Shown: positions 1 to 64,000 of the stretch, one piece after another
How the letters are laid out: every line of letters begins with the position of its first letter
Numbering within the stretch: the first letter of the stretch is position 1
Origin: Chrysoporthe austroafricana
Taxonomy: Eukaryota > Ascomycota > Sordariomycetes > Diaporthales > Cryphonectriaceae
Length of the DNA stretch: 64,000 nucleotides
NCBI GenBank assembly: GCA_001051155.2
Contig: JYIP02000005.1
Span: 4,898,001 to 4,962,000, forward strand
Direction of reading: 5' to 3'
Program-made: the position numbers and the translations under genes
Notes under the pieces: generated by a model
Database searches by the model: none
Told to the model about the DNA's origin: nothing
Seen by the model: only the letters and a program-made list of their open reading frames with translations

Positions 1-200
1 CCACAGTACTAGCAATTATGATACTCGAGGATGATTACATACTACATATAGCCCATAAGCATTTCGGTATCCGTAGCTAGTATCAGGGCGCCGTTGCCGA
101 TCGAGTTTGGGGTGAAGAAACCATGGGCATTTCGCATGTGGATGAGGTTGGTGTCATAGACATATTTTTTGAGAAATGCCACTTTATCTTCTAGCGCTAT

Positions 201-2287
201 TTAAACCTTTAGTCTAGGTTCTCGAACATCCTTCTGCCTACGAATCCGGTACTTGATGGTACGGAGCAATACTTCTGAGAGTCGGAACTTGGCGAAGCGG
301 CGAGTCGGTACCTGAAAGACGGCATCAAGCTCCTCCAGAGAAAGCTCCTTAGTCTCAGGCACAAGGAAGAAGATCAGAATAAGAGCCATAACATTTGTGC
401 CAGCGTAGAACGAAAATGCACCCTGTGCGCCGAAAGCAAGTAGCATGCGGGGAAAAGTTAGCGTCAAGACGGCAGCCCAGAAGAAGTTGGTCGCAACGGC
501 CCAGGACATGCCAATCTCGCGGTGCGACAGTGGGAAACATTCCGCCGAATAGGTAAATGGCACCGGTCCCTCTCCAGGTGAGTATACCGCAGCAAAGAGG
601 AAAATGAAGAAAGCCACCATAGCGAGGTGCGCCCGGCTGTCCTCGGGGATCCAGAAGCAGAATCCGGCAGCTAGTAGCGTCCAAGCCATATGTGGGAAGG
701 TGAAAAGCAACAATGAACGGCGACCGAATTTATCGATGGTCCAGATAGCTGGCCATGCGAACACAAAGTTCACAAGACCATAGCCCCAAGATGCAAGCAG
801 CGACTGGGTGACTGTGGCGTTGGCTTCGGTGAAGACGGTGGCCGAATAGAATGCAATGATATTGACTCAATAGCTGGGTGTCAGCTCACGTGGCTTAAGA
901 ATATGTATCCGGCGGAAGCCTTCATGTACTCACTTCCACACATCTGTTGAGCGATCATGACAATGAAGGAGGCGACCGTGGCGCGTCGGAGACGAGGAAT
1001 GCTGAAGAGATCTCCGAAGCGGCGGACGAATCCTACCAAACCTGCGCCACGCCCAGCCACAATAACGGTTTCCTCATACTCAATCATGATATGCATGAAG
1101 TATAGATCGCGAGCCGCTTGTATAGACGAGTTACGGAGTCGAAACAGACTCTGAAATGCGTCTTTGTAACGTCTTTTCTTGATCAGCCAACGCGGAGACT
1201 AAATAAGAGCGGAAGGTTAGCAAGGGCCCAAAGACACCGTGTCTGAGTGACAGTACGCCCAGCTATGGGGAATAAAGGGGGGCCCAAACATCAGATTGTG
1301 AACGTCACTGACCTCGGGGCAGAACAAGATCCCCAAGAGCAAGGGCACAGCGGGGATAAATGCCGAGCCAAGCTGTAGTCTCCAAGCAATATCGCCGACA
1401 TCCTTGACGGCGAGATTGGCTGTGTTGCCCAAGAAAATGCCAAAGGCGATCCACATCTGCCAAGTCATGACGAGTGCGCCGCGGATGTTGGCTGGGGCAT
1501 TCTCTGCGGAATATACTGGTACAGTAACGTCCTTAACCCCCATACCGACGCCTAGCAGAAAGCGGCACGCAAGCAGCTGGCCCCAATTTTGCGTCAACGC
1601 AGACCCGATGGGTGCAAGCAGACTAAAAATTGCACCCACGAATATGGTGCCACGACGACCAAGGTAATTATTGAGAGGATCTGAGGCCCAACATGCACTA
1701 AAGAATTAATGTGTCAGTATTGACTGCAACTGAGCTTTCCGACTTCTTCAAAGAGACATGTGCGCGAAAGGATATAAAGAATTCCAGTTTACTTACAGAA
1801 GGCTGATGGTGATGAAGGGGAAAGCGTTGATAATCCCGATCAGCCAAGAATTAGTCTCACAAGTGCCAGCGTTGGTACACTCGTCTCCAGTATCGGCAAT
1901 GCCAAAAGCTTCTGGGAACGACAGGTTGGCTCCATTGGAACCGGTCACATCCCATCCTTGAACTGCGGCAGCGATGGAGTTGAGAATAATGGTCAAGTAC
2001 ATCGTCTTAGGATGACGCCACTTATGGTTAATCTCTTCAGAGATCTTCGTCTGCTCCTCCTTTGTAAGCTGGCTCGCGTACCGTACATCCTGGGCGAGAA
2101 GTGCGCCTCGACGTAGAAGCTCGCGGTGCTCTTCGAGTCCATGTGTCGTCGCGAAGTTGTCGACGTCACTTAACAAGTTGGCCCGCGTGACGCTTAGTAA
2201 TGGGTTGATAGAGTCCTGAAAGGTAGAGACCTGTTCGACAGGGATGGACCCACTATCGTGGACGTGGTCCGCGGTGGGCTTATCCAT
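201..2287 (-). CDS. MFS sugar/polyol transporter, 4 exons, intact
   Basis: Plasma-membrane sugar porter of the major facilitator superfamily (Sugar_tr). I read exons 1797-2287, 1313-1697, 934-1198 and 201-865. The introns use GTAAGT/TAG, GTCAGT/TAG and GTGAGT/GAG, all phases agree, and the product is 601 aa, normal for long-N-terminus fungal sugar porters. Visible motifs are ALYL-type TM1 entry with '[12 protein letters not shown]', D170-x6-GRR179 between TM2 and TM3, 'PESPRWL' (291-297) after TM6, 'QQMCGINIIAFYS' at TM7, D425-K-F-GRR430 between TM8 and TM9, and '[11 protein letters not shown]' after TM12. The start is ATG 2287; the frame is open upstream to a TTG at 2305, which I do not take as a start. 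The soluble N-terminus of about 90 residues is rich in charged residues. Codon use and GC are normal and there is no RIP damage. Substrate is not readable; hexose, disaccharide or polyol are all possible. Confidence 0.93.
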
Positions 2288-2955
2288 ATCTGCATTTATA
2301 TTCAACGTGGTGTGCGAGAGAAGCAGGAGTCACACTCGTCTGCAGAGGATGGAGCTACCAGTCCTCTAGGTTGTGGGACAGATTTGATGTGTAATAAAGG
2401 AAAACAAGAAACAAGGCGACGTCATGAGTTGGGGTCAGTGTGGAGTGGATGTTGTTATTATTCAATGATCGACTGTCGCATCACCGCCAAACGAGCCATA
2501 GGAGGAACGATTGTTCCGACCAACAGTTGGAGACGTAAACAAGCAGGGGGTGTTGCCTGATCGAGGATAGAACGCGGTCTAGTAATTGAATCAAGAAGGA
2601 CGTCTTGTGCCTCGTGGATACGGCGGATATGGCCACGCATGAGTGAAAAGGAGGTACATAAGGTACATATCTGGTTCGTCTTAACGCAATAATCGTTGAT
2701 ATCCGACGGAGGAAAGACAGGATTATCTTCGATCCCGCCTTCTGCCTGACGCCCATCAAACAGTAGAACATTGAAGTCCTCAGACCTAAAGCGGCTATGC
2801 AAATAAGCATCTAGTAAAACACTGTTTCAGATATTGGGCTGTTCACCAAGCATCAATATTTTGTAGATAGATAAGCCTGGCGAATCTGGTCAGCGGGAAG
2901 TGGTCATATATTGAGATGGGTTATGTCTCAAAACGCGTAGCTCGGCTCGTCAATA
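2288..2955. other. 5' flank of the transporter; no gene seen
   Basis: About 670 bp of normal-composition DNA holds the promoter and 5' UTR of the minus-strand transporter. Two overlapping minus-strand frames of about 110 codons (2458-2810) have no recognisable family or fungal gene features and are treated as chance. RIP-type composition begins only inside the transposon that follows. Confidence 0.6.
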
Positions 2956-3005
2956 AGTCGCCACACCCCCTCACGGGCCACCCCCCCTGACGGGCCACCC
3001 CCGCC
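2956..3005 (+). repeat. Terminal repeat and subterminal direct repeats of the pogo element
   Basis: The motif ACGGGCCACCCCC occurs twice about 20 bp apart (around 2973 and 2990), inside a strongly C-rich stretch unlike its surroundings. In pogo-like elements such subterminal repeats are candidate transposase binding sites; that role is inferred. Confidence 0.55.
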
Positions 3006-3109
3006 ACCCACACCGCTATTCCATTACCCCTTAAACACTCCTTTGTTTCTCAACCATTTCTTATCGAAAAATCTTCATTCTTTCAAAATACCTCTATTAG
3101 CGACCAAAG

Positions 3110-4016
3110 ATGCCTTATACCGAAGGCGACGTCCAGCGGGCCATTATTGCGGTCAGGGCTGGCATATCTCAGCGAACCGCTTTTTTCCAATACAGTATTT
3201 CAAGGGCTACTCTTCAGCAACGCCTTTTAGGAACCCAGTCCAGAGCAATAACTTACGAAACAAACCAGAGGCTTTCTTCGGTCCAGGAAAGAGAATTAGC
3301 CCTCTGGGCTTTTGGTCAGGCTGCTATAGGCTTTGTTCCGACCTATCAAGAGTTGAAAGCTTTCGCTCAACGAATCTTTACGATTAACGGCAACCTTCAG
3401 CTTTTAGGGAAAAACTGGCTGGCAAGCTTTATACGGCGCAATCCGATTATCAAAACCTTAAGGGCCAGACGGATCTCTTTAGCTCGAATAAATGGAGCTA
3501 TAACAGAGGTAATCTAGCTTTGGTTTCAGCTTTTAAACTAGCCAGAAATAAGCCTAATTAAACTAGTCAACAGATGGAATATGGACGAAGCAGGAATAAT
3601 GGAAGGCCAAGGGGAAAATGGCTTGGTTTTCGGAGGCTCTCAGAGCCGTTTAATACAGAGAAAACAGCCCGGCTTACGTGCTTGGATTTCGTTTTTCGAA
3701 TATATATCGGCTGAAGGTAATTACTTACCCCTTTTAGTAATATATAAAGAGAAAACGGTCTAGCAATAATAGTTTCTTTTCGATATAGAACTTTTCAAAA
3801 CCTGGCAATTTACTGCTACTGAAACGGGCTAGACAAATAACAATATAGCTTTTGAATAGCTAAAAAAGATCTTTATCCCAGCCAGCCAGCCGAAAGACCC
3901 TAAGGAGCTCAAATTGCTAATTCTGGATAGCTACGGCAGCTATATAACTGAAGAGTTTATATAGCTTTGTTTTTAGAATAAAATTCGGCTAATTTACTTA
4001 CTTCCCTATACTTTAT
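3110..4016 (+). pseudogene. pogo/Fot-type transposase, RIP-damaged and truncated
   Basis: DDE transposase. The ATG at 3110 opens a 135-codon frame with a Psq/CENP-B-like N-terminal helix-turn-helix ('TLQQRLLG', 'LSSVQERELALWAF') and a second DNA-binding helix region ending 'ARRISLARIN'. After a TAG the same protein resumes with 'WNMDEAGIMEGQG' (first catalytic Asp, near 3584) and 'LLILDSYGSY' (second Asp, near 3925). Several TAG/TAA codons sit where Trp or Gln is expected, for example in 'TATETG*TNN' and 'AFE*LKK'. The third catalytic residue and C-terminus would lie beyond 4016, where an LTR interrupts the frame. The front is far less mutated than the back. Confidence 0.85.
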
Positions 4017-4459
4017 TATTATAAACCAACATACAAGGCTAGGTTATAAGCTTAAAGCTGCTTGAAAGAACCACTCGCTTATTACTATACTTCCGGGATT
4101 AACCGCAAAACCGACTAAATGCTTATATAAGCAAGGATTAAAGTAAAGATAGCTAGGATAGCTAAGCTATCCAAGCTATCCTGAGAAATAGCTAAGCTAT
4201 CCAAGCTATCCTAACTGAAAAGCCGGATATATAAGGCCAGGATATTTATCAAATAGTTTACTATAGCTTTTCAGTCGTAAATCTAAATACTACTTGAACC
4301 TTACAAATTATTTAAATAATAGCCGCTCTAGGTTTATAAATATTACGATATTCAATTAAACGTATTTCAGTATTCAAAGCTTATATTTAATACTGCTTTT
4401 ATTAGTATAAACCTTTTAACTTTATAATGAATTCTAGGATTGTTATAGCATTTATAATA
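4017..4459 (+). repeat. LTR of chromoviral element F
   Basis: The LTR starts TATTATAAAC and ends TTTATAATA, the RIP forms of the TGTTATGAAC / GTTCATAACA ends seen in the unmutated LTR at 26094. It contains the group's TATA segment (GGATATATAAGG near 4223), TTTTCAGTCGTAAATC and TATAAACC blocks. It is inserted in the pogo transposase; the preceding 5 bp are TTTAT. Confidence 0.8.
4158..4212. repeat. Direct/palindromic repeat in the U3 of LTR F
   Basis: A perfect 25-bp unit occurs at 4158-4182 and 4188-4212. It contains ATAGCTAAGCTATCC, which is itself self-complementary around its centre. It sits just upstream of the TATA segment, where the other LTRs carry different palindromic blocks. Confidence 0.85.
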
Positions 4460-5854
4460 TATTTACGATTCTTATTTAAAAACGGTTTAATATATACCTT
4501 TTGAACAATATTCAAAATATAATAGCGCTTTAAACCTTAACTTCCTCTAATAACCAGGCTTTTTAGGAAGAAGCTTTAGCTATCCTTATTAACGAATAGC
4601 TTTAATAGCAAAATATCGCTCTATATTAGCAGCTTGAAAAAGTTAAAAACGAAATTTTCTGCTTTAATGCCTTTCAGTAAGCTAAAATTTTCAAGCTTAA
4701 TAAGCTTAAGCTTTACAAAAGCATTCGGGAAGACTTCTAAGCCTTTTTGATTTAATTTAAGGCTTATTTCAAGCATTATAATACCCAGTTCAGGACTACT
4801 TACGATAATATCGATTTCGCAAGAAGCTGTCTCGAAAAGACCGCTTTCCAGTAATAAGAACCGACTTTTCACAACTACTTAAATAATAGCGAAGACTTTC
4901 ATTTCGAAAATACCAAGCGTATCTTTTAGCGCTATGCCAATTTCGAATTAGCCTTTACCAAAACCTTTAGAAATCTGAATGAACGATATATTGCAATACG
5001 ATAGCTAAAAGCATTCCGATAAACGAGCTTAGCTACAGACTATACGACCAAGTTCCGATAGATCGTTATTTATTTCGATTACGAAAACGAACCTCTTATA
5101 GATGCTTATTATATAGGACTTAAAGAAAAAGTTAAAGATAAGCTCTATAAGGAAAACTAACCCGAAAAATTCAATAAGTTTATTAATAAAGCAATTCGTA
5201 TCGATAATCGACTTTATAAATGCTAATAATAATAATAAAAGAACTGTAATAATATTCCAAAATATTAACCCAATTCTAGAAAATATAAATTTTAATAAAA
5301 GAACCGAAATAGCATAACCTATTTAAGCATTATATATACTAGATTTATAGAATTAAATATTTTTATATGCAAATAATGCAAAGGGGTTATTTATTATAAT
5401 TGCGGCAAGAAAGGTTATATTGCTCGCAATTATTATTAAAAAAAGAAAAAGCAAGAATAAAAACCCGTTTCAGAAAAATAAATTAGCGTTATTTAGCAAT
5501 AAAAACCCAATTAGCTAAGCAGCAATATTTTATCGAAATAAGTAACAGACTTTAATTATAGCAATATAAGCTAAATAGCTTATTATTAAGATTATTGCTT
5601 ATTGCACTTCTTAGCAAAAAAAAGTTCAAAATAGTTTTTATGCAAACTTAAAAAGCAAAAGCAACTTGTTATAAGAAAAAAAAGCTCTCTTTATAATACG
5701 GCTATAAATAATAGCGATTCAAATTATTTAAGCAACTTGCTAGATATTAAGAAAGCGGACTTAAGAAAGTTCCTTTTAAAATACTATTTTGAAAGAAAAT
5801 AGGAAGCAATAGTAAAAAAAGAATTCAGTATCTCAAATACGGAAATACCGATAC
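4460..5854 (+). pseudogene. gag relic of element F
   Basis: Retrotransposon capsid frame with many TAG/TAA codons. It can be followed by comparison with the other copies: a capsid part with 'KLYKENxPEKFNKFINKAIRIDNRLYK'-type spacing near 5130-5225, then a zinc knuckle near 5395-5450 in which Cys codons read as Tyr ('YYNCGKKGY'). Homology to the other elements stops at about 5854 where another LTR begins, so no pol is attached. Confidence 0.75.
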
Positions 5855-6302
5855 TATTATAACTCGACACTTGGACTAAAAGCATGCAAAATACAAGAAT
5901 AGCTACCGAAGCAACTTAATAACAGCCTTGCCCTAAAGGGAAAACTCACGTTAATTATATAATTACGGGTTAGGGTGAGATAAGATAAGGATTACCAGAT
6001 TATTAAGTAATCTAGTAAGCTAAGCTTACCGGATTACTTGGTAATCCGGCGATCTATAATTAAAGAACTGGGCATAAAAGGGCGGACATTTCCTATATAG
6101 ACTATTATAGTTTTTCAGTCGTAAATCTAAGTACTACTTGGACCTTATAATACTTTCAAGTAATAGCTTCCCAGGCTTATAAACATTGCGATTATTTTGT
6201 TAAACGTATTTCGTTATTCAAGGCTATACTTAGCACCGCTCTTGCTAATATAAACCCTTCAACTTTACAGTTTATTCTAAGATTACTGCAGCGTTTATAA
6301 CT
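5855..6302 (+). repeat. LTR of a second subfamily, no target duplication
   Basis: It begins TATTATAACT, ends GTTTATAACT, and has the shared TTTTCAGTCGTAAATC and TATAAACCC blocks. Its U3 carries the GGATTAC/GTAATCC cassette (5989-6048), unlike the LTR at 4017. The flanks GATAC and ATAAG do not match, even allowing for RIP. Confidence 0.75.
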
Positions 6303-7348
6303 ATAAGAGGGCGAATGTCGGTATAGGATAAATAGAAAGGTATATAAATTAAAGGTAAATATTCGGCTTAAACAATTATATAAATACAGATAAAAAGGAG
6401 ATAAAAAGAGGGTTGATTTCTGTTATATTGGTTGTTATATCGTCGTTTTTTCTTTTTTGTTTCTTACTTATTTTATCTATCGAGAGTGGGCGGAAAGCGA
6501 GATATATATTAAACTTTAGAGATAGAAAGAGCTTATAAGAAACGGTGAACTAAATATTAATATTCGACATAAAATAAGCATTTATCAGCTTATTATAAAT
6601 CAAAGTTGTATTTGTATTATTTGGTTTATCCGTTCGAAAGCGATAGGGAAATAATTATTACAATAAGCTTTGCATTACGCAAGCTTACTATTTACCACTC
6701 GCTACTCTTTCGAATGTTCTAGCAGCTTCTGCTTACGTAATCAACTGATTATATAATTATATCTTATATATAAGTATAGTTTATAATAGTTATAAATATA
6801 GCAATTTTAGCTCTATAGCTCGTATAGTTATTGAAATATTAAGAAATAAAGTTTTAATATTAAAATAAATAATTGAAAAGAAGAAAATTAATAAATTCGA
6901 AAAATATAATAATATATATATATTTATATATTATTATAGAGCTTATTATTTATATCTTTATATTAATTATTTGTATATATATGCTTATATATATTTTATA
7001 TTTGCTAAGCGTTTTGTTAAAAGCTATTTTATATAGCTTATAAAATCAGCTTATCTTTTCGAATTAGCATAATAAAATTCTTAATATTAATTAAATTAAA
7101 ACTTTATAAATAAGCGGCTTAGCTTACTTTATAAAGCTATAAATTAAGCTTTAACTATTCGTTTTTTTCTTAAATTAGCTTATTTATTTAATTAGTAAAT
7201 ATTTATTATATTTAGCAGAAAAATGCAATAATTTGCTATTTCGGAAATTCTTTGCTATTATGCCCGTTTTCCGCAATATTGCTCTGCTATTCTATTTCGA
7301 ATTATTTGCTAGCTTGCTAGTTCAGAAAAAGCCGTTAATAACGTATTT
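6303..7348. other. AT-rich stretch, nothing recognised
   Basis: Very AT-rich and full of stops in all frames. It shows no similarity to the LTR elements that I can see. It is probably old RIP-degraded DNA. The last 5 bp (TATTT, 7344-7348) are the left target duplication of element B. Confidence 0.5.
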
Positions 7349-7790
7349 TATTATAACTTAACTAAAGGACCAGGGCATATAACGGGACAGAAAACCAACC
7401 GACCCCCCTTTCGGCTGCATTTAAGAAAAGCTCTATAATTGCTTACGCAACCTAGGGTTAGGGTTAGATAAGATAAGGATTACTAGATCGCTAAGTAATC
7501 CAATAAGCCAGGATTACCGGCTTACTTAATAATTCAGTAATCCAGAACTGAAAAGCGAATATATAGGGATAAGATATTTGTCAAACAGATTACTATAGCT
7601 TTTCAGTCGTAAATCTAAATATTACTTGGACCTTATATTACCTCCCGGTAATAGCTATATTGGCTTATAAATATTGCGAACATTTATTAAGCAAATTTCT
7701 AATATTCAAGATTATACTTAATACTGTTTTTGCTAGTATAAACCCTTTAACTTTACAATTTATCCTAGGATTGCTATAGCGTTTATAATA
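7349..7790 (+). repeat. Left LTR of element B
   Basis: 442 bp, starting TATTATAACT and ending GTTTATAATA. It carries two TTAGGG units near 7455-7466, the GGATTAC-type cassette, then a TATATAGG box. The matching right LTR is split by element C. Confidence 0.88.
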
Positions 7791-8961
7791 TTTTTACGAT
7801 TCTTATTTAAGAATAGTTCAGTATATACCCTTTTGGGCAATACCGAAAATACGATAGCATTCCAGATTCCGTCTTTTTCTAGCAACCAAGCTCTTTAGGA
7901 AGAAGTCTTAACTATCCTTACTAACGAATAATTCTAGCAGCAGAATATAGCCTTGTACTAGCAGCTTGAAGAAGTTAAGAACGAGGTTTTCTGCTTTAAT
8001 GCCTTCCAATAGGCCAAGGCTTTTAAGCTTGACAAGCCTAGGCCTTATAAAGGCATTCGAAAAGATTTCTAGGCTTTTTTGACTTAATTCAAGGCCTATT
8101 TCAAATACTATAACGCTTAATTCAGGATTACTTATAATAAGATTAATTTCGCGGGAAGCCGTTTCGAAAGAATAGCCTTTCAGTAATAGGAATTAATTTT
8201 CCGTAACTATTTGGATAATAATAAGGATTTCCGTTCTGAAAATATTAAGCGCATTTTCTAGCGTTATGCTAATTTTGAATCGGCCTTTACTAAGATTTTT
8301 GGAAATCCGGATAAGAAACGTATTGCAATACGGTAATTAAAAGCATTTCGATAAATTGGCTTAGCTACGAATTATACGGTTAAATTTAAGCAAATTATCG
8401 CTTATTTCGATTACGAGGACGAACTTTTTATAAATACTTATTATATAAGATTTAAAAAAGAAATCAAAAACGAATTTTATAAGGAAAACCGACCTGAAAA
8501 ATTTAGCGAGTTTATTAATAAAGTAGTCTATATCGATAATCGATTTTATAAGCGGTACTAATAACGATAAAGAAATTATAATAGCGTCCCGAAATATTAA
8601 TTCAATTTAGGAAAGCGCAAGTTTTAGCAGAAAATTCAGAATAATATAGCTTATTCAAATACGATATATGCCGGACTTATAGAATTAAATACCTTTATAT
8701 AAGAATAATGCAAGGGAATTATTTGCTATAATTGCGGCAAGAAAGGCTATATTATATGCAATTGCTATTAGGAAAAAAAGAAACGAGATTGGAAATTAAT
8801 CCCGGAAAGATAAGTTAATATCGTTTAACGATAAGAACTTAATTAGCTAAACAATAATATTCTACCGGAATAAGTAGCGGACTTTAGCTATAATAGTATA
8901 AGCTGGACGGCTTGCTATTAGGATTATTGCTTATTGCATTTTTTAGCGAAAGAAGGTTTAG
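7791..8961 (+). pseudogene. gag of element B
   Basis: Capsid and nucleocapsid relic. The capsid part is recognisable near 8060-8560 ('KQIIAYFDYEDE' and the 'RIDNRFYKR' end), and a CCHC zinc knuckle near 8715-8770 still reads 'CYNCGKKGYI'. It is interrupted at 8961 by element A and continues after 16319. TAG/TAA codons replace Gln and Trp throughout. Confidence 0.8.
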
Positions 8962-9396
8962 TATTATAAACTAATACGCAAGCCCAAGACGCAGCATTAA
9001 AGTTACAACCCCACTCGATAAAGAGGAACATAGGGCTGATTACGGACCCAATTACGTGCTTATATAAGCCAGGGTTAGGGAAAGGGACCGACAGGACCGC
9101 TATCGGTCCTATCGATATAACTATGGACCGATACGTTCGGCATCGATTCTATCGGTCCAAGACTGAAAAGCTGGATATATAAGAACCAGATATCCGCTAG
9201 ATAAATAGCAATAGCTCTTCAGTTATCAATCTAAGTATCAATTGGACCCTACTATTAATAGTTACCAAGATTTGTAAATATTGCGATATTCAGTATTTGT
9301 ATTCTGATATTCAAAGCCTGTACTTAATACCGTTCTTGCTAGCATAAACCCTTTAACTTTATAATATATCTCGGGATTGCTGCAGCATTCATAACA
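8962..9396 (+). repeat. Left LTR of element A
   Basis: 435 bp, from TATTATAAAC to CATTCATAACA. It has AGGGTTAGGG at 9071-9080, a cassette of GGACCGATA/TATCGGTCC inverted units (9084-9158), a TATATAAG box, and ACTGAAAAGCT / AGCTCTTCAGTT flanking it (9162-9172, 9213-9224). Confidence 0.88.
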
Positions 9397-10560
9397 TTTT
9401 GATAACTCTTATTCAAGAACGGTTTAATATATTCCCTTTGAATAATATCAGAATACAATAATATCTTAGATTCTATTTTCTTCTAGCAACTAAGCCCTTT
9501 AGGAAGAAGCCCCGGCTGCTTTTATTAACAAGCAGTTCCAGTAATAGAATATAGCTTTATATTAGTAGTTTGAAAAAATCAAAAACGAAATTATCCGTTT
9601 TAGCATTTTTTAGCAAGCTAAAGCTTTCAAGCTTAATAAGCCCGGACTTTATAAAGGCATTCGAAAAGACTTCTAAGCCTTTTTAACTTAATTCAAGGCC
9701 TATTTCAAGCATTATAATATTTAATTCAGGACTATTTACAATAAGATCGATTTCGCAAGAAGCCGATTTAAAGGAATGGCATTCCAGTAATAGGAACCCA
9801 TATTTCGCGATTACTTAGATAATAATAATATATTCCGCTCTAAGGATACTAAATGCATTTTCCAATACTATTCTAATTTCGAGAAAGCCCTTATTAAGAC
9901 TTTCGGAAACCCGGATAAATAATGTATTGCAATACGGCAATTAGAGGCATTTCGGCAAACAGGATTAATAACGGATTATATAGCCAAATTTCGGCAAATT
10001 ATCGCTTATCTTAATTACGAAAATAAGCCTTTTATAGACGCTTATTATACAGGACTTAAAGAAGAAATTAAGGACAAGCTTTATAAGGAAGACCGATTCG
10101 AGGAATTTAGCGAATTTATTAATAAAGCAGTCCGTATCGATAATCGCCTTTACGAATAACGCTAGCAGCAATAGAAAAATTATAGCTATATCCCGAAATA
10201 TTAACCCAATTCTGGAAAGTATAAGTTCCAATACGGCAACCAGAAAAATATAGCCCATTCGGGTACGATATATGCCGGACTTATAGAATTAAACGCCCTT
10301 ATACGGGAATAGCGCAAGGGAATTACTTATTACAATTGCAGCAAAAAAGGATATATCGCTCGGAATTGCTATTAAAAGAAGAAAAAATGAAATTGGAAGC
10401 TAATCCCGGAAAGACAAATTAATATCGCTTAACGACAGAAACCCAATTAGCTAAGCAATAATATCTTACCGGAATAAATAGCGGACTCTGATTATAGCAA
10501 TATAAGCTAGATAGCCTGTTATTAAAATTATTGCTTATTGCACTTTTCGGAAAAAGAAAG
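9397..10560 (+). pseudogene. gag of element A
   Basis: Capsid domain of the Retrotrans_gag type, readable with stops: 'LYKGIRKDF', 'RDYLDNNN', 'CIAIRQLEAFRQTG', 'YIAKFRQIIAY', 'INKAVRIDNRLYE' (about 9650-10160). It is followed by a zinc knuckle at 10320-10377 with some Cys read as Tyr ('YYNCSKKGYIARNCY'). There are more than ten in-frame TAA/TAG codons. Confidence 0.82.
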
Positions 10561-13500
10561 TTCAGGATAATTCCTATATAAATTTAAAAGATAACGGTAA
10601 TTCGTTATAAGAAAGAAAAGCCCATTCTATAATACGGCTATAAATAATAGCAATTCGGATTATTCAAGCAATCTGCTAAATATCAGAAAAGAAGATTTGA
10701 AATAATTCCCTTTAAAAATATACTTCGATAAACGATAAGAAGAAATGGCAAAAAAAGAATTCGATACCTCGGATATAGCAATACTTATACCTAGTATTAT
10801 TACAGGAGAAATAGCATTCCCTAACTAATAGCCAAACAATCTATTAACCCTTATGCTCGAAAAAGAAATAGAAAAGCCCAATATCCAAAATACGAAATAA
10901 TTATAGCAAAAGTATAGCAATTGAATAACCAAATATACGAAAATTGAATACTTGGTTTACAGGCTTATATTATAAGAACTCTTTTAAGGCATCCCATTCT
11001 AGAATAATAAATATAAATCCTAAGAAAATAGAAGGATTAGTTACTTATATTTTCGATATTATAAACTTATTTGGATATATTACATATATTATAATTGCCA
11101 AATATATTTTAGCGAGAAAGTCAAATATAATTGGTTCCTAATTAAGGAATAAAACTAATTAATCCAACTTATTATAAAATCTTAAGGAAAATACAGAAAG
11201 GTTTTGCATATCGAATACAATAACGCTTATATCAGATTACTTAACGATTATCTATAGAAATGCGTTCAAAGAAGAATAATATAGGAATAATATTATATAT
11301 TAATATATTCTATCTATATGCAAGATAAAACTAAAGAATAGCACCGATTGCAAAAGGCCGAAAAGGCAAAGCAATACGCTTAAAGCCAAGCAAGAAGGTT
11401 AGCGAAATAAGTAACGAAATAAGTATAGAACGACCCAAAAGAAAAAGATCGCTTATAGAAAGATAATAGCCGATCAGGACTATAAGGTCTCTATATATCA
11501 TTACAAATAATAAGGAAAAATATATTATCTTAAATATATATATTAATAAGTAACGTTATAGCATATTATTAAATAATAACGCATAAAGAAATTTCATTTC
11601 GCTAAAAGTCGTTAATAGGAAATAGATTCCTTGAATGCAGAAAAAAGATCCTTATAAACTTAATACCGTAAAAGGAAAAGCAATTGCATACAATTTTGGC
11701 ATAATCGATATAGAAACTAATTACTTACTTATTTCGATCCAAAGCTTTATAGCAGAAACTACTTTCGATATTACAAATATAGCATAATACGAATTAATCT
11801 TAAGAATATTTTGGCTTAAAGAATATAATTCTTATATCGATTGGATTACTGGCCAGATTTTATAAAAGCAAGCTATATTTACTAAAAAGATCGCAATTAA
11901 TAGAAAAAGGAAAATCTTAATTACTGAAAACAATATCAGGAATATGCGTTTAAATAAGCTTAAATTTACCCTTAAGGCAAAAGAATTTGCCAAAATAAAA
12001 AGAAAAGTTATAGGAACCTCGAACTTATAAATACAAATTAAGGACGGACCAAAAATCTAAGCGATTAGCATTTAGCAAAAAGCTAATCCGGTATAAAGCA
12101 TTACGAAACTATATAGACTATAAAACTATAAAGAGATTTAGTTTCCGGCATAATAAATACGAGAAAACTATAAAAAGGAATTTGGCCTTATAAATAACAA
12201 ATACCTAAAGCTATTAGAAACCAAGATATATAAATAAAGAAAAGAAATAATAGAAGAAAGATATGCTTAACGGTACTTTCTGTTTTTCCAGATTGCGGAA
12301 AACGAAAAAAGACTGCTGCTAGAACTTAAAAACGTATTACGGGAATATTATAAGTTCAAAAAACTATAATAAGGAAAATTCGATACTGGTTTACTAGAAT
12401 ATAGCCCTTTTGATTATAAGATCTTATTAAAAGAAAGAATAAAACTTAAAAATTATCTTATTTACAAATTCGATCAAGCAAAATTCGAAGCATTTAGGGA
12501 ATATATCGACAAAAACTTAAAAAAAAGCTATATACGGAAATTACGATTACTAGCAGAATACTTAATCCTATTCGTACCCAAAAAGAACGGCAAGCTATAA
12601 TTTTATATAAATTACAAATAGCTTAACGATATTACGATTAAGAATTGCTATTTTTTGCCCTTAATAAGAAAAATGCAAAACCGATTAATAAGAACAAACT
12701 GGTTTACTATATTCAATCTCAAAAAAAGATATTATTATATCCGAATTAAAGAAGATAATATTTGGAAAACAGCATTTAGGACCCGTTACGGATATTTTGA
12801 ATACGTAATCTTACTTTTTGGATTAATTAATACGCCTGTATTTTTCCAAGAAATAATTAACGATATCCTTTGCGAATATTTGAATATTATCGTTATTATC
12901 TATTTTAATAATATTCTTATCTATTCAAAAGATTTCGAATTTTATAAATAATATATATAACAATTATTCCAGATTTTATAAGATAATAAATTTCTAATAA
13001 AACTAAGCAAATATTATTTTTATTAATAAAAAGTTAATTATTTCGGTTATATAATAAAATTAAGCAAAATTAATATGCAAAAAAATAAAATCCAAGCAAT
13101 AAAAAAATAGCTTATATTAGAAAAAATAAAAGAAGTTAAAGCATTTCTCGGCTATGCTAATTTTTACTAATAATTCATTCGGGATTATAGCAAAATCGCA
13201 TGCCCTTTTACAGATCTTACGAAAAAAGATTAAAAATTCGAATAAATATAAGAAATATAAAAAGCATTCGATAAAATTAAGAAACGGGTAATATCAAAAC
13301 CCGTATTCTATAAGGCAAACCCAAATAAACTATTTGAAATCGAAACCGATATATCGGATTACGCATTAAGAAAATAATTAGGCTAACGAGATAATCAGAA
13401 ACGCTTTAGGATTATAAGCAACTTTTTAAAAAAACTAAATAGCCCAGAATTCAATTACGGCATCCCGGATAAGGAATTAATAGCAATAATAAAAGCATTC

Positions 13501-15090
13501 GAAAAATAATAGTATTATTTAATCGGAATAAAATACTAAATTATAATATATTCCGATTACAAAAATCTAATAATATTTATAATAACGAAAATCCTGAATA
13601 AGTAACAAATTAAATAGGCAAAATTCCTTTTATAATTCGACTTAAAGATTATTTATTGCAAAAAATTAGAAAATAGCAAAGCAAATGCATTTAGCAAACG
13701 AGCGGACTATTAAAGTATAAAGCCAAAAGAATTCCAAAATATTTTTCGGCAAAATAAAAATAGCAATTTTATAAACGAAACTAGAGAATTCGATATGATT
13801 ATTAAGATTAATAATAACGAAAAGGAATTAGAAAATATAATTTCTGAAAAATAGGATAAATATATCCGAAATATATATAATGCATTAGCATATGGCTATT
13901 AAAGAATTAGAGCTATATACGAAAGAATTAAAAAGTATTAGAATTTTCTAAGATTAAGAAAAAAGATTGAAAAAATCTTACGAAAATGCAATAGCTATAA
14001 GAAAAACAAAATCGAATATTATAAGCCTTATAAACTGCTCTAACTACTTCCTATTCCAAAAACGATTTAGTAATCTATTAGCTAAGACTTTATTATTAAG
14101 CTATTTTTCTTACGAAAACCTTTAATTAAAATGCAATATAATAGCATTTTAGTAATAATTTGCAAACTAAGCAAGTATACTTATTTCTTTCCGTATAAAG
14201 AAAGCAATATAGCAGAAAATCTCGTATATACATTTCTCAGAATAATTATAGCTAACTATAATATACTTAAAGAAATTATTTCCGATAGAAATAAAAAGTT
14301 CCTATCAAACTTCTAAATATTATTTATAAAATTATTCGAAATATAACAAAAAATATCTATAGCATTCCATTTACAAACGGATAAATAAACGGAATAAACG
14401 AATTAAATTATTAAACAATACTTATAGCATTATATAAATTACAAATAAAATAACTAGGTTAATTTATTGCTTCTAATATAATTCGTATATAATAACGCAA
14501 ATATAAGCATAATAAAGAAATTACTATTCTATACGCTATACGGCTATAATCCGATAGCTTATTATAACGAATTACTAGAAGCAAATACAGAAATAGCAGA
14601 AAAACGAATCAAAAAGATTAAGAAAATCCAAAAGAAATTTCAGAAAAAACTAGAATTTATACAAGAAAGAATAACAAAATATGCCAATTCCAAGAAAATT
14701 GAAAGACCAATTTTATAAGAAAAAGATAAAATCTACCTCATTCGACAAAAAAATTATATCAAAATAATTAGACTTTTTTACTTACTGGATTATAAGAAAT
14801 TCGGATTATTCAGAATTCTGAAAAAAATCTCAGATATTAACTTTGAATTTACATTACCTTATAGAATGAAAATATATCCGGTCTTCCATATTTCGCTTCT
14901 CGAACTTGCATTCAAAATAGCCGAAACAAATAATATAACGCAAATAAAAAGCAATAAACCGGAATACGAAATAGAACAAATCCTTAAATATCGAAAATTA
15001 ATAAATTAAAAAGAATATTTAATTAAATAGAAAAGATATTATTTAAGCAAGAATAGCTAAGAATTAATTAAAAATCTGGCTAATACAAAA
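10561..15090 (+). pseudogene. pol of element A (protease region, RT, RNase H, integrase, chromodomain)
   Basis: The reverse transcriptase is clearest at 12655-12951: 'WFTIFNLKKRYYYIRIKED', 'FRTRYGYFEYVILLFG' and the active-site box as 'IYFNNILIYSKDF', where both Asp codons of the xxDD box have become Asn, the G-to-A change RIP causes. RNase H follows. A zinc-binding H2C2-type region and the integrase core lie at about 13860-14330 ('MQYNSILVIICKLSKYTYF', 'IISDRNKKFLSNF'). A chromodomain sits at about 14945-15085 ('PEYEIEQILKYRK', 'EYLIKWKRYY', with Trp codons read as TAG). Gene order integrase after RT, plus a chromodomain, places it in the Ty3/Gypsy chromovirus group. Confidence 0.85.
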
Positions 15091-15178
15091 TAAGCCTTCC
15101 AAACCTATTAAAACAAAACAGCTATTAATTAGCATTTAGTATAGAAATAATAAATAACCAATTAAGGAAATTTATTAA

Positions 15179-15703
15179 TTAACTAGAAAAATAATTAATA
15201 TCCGAAAAACTAGCTGCGCTTTCGAATTCAATTTCCGGAACAGTAACGGATTAATCCATTTCGGAACCAAACTGCTATAAGGCAGCCTCAAAATCGAAAC
15301 TTTCAAAGAAAGGACTTTCGGGAACGAAATTTTCCATAATGCGATACTCGGCTTCGGCCCTATAACGCTCTTCCTTAGCTTTTGCAGCTTCCAACCTCTC
15401 TAATTCCTCGATAATATCCAACTTACGACAAACCGCATACGCTATCTTTTCGGCCTATAGGCAATGCTATTTCCTGAAACGCAAGATTTTGGCATTCGCT
15501 AGCATCGCTTCCCTTTCGGCCATTTCCAATTCAGTTTCGACTTGGGAATGCTATCTTGCGATTTTTTGCATCTGTATTAGGAAGAGCCCGGCTATATTGC
15601 AATTCTCCCGTTTATTACGAATGCATTTTACGTATCGAAAAAAGTCTTTTTTAGAAGCAATACAGAAAAGATTGCAATCGATACAGGAAAAATAAGCGGG
15701 CAT
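15179..15703 (-). pseudogene. Antisense frame of element A: Cys-cluster plus coiled-coil protein
   Basis: The frame runs opposite to gag-pol, from ATG 15703 to TAA 15179 (175 codons), between the chromodomain and the right LTR. Six positions near the N-terminus read Y-x2-C-x6-C-x9-Y-x2-C-x7-C, i.e. Cys or Tyr at a Zn2Cys6-like spacing. A long charged helix follows ('VETELEMAEREAM', 'IIEELERLEAAKAKEERY') and then 'VPESPF'. All in-frame stops are TAG or TAA where other copies have Gln or Trp. The same frame occurs in B, C, D and H. Function unknown; a DNA-binding role is inferred only from the cysteine spacing. Confidence 0.7.
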
Positions 15704-15878
15704 TTCCGAATAATAAGAAAAAACTAAGAGGCAAAAGGCATTGCTCTGGATAGTTTTCTTATAATAAGACTTTTCGACCCTGCTTGATATCCTAATTAGG
15801 AAAATACGATAAATGATAAGAAAGACTAGGAAGCTTACAAAAATTAATAAGGATATTAATTAATAAGATAGGAAATAA

Positions 15879-16313
15879 TATTATAAATTAATACGCAAAC
15901 CCAAAATACAATATTAAAATTATAACTCTATTTAATAAAAAGAAATATAAAGCTAATTATAAACCCAATTACGTACTTATATAAGCCAGGGTTAAGGAAA
16001 AGGACTAATAGGATCGCTATTGGTCCTATCGATATAATTATGGATTAATGCATTCGGTATCGATTCTATCGGTCCAAAATTAAAGAGCTAGATATATAAG
16101 AATTAAATATCCGCTAAATAAATAGCAATAGCTTTTCAGTTATCAATCTAAATATTAATTGGACCTTATTATTAATAATTACTAAGACTTATAAATATTG
16201 CAATATTCAGTATTTGTATTCTGATATTCAAAGCTTGTATTTAGCACTGCTTTTGCTAGCATAAACCCCTTAACTTTACGGCATATCTCGGGATTGCTGC
16301 AGCGTTTATAACA
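15879..16313 (+). repeat. Right LTR of element A
   Basis: 435 bp, the same length as the left copy but more heavily RIP-mutated; the inverted units of the cassette and the TATATAAG box are still visible. Confidence 0.88.
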
Positions 16314-16318
16314 TTTAA

Positions 16319-19300
16319 AATAGTTCTTATAGAAGTTTAAAAGACGGAAGCAACTCGCTATAGGAAAAAAAGGCTTTATTTATAACGCGGCTATAAATAG
16401 CAGCGATTCCGATTATTTAAGCAACCCTTTGGACGTTAAGGAAAAGAACTTAAAAAAGTTCCTTCTAGACTATTATATTGAATAACGATAGGATGCAATA
16501 ATAGAAGAAGAATTTGGTATTTAGAAAATGGAAATACCCAGTATTGCATTTGAAGAAATAGCGCTATAAGATAAATAGCCGGATAACTTACTAACTTTTA
16601 CGCCCGAAAAAGAATTCAATACGAAAACGGAAAAGATAGTTACTAAGCATATAAAATAGGAACGATTAAAGCAAAATAGCTGGAAATCTAAGCATACGAA
16701 AATTAAGTACTTTATTTACGGGCTTATATTATAAGAACTCTTCTAAAGCATCCCGTTTCAAATAGCAAATATAAACCTTAAGAAAATAAAAGGATTAATT
16801 ACTCTTACCCTCGTTATTATAAACTTATTTGGATATGCTATATTTATTATAACTGCTAGATATATTTTAACGAGAAAGTTAAATATAATTGGTTTTTAAT
16901 TAAAGAATAAGACTAATTAATTTAACCTATTATAGAATTCCGAAAAAAGTATAGAAAAGTTTTGTATATTAAGAATAATAATGCTTATATTAAACTACCC
17001 GATAATTGCTTATAAAAGTGCATATAAAGGAAAACGATATAGGAATAATGCTACGTTATAATATATTCTATTTATATGCAAGATAAAGCTAAAGAATAAT
17101 ATCGATTGCAAAAAGCTGAGAAGGCAAAGCAATATAGCCAGAGCCAAGTACGAAAGCTAGTAAAATAAATAACGAGAAAAGCTTAGAATACTCTAAAAAG
17201 GAAAGATCGCTTATAACGGGATAATAGCCGATCAGGATTACGAAATCCTTATACGCAATTACGAAAGGAAACGAAAAATATATTATATTAAACGCATATA
17301 TTAATAGGTAACGATATAGCGCATTTTTGGATAATAGCGTATAAAGAAATTTTATTTTGCCAGAAATTATTAATAGAGAATAAATTCTTTAAATACAAAA
17401 AAAAAATCCTTACAAATTCAATATTATAAAAAGAAAAGCGGTTATATATAACTTTAGTATAATCGATATAGAAACTAATTACTTATTTATTTCGATTTAA
17501 AGCTTTATAATAAATATTACTTTCGATATTATAAATACGGCATAATACGAATTAATTTTAAAAATACTTTAATTTAAGAAATATAATTTTTGAATCGATT
17601 AAATTACTAGCTAAATTTTATAAGAATAAGCTATATTTACTGAAAAAGTTGCAATTAATGGAAAAAGGAAAGTCTTAATTATTAAAAATAATATCGGAAG
17701 CATATATTCAAATAAGCTTAAATATACCTTTAAAGCAAATAGATTTGCTGAGAAATAAGGAAAGATTACGAATATTTCGAACTTATAAATATAAATTAAG
17801 GACGAATTAAGAATTTAAGCGATTAATAATTAACGGAAGATTAATCTAATATAAAGCATTATAAAGCTATATAGATTATGGAATTATAAGGAAATATCGC
17901 TTCCAAAACAATATATATAAAGAGATTACGGGTAAAAATTCGGGCCAATACGCGATAAATACCCGAAATTATTAGAAATTAAGCTCTAGAAATAATAATA
18001 GGAAACGAGCGAAACAAAATATGCTTAATAGTATTTCTTATTCTTCCAAATCTTAAAAGATAAAAAAAAACTATTACCAGAATTCAAAAACATATTCAAA
18101 GAATATTATAAATTCAAGAAATTATAGCAAAAGAAATTCAATACCGGCTTATTAGAATATAGCCTTTTTAATTATAAAATTCTATTAAAAGAAAAGACAA
18201 AACCGCAAAATTACTTTATTTATAAGTTCAATTAAGCAAAGCTCGAAATATTTAAGGAATATATCGATAAAAATCTAAAGAAAGGCTATATACGAAAATT
18301 ACGATTATTCGCAAAATATTTAATTCTATTTATACTTAAGAAGAATAGCAAGTTACGACTTTATATAAACTATTGGCAGCTTAATAATATTATAATCAAA
18401 AATCGCTATTCTTTACTTTTGATAGGAGAAATGCGAGATCGATTGGTTAGAACAAATTAGTTTATTATATTCGATTTCAAAAAAGGATATTATTATATCC
18501 GGATTAAAGAAGATAATATATAGAAGATAGCATTTAGGACTTATTACGGATATTTCGAGTATATAATCTTACTTTTCGGACTAATTAATGCATTTGCGTC
18601 TTTCCAAGAAATGATTAACGATATTTTCCGCAAATATTTAGATATTATTATTATCGTTTATCTTAATAATATCTTTATTTATTTAAGAGATTTCGAATTA
18701 TACAAATAGTATATATAATAAGTATTCCAAATTTTGCAAAATAATAAGTTTTTAATCGAATTAAGCAAATATTATTTCTATTAGCAAAAAGTTAATTATT
18801 TCGGTTATACGATAGAATTAAGTAAAATTAATATATGGAAAGATAAAATCCAAATAATAAAGGAATAGCTTATATTAAAAAAAACTAAAGAAATTAAAGT
18901 ATTTTTTAGCTATATTAACTTTTATCGATAATTCATTCGAAATTATAGCAAAATCGCATGCTTTCTTACGGATTTTACGAAAAAAGATCGGAAGTTTAAA
19001 TAGATATAAAAAGCTTAAGAAGCATTTAACGAAATCAAAAAACGAATTATATTAGAACTTATATTCTGCAAGGCAAACCCAAATAAGCTATTTGAAATCG
19101 AAACTAATATATCAGATTATATATTCGGAAGATAATTCGGTTAACGAGATAATTAGGAATGCTTTAAAATTATAAGCAATTTCTTAAAGAAATTAAATAG
19201 CTTAGAATTCAATTATAGTATTCCGGATAAAGAATTAATAGCAATTGTAAAAGCATTTAAAGAATAATAGTATTATTTAATCGGAACCAAATACTAGATT

Positions 19301-20870
19301 ATAATGCATTCCGATTATAAGAACTTAATAATATTTATAATAACAAAAATCTTGAATAGATAATAAGTTAGATAGGCGGAATTCTTTTATAATTTGATTT
19401 AAAGATTATCTATTGCAAAAGATCCGAAAATAGCAAAACAAATATATTTAGCAAGCGATCAGATTACTAAAATATAGAACTCAAAGAGTTCTAGAATATC
19501 TTCCGATAAGATAAAGACGGCAATCTTATAAATAAAACTAGAGAATTCAATACGATTATCAAAATCTTTAATAATAAGAAAAAGCCAGAAAATATAATTA
19601 CGAAAGAACAAAATAAATATATCAGAAATATATACAATGCACTTATATATAGCTATTAAGGAATTAGGGCTATATATAAAAGAATTAAGAGATATTGGAA
19701 CTTTCCGGGATTAAGGAAAAGAATCGAGATAATCTTACGAAAATATAATAGCTATAGGAAAAATAAGATCGAATATTATAAGCCTTATAAATTGCTCTAA
19801 CCGCTTTCAGTTCCGAAAGCAATTTGGCAATCTATTAACTAAGATTTTATTATTAAGCTACTCTTTTTACAAAAACCTTTAACTAAAATGCAATACGATA
19901 ATATTTTAATAATAGTTTGCAAATTAAGCAAGTACGCTTATTTCTTATTATATAAAGAAAGCAATATAATAGAAAATTTCGTATATATATTCTTTAGAAT
20001 AATTATAGCTAATTACGGTATGCTTAAAGAAATTATTTCTGATAGAAATAGGAAATTTGTATTAAATTTCTGGACTTTATTTATAAAGCTATTCGGAATA
20101 TAATAAAAGATATTTACGATATTTTATTCGCAAACGGATAAACAAACGGAACGAATAAATTAAATTATTAAATAATATTTATAATATTATATAAATTATA
20201 AATAAGATAATTGGGTTAACTTGCTATTATTAATATAGTTCGTATATAATAGCGCAAATATAAGTATAACGAAAAAATTACTATTTTATACGCTTTACGG
20301 CTATAACCTGATAGCTTATTATAATAAATTACTAAGAGCAATTGCAAAAGCAGCAGAAAAACGAATCCGGAAAATTAAGAAAATCCAAAAAGAATTTCAA
20401 GAAAAACTGAAATTTGTACAAGAAAAAATAACGAAATATACTAATTCCAAAAGAATTAAAAGACCAATTTTATAAGAAAGGGATAAAGTTTACTTTATTC
20501 GACAAAAAGAATATATTAGAACGATAAGACCTTCTTATTTGCTAGATTATAAAAAACTTGGATTATTCAAGATTCTAAAGAGAATTTCAGATATTAATTT
20601 CGAATTAATACTGCTCTATAGAATAAGAATTTACCCAATATTCTATATCTTATTTCTCGAACTAGCCCTGAAAGTAATTAAAACGAACGAATCGGTATAA
20701 GTTAAAATTAACGAACCGGAATACGAAATCGAACGAATCCTTAAATATCGAAAGCTAATCAAGCGCAGAAAATACCTAATCAAATGGAAAAGATACTATT
20801 CAAACGAGAACAGTTAAAAACTAATTAGCAACTTAAATAATGCATAATAAGCGCTCGAAAAATACTGGAA
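16319..20870 (+). pseudogene. pol of element B, continued after element A
   Basis: It resumes the frame broken at 8961. RT lies at about 18400-18720 with the active-site box as 'VYLNNIFIY' (Asp to Asn). The integrase core is near 19620-20340, where 19888-20103 is open ('ILIIVCKLSKYAYF', 'IISDRNRKFVLNFW'). The chromodomain is at about 20700-20830 ('PEYEIERILKYRKLIK', 'YLIKWKRYYSN'). There are many TAA/TAG codons. Confidence 0.82.
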
Positions 20871-20885
20871 AAGGCAACTAATTAG

Positions 20886-21386
20886 CTAGCCGGAAAAATA
20901 ATTAGAAAAACTTAATATAATTTCGTACTTTGCGATCAAATCAATAGCGAACTAGTCGATATCAGAATCAAATTACTGTAAAGCAGCATTCAAATCAAAA
21001 CTTTCGGGAAAAAGATTTTCAGGAATTAAATCTTCCGAAACGCAATGCTCGGCCTTAGCCTTGCAACGCTCTTCCTCAACCTTTTCCGCTTCCAATTATT
21101 CCAATTCCTTAATATTATCTATTTCTCAGCAAACGGCTCGTATTATCTTTTCATATTATATACGCTTCTAATAACGCAAGCAAAGTACTTTCTCTTCCGT
21201 AGCTTCCAACTTATTTTTCAACCTCTAATATTAATAAGCTATCTTGTAAAGCTTATCCGGAATAACCCTTAAAATATCGTATCGGAAACGATTAAGCCGC
21301 ATATATTCCGAATAACGTAAGGAATTATTTTCCGAAACCTGATAATTAAAAATATTACGACCTTTGCAAAACGAATAGGAAGGCAT
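20886..21386 (-). pseudogene. Antisense frame of element B: Cys-cluster plus coiled-coil protein
   Basis: 167 codons from ATG 21386 ('MPSYSFCKG') to TAG 20886, opposite to gag-pol, just before the right LTR. The six cluster positions read Y,C,Y,Y,Y,Y at spacing x2, x7, x9, x2, x7. The rest is helical and charged ('KELEQLEAEKVEEERCKAKAE') and ends with a segment parallel to the other copies ('PESFDLNAAL'). In-frame stops are TAG/TAA only. The length matches the copy in H exactly (501 nt). Confidence 0.7.
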
Positions 21387-21571
21387 TTGCATAGCGCGCT
21401 ACAGAATTGCTTCCAGGAAAGAGTTGCAATACTAAGTTTTAATTAAGCGAATAAAACGGGTTTTCTATATCCTGCCCGTTATCCCGATTAAGAAAGAAAG
21501 ATTATAAAATGAGCGTTAATAAAAACCTTACAGGAAATTATTAAAAACGATAATTAATAAAAAGGAGATAA

Positions 21572-21611
21572 TATTATAACTTAATTAAAAGACTAGGGCA
21601 TATAATAAGAT
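21572..21611 (+). repeat. Right LTR of element B, first 40 bp
   Basis: TATTATAACTTAATTAAAAG, then the segment ending AAGAT, which corresponds to GGGAC in the left LTR. Element C inserted here, and AAGAT/AAAAT is its target duplication. Confidence 0.85.
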
Positions 21612-22067
21612 TGTTATAAACGCTGCAATAATCTTAGGATAAACTGTAAAGTTAAAGGGTTTATACTAGCAAAGACGGTACCAAATATAGCCTGAATACT
21701 AGGAAGGTATTTGATAAAAGTTTACAATGTTTATAAGCCAATAAGGCTATTACTGGGATGCGATATAAGGTCCAAGTAATACTTAAATTTACGATTGAAA
21801 AACTATAGTAATTTGTTTAGTAATTATCCTATTCTTATATACTTAGTTCTTTAGTTCTATATTGCTAAATCTATTAGATCTAGGATAAATCTTTAGATCC
21901 GGGATCGGGTAATTTTATAGCAAATCCTTAAATCCTCCCTATTATATAGCTTTAACCCTAGCTTACGTAAGTAATGGGAGGGGCTTTATAAGTAAGGCTA
22001 TAGATAAGATACTTGCTTATTCCCATTTTTGCTTTAGCATGCTTTATTTCCTTATTAGGTTATAATA
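21612..22067 (-). repeat. 3' LTR of element C
   Basis: 456 bp, starting TGTTATAAACGCTGCAATAA on the plus strand and ending GGTTATAATA. It includes TTACGTAA next to AACCCTA, and a cassette of GATCT/AGATC units. Confidence 0.88.
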
Positions 22068-22259
22068 TTATCCCTTTTCCAATCGGTTATTATCTTTAAT
22101 AATTCTTATAAGTAGTTTTAATTCGTTTGCATAGCTTGTTATGCTTTCTTAAACAGAATAAATAATAGGATTTCGAAACTCAAATTTTCCAATCTTTATT
22201 TTGATAAGCGCAAATAGCGTAATTCTTTAATTTTCCGGATTATTTATTACGCTATTATA

Positions 22260-22763
22260 ATATATCTTTATTCTTATTGCAATTGCTTGGGTTTGGAAAC
22301 TTGCGCGGTATCCAAACAGGATTTATCTTGCTGCTTTAAGTGCATTCAATATAACCAGGCAAGCTGCGATATCTTAAAGCTAATCAATATTGCGGAACTC
22401 TTTTTCGTATTCAACCAGTTTTAGAAGCTGGAAGATAAGATTGAAAGTTTAGAAAATAAGTTAATACGGTTACGGAAACAGAAACGGATATAGCGAGAGC
22501 GAATGGCTCGGGCATTTTGCTATAGCTTATCCAATCTCGAGGAGTTGGAAAAACTAGAAGCTGAAAAGGCGGCGGAAGAGAGTTGCAAGGCCGAAGCCGA
22601 ATGTCGTGCTGCGGAAATTTTGGTTCCTGAAAGTCTTTTTCCTGAAAGTTTCGATCTGGATACGGTCCTATAACAATTTGGTCCGGATATTAACTAGGCT
22701 AGTATTGATTTGATTATAGAATCCGAAATTGCTTTAAGTCTTTCTAGTTTTTCTTCTGGCTAG
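22260..22763 (+). pseudogene. Antisense frame of element C: best-preserved Cys cluster
   Basis: 168 codons opposite to gag-pol. The first codon is ATA, probably a mutated ATG; the stop is TAG 22761. The cluster is Y-x2-C-x7-C-x9-C-x2-C-x7-C, so five of six cysteines survive ('CFKCIQYNQASC'). Two heptad-rich helices follow ('KLEDKIESLENKLIRLRKQK' and 'LSNLEELEKLEAEKAAEE') and a conserved 'LVPESLFPESFDLDTVL' tail. Only three or four in-frame stops remain. Confidence 0.72.
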
Positions 22764-22779
22764 CGGGTTGGTTACTTTT

Positions 22780-25700
22780 CTCAGTATTCCTTAAATGCTT
22801 GCTATATATTATTTAAGTTGCTAATTAATTCCTAGCTATTTTCGCTTAAGTAATATCCTTTCTATTTAATTAGATATTCTTTATACTGAATTGGTTTTCG
22901 ATAATGGAAAATTCATTCGATTTCGTATTCTGGTTTATCGGTTTTAATTTGTATGAATTTATCTATTATTGCTATTTTGGATATTAGTTTAAAGAACAAG
23001 AGATAGAATATCGGGTAGATTCTTATTCCGTAAAGTAATATAAGTTCAAAATTAATATTTAAGATTTTCTTTAACATTTTAAATAATCCTAATTTCTTAT
23101 AATCTAATAAATAAAAAGGTTTTATTATTTTAATATATTCTTTTCGTTATACAAAATAAATTTTATCCTTCTTTTATAAAATTAATCTTTTAATCTTTCT
23201 AGAATTAATATATTTTATTATTCTTTCTTATATAAATTTCAGTTCTTTCTAGAATTTTTCTTAAATTTTCTTAATTCGTTTGATTTATTTTTCTGCTGCT
23301 TTTGTATTTATTCCTAATAATTTATCGTAATAAGCTATTAAATTATAATTATAGAATATATAAAATAATAATTTTTTCGTTATATTCGTATTTGCGCTAT
23401 TATATACGAATTGTATTAATAATAATAAGTCGACCTAGTTATTTTATTTATAATTTATATAATATTATAAATATTATTTAATAATTTAATTCGTTTGTTT
23501 TATTTATTTATTTATTTATAAATAAAATGCTATAAATATCTTTTATTATATTCCGAATAGCTTTATAAGCGAAATCCAGAAATTTGATACGAATTTCCTA
23601 TTTTTATTAGAAATAATTTCTTTAAATATACTATAATTAGCTATAACCGTTTTTAAAAATATATATACAAGATTTTCTGCTATATTGCTTTCTTTATAAA
23701 AGAAGAAATAAGCGTATTTGCTTAATTTGTAAACTATTATTAAGATATTATTATATTGCATTTTAATTAAAAGTTTTCGTAAAAAGAGTAGCTTAATAAT
23801 AAAATCCTAGCTAATGAATTGCTAAATTGCTTCCGGAATAGGGAACGGTTAGAATAATCCGTAAAGCTTATAATATTCAATCTTGTTTTTCTTGCAGCTA
23901 TTGCATTTTCGTAAGATTATTTCAATCCTTTTCTTTAGTTTTAAAGAGTTCTAATATCTCTTAATCTTTTTATATATAGCTCTAATTCCCTAATAACCGT
24001 ATGCGAATGCGCTATATATATTTTTAATATATTCGTCTTGCTTTTCTGTTATTATATTTTCTGATCTTTTTTTACTATTAGAGATCCTAATAATTATATC
24101 GAGCTTTCTGGTTTCGTTTACAAGGTTGCTATTCTTATTTTGCCGGAAAATATTCTATAATTCTCTTAATTCCGTATTTTGATAGTCTAATTATTTGCTA
24201 AGTATATTTGCTTTGCTATTTTCCGATCTTTTATAATAAACGATTTTTAAATCGAATTATAAAAAGAATTCTGCTTATCTGATTTGCCGTTTATTCAGGA
24301 CTTTTATTATTATAAATATTATTAAGTTCTTATAGTCGGAATATATTATAATCTAGTATTTTGTTCCGATTAAATAATGCTGCTATTTTTCGAATGCTTT
24401 TACAATTGCTATTAATTCTTTATCCGGAATGCCGTAATTGAGTTCTAAGCTATTTAACTTTTTTGAAAAATTGCTTATAACTTTAAAGCGTCTTTAATTA
24501 TCTTGCTAGCTAAATTGTTTTCCGAATGCGTAATCTAATATATCGGTTTCGATTTCAAATAGCTTATTTGGGTCTATTTTGCAAAATATAAGTTCCGATA
24601 TTATTTATATTTTGATTTTATTGAACGCTTTTTATATTTCTTATATCTATTCGAATTTTTATTCTTTTTTTGTAAAATTTATAAAAGAGCATGCGATCTT
24701 GCTATAATCTTTAATGAATTATCGATAGAAATTAGCATAGCCGAAAAATGCTTTAATTTCTTTTATTTTCTTTAATATAAGCTATTCTTTTATTGCTTAA
24801 ATTTTATTTTTTTATATGCTAATTTCGCTTGATTTTATTATATAGCCGAAATAATTAATTTTTTGTTAATAGAAATAATATTTGCTTAATTTAATTAAAA
24901 ACTTATTATTTTGCAAAATCTAAAATATTTGCTATATGTATTGTTTGTAAAATGCTAAATCTTTTGAATAAATAAAGATATTATCGAAATAGATAATAAT
25001 AATAATATTCAAATATTCGCGGAAAATATTATTAATTATTTCTTGGAAAAACGCAAGCGCATTAGTTAGCTCAAAAGGTAAGATTATATATTCGAAATGT
25101 CCGTAATAAGTCCTAAATGCTATTTTCCAAATGTTATCTTCCTTAATTCGGATATAATAGTATTCTTTTTTAAAGTCGAATGTAATAAATCAATTCATTT
25201 CGATTAGTCGATCTCGTATTTCTTTTATCAGAAGTAAAGGATAGCGGTTCTTAATCGTAATATTGTTAAGTTATCGATAGTCTATATAAAGTTATAATTT
25301 GCCGTTTTTTTTTAATACGAATAAGATTAAATATCTTATTAGTAATCGTAATTTCCGTATATAGCCTTTCTTTAAGTTTTCGTTAATATATTCTTTAAAT
25401 GTTTCAAGCTTTATTTAATTGAGCTTATAGATAGAGTAATTCTTTAATTTTATCTTTTTTTTTAATAGAATTTTATAATTAAAAGGGCTGTATTCTGGTA
25501 AACCGGTATCAAATTTCCTTTATTATAATTTCTTGAACTCGTAATATTTTTTTGATATATTCTTGAGTTCTAATAATAGTCTTTCTTTATCTTTTGAGAT
25601 CTGGAAGAATAAAAGGTACTATTAAGCGTATTTTGTTTTGCTTGCTTCTTGCTATTATTTCCGGAATTTAATTCCCGGTAGTTTCGGGTGCTTATTATAT

Positions 25701-26093
25701 GCTAGCCCGAACCTTTGCTCGTAATTCCCCTATATTTGCTATTTCGGAAACAGTATTTCTTTATAGTTTTATAGTCTATATAGTTTTGTTACGCTTTGCA
25801 TTAGATTAGTCCTTTATTAATCGCTAGCCGCTTAAATTCTTAATTCGTTTTCGATTTATATTTATAAGTTCGAAATATTCGTAATCCTTTCCTATTTTCT
25901 GGCAAATCCGTTTGCCTTAAAGGTATATTTAAGCTTATTTGAACGCATATTCCTGATATTATCTTTAATAATTAGGACTTTTCCCTTCCCGTTAATTGCG
26001 ACCTTTTTAATGGGTATAGCTTATTCTTACGAAATCTGGCTAATAGTCCAATCGATATAAAGGTTATGCTTTTTAAGCTAAAATATTCCTAGG
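22780..26093 (-). pseudogene. pol of element C (chromodomain, integrase, RNase H, RT)
   Basis: Read on the minus strand from right to left: RT with the active-site box near 24990, RNase H near 24200-24650, integrase core with an open stretch at 23546-23761 ('ILIIVYKLSKYAYF', 'IISNKNRKFVSNFW'), and chromodomain near 22830-22970. It is interrupted at 26093 by solo LTR E. There are TAA/TAG codons throughout. Confidence 0.8.
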
Positions 26094-26234
26094 TGTTATG
26101 AACTAGCGAACGGTTCAGGTTATAAGAACAGGCCGGATCAGTAGATCCAGGACCAACGTAGCACGGACCCAACATCCGACACAAGGAACCCACTTATCCA
26201 AGGACGCTTGGCCACCCCGGATTACATAATCAAA

Positions 26235-26246
26235 GGGTTAGGGTTT
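26235..26246 (+). promoter_or_regulatory. GGGTTAGGGTTT motif in the U3 of LTR E
   Basis: A TTAGGG-type motif about 90 bp upstream of the TATA box. Equivalent GGGTTAGGG or CCCTAACCC motifs occur in the LTRs of A, B, C, D and H. A protein-binding role is inferred from conservation only. Confidence 0.45.
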
Positions 26247-26324
26247 CCAAGTTACAATCGCCAGGATCGCTAGGCGATTGAAACGACTGAATCGCTGGAA
26301 TCGCCCGACGATTCCACGATCCAG

Positions 26325-26395
26325 AACTGAAGAGCTGGGTATATAGGATTGGGTCTCTCCTACTGTTAGACGGATTTCATAGTCGCTCTTCAGTT
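26325..26395 (+). promoter_or_regulatory. TATA box between perfect 11-bp inverted repeats in LTR E
   Basis: AACTGAAGAGC (26325-26335) and GCTCTTCAGTT (26385-26395) are perfectly complementary and 49 bp apart, with GGGTATATAGG (26338-26348) inside. The same arrangement, partly mutated, is present in the other LTRs of this group. It could be a promoter architecture or a hairpin in the transcript; which is not decidable here. Confidence 0.6.
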
Positions 26396-26573
26396 GTCAA
26401 TCTAAGTATCAATCGGACCTTACTATTGATAGTTGCCCAAGACTTATGAACATTCCAATATTCAGTAAACGTGTTTCGATATCCAAGGCTTATACTTGGC
26501 ACCGCTCTTGTTAGCATAAACCTCTCGACCCTACGGCATATCTCAGGATTGCTGCAGCGTTCATAATACTAGG

Positions 26574-28177
26574 ATTAATTCGTACTATGCTATATTTATA
26601 ATATTGAAAGTAGTTTTTATTATAAGGCTTTAAATTGAGATAAGTAAGTAATTAGTTTCCATATCGATTATATTAAAGTTATATATAACCGCTTTTCCTT
26701 TTATAATATTAAGTCTATAAGGATTTTTTTTCTATATTTAAGGGATTCGTTCTCTATTAACGATTTCTAGCAAGATGAAATTTCCTTATGCGCTGCTATC
26801 CAAAAATGCGCTATATTTCTGCCTATTAATATATGCGTTTAATATAATATATTTCTCGTTTTCTTTTATAGCTGCGTATAAGGATTTCGTAATCCTAATC
26901 GGCTATTATCTCATTATAAGCGATTCTTCTTTTTTGGGGTATTCTGAGCTTTTCTTATTGCTTGCCTTGCTAATTTTCTTGCTTAGCTTTGGCTATATTG
27001 CTTTGCTTTTTCAGCTTTTTGCAGCCAGTGCTATTCTCTAGCTTTATTTTATATATAAATGGAATAAGCTATAATAAAGTATTAATCCTACTTTATTTTT
27101 CTTTAAATATATTTCCAAAGGCAATTATCCGGTAGTCCGATATATACGTTACTATATTCAATATACAAAACTTTCCTATATTTCCTTTAGGATTCGGTAA
27201 TAAATTGGATTAATTGGTCCTATTCTCTGATTGGAAACTAATTATATTTGACTTTCTTGCTAAAATATATCTGGCAATTATAGTAAATATAATATATTCA
27301 GGCAAGTTCGTAATAATAAGGGTATAAGTAACTGATTCGCGTATTTTCTTGAAGTTTGCATTTGCTATTCTGGAATGGGATGCTTTGGAAGAGTTCCTAT
27401 AATATAAACCTATAGATAAGGTATTCCATTTTCGTATATTTTGATATCCAGTCGTTATATTCTTATTATGGTTGCTCTGTTTTTGGGATGCTGTATTCCT
27501 CTAATTCTTTTGCGAGTATAGGGATTGGGAAGTTGTCTGGTTATCGGTTTTGCAATGCTATAATGCTCGGCATAGGTGCTATTATATTCTGGGTTCCGAG
27601 TTCTTTTTCTATTATTGCTTCCTATTGTTTTTCAAGATAATATTCCAGGGGGAACTTTCTTAAATCCTTTTCCCTAATATCGAAAGGGTTGCTTAAGCAG
27701 TCGGAATCGCTGCTATTTATAGCCGCGTTATAAATAGGGCCTTTTTTTCTTATAGCAAGTTGCTTTTATCCTTTAAACTTGCATAGAAACTATCCTGAAC
27801 TTTCTTTTGCCAAGAAGTGCAATAAATAATAGTTTTAATAATAAGCTATTCAGCTTATATTATTATAATTAAGGTCCGCTACTTATTCCGATAGGATATT
27901 ATTATCTAACTAATTGAGTTCCTATTATTAAGCAATATTAACTTATTTTTCTGGGACTAATTTCCATTCTCGTTTCTTTTTTTCCTAATAATAGCTATAT
28001 GCAATATAGCTTTTCTTATTACAATTGTAACAAATAACCCCTTTGCATTATTCTCATATAAAAGTATTTAGTTTTATAGGTTTAATATATATTATGCTTG
28101 AATAAGCTATGCTATTTCGAGTTTTCTGCTAGAATTTGCATTTTCCCGAATTAAATTAGTATTTCGGAATGCTATTA
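26574..28177 (-). pseudogene. Element C: N-terminal pol and C-terminal gag
   Basis: Continuation of C after solo LTR E, minus strand. The protease/linker region of pol runs to about 27780. The gag zinc knuckle follows near 28018-28045, and element D then interrupts gag at 28177. RIP stops are frequent. A plus-strand open stretch at 26775-27041 lies in this region and is considered a chance hydrophobic frame. Confidence 0.7.
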
Positions 28178-28599
28178 TATTATAACCCAGTAAGGGAATA
28201 AAGCATGCAAAGGAAAAAAGATAAGCTCTCTATTTGCAGCCCTAACTACAATACCCTTCCTATAGCTTAAGTAAGCCAGGGTTAGGGTAAGCAGGATTTG
28301 AGGATTTGCGCTAAAGCTACTAGATCTAGGATTTAGGGATTTGCTATAAATCCGGCAAACCCAGTACTGAAAAGCTGGATATATAAGAATAGGATATCTA
28401 TTAGATAAATTTCTATAGCTTTTCAGTTATTAATTTAAGTATCAATCGGGCATTACTGTTAATAGCTATTAAGGCTTATAAATCCTATAATACTTAGTAA
28501 TTTCGTTTTTAAAATTCGAAACTATACTTAATACCGTTTTTGCTAGTATAAACTTTCCAATTTTACAGCTATTTCAGTACCGCTATAGCGTTTATAATA
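28178..28599 (+). repeat. Left LTR of element D
   Basis: 422 bp. AGGGTTAGGG is near 28278-28287, then a GGATTT/AAATCC cassette around TAGATCTAGG (28293-28353), then ACTGAAAAGCTGGATATATAAG. Confidence 0.88.
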
Positions 28600-29760
28600 T
28601 TTTGATAACTCTTGTTCAGGAACGGTTTAATATATCCTTTTCGAATAATATTAAGAATATAATAGCATTCCAGATTCCGTTTTCTTCTAGCAATTAAGCC
28701 CTTTAAGAAAAAACTTTAATTATCCTTATTAATAAGCAATTCTAGTAACAAAATATAGCCTTTTACTAATAGCTCGAAAAAATAAAAAGCGAAATTTTCC
28801 GCCTTAATGCTTTCTAGCAAGCCAAAGCTTTTAAGCTTAATAAGCTTAAGCCTTATAAGGGCATTAGAAGAAATTTCCAGGCTTTCTTAACCCAATTCAA
28901 AGCATATTTCAAGCATTACGGCGCTTAATTTAAAACTACTTACGACAAAATTGATTTCGCGGGAAATCGTTTCGAGGAAACAGCCTTTCAATAATAGAAA
29001 CTAACCTTCCGCGATTATTTGGACAATAATGAAAACTTCCGTTCTGAAAATATTAAGCGCATTTTCTAATGCTATGCTAATTTCGAATTAGCCCTTATTA
29101 AGACTTTTAGAAATCCGGATAAGAGGCGCATTGCAATATAGCAATTGGAAGCATTACGATAAACCGGCTTAATTACAAACTATATGGCTAAATTCCGGCA
29201 AATTACTGCTTATTTCGATTACGAGAATAAATTTCTTATAAATGCCTATTATATAAGACTTAAAGAAAAGGTTAAGGACAAGCTTTATAAGGAAAACTGA
29301 CCTGAAAAATTTAGTAAGTTTATTAATAAAGCAATCCGTATCGATAACTAATTTTATAAGCGGCGCTAGCAATAATAGAAAAATTATAATAGCAACTCGA
29401 AATACTAACCCAATTCGGGAAAGCATAAATTCTAGCAAAAAATCTAAAATAGCATAGCTTATTTAAGTATAATATATGCTAAACTTATAAAATTAAATAC
29501 TTTTATGCGAGAATAATATAAAGGGATTATTTGTTATAATTGCGGCAAAAAAGGCTATATTGCTTATAATTGTTATTAAGAAAAAAGAAAACGAAAATAA
29601 AAGCTAATCCTAGAAAAATAAGTTAATATTGCTTAATGATAAAAACCCAATTAGCTAAACAAAAATACTTTATTAGAGCAAGTAGCGAACTTTAATTATA
29701 GCAGTATAAGCTGGATAGCCTGCTATTAAAATTATTGCTTATTATATTTTTCGGCAAAAG
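28600..29760 (+). pseudogene. gag of element D
   Basis: Capsid relic ('FINKAIRIDN' near 29320-29350) followed by a zinc knuckle near 29525-29580 reading 'CYNCGKKGYIAYNCY', with RIP stops. The minus-strand frame at 29169-29438 is a shadow of this region. Confidence 0.8.
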
Positions 29761-32700
29761 AAAGTTTAAAATAATTCTTACGAAAACTTAAAGGATAAAA
29801 GCAATTCGCTATAAGAAAAAAAGGCTTATTTACGATACGGCTATAAATAGCAGTAATTCCGATTGTTCGAATAATCTTTTCGATATTAAGGAAAGAGATT
29901 TAAGAAAGTTCCTTTTCGGTTATTATTTTAAAAAATAATAAGAGGCAATAATAAAAGAAGAATTCGGAATTCAGAATATAATAATACTAGCATTAAGCAT
30001 TGCGATATTGCAAGACCGATAACCGGATAATTTACTAACCTTTATATTCGAAAAAAAATCGAAAGAGCATAATATCCTTAATACGAATTAGCTGCAATAA
30101 AGATATAGCGATTGAATAACCAAATATACGAAAATTGAATATTTTATTTACGGATTTACGCTATAAAAACTCTTTCAAAGCATCCCATTTCAGAATAGCG
30201 AATATAAGCTTCAGGAAAATATACGGATTAATTATTTATACTCTCGTTATTATAAACTTGCTTGGATATATTATATTTATTATAACTGCTAGATATATTT
30301 TAACGAGAAAGTTAAATATAATTGGTTTCTTATTAAGAAATAGGACTAGCTGATCTTACTTATTACGGAATCCCGAAAAAGATATAGAAAAGTCTTGCAT
30401 ATTAAGGATAATAATGCTTATATTGGGTTATCCGATAATTGCTTATAGAAATATATTTAAGGAAAAACGATATAGGAATAATATTATATTATAGTATATT
30501 TTATCTATATGCAAAATAAGGCTAAAGAATGGCATTAATTGCAAAAGGCCGAAAAGGCAAAATAATATAGCCAAAGCTAAATATAAAGGCTAGCAAAGCA
30601 AATAGCGAAAAAAGCTTAAAATATTCCAAAAAAGAAAAATCGCTTATAACGGAATAATAGCCGATTAGGACTATAAGATCCCTATACGCAATTACGAAAG
30701 AAAACGAGAAATATATTATATTAAACGCATATATTAATGGGCAGCGATATAGCATATTCTTAAATAGCGGTATATAAAGAAATTTTATCTTGCTAAAAAT
30801 TATTAATAAAGAATAGATTCCTTAAATGCGAAAGAAAAATCCTTATAAACTTAATATTGTAAAAGGAAAAGCGGTCGCATATAACTTTAATATAATCGAT
30901 ATGAAAACTAATTACTTATTTATTTCGATCCAAAGCTTTATAATAAATACTACTTTCGATATTACAAATATAGCATAATACGAATTAATCTTAAAAATAC
31001 TTTGGCTTAAAGAGTATAACTTTTATATCGATTGAATTACTAGCTAAATTTTATAAAAATAAGCCGTACTTACTGAAAAGGTTATAATTAACGGAAAAAG
31101 GAAAGACTTAATTATTAAGGATAGTATCGGGAATATGCATTCAAATAGATTTAAGTATACCCTTAAAGCAAAAGGACTTGCCAGAATAAAGGGAAAAGTT
31201 ACGGATATCCCGAACTTATAAATATAAGTTGGGAACGAATTAAGAATTCAAGCGATTAGGGATTAATAAAGGACTAATCTAGCGCAAAGCGTTATAAAGC
31301 TATATAAACTATAGAACTATAAGGAAATACCGTTTCCGAAGCAGCAAATATAGAAGGATTATAAGCAAAAGTTCGAGCTAATATATAATAAGTATCCGAA
31401 ACTACCGAAAGTTAAAATCCGATAACGATAAGAAGCAAGTAAAGCAAAATACGCTTAACAGTACCTTTTATTCTTCCAAATCTTAAAAAACGAAAAAGGA
31501 CCGTTATTAGAACTCAAGAATATACTAAAAGAATATTATAAGTTTAAAAAATTATAGCAAAAGAAATTTAATACTGATTTATTAAAATACGGCCCGTTTA
31601 ATTATAAAATTCTATTGAAAGAAAAGACGAAACTAAAGAATTACTTTATTTATAAGCTCAATTAAGCAAAATTCGAAATATTTAAAGAATATATTAACAA
31701 AAACTTAAAAAGAGATTATATATAGAAATTACGATTACTTGCAAGATATTCAATCCTATTCGTATTAAAGAAGAATAGTAAATTGCGATTTTATATAAAT
31801 TATAAGCAGCTTAATAATATTATAATAAAAAACTGCTATTTTTTATTTCTAATAAGAAAAATGCGAAATTAACTAATTAAAGCAAATTAGTTTATTACGT
31901 TCGATCTTAAAGAAAGATATTATTATATCCGAATTAAAGAAAATAATATTTGGAAAACGGCATTCAGGATTCGTTACGGATATTTTGAATACGTAATTTT
32001 ACTTTTTGGATTAATTAACGCGCTCGTATCTTTTCAAGAAATGATTAACGATATTTTTCGCGAATATTTGAATATTATTATTATCGTTTACTTTAATAAT
32101 ATTCTTATCTATTTAAAAGACTTTAAATCTTATAAATAGCACGTATAATAAGTATTCCAGATTTTGTAAGATAATAAATTCTTAATTAAATTAAGCAAAT
32201 ATTATTTCTATTAGCAAAAGGTTAATTATTTCGATTATACGATAGAATTAAGCAAGATTAGCATATAAAAAGATAAAATCTAAGCAATAAAAGAATAGCT
32301 TATACTAAAAAAGATAAAAGAAATTAAAGCATTTTTAAATTACGTTAATTTTTACTAATAATTTATTTGAGATTATAGCAAAATCGCATGCCTTTTTACA
32401 GACTTTACAAAAAAAAACTGAAAGTTCGAATAGATATAAAAAGCTTAAAAAGCATTTAATAAAATTAAAAAACGAGTAATATTAGAACTTATATTTTGCA
32501 AAGCAAACCCAAAAAAGCTATTTGAAATCGAAACTAATATATTAGATTACGTATTAAGAAAATAACTCGGCTAATAAGATAATCAAAAACGTTTCAGAAT
32601 CGTTAGCAATTTCTTAAAGAAACTAAACGGCCCTGAATTCAATTACGGTATTCCGGATAAAGAATTAATAGCAATTATAAAAGTATTCGAAAAATAGCAA

Positions 32701-34300
32701 TACTATTTAATCGGAATAAAATATTAGATCGTAATATATTCCGATTATAAGAACTTAATAATATTTATAATAACGAAAATTTTGAATAAATAGCAAATTA
32801 AATAGGCAGAGTTCTTTTTATAATTCGATTTAAAAATTATTTATTGCAAAAGATTAGAAAATAGCAAAGCAAATATATTTAGCAAATAATTAAATTATTA
32901 AGATATAAAGCTAAGAGAATTATAAAATATTTTTCGACAAAATAAAAATAGCAATTTTGTAAACGAAGCTAGAGAATTTAATATAATTATCAGAATTTCT
33001 AGTAATAAAAAAAACCAGAAAATATAATAATAAAAAAATAAAACGAATATATTAAGGATATATATAATGCATTTATATATAATTATTAAAGAATTAGGGC
33101 TATTTACGGAAGAATCAAAAAATACTAGAACTTTCCAAGCTTTAAAAAAAGAATCGAAAATATCTTACGAGAATACAATAGTTATAAGAAAAATAAAATT
33201 GAATATTATAAGCCTTATAAATTATTCTAATTATTTCCTATTCTAGAAGCGATTTAGCAATCCATTAGCTAGGATTTTATTACTAAACTATTTTTTTTAC
33301 AAGAACTTTTAACTAAAATGCAATACGATAGCATTTTAATAATAGTTTGCAAATTAAGCAAGTATGCTTATTTCTTTCCTTATAAAAAAAGCAGTATAGC
33401 GGAAGACCTCGCATATATATTTTTCAGAACGGTTATAGCCAATTATAGCATGTTTAAAGAAATTATTTCCGATAGAAATAGGAAATTTATATTCAATTTC
33501 TGGATTTTATTTATAAAGCTATTCGGAATATAATAAAAGATATTTATAGCATTCTATTTATAAATGGATAAATAAATAAAACGAATAAATTAAATTATCA
33601 AATAATACTTATAATATTATATAAATTACGAATAAAATAATTAGATTAATTTGCTGCTATTAATATAATTCGTATATAATAGCGCAAATACGAATATAAT
33701 AAAGAAATTATTATTTTATATATTTTATAGCTATAACCCGATAGCTTATTACGATAAATTATTAAAAGCAAATATAAAAATAACGGAAAAACGAATTAAA
33801 AGAATTAAAAAGGTTTAAAAAGAATTTCAGAAAAAATTAAAATTTATATAAAAAAGAATAATAAAATATACTAATTCTAAAAAGATTAAAAGACTAATTT
33901 TATAAAAAAAGGATAAAGTTTATTTAATTCAATAAAAAGAATATATTAAAATAATAAAACTTTTTTATTTATTAAATTATAAGAAACTGGGATTATTCAA
34001 AATTTTAAAGAAAATCTCAAATATTAATTACGAACTCGTATTACTCTATAGAATAAAAATCTACTTAACTTTTCATATTTTACTTTTCGAACTAATATTA
34101 AAATCGGTTAAAATAAACGAAATAATGCAAATTAATAATAATAAACCGGAATACGAAATCGGATAAATTTTCCAATACCGAAAAAAACCAGAAAACAGAA
34201 AATATCTAATCAAATAGAAAGAATACTATTCAAGCAAAAATAGTTAAAAACCAATTAGCAACCTCAATAATATATAACAAGCATTCAGAAATTACTAGAA
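29761..34300 (+). pseudogene. pol of element D
   Basis: RT near 31860-32160 with the catalytic box 'VYFNNILIYLKDF' (Asp to Asn). RNase H, then the integrase core with an open stretch at 33318-33533 ('ILIIVCKLSKYAYF', 'IISDRNRKFIFNFW'). The chromodomain is near 34140-34240 with several stops. RIP damage is heavier than in A. Confidence 0.8.
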
Positions 34301-34315
34301 AAAATAATTAATTAG

Positions 34316-34819
34316 CTAGCTAAAAGAAAGATTAAAAAGATTCGGCATAGTTTTATGCCTTATAATTAAATTAATAGCAGACTAGTCGATATTAGGACTA
34401 AACTGTCGCAAAACTGTATTCAAGTTAAAAATCTCAGGAAAAGGACTTTCAGGAACTAGGGTCTCTGGAATACGATACTTAGTTTCGGCTTTGCGATATT
34501 CCTCTTCCGCCTTTTCGGCTTCTAATTTCTCCAGCTTTTCGAGATTGGATAAGTTACGACAAAACGCCCTAGCCATTCGCTCCCGCTATATCTATTTCTA
34601 TTTCCGCAGCCGTATCAATTTATCTTCCAAACCTTTAATTTTATCTTCTAATCTCTGAAACTAGTTAAATGCAAATGAAAGTTCTATAGCATTAATCGGT
34701 TTTAAAATATTATAGCTTGCTTAATTATACTAAACGCATTTAAGATAACGGGACGAATTTTGCTTAAATACCGCGCAAGTTTTTAACTCTAAGCGATTAT
34801 AGTAAGAATAGAAACGTAT
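34316..34819 (-). pseudogene. Antisense frame of element D: Cys-cluster plus coiled-coil protein
   Basis: 168 codons opposite to gag-pol, ending at TAG 34316. The apparent first codon is ATA (34819). The cluster positions read Y,Y,C,Y,C,Y at the same spacing as in C. The coiled coil is clear ('RLEDKIKGLEDKLIRLRK', 'LEKLEKLEAEKAEEE'), followed by 'LVPESPFPE'. An open part without stops spans 34385-34576. Closest relative in the window is the frame in C. Confidence 0.7.
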
Positions 34820-35011
34820 AATAATAGCATAATGAATAATCCGAAAAATCAGAGAATTACGTTATTTGCATTTATTAGAATAAAGATTGGAAGATTTAAG
34901 TTTTGAGATTTTATTATTTATTCTATTTAAGAAAGCATAATAAGCTATACGAACGAACTAAGATTATTTATAAGAATTATTAAAGATAATAACTAATTGG
35001 AAAAAGGATAA

Positions 35012-35433
35012 TATTATAATTTAATAAGGGAATAAGGCATGCAAAGGAAAGAAAATAAGCTTTCTATTTGCAGCCTTAATTATAATACCCTTCTTATAGC
35101 TTAAGTAAGCTAAGATTAGAGTAAGCAGGATTTAAAGATTTATGCTAGAGCTATTAGATCCAGGATTTAAGGATCTGTTACAAATCCGGCAGATCTAGTA
35201 CTGAAAAGCTGGATATATAAAAATAGGATATTTACCAGATAAATTTCTATAGCTTTTCAGTTATCAATCTAAGTATTAATCGGGCATTACCGTTAATAGC
35301 TATTAAGGCTTATAAACTCTATAATATTCAGTAATCTTATTCTTAAGACTCGAAGCTATATTTGGTATTATTTTTGCTAGCATAAACCCTTTAACTTTAC
35401 AGCTATTTCGGTACTGCTATAGCGTTTATAATA
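35012..35433 (+). repeat. Right LTR of element D
   Basis: 422 bp, the same length as the left copy. It starts TATTATAATT and ends GTTTATAATA, followed by TATTA. Confidence 0.88.
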
Positions 35434-35438
35434 TATTA

Positions 35439-36226
35439 TAGTTTCTTTGTTATTATTAGCGCCGTTTATAAAATCGGTTATCGATACAGACCGCTTTATT
35501 AATAAACTTACTGAATTCTTTAAATTAATTTTCTTTATAAAGTTCGTCCTTAATTTCTTCTTTAAGTCCCGTATAGTAAGTATTTATAAAGGGTTTATTT
35601 TCGTAATCCAAATAAGCAATAATTTATTAAAACTTGGCTATATAGTTTGCGGCCGAGCTAGTTTATTATAATGCTTCTAATTATCGTATCGCAATACGTC
35701 TTTCGTCCGGGTTCCCGAAAGTTTTCGTAAAAGCTAATTCGAAATTGATATAGCATTGGAAAATGCGCTTAGTATTTTCGGAACGGAATTCCTTGCTATT
35801 ATCCAAATAATTTCGGAAGGTCGGTTCCTATTACTGAAAGGCTATTCTTTCAAGGCGATTTCTTGCGAAATCGATCTTGTCGTAAGTAGTCCTGAATTGA
35901 GTCCCGTAATGCTTGAAATAAGCCTTAAGCTATATTAAGAAGGCTTAGAAATTTCCTCGAGTGCTTTTATAAGGCTTAAGCTTATTAAGTTTGAAAGCTT
36001 TAGCTTGCTAAAGGGCATTAAAACGGATAACCTTATTTTTAACTTCTTTAAGCTATTAGTAAAAGGCTATATTCTGTTACTGAAGTTATTCGTTAATAAA
36101 GGTAATCGGGGCTTTTTCCTGAAAAGCTTGATTATTGGAAGAAAATAGGGTTTGGAGCGCTATTATATTTCTTGGTATTGCTTAAAGGGTATATATTAAA
36201 CTGTTTTTAAATAAAAGTCGTGAAAA
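35439..36226 (-). pseudogene. gag of element C, N-terminal part
   Basis: Minus-strand capsid region continuing from 28177 after element D. The plus-strand complement of the 'RIDN' and capsid blocks is recognisable against element H at 51120-51840. The two plus-strand open stretches here (35447-35671, 35756-35938) are shadows. Confidence 0.72.
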
Positions 36227-36682
36227 TATTATAAACGCTGCAGTAATCCTAAGATAAATTATAAAGCCAAGGGGTTTATGCTAGCAAAGACAGTGCTAAA
36301 TATAACCCGAATATTAAGAAGGTATTTAATAAAAGTTTATAATGCTTATAAGCCAATAAGGTTATTATTGAGATGCGATATAAGGTCCAAGTAATACTTA
36401 AATTTACGACTGAAAAACTATAATAATCTGTCTAGTAGTTATTCTATTCTTATATACCCAGTTCTTTAGTTCTGTATTGCTGGATCTGTTAGATCTGAAA
36501 TAGATTCTTAGATTCGGGATCGGGTAGTTCTATAGCAAATCCTTAAATCTTCCTTACTATATAGCCCTAACCCTAGCTTACGTAAGCAATGGGAAGGGCT
36601 TTATGAATGGGGCTATGGATAAAATGCTTGCTTGTCCCTATTTTTGCTTTAGCATGCCTTATTTCCTTGCTAGGTTATAATA
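36227..36682 (-). repeat. 5' LTR of element C
   Basis: 456 bp, less mutated than its partner. CCCTAACCC (36565-36573) sits next to TTACGTAA. Confidence 0.88.
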
Positions 36683-36687
36683 AAAAT

Positions 36688-37094
36688 AGAAAACTAACCG
36701 ACTTCCTTTTCGGCTGCATTTAAGGAAAGCTCTATAATTGCTTACGCAATTTAGGGTTAGGGTTAGGGTTAGATAAGATAAGGATTACTAGATCGCTAAG
36801 TAATCCAGTAAGCTAAGATTACCGGCTTATTTAATAATCTAAAATCCAGAACTAAAAAGCGGATATATAGGGATAAGATATTTATTAAACAAATTATTAT
36901 AGCTCTTTAATCGTAAATTTAAATATTACTTGGACTTTATATTACCTCTCGATAATAGCTATATTGGCTTATAAATATTGCGAATATTTGTTAGGCAAGT
37001 TTCCAGTATTTAAAGTTATACTTAATACCGTTTTTGCTAGCATAAACCTTTTAACTTTACAGTTTATTCTAGGATTGCTGCAGCGTTTATAATA
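36688..37094 (+). repeat. Right LTR of element B, remainder
   Basis: Resumes AGAAAACTAACCGACTTCC as in the left LTR and ends GTTTATAATA followed by the TATTT duplication. Together with 21572-21611 it is 447 bp, compared with 442 bp on the left; one extra TTAGGG unit explains the difference. Confidence 0.86.
36751..36772 (+). repeat. Three TTAGGG units inside the LTR
   Basis: TTAGGG x3 followed by TTAG, at the position where the left LTR of B has two units. This is the fungal telomere hexamer, but here it is part of a U3 and expanded by one unit. Confidence 0.9.
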
Positions 37095-37099
37095 TATTT

Positions 37100-37899
37100 G
37101 CATTTATTAAAAGATTAAAAAAATAGCTTTATAAGCAAATAAATAGCTATTTATATAAAGATTAACCTATTCGTACGAAATATAATAATAATCTCGCATT
37201 TTATAATATTATTAGTTAATAAAATAGCATTTTTAGCAAGCAAAGCTATTTATTTAAATATTATTGAAAAACGGAATAGAATTGCTTAATAAATTTAGAA
37301 ATCAAAAATCTTATAAGTTTTATTATATATAATAAATGCTAAGCAAGTTTTAAATAATATAAGCAATAAATTATCGCTATTTTTTTAATATTTAATATTC
37401 TTTATATATTATAATATATAATTAAAAATAAAAAACGAGTAAATAGATTTAATTAGCTATATTTAAAATAAATATTTACGATATATAAAAAGAAAAATTT
37501 AAAAAAATAACAAATTTTAACTTTTTCTCTTATTTATTTTACTAATTTATTTTCTAATTAAAAATATAAGCAAATTAAAAATAATATAAAAAGTTTTTTA
37601 ATTTATTAATTATTTAATTATAATTCTGAATTAAAATTAATATAAAACCCGTTTTATTTTAATTAGTTATTTCAAAAAATAAGGCTTGCTCTATTAATTT
37701 TCTGAATAAAAACTTAAAATTTGCAATTATAATACTCTTAACGGTCGCTTAATTTTTATATTTAAATATATTATAGACTATATTGGATAGATAAAAGATC
37801 GAATTAAAGCGATATAAATACTTTAAGAAACGGGTTAAATACAGTTTGTACAATTTCAAAACGATCCTTTACCCCCGGTTTTTACTAGCGCTAAATTTT
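37100..37899. other. AT-rich stretch, no gene recognised
   Basis: Extremely AT-rich, with stops in all frames. It may include the RIP-destroyed first exon(s) of the permease that becomes readable near 37900, but I cannot align any of it with confidence. Confidence 0.5.
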
Positions 37900-39363
37900 T
37901 GCCCATACAAAAAAACTATCCTCTACCTTGAGGACACTTTTACTTAAGGATAGGCCTTTGGCTTCTTGGCCGGTTGGAACTTTTTCATCTACGAGGCCAT
38001 TTTGGTTCCTTTCGAGATCACCGCTCTCAATCTTGTCCTAACCTATTGGCGAGACGACATCCCCGTGGCGGCGGTGGTCGCCGCATGTATCTCCCTATAT
38101 GTTTATGTCATTCGTGCTCTTTTCATTCTTTCAACGCGTAGAGATCAAGCCAGCTAATTGCCCCTTGTCGCCAGGATCTTGAATGCTTTCGCCGTTCGCT
38201 GGTATGGTAAGGCCGAGTTCTGGCTTACTACTGGCAAAATCACATTGCAATTGATCGTCTTCTCCTTTCCCTTCATTACCATGGTCGGCGGGAACCCTAA
38301 GCACGATGAATACGGATTTCGATACTGGAAAACGCCCGGTGCATTTGCCGAAGATATTACCACTGGTAGCCTCGGCCGCTTTGAGGGATTTCTAGGAGCT
38401 CTTTGGAGCGCGGTATTTACCGTTGTAGGACCGGAATATGTGGCTATGGTGGCGGGCGAGACGAAACTACCTCGAAAATATCTCAAAAACGCCTTCAAAA
38501 CAGCATACTGGCGTCTCGGCTTTTTCTTCATCGGCAGCGCTTTATGTGTCGGTATCGTCGTTGCCTATAACGACCCTACGTTGACCGCAGTCATGTCTGG
38601 TACTTCTAGTGGTGCTGGCACCGCAGCTGCTTCCCCCTATGTCATCGCTATGGGCAACCTGGGCATCGGCGTCCTACCTCACGTCACCAACGCTCTTCTG
38701 GTGACAAGTATCTTCTCGGCGGGGAATGCCTACACCTATTGTGGTAGCCGCAGTCTGTACGGTCTAGCCTTGGAAGGCCACGCCCCTCGATTTCTGAGAA
38801 AGTGTACAAAGGCCGGCGTCCCGATTTATTGTCTGGCCACCACTATGATATTTCCTTTCTTGGCATTTCTCAACGTATCGAGCAGCACAGCCAAAGTGCT
38901 ATCCTGGTTTGTCAACATCATTACAGGCGCCCAGATCATCGACTATATCATCATCTGCATTACTTATCTTTTCTTCTATCGAGCCTGCCTTGCTCAAGAA
39001 ATCGATCGCCGCGCTCTTCCTTACTACGGTAGCTTCCAACCATACTGTGGTTGGATCGGCTTCGTCTTTATGACAACGGTCGTCTTCGTCTATGGCTACA
39101 GTGTCTTTCTACCCGGCAAGTGGGATATCAGCTTGTTCTTCACGTATTATACCATGGTACTCATCGCACCCATCCTCTACTCTGGATGGAAAATTGCCAA
39201 AAGGACCAAGATTGTCAAGCCGGAGGAAGCCGATTTAGTGTGGGACAAGCCCGTTATTGACGCTTACGAAGCCTTATTCGTTGAGGGAGCTGTGGGTTTC
39301 TGGACCGAGATTGCGCAGATGCTCGGGTTTTGCAAAGAGAAGAAGTCTGCTCCGTTCGTATAG
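37900..39363 (+). pseudogene. Amino-acid permease, 5' end destroyed
   Basis: Fungal amino-acid permease (APC superfamily, YAT-type). Readable from 'GFLAGWNFFIYEAILVPFE' (about 37957) to 'KKSAPFV' and TAG 39361, covering roughly TM3 to TM12. Typical blocks are 'WRDDIPVAAVVAACI', 'VGPEYVAMVAGE', 'GNAYTYCGSRSLYGLA', 'WDKPVIDAYEALF'. The start, TM1 and most of TM2 are missing. Just upstream the same frame holds 'HTKK' and then TAA and TAG (37945, 37951), consistent with RIP at the edge of the transposon nest. At 38101-38174 an intron is expected between 'CISLY' and 'ILNAFAVRWYG', but no GT-AG pair keeps the frame, and unspliced it hits TAA 38155. The downstream 1.2 kb is undamaged. A relic is most likely; a functional short product is improbable. 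Confidence 0.8.
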
Positions 39364-40112
39364 ATCTGGGCTTTACTTCTTTCAGCAGGTTTAGATTTCT
39401 CTACCTGCATTAAGTGTTGATTCTTTTTATATGATACATTATCCATTAAATCTAGATAGATTACATATTTCTATATGCATTCAAATCTAAATAGTTGCTC
39501 TGCATAAGATACCACGAAAATGATATTCATGGCAGATGCAACCTACATATACAACAACTATAGGTAAGCTGAATAGGCTCCAATCTGGTCCAAAACATTA
39601 TATTATATAGCATTGGATAGCTTCTGAAGACTGCTTTGTCGGCATACTAATCACTTCCTAATAATGTGCCCAAGTAGCATTGATACCAGTTTTCAAGGCG
39701 GTGAAGCCTATTGCGGCGGGGAAGTGGGAGTGGATCGATACTGTCGGAGTGTTATGACAGACTGAAAGCCCTTCCTTCATCTTCCCTGTTTGCGATCCCC
39801 TCCATTGCCTCATCTTAGCAGCGACACCACTGGTATACAGGAGCATTGTGGATATCTCATACGTTGGAGAACCATCATCTAGACCAGCTTCATTTTTCTT
39901 TCTCGCAAGGTATTAGAATCACTCTATCCACCACATGTTTATCACTCTACACTGATGGGCGGGAAGTGATATGCTATGCTGTTTTGACGATATCGCTTGA
40001 TGTTTTAGGATAGTCGCGGCTATGAATATGGGAATCGAACTATGCTAGTTATAAGCCCTCCTAACAGTATCGATGATATTATACCATGCACGAGTATCCT
40101 TACAAGAGCATG
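39364..40112. other. Normal-composition spacer, no gene recognised
   Basis: About 750 bp with only short frames. The C-terminal half of the P450 relic on the minus strand would fall here. I looked for the ExxR and heme-loop (FxxGxxxCxG) motifs and did not find them. Confidence 0.5.
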
Positions 40113-41233
40113 TCAGAATTCCCGGACTGGGAATGGGGAGGAATAATACCAAGATCTTATCTCTCTCAGTACCGCAAAATATGCTGCTATAGCAGTCTGC
40201 ATAGTCTCCTTGGCTCGTATCATCTTTCTGCACAAGACACGTGGGTATTGGTACATGGCTTGCCAGGATAGGGTCTCCAAATCCATAAATGTTCGTATGA
40301 TATTGAGCTCCATCTATGGGGAAATATAAAGGGTACAGCTGATGCACGCATCAGCGATGTCGCTTTTGCACGTTTTTCCCCACACCATCTCCTGGAGCAG
40401 CTCGCCAAAGTATGCTTTGGTGCCCAAATCGATAAAGACGTCGGAAGTCCATGGGTATAGAGAGACATGTATGCTGCCCTGTTCAGCTGAAGAGGGATCT
40501 GTGTACCACCCTGCGTCGCGGCTGATGATGTCTTCAGGACTAACGTAACGCTTCAACAGACCTATCGCAAGCTCTACGAGCCCCTACAGCCTAGGCCCCG
40601 GCGAGAGCTGTTCCAGGTACTCTTTACACAACCTCAACAAGTGCTTAGACTACACCCTAGTGCCGCTGCTACCCTTCTCACTTTGATACGTCTGAAACGC
40701 CTTGTGAATACCGTCTTCGGTAGCCGCAACCATACGCATCACCTCCACGGCAAAGATATTATATGATAACGAGACATTATCAATCTTATAGGTCGAGGTG
40801 ACGTCTTCTGGTTTTGTAAGCACATACCACTTCTGCCTGGATACGGTAAGGGCAAAGAGCTCCTTAGAGTAATGGAAATAAGGTCACACGGGACAATCAG
40901 TCCTGCACACGAAAAATAGGAAGGAGTCATCATGACGCTATTTTCTTGCCTCCGATAGAAACCTGTTTGAATTTTGGAAGAAAGATCTGAGGTGACCTGC
41001 CTTGCATTAGGTCACCGTAGCAGAATTATGCCTATCTAGGAGTTTATTAGCGACTCACTAATGAACGGAACCCAGTATAAGTATTCCTGAGGGTCATCCG
41101 GGTATAGCCACGGAAAAAGTGTAAACCTGGTAAGTCTCTACACAAAGAGTGAAAGAAGGGAGAAAGCCAACAGGGTGAGCCGAGTATCATGAATCACTGT
41201 GCCTATCGTGTTTCGCGTGTACGACGATTCCAT
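40113..41233 (-). pseudogene. Cytochrome P450 relic, N-terminal half
   Basis: Microsomal fungal P450 remnant. ATG 41233 opens 'MESSYTRNTIGTVIHD', a hydrophobic anchor 'LTLLAFSLLSLFV' ending in TAG, then 'WLYPDDPQEYLYWVPFI'. The next readable block, at about 40480-40870, is 'YSKELFALTVSRQKWYVLTK', 'EDVTSTYK', 'SKHLLRLCKEYLEQLSPGPR', 'GTKAYFGELL', with two TAGs inside. A frameshift near 40316 leads to 'LETLSWQAMYQYPRVLCRKM' (40113-40313). These follow the order of P450 anchor, proline-rich hinge, B/C region and helices E-F. No heme-binding cysteine region is present, so it cannot be catalytic. Composition is ordinary, so the decay seems to be mainly point mutation and indels. The family resembles CYP7/8-like fungal enzymes, which I cannot fix further. 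Confidence 0.78.
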
Positions 41234-42566
41234 GGTCGTAGGTTGCCTAACGGAGGAAAAGTTCAAGTACACTGCGTGCGACCCTAAATGGCAGTGACTT
41301 TGATGAGAGTGTTTTGTAGTTTTCGAGTCTGCCTTGGACCATTTCACCCCTCACCCCCGGCCCCCGCACAGGCAGTAGATTGTGAGGCAAGCAGGCAAGG
41401 TATTCAAGTTTTCTCATACCTTTTGGCTGAGATATGGTTACAGTTGGCCCCGCAATTTAGTATTTCAATAGTACGTATTTTGGAAGACGCTGTCCATGCG
41501 GGTCCAGGTCCTTGCTTGTTTTGAGCTGGTGTGTTGCATTTTCCTGATTCAACAGAACGCCACCCTACCACTAAATCAAGATGATAAGTCTATTGACATC
41601 CACGATGAAACTGAATTTCGGTACATTTTGGACAACACTAGATGCTCAGGTACATATACATTAGATAGATTCCCACGAAATTGTCATGATTTTGGCCTCC
41701 ACTTCAAGCAGCGTTCTTAGCGACGGCAATCTCACAGTATTTCACAGACATATTCAGAAGATGCAGCAGCTCGTTAATTCTCACTATATAAGAAAGATAC
41801 ACACACAGAGCGAGCGAGAGGCATGTACGTTCGGCGCAAGTTGATCATCATTCCAGTGTATATATGCAATCCGAGGCTGACTGGCATAGAGATGTTATAG
41901 CACGCGGAATTGCGAGTGGCGAGTCCGAGGCATCAGACAAGTAGCCGCTGTCAAGTCTTTTTCAAGAGACAGCCCGATAGGTGGGGCTTATAATGCAATA
42001 GCATGGGTGGCTGCGTAGTCGAACTAACATATGAGCAATATTTTTTGAAAAAAGTTCCTTACAGCATTATTCGTGCCCATCAGCAATGCAACATAATTTC
42101 CCAACCCTCCAAGCACTAACATGGGCTGTAACATTTCTCAGGTACAATACTCCGTTATTCAACCAATCACTATATTACCTGTATGCTGTTACGAACTTAC
42201 TACTAGTATATAGTATCTGCGCATTGAACAAGTACCTTCATTACGCGAGATCAGCTTGAGGCTTACGTCTGCTGGGGGATCGTCGCATCTCTGCACATTG
42301 TCCTTTGTCCCCGCCACTTCCCGTGGGAGCGGTAAGATAGACACACGGGGCCATTTTACTGCAGATGAAATGTCTGCAAGTGGTGTTCGCTAAGCCGAGC
42401 TCAAGCCATAGTAAGAAAACCAAGCCAACATTTGTTTCCACCACTACTGCCAAATAGTCCAGCCTCCATTTACATTCGGGGGGAAAAAAGACGGGGGCCG
42501 GTAGGCGTTCTTTTCTCTTTTATATACGTTGCGAAGCATCGTTAAAATATCGATTTTCCGTATATA
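41234..42566. other. Spacer without recognised genes
   Basis: About 1.3 kb of ordinary composition. Short frames at 41288-41524, 41496-41720 and 42241-42453 show no family motif and no conserved context. The last bases TA (42565-42566) are the presumed target site of the second pogo element. Confidence 0.5.
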
Positions 42567-42960
42567 AGTCAGAAGGGGTAACTTCCGGCCGGCCGCACTT
42601 CCGACCACCCCTCGCCGGCTATACCACATATAGATAGATATAATATTCATCTTATCTTTTCTATTCAGCTATTACGATATAATTATCTTCAATACTAGAT
42701 AATTCGATCTCTCTCTCTCTATCAAAACTATCTATTTCTCGATTAATTGCATTTTGAGCCTTCTGTATAGCCTTAATATTTGCAACTTTCGAATTTGAGT
42801 TTATATTACCTTTCTTCTTTTTATTAAACCTCGAGCTTTCAGCTTATACTTTTAAAGCTTAATTTTCTTCCAGAGCTTTAATTAGGGCTGTATCCTTTTT
42901 TTCAAATGCTTTTTATATCTTTCTGAATAATATACGTTATATTAACATAATTAAAAGTTA
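42567..42960 (-). mobile_element. Second pogo/Fot-type transposon, 3' end
   Basis: It begins after TA with AGTCAGAAGGGGTAACTTCC and a GC-rich CGGCCGGCCG block, a terminal repeat different from that at 2956. On the minus strand, about 42640-42950 encodes a transposase C-terminus: 'AFEKKDTALIKALEEN', a basic patch 'FNKKKKGNINSNSKVANIKA', then an acidic end 'SSIEDNYIVIAE'. This charged coiled-coil tail with a KKKK-type patch is typical of Fot/pogo transposases. Gln/Trp codons read TAA/TAG. The rest of the element is not recognisable upstream. Confidence 0.7.
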
Positions 42961-43500
42961 ATATTAATTTCTTTATAGCTAATAGTATAAATCTTTAGCT
43001 TTTCGAAAGGTTTAATATATATGCGGCTAGATTAAAGATAATTTAGGAATAATATTAATTGCAATCGGTTATTCTGAGCCTGAAATCGATAGCTTTTTCT
43101 TTTATTATTAATTGTTCTCAAAAAGAAAAGGGTTTAAAAAGGGCTTAGCTAACTGGAAAAGCTAAAGACTTATTGCTTTCTATTTAAACGTTTTGCTTAA
43201 TCTCGTTCTTTTGTTTATTTGCACGCACGCTCAGGTTGTTCAAGCCTGCTGCCCTAAGTCTAGTGACTGGCATGTAATTCTGCATTAGCACATTCGTTAA
43301 TTTATAGGCAGCAGCTAGGTTTCCGGAAGCAGCGCGGTTTTGAAAATTATATATCTTTTAGCAGAATGTAATAAGCACTGCCGTACGATAGGTAGCAAGT
43401 ACTTCAAAAATTTATGCCAAGCAAAATAATATCAGGATATCCGTTTTCAATACAGAACAACTGAATACGGAATGCAAGTATTTACTAGCGGTAAACTATT
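42961..43500. other. AT-rich stretch, nothing recognised
   Basis: Partly RIP-like, partly normal composition (43220-43500). No LTR ends, no conserved frame. It may contain more of the pogo element in unrecognisable form. Confidence 0.45.
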
Positions 43501-43505
43501 ATCTG

Positions 43506-43716
43506 TATGAGATTACTATAGTAGTGGAAAAGGGACCAAGGCCTATCAGTGCACGGACCACTTAGCAGTCCGTGCACTATCGGCCCAGGGCGCCCAGCCC
43601 CTTTTCGTTCGGACAGAATGACGGCCTTCTTTCCAAATAGATAGAATAATACTAAGCAATACAATAATAGTAACCTTTACGATCCTTACGTACGTACGTA
43701 CAAAGCCTAGCCAATA
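43506..43716 (+). repeat. Left LTR of element G with hairpin
   Basis: 211 bp. It contains a perfect 11-bp stem, AGTGCACGGAC (43548-43558) and GTCCGTGCACT (43568-43578), with a 9-nt loop. A GGCCCAGGGCGCCCAGCCCC stretch follows, and TACG repeats lie near the 3' end. Confidence 0.88.
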
Positions 43717-45023
43717 CTGATTAGTAATTGCTAACGGGCGATTATAGACAGCTAGGTTGAAGAAACAAAACTTTCGAAAAAGTCCTTGGAACCGTTATTC
43801 AAAAAATGACAACTATATACTCTCGACGAAAGCCTCTGTGCTATATATCGACAAGCATTTCCTTAAACCTCCCTATAAAATACCAGACTCTCTGAACGAC
43901 TATTAAGAAAATCTACTTTGAAAACAGACCTCTTTAGCTTACGAAACTATACTTTCCAGAAGCAAGGCCAGATACGCGTCCCTTTATACGAACTAACCCG
44001 ATAAGCACCGTCCACCTATAAGAAATACCATTAACGAGCCTTACGATATCCGATAGTAAAGGCATCCGTAAGCTAGAAACCCTGATAGAAGGGATCCAGA
44101 TCTATTAGTCGATATAGGATAAAGTTAACCCGGATTTATAGATAACCTTAATTATAGCGGATTCGAGCGATAGATACCTTATTACGATAATAGCAAGAAT
44201 GACGCAATTCTATGCCGCTAAAAACTTTATTGATAATAACTTCTTTTATGCTTTTTGCGAAGATTTCGAAATATAGACCGAAAAGATATTTAACAGAATT
44301 CCTATAAGCTACTGCTATGCTTTCAAGGGAATCTTATGCTAGCAAAGCATCTTTATAAGACGAAATAACGGACCGATCGGGATTTAGCTAGCTAATTTTA
44401 TAAGGAAAGAAAAACCCCTTAAATAGAACTAGAAAGAAATAATAGCGATAACTTTCGTATTAGAATGCTAAGCATACTAAAGATAATAAGCCTTTGAATA
44501 AGGCTCGAAAGAGACGATTACGAACTTAAAAATACGATCGAAAATACGAACGTTACAAATATATTTAAAGACGCTAACGTAACGAATAAGCTTTCCTATA
44601 CCTTCGAATATATAGCAGGAAATAAATAAGACATTACTAGGCCCTTAATATTATAGCTCTTACCGAATGCTCTTTCTTTAAGCAATGCCGAACAAGCATT
44701 TCGAAACTTAGAAAATAAATATATTTACAAAAAGCTTCGAAAAAAAGAAAAGATATACAAGCAAGCCGTACGACTTGCTTAATAATAAAATAATGCTCTT
44801 TTTCAATATATGCCACTATATCGATATCTAGCCAGGCTAGTTCTATACCGTATTCTTTCGAATCCTTACCGGGCGAGTAAAGGAATATTATTTATATTTC
44901 ATAAATATAAATAAGGATTTCCGTATAGCATATTTCAAAATCAAAATCCATTTCGATACGGAAATAAACTATTATTATTATTATATAGATTGAACGATAA
45001 TAATATTTTTTAAAATACTCTAG
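43717..45023 (+). pseudogene. gag of element G, 5' part
   Basis: RIP-damaged frame(s) with no domain that I can name with confidence in this section. The assignment to gag rests on its position between the LTR and the readable capsid-like part that continues after element H at 52334. It ends at the element H insertion, with CTAG shared by both flanks. Confidence 0.5.
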
Positions 45024-45464
45024 TATTATAAACGCTGCAATAGTCCTAGAATAAATTATAATATTAAAGGGTTTATATTAGCAAAAGCAGTACTAAATAT
45101 AGCTTTAAATACCGGGAAATGTATTTAAACTAAAGGTTTATAATATTCATAAGCCAATATAGCTATGATTAAGATATAGGCAAGGTCCGGGTAATATTTA
45201 AATTTACGATTGAAAAGCTATAATAATTTATCTGATAAGTATCCTATTTTTATATATCCGGCTCTTCAGTTCTGGATTACTAGCTTATTAAATAATCCGG
45301 TAATCTTAGCTTACTGGATTACTTAATGATTTGGTAATCCTTATTTTATTTAACCCTAACCCTGGATTAGTACTATTCAAAGTTTCTTTGAGTTAAGAAA
45401 AGGATCGGGCGCTTAAGCGCTAGCTTCCTTTATTGCAACCTTAATTTCTTATTAAGTTATAATA
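45024..45464 (-). repeat. 3' LTR of element H
   Basis: 441 bp, with CCCTAACCC at 45354-45362 and a GGATTAC/GTAATCC cassette. More mutated than the other LTR of H. Confidence 0.88.
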
Positions 45465-45650
45465 TTATCCCTTTCCTATCAATTATTGTCTTTAATAATT
45501 TTCCGTAAGAACCTTTGCTTATAACTGCTTTATAATTTTTCTTTCCTAATCGGGATATCGGGCAGGGTATAAAAAATTCGTTTTGCTCGTTCGATTAAAA
45601 CCCAGCATTACAATTCTTTTCTGGAAGCGGTTTTGCAGCATGCTATATAA

Positions 45651-46151
45651 ATGCTTTCCTGCTTATTTTGCGAAAGTCGTAATATTCTTAGCTATTAGGT
45701 TTCGGAATGAAATTCTTTTTATTATTCGGAATATATACGGCTTAACCGTTCTCGATACGATATTCTGGAAATTATCCCGGATAAGCTTCGCAAGATAGCC
45801 TATTAATACTAGAAGCTAGAAAAGGAACTGGAAATTGCGGAAAAGAAGGTTTTTCGTTTGTATTGACAGAAACGTATATAATATAAGAAAATAATGCGGG
45901 CTATTTATCGGGGCATAAATAATATTGAGGAGTTAGAGCGGTTGGAAGCGGAAAAGGCTGAAAAGGAGCGTTATAAAGCCGAAACTGAATATCGCGTTTC
46001 GGAAATCCTGGTTCCCGAAAGTTTTCTTCCTGAAAATTTCGACTTGAATACGGTCTTGCAGCAATTTGGTTCCGATATTAACTGGGTTAGTATTAATTTG
46101 ACCGTAGAATCCGAAGCTGTTTCGGGTCTTTTTAGTCTTTTTTCTAGCTAG
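45651..46151 (+). pseudogene. Antisense frame of element H: Cys-cluster plus coiled-coil protein
   Basis: 167 codons from ATG 45651 to TAG 46149, opposite to gag-pol. The cluster reads C-x2-C-x7-Y-x9-Y-x2-Y-x7-Y. A charged helix follows ('KLEKELEIAEKK', 'INNIEELERLEAEKAEKER'), then 'LVPESFLPENFDLNTVLQQF'. The second half (45894-46148) is open without a stop, the longest intact part of this protein in the window. The first half has about six TAG/TAA/TGA codons at Gln/Trp positions. Confidence 0.74.
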
Positions 46152-46159
46152 CGAATTAA

Positions 46160-49100
46160 TTATTTCTTCCAGTAATCCTTAAATGCTTGTTATATATTAT
46201 CTAGATTGCTAATTAGTTCTTAGCTATTCTCGCTTGAATAATATCCTTTCTATTTGATTAGATATTCTTTATGCTTAATTAGTTTTCGGTAACGGAAGAT
46301 TCGTTCGATTTCGTATTCTAGTTTATTAGTTTTAATTTATATGGATTTATTTATTTTAATTACGTTAAATATTAGTTCGAGAAATGAAATATGGAATACC
46401 GGGTAAATTCTTATCTTATAAGGTAATGCTAATTCAAAATTAATATCCGAGATTTTCTTTAGAATTCTGAATAGGCCAAGTTTCTTATAATTTAGCGAAT
46501 AAAAAGGTCTTATCGTTCTGATATATTCTTTTTGTCGAACAAAATAAACTTTATTTCCTTCTTGTAAAATTAGTCCTTTAATTCTTTTAGAATTAGCATA
46601 TTTTGTTATTCTTTTTTATACGAATTTCAGTTCTTTCTGAAATTCTTTCTGAATTCTCTTAATTCTCTTAATTCGTTTTTCTGCTATTTCTGCATTTATT
46701 CCTAATAATTCGTTATAATAAGCTATCGGGTTATAGCTGTAAAGCGTATAGAACAGTAATTTTTTTATTATGCTTATATTTGCGCTATTATATACGAATT
46801 ATGCTAATAATAATAAGTTAACCCGGTTATTTTATTTATAATTTATATAATGCTATAAATACTATTTAATAATTTGGTTAGTTCGTTCTATTTATTTATC
46901 CGTTTATAAGTAAAATGCTATAAATATCTTTTGCTATATTTCGAGTAATTTTATAAGTAAAATCCAGAAATTAAATATAAACTTCTTATTTCTATTGGAA
47001 ATAATTTTTTTGAATATGCCGTAATTGGTTATAACCGTTCTGAAAAACGTATATACGAGATCTTTTGCTATACTGCTTTCCTTATAAGGAAGGAAATAAG
47101 TATATTTGCTTAGTTTGCAAATTACTATTAAAATATTATTATATTGCATTTTGGTTAAAGGTTTTCATAAAAAGGATAGCTTAATAATGAAATCTTAGCT
47201 AATAGATTGCCAAACTTTTTCCGGAATAGGGAATAGTTAAAATAGTTTATAGGGCTTGTAATATTTAATCTTATTTTTCTTGCAGCTATTATATCTTTAT
47301 AAGATAATCTCGGTTTTTTTTTTTAATCCTAGAAAATTCCAGTATCTTCTAATTCTTTCGTATATAGCCCTGATTCCTTAATAGCCGTATACGGGTGCAT
47401 TATATATATATTTAATATATTTATTCTGTTTTTCCGTTATTATATTTTCTAGTTTCTTTTCGCTATTAAAGATTCTGATAATCGTATTAAGTTTTCTGGT
47501 TTCATTTATAAGGTTGCTATTTTTATTTTGCTAAAAAATATTCTGGAATTCTTTAAGTTCTATATCCTAATAGTCCGATCGTTTGCTAAATACGTCCGCT
47601 TTGCCGTTTTCAGATCTTTTGCAATAAATAATCTTTAAGTCAAATTGTAAAAAGAATTCCGCTTATCTGACTTATTATCTATTTAAAACTTTTATTATTA
47701 TAAATATTATTAAGTTCTTATAGTCGGAATGTATTATAATCTGGTATTTGGTTTTAATTAAGTAATGCTGCTATTTTTCGAATGCTTTTACGATTATTAT
47801 TAATTTTTTATTCGGAATGCCGTAATTGAATTCCGGGCTATTTAACTTTTTCGAAAAGTTGCTTATAATCCTGAAATATCTTTAATCGTTTCGTTAGCCT
47901 AGCTGTTTGCCGAATGCATAATCTGATATATCGGTTTCGATTTCAAAAAATATATTTGGATTTGCTTTATAAAATATTGGTTCTGATATAATTTGCTTTT
48001 TGATTTTATCGAATGCTTCTTATGCTTTTTATATTTATTCGAATCTTTAGTTTTTTTTCGTAAAGTCCGTAAGAGGGCGTACGATTTTATTATAATTTCG
48101 AATAAATTATTAATAAAAATTAATATAGCCGAGAAATGCTTTAATTTCTTTAGTTTTTTCCAGTATAAGCTATTCTTTTATTATTTGGGCTTTATCTTTC
48201 TGCATGCTAATTTTGCTTAATTTTATCGTATAACCGAAATAATTAACTTTCTATTAATAAAAATAATATTTGCTAAGTTCGATCAGAAATTTATTATCTT
48301 ATAAGGTCTATAATACTTATTATATATGCTATTAATATAATCAAAATCTCTTGAATAAATAAGGATATTATTAAAATAAATAATAATAATAATATTTAAA
48401 TATTCGCGAAAGATATTATTAATTATCTTTTAAAAAGATGCAAGCGCATTAATTAGTCTAAAAAGTAAAATTATATATTCAAAATATCCGTAACGAGTCC
48501 TGAATATTATTTTCCAAATATTGTCTTCTTTAATCCGGATATAATAGTATCTTTCTTTGAGATCGAACGTAATAAACTAGTTTGCTTTAATTAATCGATT
48601 TCGCATTTCTTTTATTAGAAATAAAGGATAACGATTCTTGATTGTAATATTATTAAGCTATCGATAGTTTATATAAAGTCGTAATTTGCCGTTCTTCTTT
48701 AATATAAATAGGATTGGATATTCTATAAATAATTGCAATTTCCGTATATAGCTTCTTTTTAAGTTTTTGTCAATATATTCCCTGAATATTTCAAGCTTTG
48801 CTTAATCGAGCTTGTAAATAAAGTAATTCTATAATTTCGTTCTTTCCTTTAATAGAATTTTATAATCGAAAGGATCGTATTCTAATAAGCCGGTATTAAA
48901 CTTCTTTTGCTATAGTTTTTTGAACTCGTAATATTCTTTTAGTACGTTTTCGAATTCCGGTAACGGTCTTTCTTTATTTTCTGAGATTTGGAAGAATAAA
49001 AGGTATTATTAAGCGTATTTTGTTTCGCTTGCTTCTTGTCGTTATTTCCGGAATTTGACCTTTAGGGGTTTCGGGTATTTATTATTTATTAGCCTAAATT

Positions 49101-50560
49101 TTTGCCCAAAATTTTTCCGTGCTTATTATCTTTAAAATAGTATTTCTTTATAGTTTTATAGTTTATATAATTTTGTAACGCTTTATACTGGATTATTCCT
49201 TTATTAATTGCTAATCGCTTGAGAATTTCTTAATTTGTTTTTAACTTGTACTTATAAGTTCGAAATATTCGTAATCCTTCCTTGTCTATTTATCTTAAGA
49301 ATATTTCTGAACTTATTTAAATGCGTATTTTTAATACTATCTTTAATAATTAGGATTTTCCTTTCTTTATTAATTGCAACCTTTTCAATAAGTACGGCTT
49401 ATTCTTATAAAATCTGGCCAATAGTTCAATCGATTCAAAAGTTATGCTTCTTGAACTAAAGTATTCTTAAGATTAATTCGTATTATATTATATTTATAAT
49501 ATCGAAAATAGTTTCCGTTATAAAGCTTTAAATCGTAATAAGTAAGTAATTAGTTTTTATATCGATTATATTAAAGTTATATATAACCGTTTTTCTTTCT
49601 ATAGTATTAAGTCTATAAAGATTTTTTTTTTGCGTTTAGAGGATTCGTTCTTTATTAATAACTTTTGGCAAGATAAAATTTCTTTATACGCTGCTATCCA
49701 AAAATGCGCCGTATCGTTACTTATTAATATATGCGTTTAGTATAATATGTTTCTCGTTTTCTTTCGTAATCGCGCATAAGGATTTTATAATCCTAATCGG
49801 CTATTATCCTATTATAAGCGATCTTTCCTTTTTGAGGTATTTTGGGCTTCTCTCGCTATTTGCTTTGCTAGTTTTCGTATTTGGCTTTAGCTATATTGCC
49901 TTGCTTTCTCGGCTTTCTATAATCGATATTATTCTTTAGCCTTATTTTGCATATAGATAGAATATGCTATAACGTAATATTGCTTTTATATTATCTTTCT
50001 TTAAACGCATTTCCATAGACAATTATCAGGAAATCCAATATAAGCATTATTATTTTCGATATATAAGATTTTTCTGTACTTTCCTCGGGATTCCATAATA
50101 AGTTAAATTAATTAGTCCTATTCCTTAATTGGAAACCAATTATATTTAACTTTCTCGTTAAAATATATTTAGCAGTTATAATAAATATAGTATATTTAAG
50201 CAAGTTCGTAATAATAAGGGTATAAATAACTAATCTTTCTATTTTTCTGAAATTTATATCCGCTATTCTAGAACGGGATGCTCTGGAAAAGTTCTTATAA
50301 TATAAGCTTATAAATAAAGTATTTAACTTTCGTATGCTTAATTATTTAGCTATTTTATTCTAGTCGTTCTTATTTTTCATATTAAGAAACCGTTTTCCTT
50401 ATTTTTATATCGAGCTCCTTTTCTTGCGTAAGGGTTAGTAAGTTATCCGGCTATCTGTCTTGCAAAATTATTTTTCCAAATATAATACTGGGTATAAGTA
50501 TTCTTCTTTCTTAAATACCGAATTCTTTCTCTATTATTATATTCTATCGTTACTCGAAAT
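46160..50560 (-). pseudogene. pol of element H
   Basis: Minus strand: chromodomain near 46220-46360, integrase core with an open stretch 46934-47149 ('ILIVICKLSKYTYFLPYKES', 'IISNRNKKFIFNFW'), RNase H near 47700-48000, RT with the catalytic box near 48380-48400, and the protease/linker region up to about 50560. Many RIP stops. Around 49465-49490 lies the uninterrupted counterpart of the solo LTR E site. Confidence 0.8.
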
Positions 50561-51887
50561 AGTAATCCAGGAAAAACTTTCCCAAATCTTCCTTTTTAAT
50601 ATCAAAAAGGTTATTTAAATAATCGGAATCGCTATTATTTATAACCGTATTATAAATAGAGCCTTTTCTTCTTATAGCGAGTTGCTTTTATTCTTTAAGT
50701 TTGCATAAGAATTATCCTAAACCTTCTTTTGCCGAAAAGTACAGTAAGCAATAATTTTAATAGCAAGCTATCCAGCTTATATTACTATAATTAGGATCTG
50801 TTATTTATTTCAGTAAAATATTATTGCTTAGCTAATTAAGTTCTTATCGCTAAGCAATATTAATCTATTTTTCCGGGATTAGTTTCCAATTCTATTTTTT
50901 CTTTTCTTAATAGCAATTGCATGCGATATAGCCTTTTTTGCCGCAATTATAATAAGTAACCCTTTTGCGCTATTCCCGTATAAAAGTATTTAGTTTTATA
51001 AGTCTAGCATATATCGTACTTGAATAGGCTATATTATTCCGGGTTTTCTGCTAGAATTTGCATTTCCTTAAATTAAATTAATATTCCGGGATATTATTAT
51101 AATTCTTTTATTATTGCTAGCGCTATTCGTAAAGTCGGTTATCGATACGGATTGCTTTATTAATAAACTTATTAAATTTTTCGAATTAGTTTTCTTTATA
51201 AAATTCGTCCTTAACTTTTTCTTTAAGTCCTATATAATAGGCATTTATAAAGGATTTATTTTCGTAATCTAGATAAGCGATAATTTGTCTGAATTTAGCT
51301 ATATAATCCGCAGCTGAACCAGTTTATCGAAATGCTTTTAATTGCTATACTGCAATGCATTTCTTATCTGGGTTCCCGAAAGTTTTCGTAAGGGCTAATT
51401 CGAAATTAGCATAACATTAAAAAATACGCTTGGTATTTTCGGAACGGAATTTTTCGCTATTATTCAAGTAGTTACGGAAAGTTAGTTCCTATTATTGAAA
51501 AGCTATTCTTTCAAGGCGATTTCTTGCAAAATCGATTTTATTATAAATAGTTCTGAACTGAGTTCCGTAATATTTGAAATAGGCTTTAAGCTATATTAGG
51601 AAAGCTTAAAAGTTTTTCCGAATGTCTTTATAAAGCCTAGGCTTATCAAGCTTGAAAGCCTTAGCTTGCTAAAAAGCATTAAGACAGATAACTTCGTTCT
51701 TAATTTCCTTAAATTATTAATATAGGGCTACGTTTTGCTATTAGAATTATTCATTAATAAGGATAATCGGGACTTCTTCTTAAAAGGCTTGATTATTAAA
51801 AGAAAACGGAATTTGGAACGCTATTATATTTCCTAGTATTGCTTAAAGAATATATATTAAACCGTTTTTAAATAAAAATTGTAAAAA
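50561..51887 (-). pseudogene. gag of element H
   Basis: Capsid region (about 51130-51800) and zinc knuckle (near 50935-50970) on the minus strand, with RIP stops, next to the 5' LTR. Confidence 0.78.
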
Positions 51888-52328
51888 TATTATAAATGCT
51901 GCAATAATCCTAGAATAAATTATAATATTAAAGGGTTTATACTAATAAAAGCAATACCAAATATAGCCTTAAATATTAGGAAACGTATTCAAACTAAAGG
52001 TTTATAATATTTATAAGCCAATATAGCTATTACTGGAATATAAGCAGGGTCCGAATAATACTTAGATTTACGACTGAAAAGCTATAGTAATTTATCTGAT
52101 AAGTATCCTGTCTTTATATATCCGGCTTTTCAGTTCTGGATTACTGGCTTATTAAATAATCCGGTAATCCTGGCTTACTGGATTACTTAATGATTTGGTA
52201 ATCCTTATCTTATCTAATTCTAACCCTGGATTAGTACTATTTAAAGTTTTTTTGAGTTAAGAAGGGGATCGGGCGCCTGGGCGCCAGCTTCCCTTATTGC
52301 AACCCTAGTTTCTTATTAGGTTATAATA
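51888..52328 (-). repeat. 5' LTR of element H
   Basis: 441 bp. The U3 holds a clean series of GGATTAC and GTAATCC units (52138-52203). GGGCGCCTGGGCGCC near 52271 is unmutated here but appears as GGGCGCTTAAGCGCT in the partner. Confidence 0.88.
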
Positions 52329-52333
52329 GCTAG

Positions 52334-55300
52334 GAAAACCTTAAGAAAAGCTCTCGCAAAATCTTCCGCTTACTACTAAATAAGCTCTAGCTTTGCTAGC
52401 AAGTATTAAGCTTAAGCTATTAAGAAGAAAATACTTTGAAAACGGCAATTATTATAGCATACCGAAAAATTCTAAAGTTCAAATAGCCCTTTTCAAACTA
52501 GCATATATTTACGAAAAGCTCTATACTGATTTCTATTTATCGATTGAAATATTCCTGGATTCGGTATTAAAGCCGAATACTTTTTTCCAGGATAGCTCTG
52601 AAAACTATTATTTCGACTATTGCTATAATAATAACCGAAAAAGTCGAAAGACTTTCCGTAAACGAAACAGCTCTAGACGAAATAGCTTAGAGTAATAAAG
52701 TAACCGAAAGTTGCTAGTTCGATAAAGGCTGAAAAAATGCTTTATTTGCAGCTATAAAGGCTGCTAGTTAACAAAATACTTTCCAGAAGAATAAAAACGA
52801 GCTTGTATATAATATATAATCCAATGCTAGCGTATAAGCGTTCCGATAACCGATTTCGGTATTTTCCTAATACAATATAAAGGCTACGAGCTCGATACGG
52901 AAAAAGACGAAAACTACAACGATATAGAAGACAAGAGCAGCATGGAAAGCGCTGCTATCATTCAATACTTAACAGATTAAGCCTTTTTCTATTAATTAAT
53001 AAGCAATAATATTTTTAGCAAGGCTTTAGAAACTTTCGCAAACCAATTTATTATCGAAAACTGCTATTCTCGTTACCGTTTTCAAAGCATATTGCTTAAT
53101 ATAAGAGCAGCAATAGTATTAATAGCAGGCAAAGACTAGTATTTCGCCTTCCAGCGCAAAATCCTATTTTTTTCAAATAGATCTCTTAGCAGCTAAAAAA
53201 GCTATAATAAAATTCGGAAAAAGAATAACCGCATCCTTAATCGGCTCTATCGACCTTAAGATATCGATAAGAACGATTATATTTTACGTATTCGAAATAC
53301 TTATACTTTTCTTGCTATGCCTAGCCGATATAAACCGCTTAAAAGTTTATTTCAATAATATAGCGAACGAGCTAATAAGAAGCAATATTAATATGCTAGT
53401 AATATGCAAATAGGGATACCCGTAATTCTTCTTTAATAAAGACAAAAAAAAGAGCATTTTCTTGAGCGAAGCAGAATTACAATACCTCTATTAACGTTTC
53501 GGATATCTTACGGCCGAGCGCTTATACCGCCTTTTCGAAAAGGCAAAGCATAACGATATTAACCGAATGCTTTTAAAAGCTATTACGAAATTCTGCTATT
53601 ATTACTAACTAAATAGCCCATTATTGAAACGATTCAAATTTACCTTAAAAGATAATAAAAAGTTCAATTACGAGATTTTCGTAAACGTATTATATTTAAA
53701 TAAAAAACCAGTCTTCTATATAATTAATGCATTTATAGCCTTTTAAAAAACGCATTTCCTTTTATTTATTTCGGTAAAAGATACTTGGAAAGCTTTTAGA
53801 ATGCTATAGATTAATACCTATCAAAACTTTCCTAATTATATTATTTATAATATAAGCATTAATTTCGCTTTAGCAGAATTCCGAAAAGAAATAAAGATAA
53901 TAGGGATAACGTATAAATAAGTCCTTATAGAAATGCATTAATCGGTTAGCAAAATCGAACGCTATTACGCGCTTTTTAGATAAGTATTCGAGATCTTTTA
54001 TACTGAATTAGCAAATTAAGCAACTGATAAAGCGATTTTTTAGATAGCTATCAAGGCTATAAACGATATAGCAAGCTCTAATAGCCTCGTACTAACTTTT
54101 TTCGTTTTCGAAACGTACTTACGAATAAATTTCGACTTATTTCCTTCTTTATTTACAATTAAGCAAGCTAAAACGGTTCGAAAAACGATAGCAGCATTCA
54201 AGAAGCTAATAGCAGAACGATAAGTATATAATACCCTGAATACGAAAAACGGCCTATTTACTGAAAATATTATATTGCTGCTATTATAGAGCGAAATCCG
54301 TATTTGGAAAGAGAAAAAAGAGTAGCAAAGACTATATAAAATACTGGCTATCGAAAGCTATAATATTACTATCGATATAATTAACGGGCTAATAACTTTC
54401 CGTTCGATTATTATCTAGCCGTATTACCGAAAGCAGAAAGGAATAGAAAATAATGAGAATATAGCTGAATTATAGAATAAGAATAACGAAAACCTTATTA
54501 AACCAGAGATTATTATAGCGCTCGAAGCCTTATAGCTATAACGAAAAGGACGCTTTCCAGGCTTAAAGAACAAGCAAAAAAGCATCAGAATAGCCAATCT
54601 GGCTGAAATTTCGATAATAAAAGCCTTCTTAATAAATAAAAAGCGTACAGAATACGACTTATCATTCAAGCTATATGCGAATAGGGTTATTATAACCTTT
54701 GGAAAGCCTTTTAAAGAATTAAACTAGAAGGAAATTAACGACTTTATCGGATACGGTATTTTCAATTTCGAGAAATATAACGAAAGCAAGCATAGCTATA
54801 AATGCCTTTTCAGGTCGAAAATAGTATAAGAAATCAAAAAGAAAACGAATAAGCCATATAAGAAATCTCGTTTCGTTATTCAAAATTATAGCAATAATAG
54901 CAAGAATGCTATCTTTACTTAATCGCTTACAATCTAGCATATAAGCTAGCGCTTAATATTAGCTATTATATTAGCACTAATAGCTAAAAGTATAATATAA
55001 ATAGAGCTAAAGGATATTATTCAAGTATACCTTTAATTGCAAATAAACCTTTTCAGGACTATTTTAATTTCATTCTTAAAAGAATTAAAAGAGAAATACC
55101 CGAAAAGAACGATTATATAAATTATTAAGCCCTTATATAATATTACTAAAGCGGGTATTTACTAGTTTACGATATACTAAGCATATTACAAAATAAAGCT
55201 AAGAATAGCCCTTTCAATATATAACCCGTATTTCCTTATAGCAGAAAACGACCCGTTTGCGCTAATAGGCATGCAAATAGACAATACGCTAATGCTAGCA

Positions 55301-56238
55301 ATCCCAGAATTCTTATTAAAAGAAAAAAAGAAGCTTAAAAAGGTATAATTGCATATAAAGCCGAAAATAAAACTAATAAAAAGCATTCCTATCGACTTTA
55401 ATAAAGCTAAGCTAACCCTTAACGAAAACGGCTTATAAATAAAGCAAAAGGGATAAGCAGCAAAAATCTACAAAATCGATATTAAAGTATCAGACCGCAT
55501 TTAGCAATATTTCGAATAACGGGCTAGAAAGGCTTATATAGCCTTAATATGCCAACTAGAAGCTTCTTTCGACCTCTTAATAGCTGCTTAAGTACGATTA
55601 TGCGATAAGAACGACTATACGAAACTCAATAAGCATTTAGCATAGCAAATCGATAACGTATAGCATAGATTGCGATATATCCTTATCGATATTGCGATAG
55701 CGAAACTGATAATCTTTACGGACAAATCCTTTGCGAATAATTAAAACTTAAGCTTTTAGCTAAGCTTTATTATAACCCTTATTAATAAAGAGGCTACGGA
55801 TATAATATTTACTATCCATAATAATATAGTCTATTAAAGCTTAATAAAATGCAAGCGAATTACTCGGAACGTTCTCGTTTCCGAGATATACGGGATAATG
55901 AACGGTATCGATATAAGTATAGCCCTAGCCATAACCCTAAAGATAATAATAGCGCAGCTTTCGTTACTAGCAATCCCTCTAATTATTTATACGGATTCGT
56001 ATTCGCTATACGAATGCCTTATCAAGCTAGATATAATAAAAGAAAAGCGCTTAATAATCGATATTATAGCCCTCTATTAGTTGTACAAATGCCGTAAAAT
56101 AGCAGAGATACGATAGATTAATGGCAAGGATAACCCGGCGGATGCTCTGATGAAAGCAATGCTTAATAGGGCCCTGGAACGCCTTATTGACGATAACGAG
56201 CTGAAAATCCGTATGGAAGGATACGTAGAGAAGCCCTG
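52334..56238 (+). pseudogene. gag end and pol of element G (integrase, RT, RNase H)
   Basis: A 100-codon open stretch at 52393-52695 continues the gag ('YSIPKNSKVQIALFKLAYIY') into an Arg-rich part. Further on come a protease-like part (about 53150-53420), an integrase region with 'VKDTWKAFRM' and 'FALAEFRKEIKIIG' (about 53700-54350), then RT ('KPLYNITKAGI', and 'IGMQIDNTLML' for the catalytic box, near 55120-55300) and RNase H ('IFTDKSFANN' near 55720, 'IYTDSYSLYECLIKL' near 55990) ending with 'GKDNPADALMKAM' and TGA 56236. Integrase before RT identifies Ty1/Copia. TAA/TAG codons at Gln/Trp positions are frequent; one catalytic Asp reads Asn. Confidence 0.82.
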
Positions 56239-56303
56239 AAAGGCCTGGAAAGGGCTCGGAAGGCTCTGGAAGGAAAGCTATCGCAGAAAGAAAAGACTGC
56301 CAG

Positions 56304-56514
56304 TATAGGATTACTATAGTAGTAGAAAAGGGACCAAGGCCTATCAATGTACGGACTACCTAGCAGTCCGTACACTATCGGCCCAGGGCGCCCAGCCCCT
56401 TTTCATTCGGACAGAACGACGGCCTTCCTTCCAGATAGATAGAATAATACCAAGCAATATAACAATAGTAACCTTCACGATCCCTACGTACGTACGTACA
56501 AGGCCCAGCCAACA
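56304..56514 (+). repeat. Right LTR of element G
   Basis: 211 bp, the same length as the left copy. The hairpin is kept although both arms changed (GTGCAC to GTAC-type on each side). Followed by ATCTG. Confidence 0.88.
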
Positions 56515-56975
56515 ATCTGAGAATATTTAGAATAATACTTAATAACTGAAAACTTATAAGGCAGCGTATCTAACTATAATAAAATCCATCTTTATATATC
56601 CAGACTTCTAGTCCTAAAAAGTTATGCCTTCTTGATTATAAGTGCTTATTTCTGGTTATAATTATAATTACAGTTAGGGTGGGCTAATTATTCCTATTAC
56701 CTCGTTTCGTTCTGTCAATATAGTCGATATCTGTTTCAAAACTTTCTTGATAACTTTACGCTTGCTTAAAGCTTACTTGCTAATTAGAGCCGACTGCAGA
56801 CCATAAGTATATTACAAAGACACAAATTCGTTTTATTAAGAAAGTCTAAAGTATAATTTTTACGTAGGAAATGTAACTAAAAATATATATTATTCCAAAA
56901 TTCTATTTCTAGAAGGCAGCAAACTCACCACCCCACCAAACTAACCGTGTCTCCGTTAACGCAGTGGTTTTCAGT
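56515..56975. other. Spacer between the Copia LTR and the pectinesterase
   Basis: About 460 bp, AT-rich, no frame of interest. It holds the 3' flank of the minus-strand pectinesterase gene. No clear RIP boundary inside the coding region was seen. Confidence 0.5.
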
Positions 56976-59900
56976 TTACACAACACTACACATAGTCGCC
57001 CCCGCCTTCGTCTTTGTAGCTACCACACTAGTGACACCAGTCTTCACCTTTACGGTCGTTATCTTGGTGACTGTAGACCGCTCTGTCACCGTGACACTCG
57101 GTGTCAGCGTCGTCGTCTTCGTCTTCCACACCGTGGTCGTCGGCCTCGCCAGCGTTACGGTCGTCTTGATCGTCGTGTCGGAGCTCTTGACTACGGTGAC
57201 CGTCTGCGCGGGCAGCGTGGTGGTGGTCTTGGCGTCAACGGTCTGGACGCTAGTGGTGGTGATTCCCGGAGCCGTGATGGTAGACTTGGACGTCGTGGTG
57301 GCGAGGGAGGTGGTGTAGATCGTGGTGGTGGACGCTTTCAGGGTGGTGGCCTTGCCGGTCGATTTGGTGGTGACTAGGGTGGTGGTCGTGGTTGCGCCAG
57401 AGATGGTCGTGCCAACGGTCTTGAGGACAACGGAGACGGCGGTGTCCGTGATGGTCACAGGCTTGAGCGTCGTGGTTTTGCCGGTGGTCATGGTCACTTG
57501 TGTGGTGGTGGTGGTGGTACCGCCGGGGATGGTTGTCGTGGCTGTGGCGGTGAAGGTTGTGGAGTAAGAGAGAACGGTTACGGTGGCGGTGGTGACCACT
57601 CCGGACCCGGACGCTGACGAGGTGGACGAGGTGGCTCTGACGCCAAGGAGAGGGGTGCTAGCGGGTTGACCGAAGACGGCGCTGCGCTTGGCCTTGGCTG
57701 CGCTCGGGATGCACGACAGGGTTGTGGTGGACTTGACAGTCGAGGTAGAAGTCGTGGTGATGGACACAGTGGTAGTTGTAGCCTTGGCAGTCGTAGTTGT
57801 TGTGCCCCCGGTTCCGATGGTGACCGTGGTTGAACTGGTGACTTTCTTCGTGCCTGGGGTGACAGTGGAAGTCACGGTGGTGCTTTTGCCATTGGACACG
57901 GTAACGCTCGAGGCTTTGGGAGTGGATGTCACTGTGCTGGTAACCGTGGTAGTCGACTTGACAGTCGTTGCCTTGGACGTAGTGGTCACGATGGAAATCT
58001 CCGTGGTGGTAGACTTGACGATCGACGTCGTGGTGGCTATATCCGGGGTGATAGTCATGCTATCATCCACCAAAACAGTGGACACGGTCATGACCAGCTT
58101 TCCTGTCTCTGAGCTAGTGGTAGTTATGGTGCTTGTCGACTTTTCGGTTTCGGTCTTGGTGGTCGGATCTGGCGTGATGGTAGTCCCAGAGCTCAGTGTG
58201 GTCGTGCTGGCGTGCGTCACTGTCACAGGTAGCGCTGTCGTGGTGACCTTCAAAGTGGCGCCAACAGTCGAAATCGCGGTTGCCGTCACTGTTGTAGTCA
58301 AGAGCGAGGCACTTGAAACGACCGCGGCATCCCCTGCTGTGAACGGAGTGGTGCTCACCAGTGTCATGTTGATCCAGGAGGTCGATGCAAAGAAGTTCGC
58401 GAGCTCAAACTGCGCGGCTTCGTCGACCGTCAGCTGAGTAGAGAAGGACGCACGACCCGAGGTAGAGGCACCAGGGCCGTAGTTGGCAAACTCGCCAAAT
58501 ATGGCACCACTAGTGCGAGGATCACTGCGCGACCATGCGTCCCAGCCAGCAGCCTGGACACAGGAGCCCAGGTAACTCTCAATAAACGCAACGCGGGCAT
58601 ACGCATTCCACGGCCGGCCCAGTGAAATCTGTGAGAACGAGCCTCCAGCTGCCGGGGTCACGGTGCATTGATCAAAAACGAAGCCAGCGGCCGTCGTGTT
58701 GTCGGTTCGCTTGTCCGCTGTCAGGGAGACATTGTCCTCGTTGGGCGAGATGGTCGAGTTGAGGAAGTAGGCCGCGCCCGAACCCCAGATCATGTCGACG
58801 TTGCCCTCAACATACGTGTTATACGCAAAGAGGAAACCGTTGATCAGCAGCGCGTCCTGGTTGCCGTACACCTGGCAGCCATAGAGACCAGCATACTTGC
58901 TGCTCTTGACGCCGAATCCGAGACTGGCATAGCTGTAGCACGATGTTAGACCGGGATCTTGGAAGCAAAGGAGCAAAGATCAGCACTTACTCCTGCGTCG
59001 TTCCAAAAGTGTTCCTAAAGTTGATGTTGACAGCCTGAAAGTAGTTGCCCGCAGCATAAACCGTAGCGGAATCAGAGTTGGACGCATCGGAGCCCGTATC
59101 GATGCCCTCATTGAAGGTGATCGTAACCTGGTTCTGGGTGTAGTCGTCGCTGGCCTCCGAGTATCCCAAGAAGATGGTCGTTCCGGACTTATTGAGCACT
59201 AGCTGCTCCTCATAGATACCAGGGTAGATGAAAACGGTGGCGGTCGTCTTGCTCGATGTGGGCAGCGCATCGAGTGCAGACTGCACGGTATCGTAGGTCG
59301 TTACACCATCAATCGCCGTCTTCGACACAATGAACGCTCCAGCCGGGGGCACAGTGCCATCGTAGGCAGCAGTCGGAGTGGCAGAAGCCACCGGCGCCGG
59401 CGATGGCGTCACAATACTGTCCCAGTACATCATGTCGATCCAGTCGGTGCTACCCATGACGGTCGCCAGCGGGTATGTGTCGCTAGTCAGCAGAGTGCAG
59501 TTCTGCCACGCTACGCGGGCCGCGGTATTGTTCTCCCAGTTTCCAGGACCGGCGTTGTTGTACTCGGCGAAAGTGATGTGGTCTGTGTTAGGAGAGCTAG
59601 TACCCCAGATCTTCCATCCTGACGGCGCGATGATCGAGTCCAGGTAGCTGTTCTTGACAACAACCAGGGCGTAGCTGCTATACGGACGGCCGAGGTAGAC
59701 AGCCTGGGTCAGATCCACTGTGGCATCTGGTGCCGCGGTGAAGAGGCACTGGTCAAAGATATATCCTCCAATCGCCGACGACGAAGCACGACTCTGGGCT
59801 GTGATCGCAGACCCGGATCGCTTGGCGCCGATGGTACAGCCCTTAAAGTAAGCCTTGCTGTAGCCCCAGATGAAGTCGATGGCACCTTCTATATAGCAGC

Positions 59901-62900
59901 TCTCGTAGTACTGGTAGCCCACCTTATTGCCGGTGAGCAGGGTATCCTGCCAGCCGACGAAAGAGCAGCCGTAGAAGCCAATCTGATCGCCGTAGATGCT
60001 ACTAGCCAAGGTGACGAAACTCAACTGGCTCCCATCGAGGTTGGCTGAGTTCTCTATGTTGATGTTGTAGAAGGCGATCTTGGTGCTGGCTGTCGACACC
60101 GTCGCTGTCTCTGCATCGGAATGACCGGTGGGCAGCGGGCTAACTGACAAACCGCGGGCGTAGGTGATGGTCACAGTGTTGTCCGTATACGACGATCCTG
60201 GGCTAGCGGCGGTGTAGCCGATGATCATGACAGGGCCGTCGCGATCTATAGCGGGCACCTGCTCAGTATATGAACCGGGGTACATGAAGATGATCTGTGC
60301 GGTCGAATCATCCGGCAGGCTGGCTAAAGCATCCGTCAGATTGTTGTATGAACCATTTTCGATGGCACCAACGGAGACTAGAACTGCACCAGTCGGTGGC
60401 TTAGTACCATCGGTAGGATGAGCCCAGGTGACTGTTGCTGACGTGGTGGGACTGGTGGTGGCCGTAGGTGTAGTCGGCGAACTAAGGGGATAGCTTGGCA
60501 CGTAGTCATATGCAGTCGAGTCAAGCCAAGAGGTGCTTCCAATGAACGACTCCAACGTGTACGCCTGGGCGGCAGAATCGTTCAGGTTCGTAGCGAAAGA
60601 AGCTCGAGAACTGGACCAGGCACCCGGACCGCTGTTGTTGTACTCGCCAAACAAAACGTAGTCCGTCTGCGGGCTGCTCGTTGACCACGCACGCCAACCA
60701 GCCGCTGCGATATGCTTGTCGAGGTACGAGTTCTTGTACACGACTATGGCATACTCGGACCACGGACGACCGAGGTAGGTGGTGCCTGTGGTGCTGCCGT
60801 AAGAGCTGGTATAAGTGACATAGCACGAATCAAAGACGTAGCCGCCCGCCCAGCTGGAGCTCGGTCGGTTCTGTGCAGTTATACATGCTCCAGCGGTGTT
60901 CGAAGCGATGTAGCACTGGTGGAAGTACGCCTTGCTGTAGCCCCATATGAAGTCGATGCTTCCTTCGATGTAGCAGTTGCTGAAGACCTGGACACCTTGA
61001 TTGGCTAGTAGGGTGTCCTGGTAGCCTTTGAAGGAACAACCGTAAGCAGCCATATTGGTGCCATAAAAGTCCGCCGCGAGGGCTGCTGTGTTTGATGCCT
61101 GCGCGAAGGTGTTGACGAAATCGATGTTGTACAGAGCGAGACCAGATCCGTCGGTTCTCTTCCAGTTGATGACGGGAGTGACCTCGTCGGAATTTGCGCT
61201 GGTCGAGACACCCATGGAGAACTGGATGGTGACCTGATTCTGGGTGAAGTCGTTCGGGAAATCCGTCTCACCGATCAGAGTAACCTTGCCCACTCCGGTT
61301 CGGTTAACCCAGACTTGCTCCATGTAGGTGCCCGCCAGGATGAAAATCGTGTAGGGCTTGCCGTCTGCTGGTAGAGCGGCCACCGCGGACATCACACTGC
61401 CGTATTGGCTCCCAGTAGGTGATGGTGCCACAGTGTACACGGCAGTGGTCGCGACTGTCGCCGTAGAACTTGCTGAGCTGGTAGTAGAGCTGGCTATCGA
61501 TGATGTGGAGGACGAAGCAATTGTGGTGCCGTATACGGAATCCGGGAATCCGCTGGGGGGAGCAATGGCAGCAGTATCCAGCCAGCTCACGTCTCCTAGA
61601 ACGCTAGCAACGGTGTAAGTAGAGCTGCCAGATAGAATCTGCGCGTATGAGCTACGCGCGCTAGTGGCGGCTCCTGGACCAGTGTTGTTGGCTTCAACAA
61701 AAGTGACATTCGCCGACGAGGAAGTCACCTTCCAGCCCACTGGCATGATGTGTGCATCAAGATATGAGTTGATGTAGACAACACGCGACGAGGTGGTGGA
61801 CGAGGTTGTGGAGTAGTCTCTGCCCAGATATGTGGAGCTCTTGGCAACACTGCTGCTGGAAGGAACAATGGTGCAAGAGTCGTAGACCTGGATCGAGGGA
61901 CCATAGGAGCTCTGATAATCCTGGGCTGCAATGCTTTGCCCGGTCGCAGTACCAGTTGTGACAATCTTGGAGTTGTAAAAGTAAGCACCACCTTGGCCCC
62001 AGATGAAATCGGTCGTACCCTGGATGAGCGAACCGGCGAAGTAGAACGCGCCGTAGTTGAGCAGCAAGGCACCTTGGCTCGAAGTGAAGCTGCAGCCATA
62101 GAAACTAGTCTTCTGCGCCTTGGCCACGAAAGCCACGGCAATCTGGTTCGACGTACTTGTATACGTGTTGGCAAAGTTGATGTTGTAGAAAGACAAGCTC
62201 TTGGCATTGTACTGGGTCGACTGGAAGGCGGCGGTGGCTGCTGAGCCTCCTGCGCTAGACGCCACAGCCCCCGAAGTTTGAATCGTGACCAAGTTCGCGC
62301 TATACGACAACGTGTTGTCTGTCTCTCCTCGAAAGACCGTGCTACCGATTCTCGAGATAATAATCTTCTCTGTGTACGTGCCAGCCAAGATGTATACGTA
62401 CTGCGTGCTGGAATCAGAGGGCAGATCCAGCACGGCAGCAGCGATGCTAGTATAGTTGGCGCACGATCCCGATGGGCCTACGGTCTTGGCCGTCGAGGGG
62501 ACAGACGATGGCAAGACACAGCCTGAAGTTGTCATCGATGCAGGGGAAGTCGAGGAGACCGCCGAGCTCAAAGTCGTTGAAGAGGCTGATGACAGGAGAG
62601 TGGGGCTGGCCGAGCTAGACGTTTGGGACAATAATGCTATTAATGACGACGACGTTGCGCTTGAAGTAGACGACGTTGCGCTTGAAGTAGACAACGACGA
62701 CGACGACGACGGAGATGTTGTAGATGAAGCTGATGCAGCTGATGCCAATGCGTCTTGAGCAGCATCCGCAGCCTGGATACGGGCAAGCACATCCTTATCA
62801 ATCCACGAGGTTGACGATGTCGCCACGTTGGGGTACTGGTTCGAGAAAAAGCTCGGGATCTCGTACGTGCTTATCTGCGAAGCCTGTGTCACGTACGTGA

Positions 62901-64000
62901 CATAACGCGCTCGTGCGACCGCGTTGTTAGTGTAGCTACCGGCACCTGAGGTCAAAAACTCGAAGTATGCATTGAGGGGCGACTGTGTCTTGGTGTCGAC
63001 CGAGGCACCGGAAGGCACTATGAAGCTCCCCATTGTGGAATTCCGGTAAACAGCGACAGAGCCGTTTTGATTCGCGGCAAACACATAGAAGGAGTTGGTG
63101 TAGCCTGTTTTTTGCACGAGAGAGCACGAGTCGAAGACGGTGGTTGAGTTGTACAAGACCGAATTGGAGGTGTAGCCCTGGGTGTACATCATCAGACCGC
63201 CGGACCTGGTCACGGTAAGCACGGTGTTGTAGATATAAAGCGAAGGGTAGGCATAGACTGCTTTATCCAGCGCCTCCATGTACGAATCAGCAACCAACGC
63301 AACGGCATTGCCACCTGTGATGGAGCCAGATCCGGCCGAGACAAACTGGCAAGCGTAGAAGGCGTGCTGGAGGCCCTTGATCGACACAGCACCAGCGGAG
63401 GAGCCGGAATTGGTGTTGTAGAAGTTGATATTTCTGAATGTGATGCCCTTGATCGAGGTAGACGAGATCGTCAGGGGAGCGGCCGCATTGTTAGAGATCG
63501 TGACCACGTTGTCAGCATAGCTGTTCGATGCACCTGCTTCTCCGACAATGGTGACTGCGGCCGTAGCAGATATCGTGATGCTATCGGTGTAGGTGCCGGC
63601 CTTGACAGTAACGGTCGGATAGCCATAGCTCTGCGCATACGAAATTGCGGAGCCGATGACGCTGAACTGGCCGCTTCCGTCGAGCGCGACAGTGATGATA
63701 GAGGGAGATGCTGTTGTCATGTTATTAGCGTAACCCAAACGGCGATAGCTTTGTGAACCCACCTGTTACAGTCGAGGAAGAAAGGGAAGAGGACGATGAG
63801 ACAGTATTGGAGGTCGTGGTGGTGCTCGATGCGACTGTTGTAGCTTGGGATGTAGACGATATCGATGAAGTAATGACCAGAGGTGTGGTAGTGCTAGATA
63901 CAGATGTTGTGCTTGAGGAAGTCGAGGAGGAGGCTGGAGAAGATGAAGAATCAGATGAAGGTGTAGTATCCTGGGCTGCTTCTAAGGCCAATGCTCCTGC
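56976..64000 (-). CDS. Giant multidomain pectinesterase, 5' end outside the window
   Basis: Secreted pectin methylesterase-type protein; such enzymes remove methyl esters from homogalacturonan in plant cell walls. Exons are 63763-64000 (partial), 58991-63710 and 56976-58932; the introns (52 and 58 bp) are GTGGGT..CAG and GTAAGT..CAG and keep the frame. 2304 residues are visible, against about 320 for a usual fungal PME. Five PME-like domains, N to C: (1) about 63700-62790, no QD or DFIWG; (2) 62500-61575, 'TTDFIWG' and 'LGRDYS' kept but the usual QD reads 'SQGALLL'; (3) 61435-60500, 'GYQDTLL', 'SIDFIWG', 'LGRPW'; (4) 60390-59415, 'GWQDTLL', 'AIDFIWG', 'LGRPY'; (5) 59335-58345, 'GNQDALL', 'NVDMIWG', 'LGRPW'. 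So three domains keep both catalytic Asp and the Arg. Ser-rich linkers separate domains; a Thr/Val-rich tail of about 450 residues (58340-56979) looks mucin-like. No GPI signal is obvious. The Ser-rich start suggests further domains upstream. Confidence 0.92.
56979..58340 (-). other. Thr/Ser/Val-rich tail of the pectinesterase
   Basis: About 450 residues dominated by TTT, TVT and TST runs with Lys-containing spacers ('KSTTTVTSTVTSTPKASSVT'). This is typical of heavily O-glycosylated stalks of secreted fungal proteins. The opposite strand is open over long stretches with Val-rich translations, a by-product of the codon pattern. Confidence 0.8.

Follow-up and report, generated by a model that had tools for sequence, protein, structure and literature searches.

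U3 repeat arrays follow the type of an antisense-encoded six-cysteine protein in Ty3/gypsy retrotransposons of the fungus Chrysoporthe austroafricana

Ty3/gypsy elements in the genome of Chrysoporthe austroafricana carry an antisense gene for a protein with six cysteines and a coiled coil, and our new observation is that the repeat motif in the U3 of these elements follows the Cys/coiled-coil type of this protein rather than the main pol clades, with exceptions. The five frames found in the window (the whole stretch of 64,000 nucleotides analysed) are decayed copies of one Ty3/gypsy antisense gene homologous to brtn of Botrytis, and we found this frame to be a protein gene kept by purifying selection, not a shadow. 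Judging from sequence comparisons and structure models, we consider it fairly likely that the protein is a dimeric, Gal4-like regulator which acts on the U3 of the element that encodes it and is passed on together with the array it targets.

Five elements of the window (A, B, C, D and H) contain the gene. By translation, the frames of A, B and D are on the − strand and those of C and H on the + strand. Element A has its gag, RNase H and Tf2-1-type SH3 domains on the + strand, and B, C, D and H can each be aligned with it in the matching orientation. Every one of the five frames is therefore antisense and occupies the stretch from pol to the 3' LTR, as the earlier note on this DNA had proposed (5/5 window elements; also the genome copy L071). 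The frames, with their starts extended as explained below, and the LTRs of three elements are:

15179-15790, − strand: antisense frame of A, with ATA at the start position and internal stops (15179-15703 in the earlier note)
20886-21482, − strand: antisense frame of B, interrupted (previously 20886-21386)
22158-22763, + strand: antisense frame of C, interrupted (previously 22260-22763)
34316-34921, − strand: antisense frame of D, interrupted (previously 34316-34819)
45555-46151, + strand: antisense frame of H, interrupted (previously 45651-46151)
8959-9399, + strand: 5' LTR of A, 84% to the 3' LTR of A
15876-16316, + strand: 3' LTR of A, start alternatively read as 15879, with a purine-rich tract directly before it
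28174-28603, + strand: 5' LTR of D, from the element alignment
35008-35437, + strand: 3' LTR of D, from the element alignment
45024-45464, − strand: 3' LTR of H, 89% to 51888-52328
51888-52328, − strand: 5' LTR of H, from the element alignment

Part of the window (7389-36682) consists of nested insertions: A (8959-16316) apparently lies within B, and D (28174-35437) within C; the second LTR of C is probably 36229-36682 (86% to 21614-22067). Elsewhere in the window, a 1591-aa ORF (58987-63762, − strand), which contains pectinesterase stretches at five separate places, stands beside a 666-aa ORF with one more such stretch (56976-58976, − strand), the pair forming an unusual multi-domain or fused array.

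The frames had been put at 167-175 codons. They do exist, but the true gene start, counted by hand on the alignment, lies 29-34 codons further upstream, and none of the five is open, each having at least four internal stops. The upstream start is supported by an ATG and a basic extension in several better-kept copies (MSGRVRKSK... in L041), and its distance to the beginning of the LTR is 89-91 nt in every window copy as well as in L071. Translation confirmed the remaining features described earlier: six positions at spacings x2, x6/7, x9, x2 and x7 are occupied by Cys or Tyr in 30 out of 30 cases (14 Cys, 16 Tyr), each of them being Cys in at least one copy, and a heptad-rich region followed by a VPES-type tail lies downstream.

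Across the host genome (48 Mb, 22 contigs) we found at least 150 matches to this gene, as all 150 scored candidates (out of 419) matched, some in part only. Seventy matching loci were taken for alignment, and 68 of them together with the five window copies form the 73-copy alignment, from which L001 (identical with window copy C) and L063 (start cut) were omitted. Exactly six columns of this alignment contain only Cys and Tyr, and these are the predicted six; the alignment anchor favours Cys, Tyr or Phe at the first and Cys or Tyr at the second, while the remaining four are unaffected by it. These columns support an ancestor with six cysteines. As to the accompanying idea that Cys became Tyr through RIP, we compared 13 copies with L041 over the gene region, with a reference that is itself mutated, and counted 557 C>T and 480 G>A changes, 459 transitions in the reverse direction and 75 transversions; G>A was commonest after T (0.326), which is the context of TGC/TGT to TAC/TAT; C>T, on the other hand, was without the CpA preference of classic RIP (CpT 0.348, CpG 0.314, CpA 0.227, CpC 0.150), a hint only given the mutated reference.

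Searching with a profile of 12 genome copies, we found at least 105 related proteins in Microdochium, Colletotrichum, Pyricularia, Fusarium, Cordyceps, Gaeumannomyces, Cytospora, Hirsutella, Apiospora, Cryphonectria, Monilinia and Botrytis, among others; a second profile, made from eight distant relatives, found at least 76, overlapping with the first list and adding Pseudogymnoascus and Monosporascus (both counts are lower bounds, as each search scored only the roughly 8000 candidates that had most words in common with the profile). Open, annotated relatives with conserved cysteines thus occur in many fungi, where the earlier note had suggested looking for un-RIPped copies. After 18 near-identical or short sequences had been set aside, the remaining 87 were aligned; 84 of them cover all six positions and 74 of these 84 have six Cys; the resulting 504 cells hold 478 Cys and 26 Tyr, with no other residue, and in a set of 55 relatives chosen from both lists all 330 of 330 are Cys. 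One relative, P0096 ('Putative BRTN'), matched the profile of this genome's copies with an E-value of 4e-16, and in the alignments its six Cys are in register with those of the genome copies. In passages of later papers, brtn is described as an additional antisense gene of Boty-like Ty3/gypsy elements in Botrytis cinerea (Zhao et al. 2011, Virology 417:248, cited in PMC8365987, PMC7264820 and PMC4227169), which in a gypsy element with a chromodomain occupies the interval from pol to the 3' LTR (PMC7264820 among others); a BRTN match is also mentioned in a passage of PMC5987419. Given this homology to a gene named in 2011, the antisense gene as such was already known, and the earlier suggestion that it was perhaps undescribed in fungal retrotransposons does not hold. 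Among the titles and abstracts of open-licence PMC articles that our searches listed, we found none on a zinc cluster or U3 arrays in a brtn-type gene; passages of the review PMC7264820 on antisense ORFs describe those between pol and the 3' LTR in plants and Botrytis as being without known function, and the word zinc is absent from that review.

The protein begins with a basic extension, continues with a domain of six cysteines and a long coiled coil, and ends in an acidic tail (medians of −6 and −7 over the final 55 residues). The coil and the acidic tail are also seen in AlphaFold models, in which the Cys domain is small and resembles, at low Z, GAL4/HAP1 and hence the fold of a Gal4-type Zn2Cys6 cluster. 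The Zn2Cys6 order (C-x2-C...C...C-x2-C...C) was found in 74/84 and 55/55 aligned relatives. Loops in PF00172 follow the pattern x2, x6, x5-12, x2, x6-8, which fits 41 relatives of the 55-member set and 15 of the 74 six-Cys relatives; in the other 14 and 59 the first loop is one or two residues longer, and among the window copies only A has x6. The PF00172 gathering cut-off was not reached by the intact relatives, 3 out of 10 of which matched (best 13.7 bits vs. 21), PF00172 was absent among the best 25 of the 26 families matched by 12 genome copies, and in the profile search one coiled-coil protein ranks above PUT3. Of the earlier assignment to the Gal4-type clusters, the six Cys and the main structural likeness (of low Z) are thus retained, but the score stays below the PF00172 cut-off; the more general claim of a transposon-borne protein with a coiled coil is supported by sequence, selection and predicted fold.

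The C-terminal tail was found in several versions on similar front parts (e.g., L053, L058, L060 and L062 vs. L044, L054 and L056; also L065-L067), so the gene is a mosaic on the tail side too. By eye, we also saw in-frame heptad insertions at the start of the coiled coil, of 7 residues in L061 and P0035 and of 14 in P0048.

From the LTR start to a TATATAA box, which we took for the box of the sense promoter, the U3 contains short repeats in both orientations; in L041, for example, it carries GGATAGCTAAGCTATCC x3, the third copy with one edge change. We analysed these arrays in the 38 of 73 copies with GC above 0.385, and found an excess of repeated 6-mers just before TATATAA in 25/37 (one copy was too short), as against 1/38 in R-U5 and 0/38 in pol. 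GATAGC arrays were found with 13/14 type Ia genes (the exception being L032) and GTAAGC arrays with 15/16 type II genes (with a single occurrence in L050 and none in L064) as well as in the single IIb copy. AGATCC or AAATCC accompanied all five type III genes (L031 additionally has two GTAAGC), TAGCGA the single type IV gene (L051), and CGATAG both window copy A (WA) and L032. In the window, the corresponding stretches are:

15983-16099, + strand: U3 array (CGATAG type) and TATATAA of A
21726-21842, + strand: LTR stretch of B at the expected place of the array, heavily mutated, with no clear array
21835-21951, − strand: U3 repeats (GGATCT/AGATC type) and TATATAA of C, by eye
35104-35220, + strand: U3 repeats (AGATCC/AAATCC type) and TATATAA of D, by eye
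45250-45366, − strand: U3 array (GGATTA/GATTAC with GTAAGC) and TATATAA of H

A telomere-like (GGGTTA)2 lies just upstream of the repeat array in some U3 regions (e.g., L041 and window H, 45250-45366), and is present in the 3' LTR stretch of 20/73 copies exactly and of 37/73 when G>A is allowed.

We then compared array distances with distances in other parts of the element over the 38 copies (Mantel tests, 199 shuffles). Correlations were high for the Cys cluster (rho 0.570), linker (0.557), second coiled-coil part (coiled coil 2, 0.547) and N-extension (0.543), as well as for the spacer (0.572) and the first 70 nt of the LTR (0.570), and weaker for the tail (0.379), R-U5 (0.276) and pol (0.199). 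With automatic clusters, cut at a single setting, adjusted mutual information was 0.73 between Cys type and array, 0.28 between pol and array, 0.26 between tail and array and 0.01 between Cys type and pol, meaning that the two main pol clades say almost nothing about protein type, and that array and protein type are not independent of each other. Types Ia and III are one automatic cluster that was split by hand after the arrays were known; the single-copy types were set by hand at the same stage, and these hand-set types underlie the comparisons that follow (the changes on the pol tree, the 20 further copies, the case of L032 and the P1/P2 comparison). On a finer, noisy pol tree Cys type and array each change 10 times and their joint label 11 times, compared with a mean of 18.0 for shuffled Cys types, so at this level Cys types do cluster. 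In 20 further copies (hand-chosen from unread matches), 19/20 had the array predicted from the protein type, with unclear calls in three of all 20: L087 (the mismatch, TATA not found) and L081 and L093 (concordant by a small margin). All compared copies come from one genome and share descent. The earlier conjecture that the gene is tied to variable U3 cassettes is borne out as far as this link between array and protein type goes, but a strict coupling is contradicted by L032, in which the array changed without the gene.

One explanation of these correlations is that gene and array are simply linked neighbours which are exchanged together, with the protein acting elsewhere (e.g., in nuclear import, packaging or target choice). 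We consider this unlikely, though it draws on several of our observations: only about 200 nt separate the gene start from the array, the array correlates with spacer and LTR start as strongly as with the Cys domain, and L032 changed its array but not its gene. The sharpest test, a comparison of type II on the two pol clades P1 and P2, bears on it from both sides. In coiled coil 2, linker, Cys domain, N-extension and array, the type II copies of P2 were nearer to type II of P1 than to type Ia (8/8 each), while in pol, tail, the first 70 nt of the LTR and R-U5 the same copies were nearer to type Ia (0/8 each with type II), and in the spacer 2/8 went with type II. The array and the putative DNA-binding half therefore track each other here across intervening DNA that does not, and R-U5, which adjoins the array, does not track either. 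In the reverse view, however, LTR start (6/8) and spacer (8/8) of the P1 copies also go with type II, so that tracking across a non-tracking piece of LTR is visible from the P2 side only. Mere linkage is further opposed by the predicted fold of the Cys domain, which resembles a DNA-binding family. In purine/pyrimidine identity, the two copies L041 and L044 share 93-100% in pol, 92-99% in the tail and 89-100% in R-U5, as against 71-80% from coiled coil to N-extension and about 70% in the array.

According to the regulator reading, which we prefer, the protein would bind zinc and dimerise, would bind the short-repeat array just upstream of the sense TATATAA box, and would regulate, most likely activate, transcription from the LTR. 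A single U3 array could then serve two directions, its 5' LTR copy standing upstream of gag-pol and its 3' LTR copy upstream of the antisense gene, which would explain both the antisense orientation and the closeness to the 3' LTR. Such a pairing of regulator and array would also explain why the front part of the protein varies with the U3 while tail, pol and R-U5 follow less. In reverse transcription the U3 of each new copy derives from the 3' end, and the DNA-binding half and its target would for this reason be inherited together; the two may also take the place of their counterparts in another lineage, with its pol, tail and R-U5 left unchanged. More generally, we regard it as quite possible, if tentative, that fungal chromoviral elements carry a regulator-operator module, made of an antisense Gal4-like activator and its own U3 sites, in which one LTR drives both gag-pol and the activator itself, and whose specificity types (GATAGC, GTAAGC, AGATCC, TAGCGA, CGATAG) are exchanged between pol lineages to give each family a private circuit.

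The same protein and target might instead repress or limit the element, through copy-number control or competition near TATATAA. The place of the array directly upstream of the sense TATATAA would suit this, and a negative effect can be exerted by antisense retroelement products, HBZ for example; the acidic tail, however, fits activation better, and we think repression improbable.

We measured selection in the 73 copies on transversions alone, because RIP makes transitions. On the copy tree there were 216, 149 and 383 transversion steps at codon positions 1, 2 and 3, and omega in the gene frame was 0.31 (0.28-0.33 over 30 random pairings), the lowest of the six frames (the other five having 1.65, 1.69, 1.01, 0.48 and 2.92); purifying selection was thus found with RIP-type changes set aside. 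Given this selection on amino acids and the conservation of Cys across fungi, it is very improbable that the antisense transcript acts as RNA (dsRNA, silencing) with the protein irrelevant, a role raised for antisense ORFs in general in a passage of PMC7264820. In the ten best-kept copies the gene frame has 28 stops and the other five frames 39, 144, 43, 58 and 76, and it has the fewest or tied fewest in 8/10 (exceptions L070 and L053). Over all 73 copies, 253 of its 368 stops fall in columns where Gln or Trp is commonest after stop, which agrees with the RIP prediction. That the frame arose by chance or as the shadow of a sense ORF is scarcely credible. Two frames of the gag-pol strand could be cited in favour of it: the one with omega 0.48, which is the mirror whose third positions face those of the gene, and one whose codons are in register with the gene's (omega 1.01), which in L071 stays open over 175 codons. 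Omega, however, is lowest in the gene frame, which over these ten copies also has the smallest overall number of stops (if not in every copy) and has open annotated relatives in many fungi.

The regulator reading would give the antisense ORF a specific, testable function, in that protein type predicts U3 array type. If true, it would mean that retrotransposons encode private, promoter-specific regulators and that the antisense orientation has a mechanistic reason, and it would provide natural pairs of DNA-binding domain and target array for studying how Zn2Cys6-like specificity evolves.

Among known systems, Gal4-type factors (PF00172; GAL4, PUT3, HAP1, LAC9) share with this protein the order of cysteines, a coil beside the cluster and the acidic tail, and its predicted fold resembles theirs at low Z, but the present protein scores below the PF00172 cut-off, mostly has an x7 first loop in this genome and is encoded by a retrotransposon, and the U3 repeats here are not CGG. 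In HTLV, the antisense product HBZ dimerises through a coil, is expressed from the 3' LTR and regulates the LTR; its likeness to the proposed regulator is one of outline and analogy only, since HBZ is an unrelated bZIP protein. An antisense promoter in the HTLV 3' LTR is mentioned in a passage of PMC7264820. According to the same review, several plant elements (Grande gene23, RIRE2, Retand, PvRetro13) have an additional antisense ORF in the same position and orientation, and for Grande it reports a nuclear product. The closest counterpart is brtn of Botrytis, with the same antisense place, a homologous protein and six Cys in register, compared to which the host genome studied here shows several Cys types with type-specific U3 arrays.
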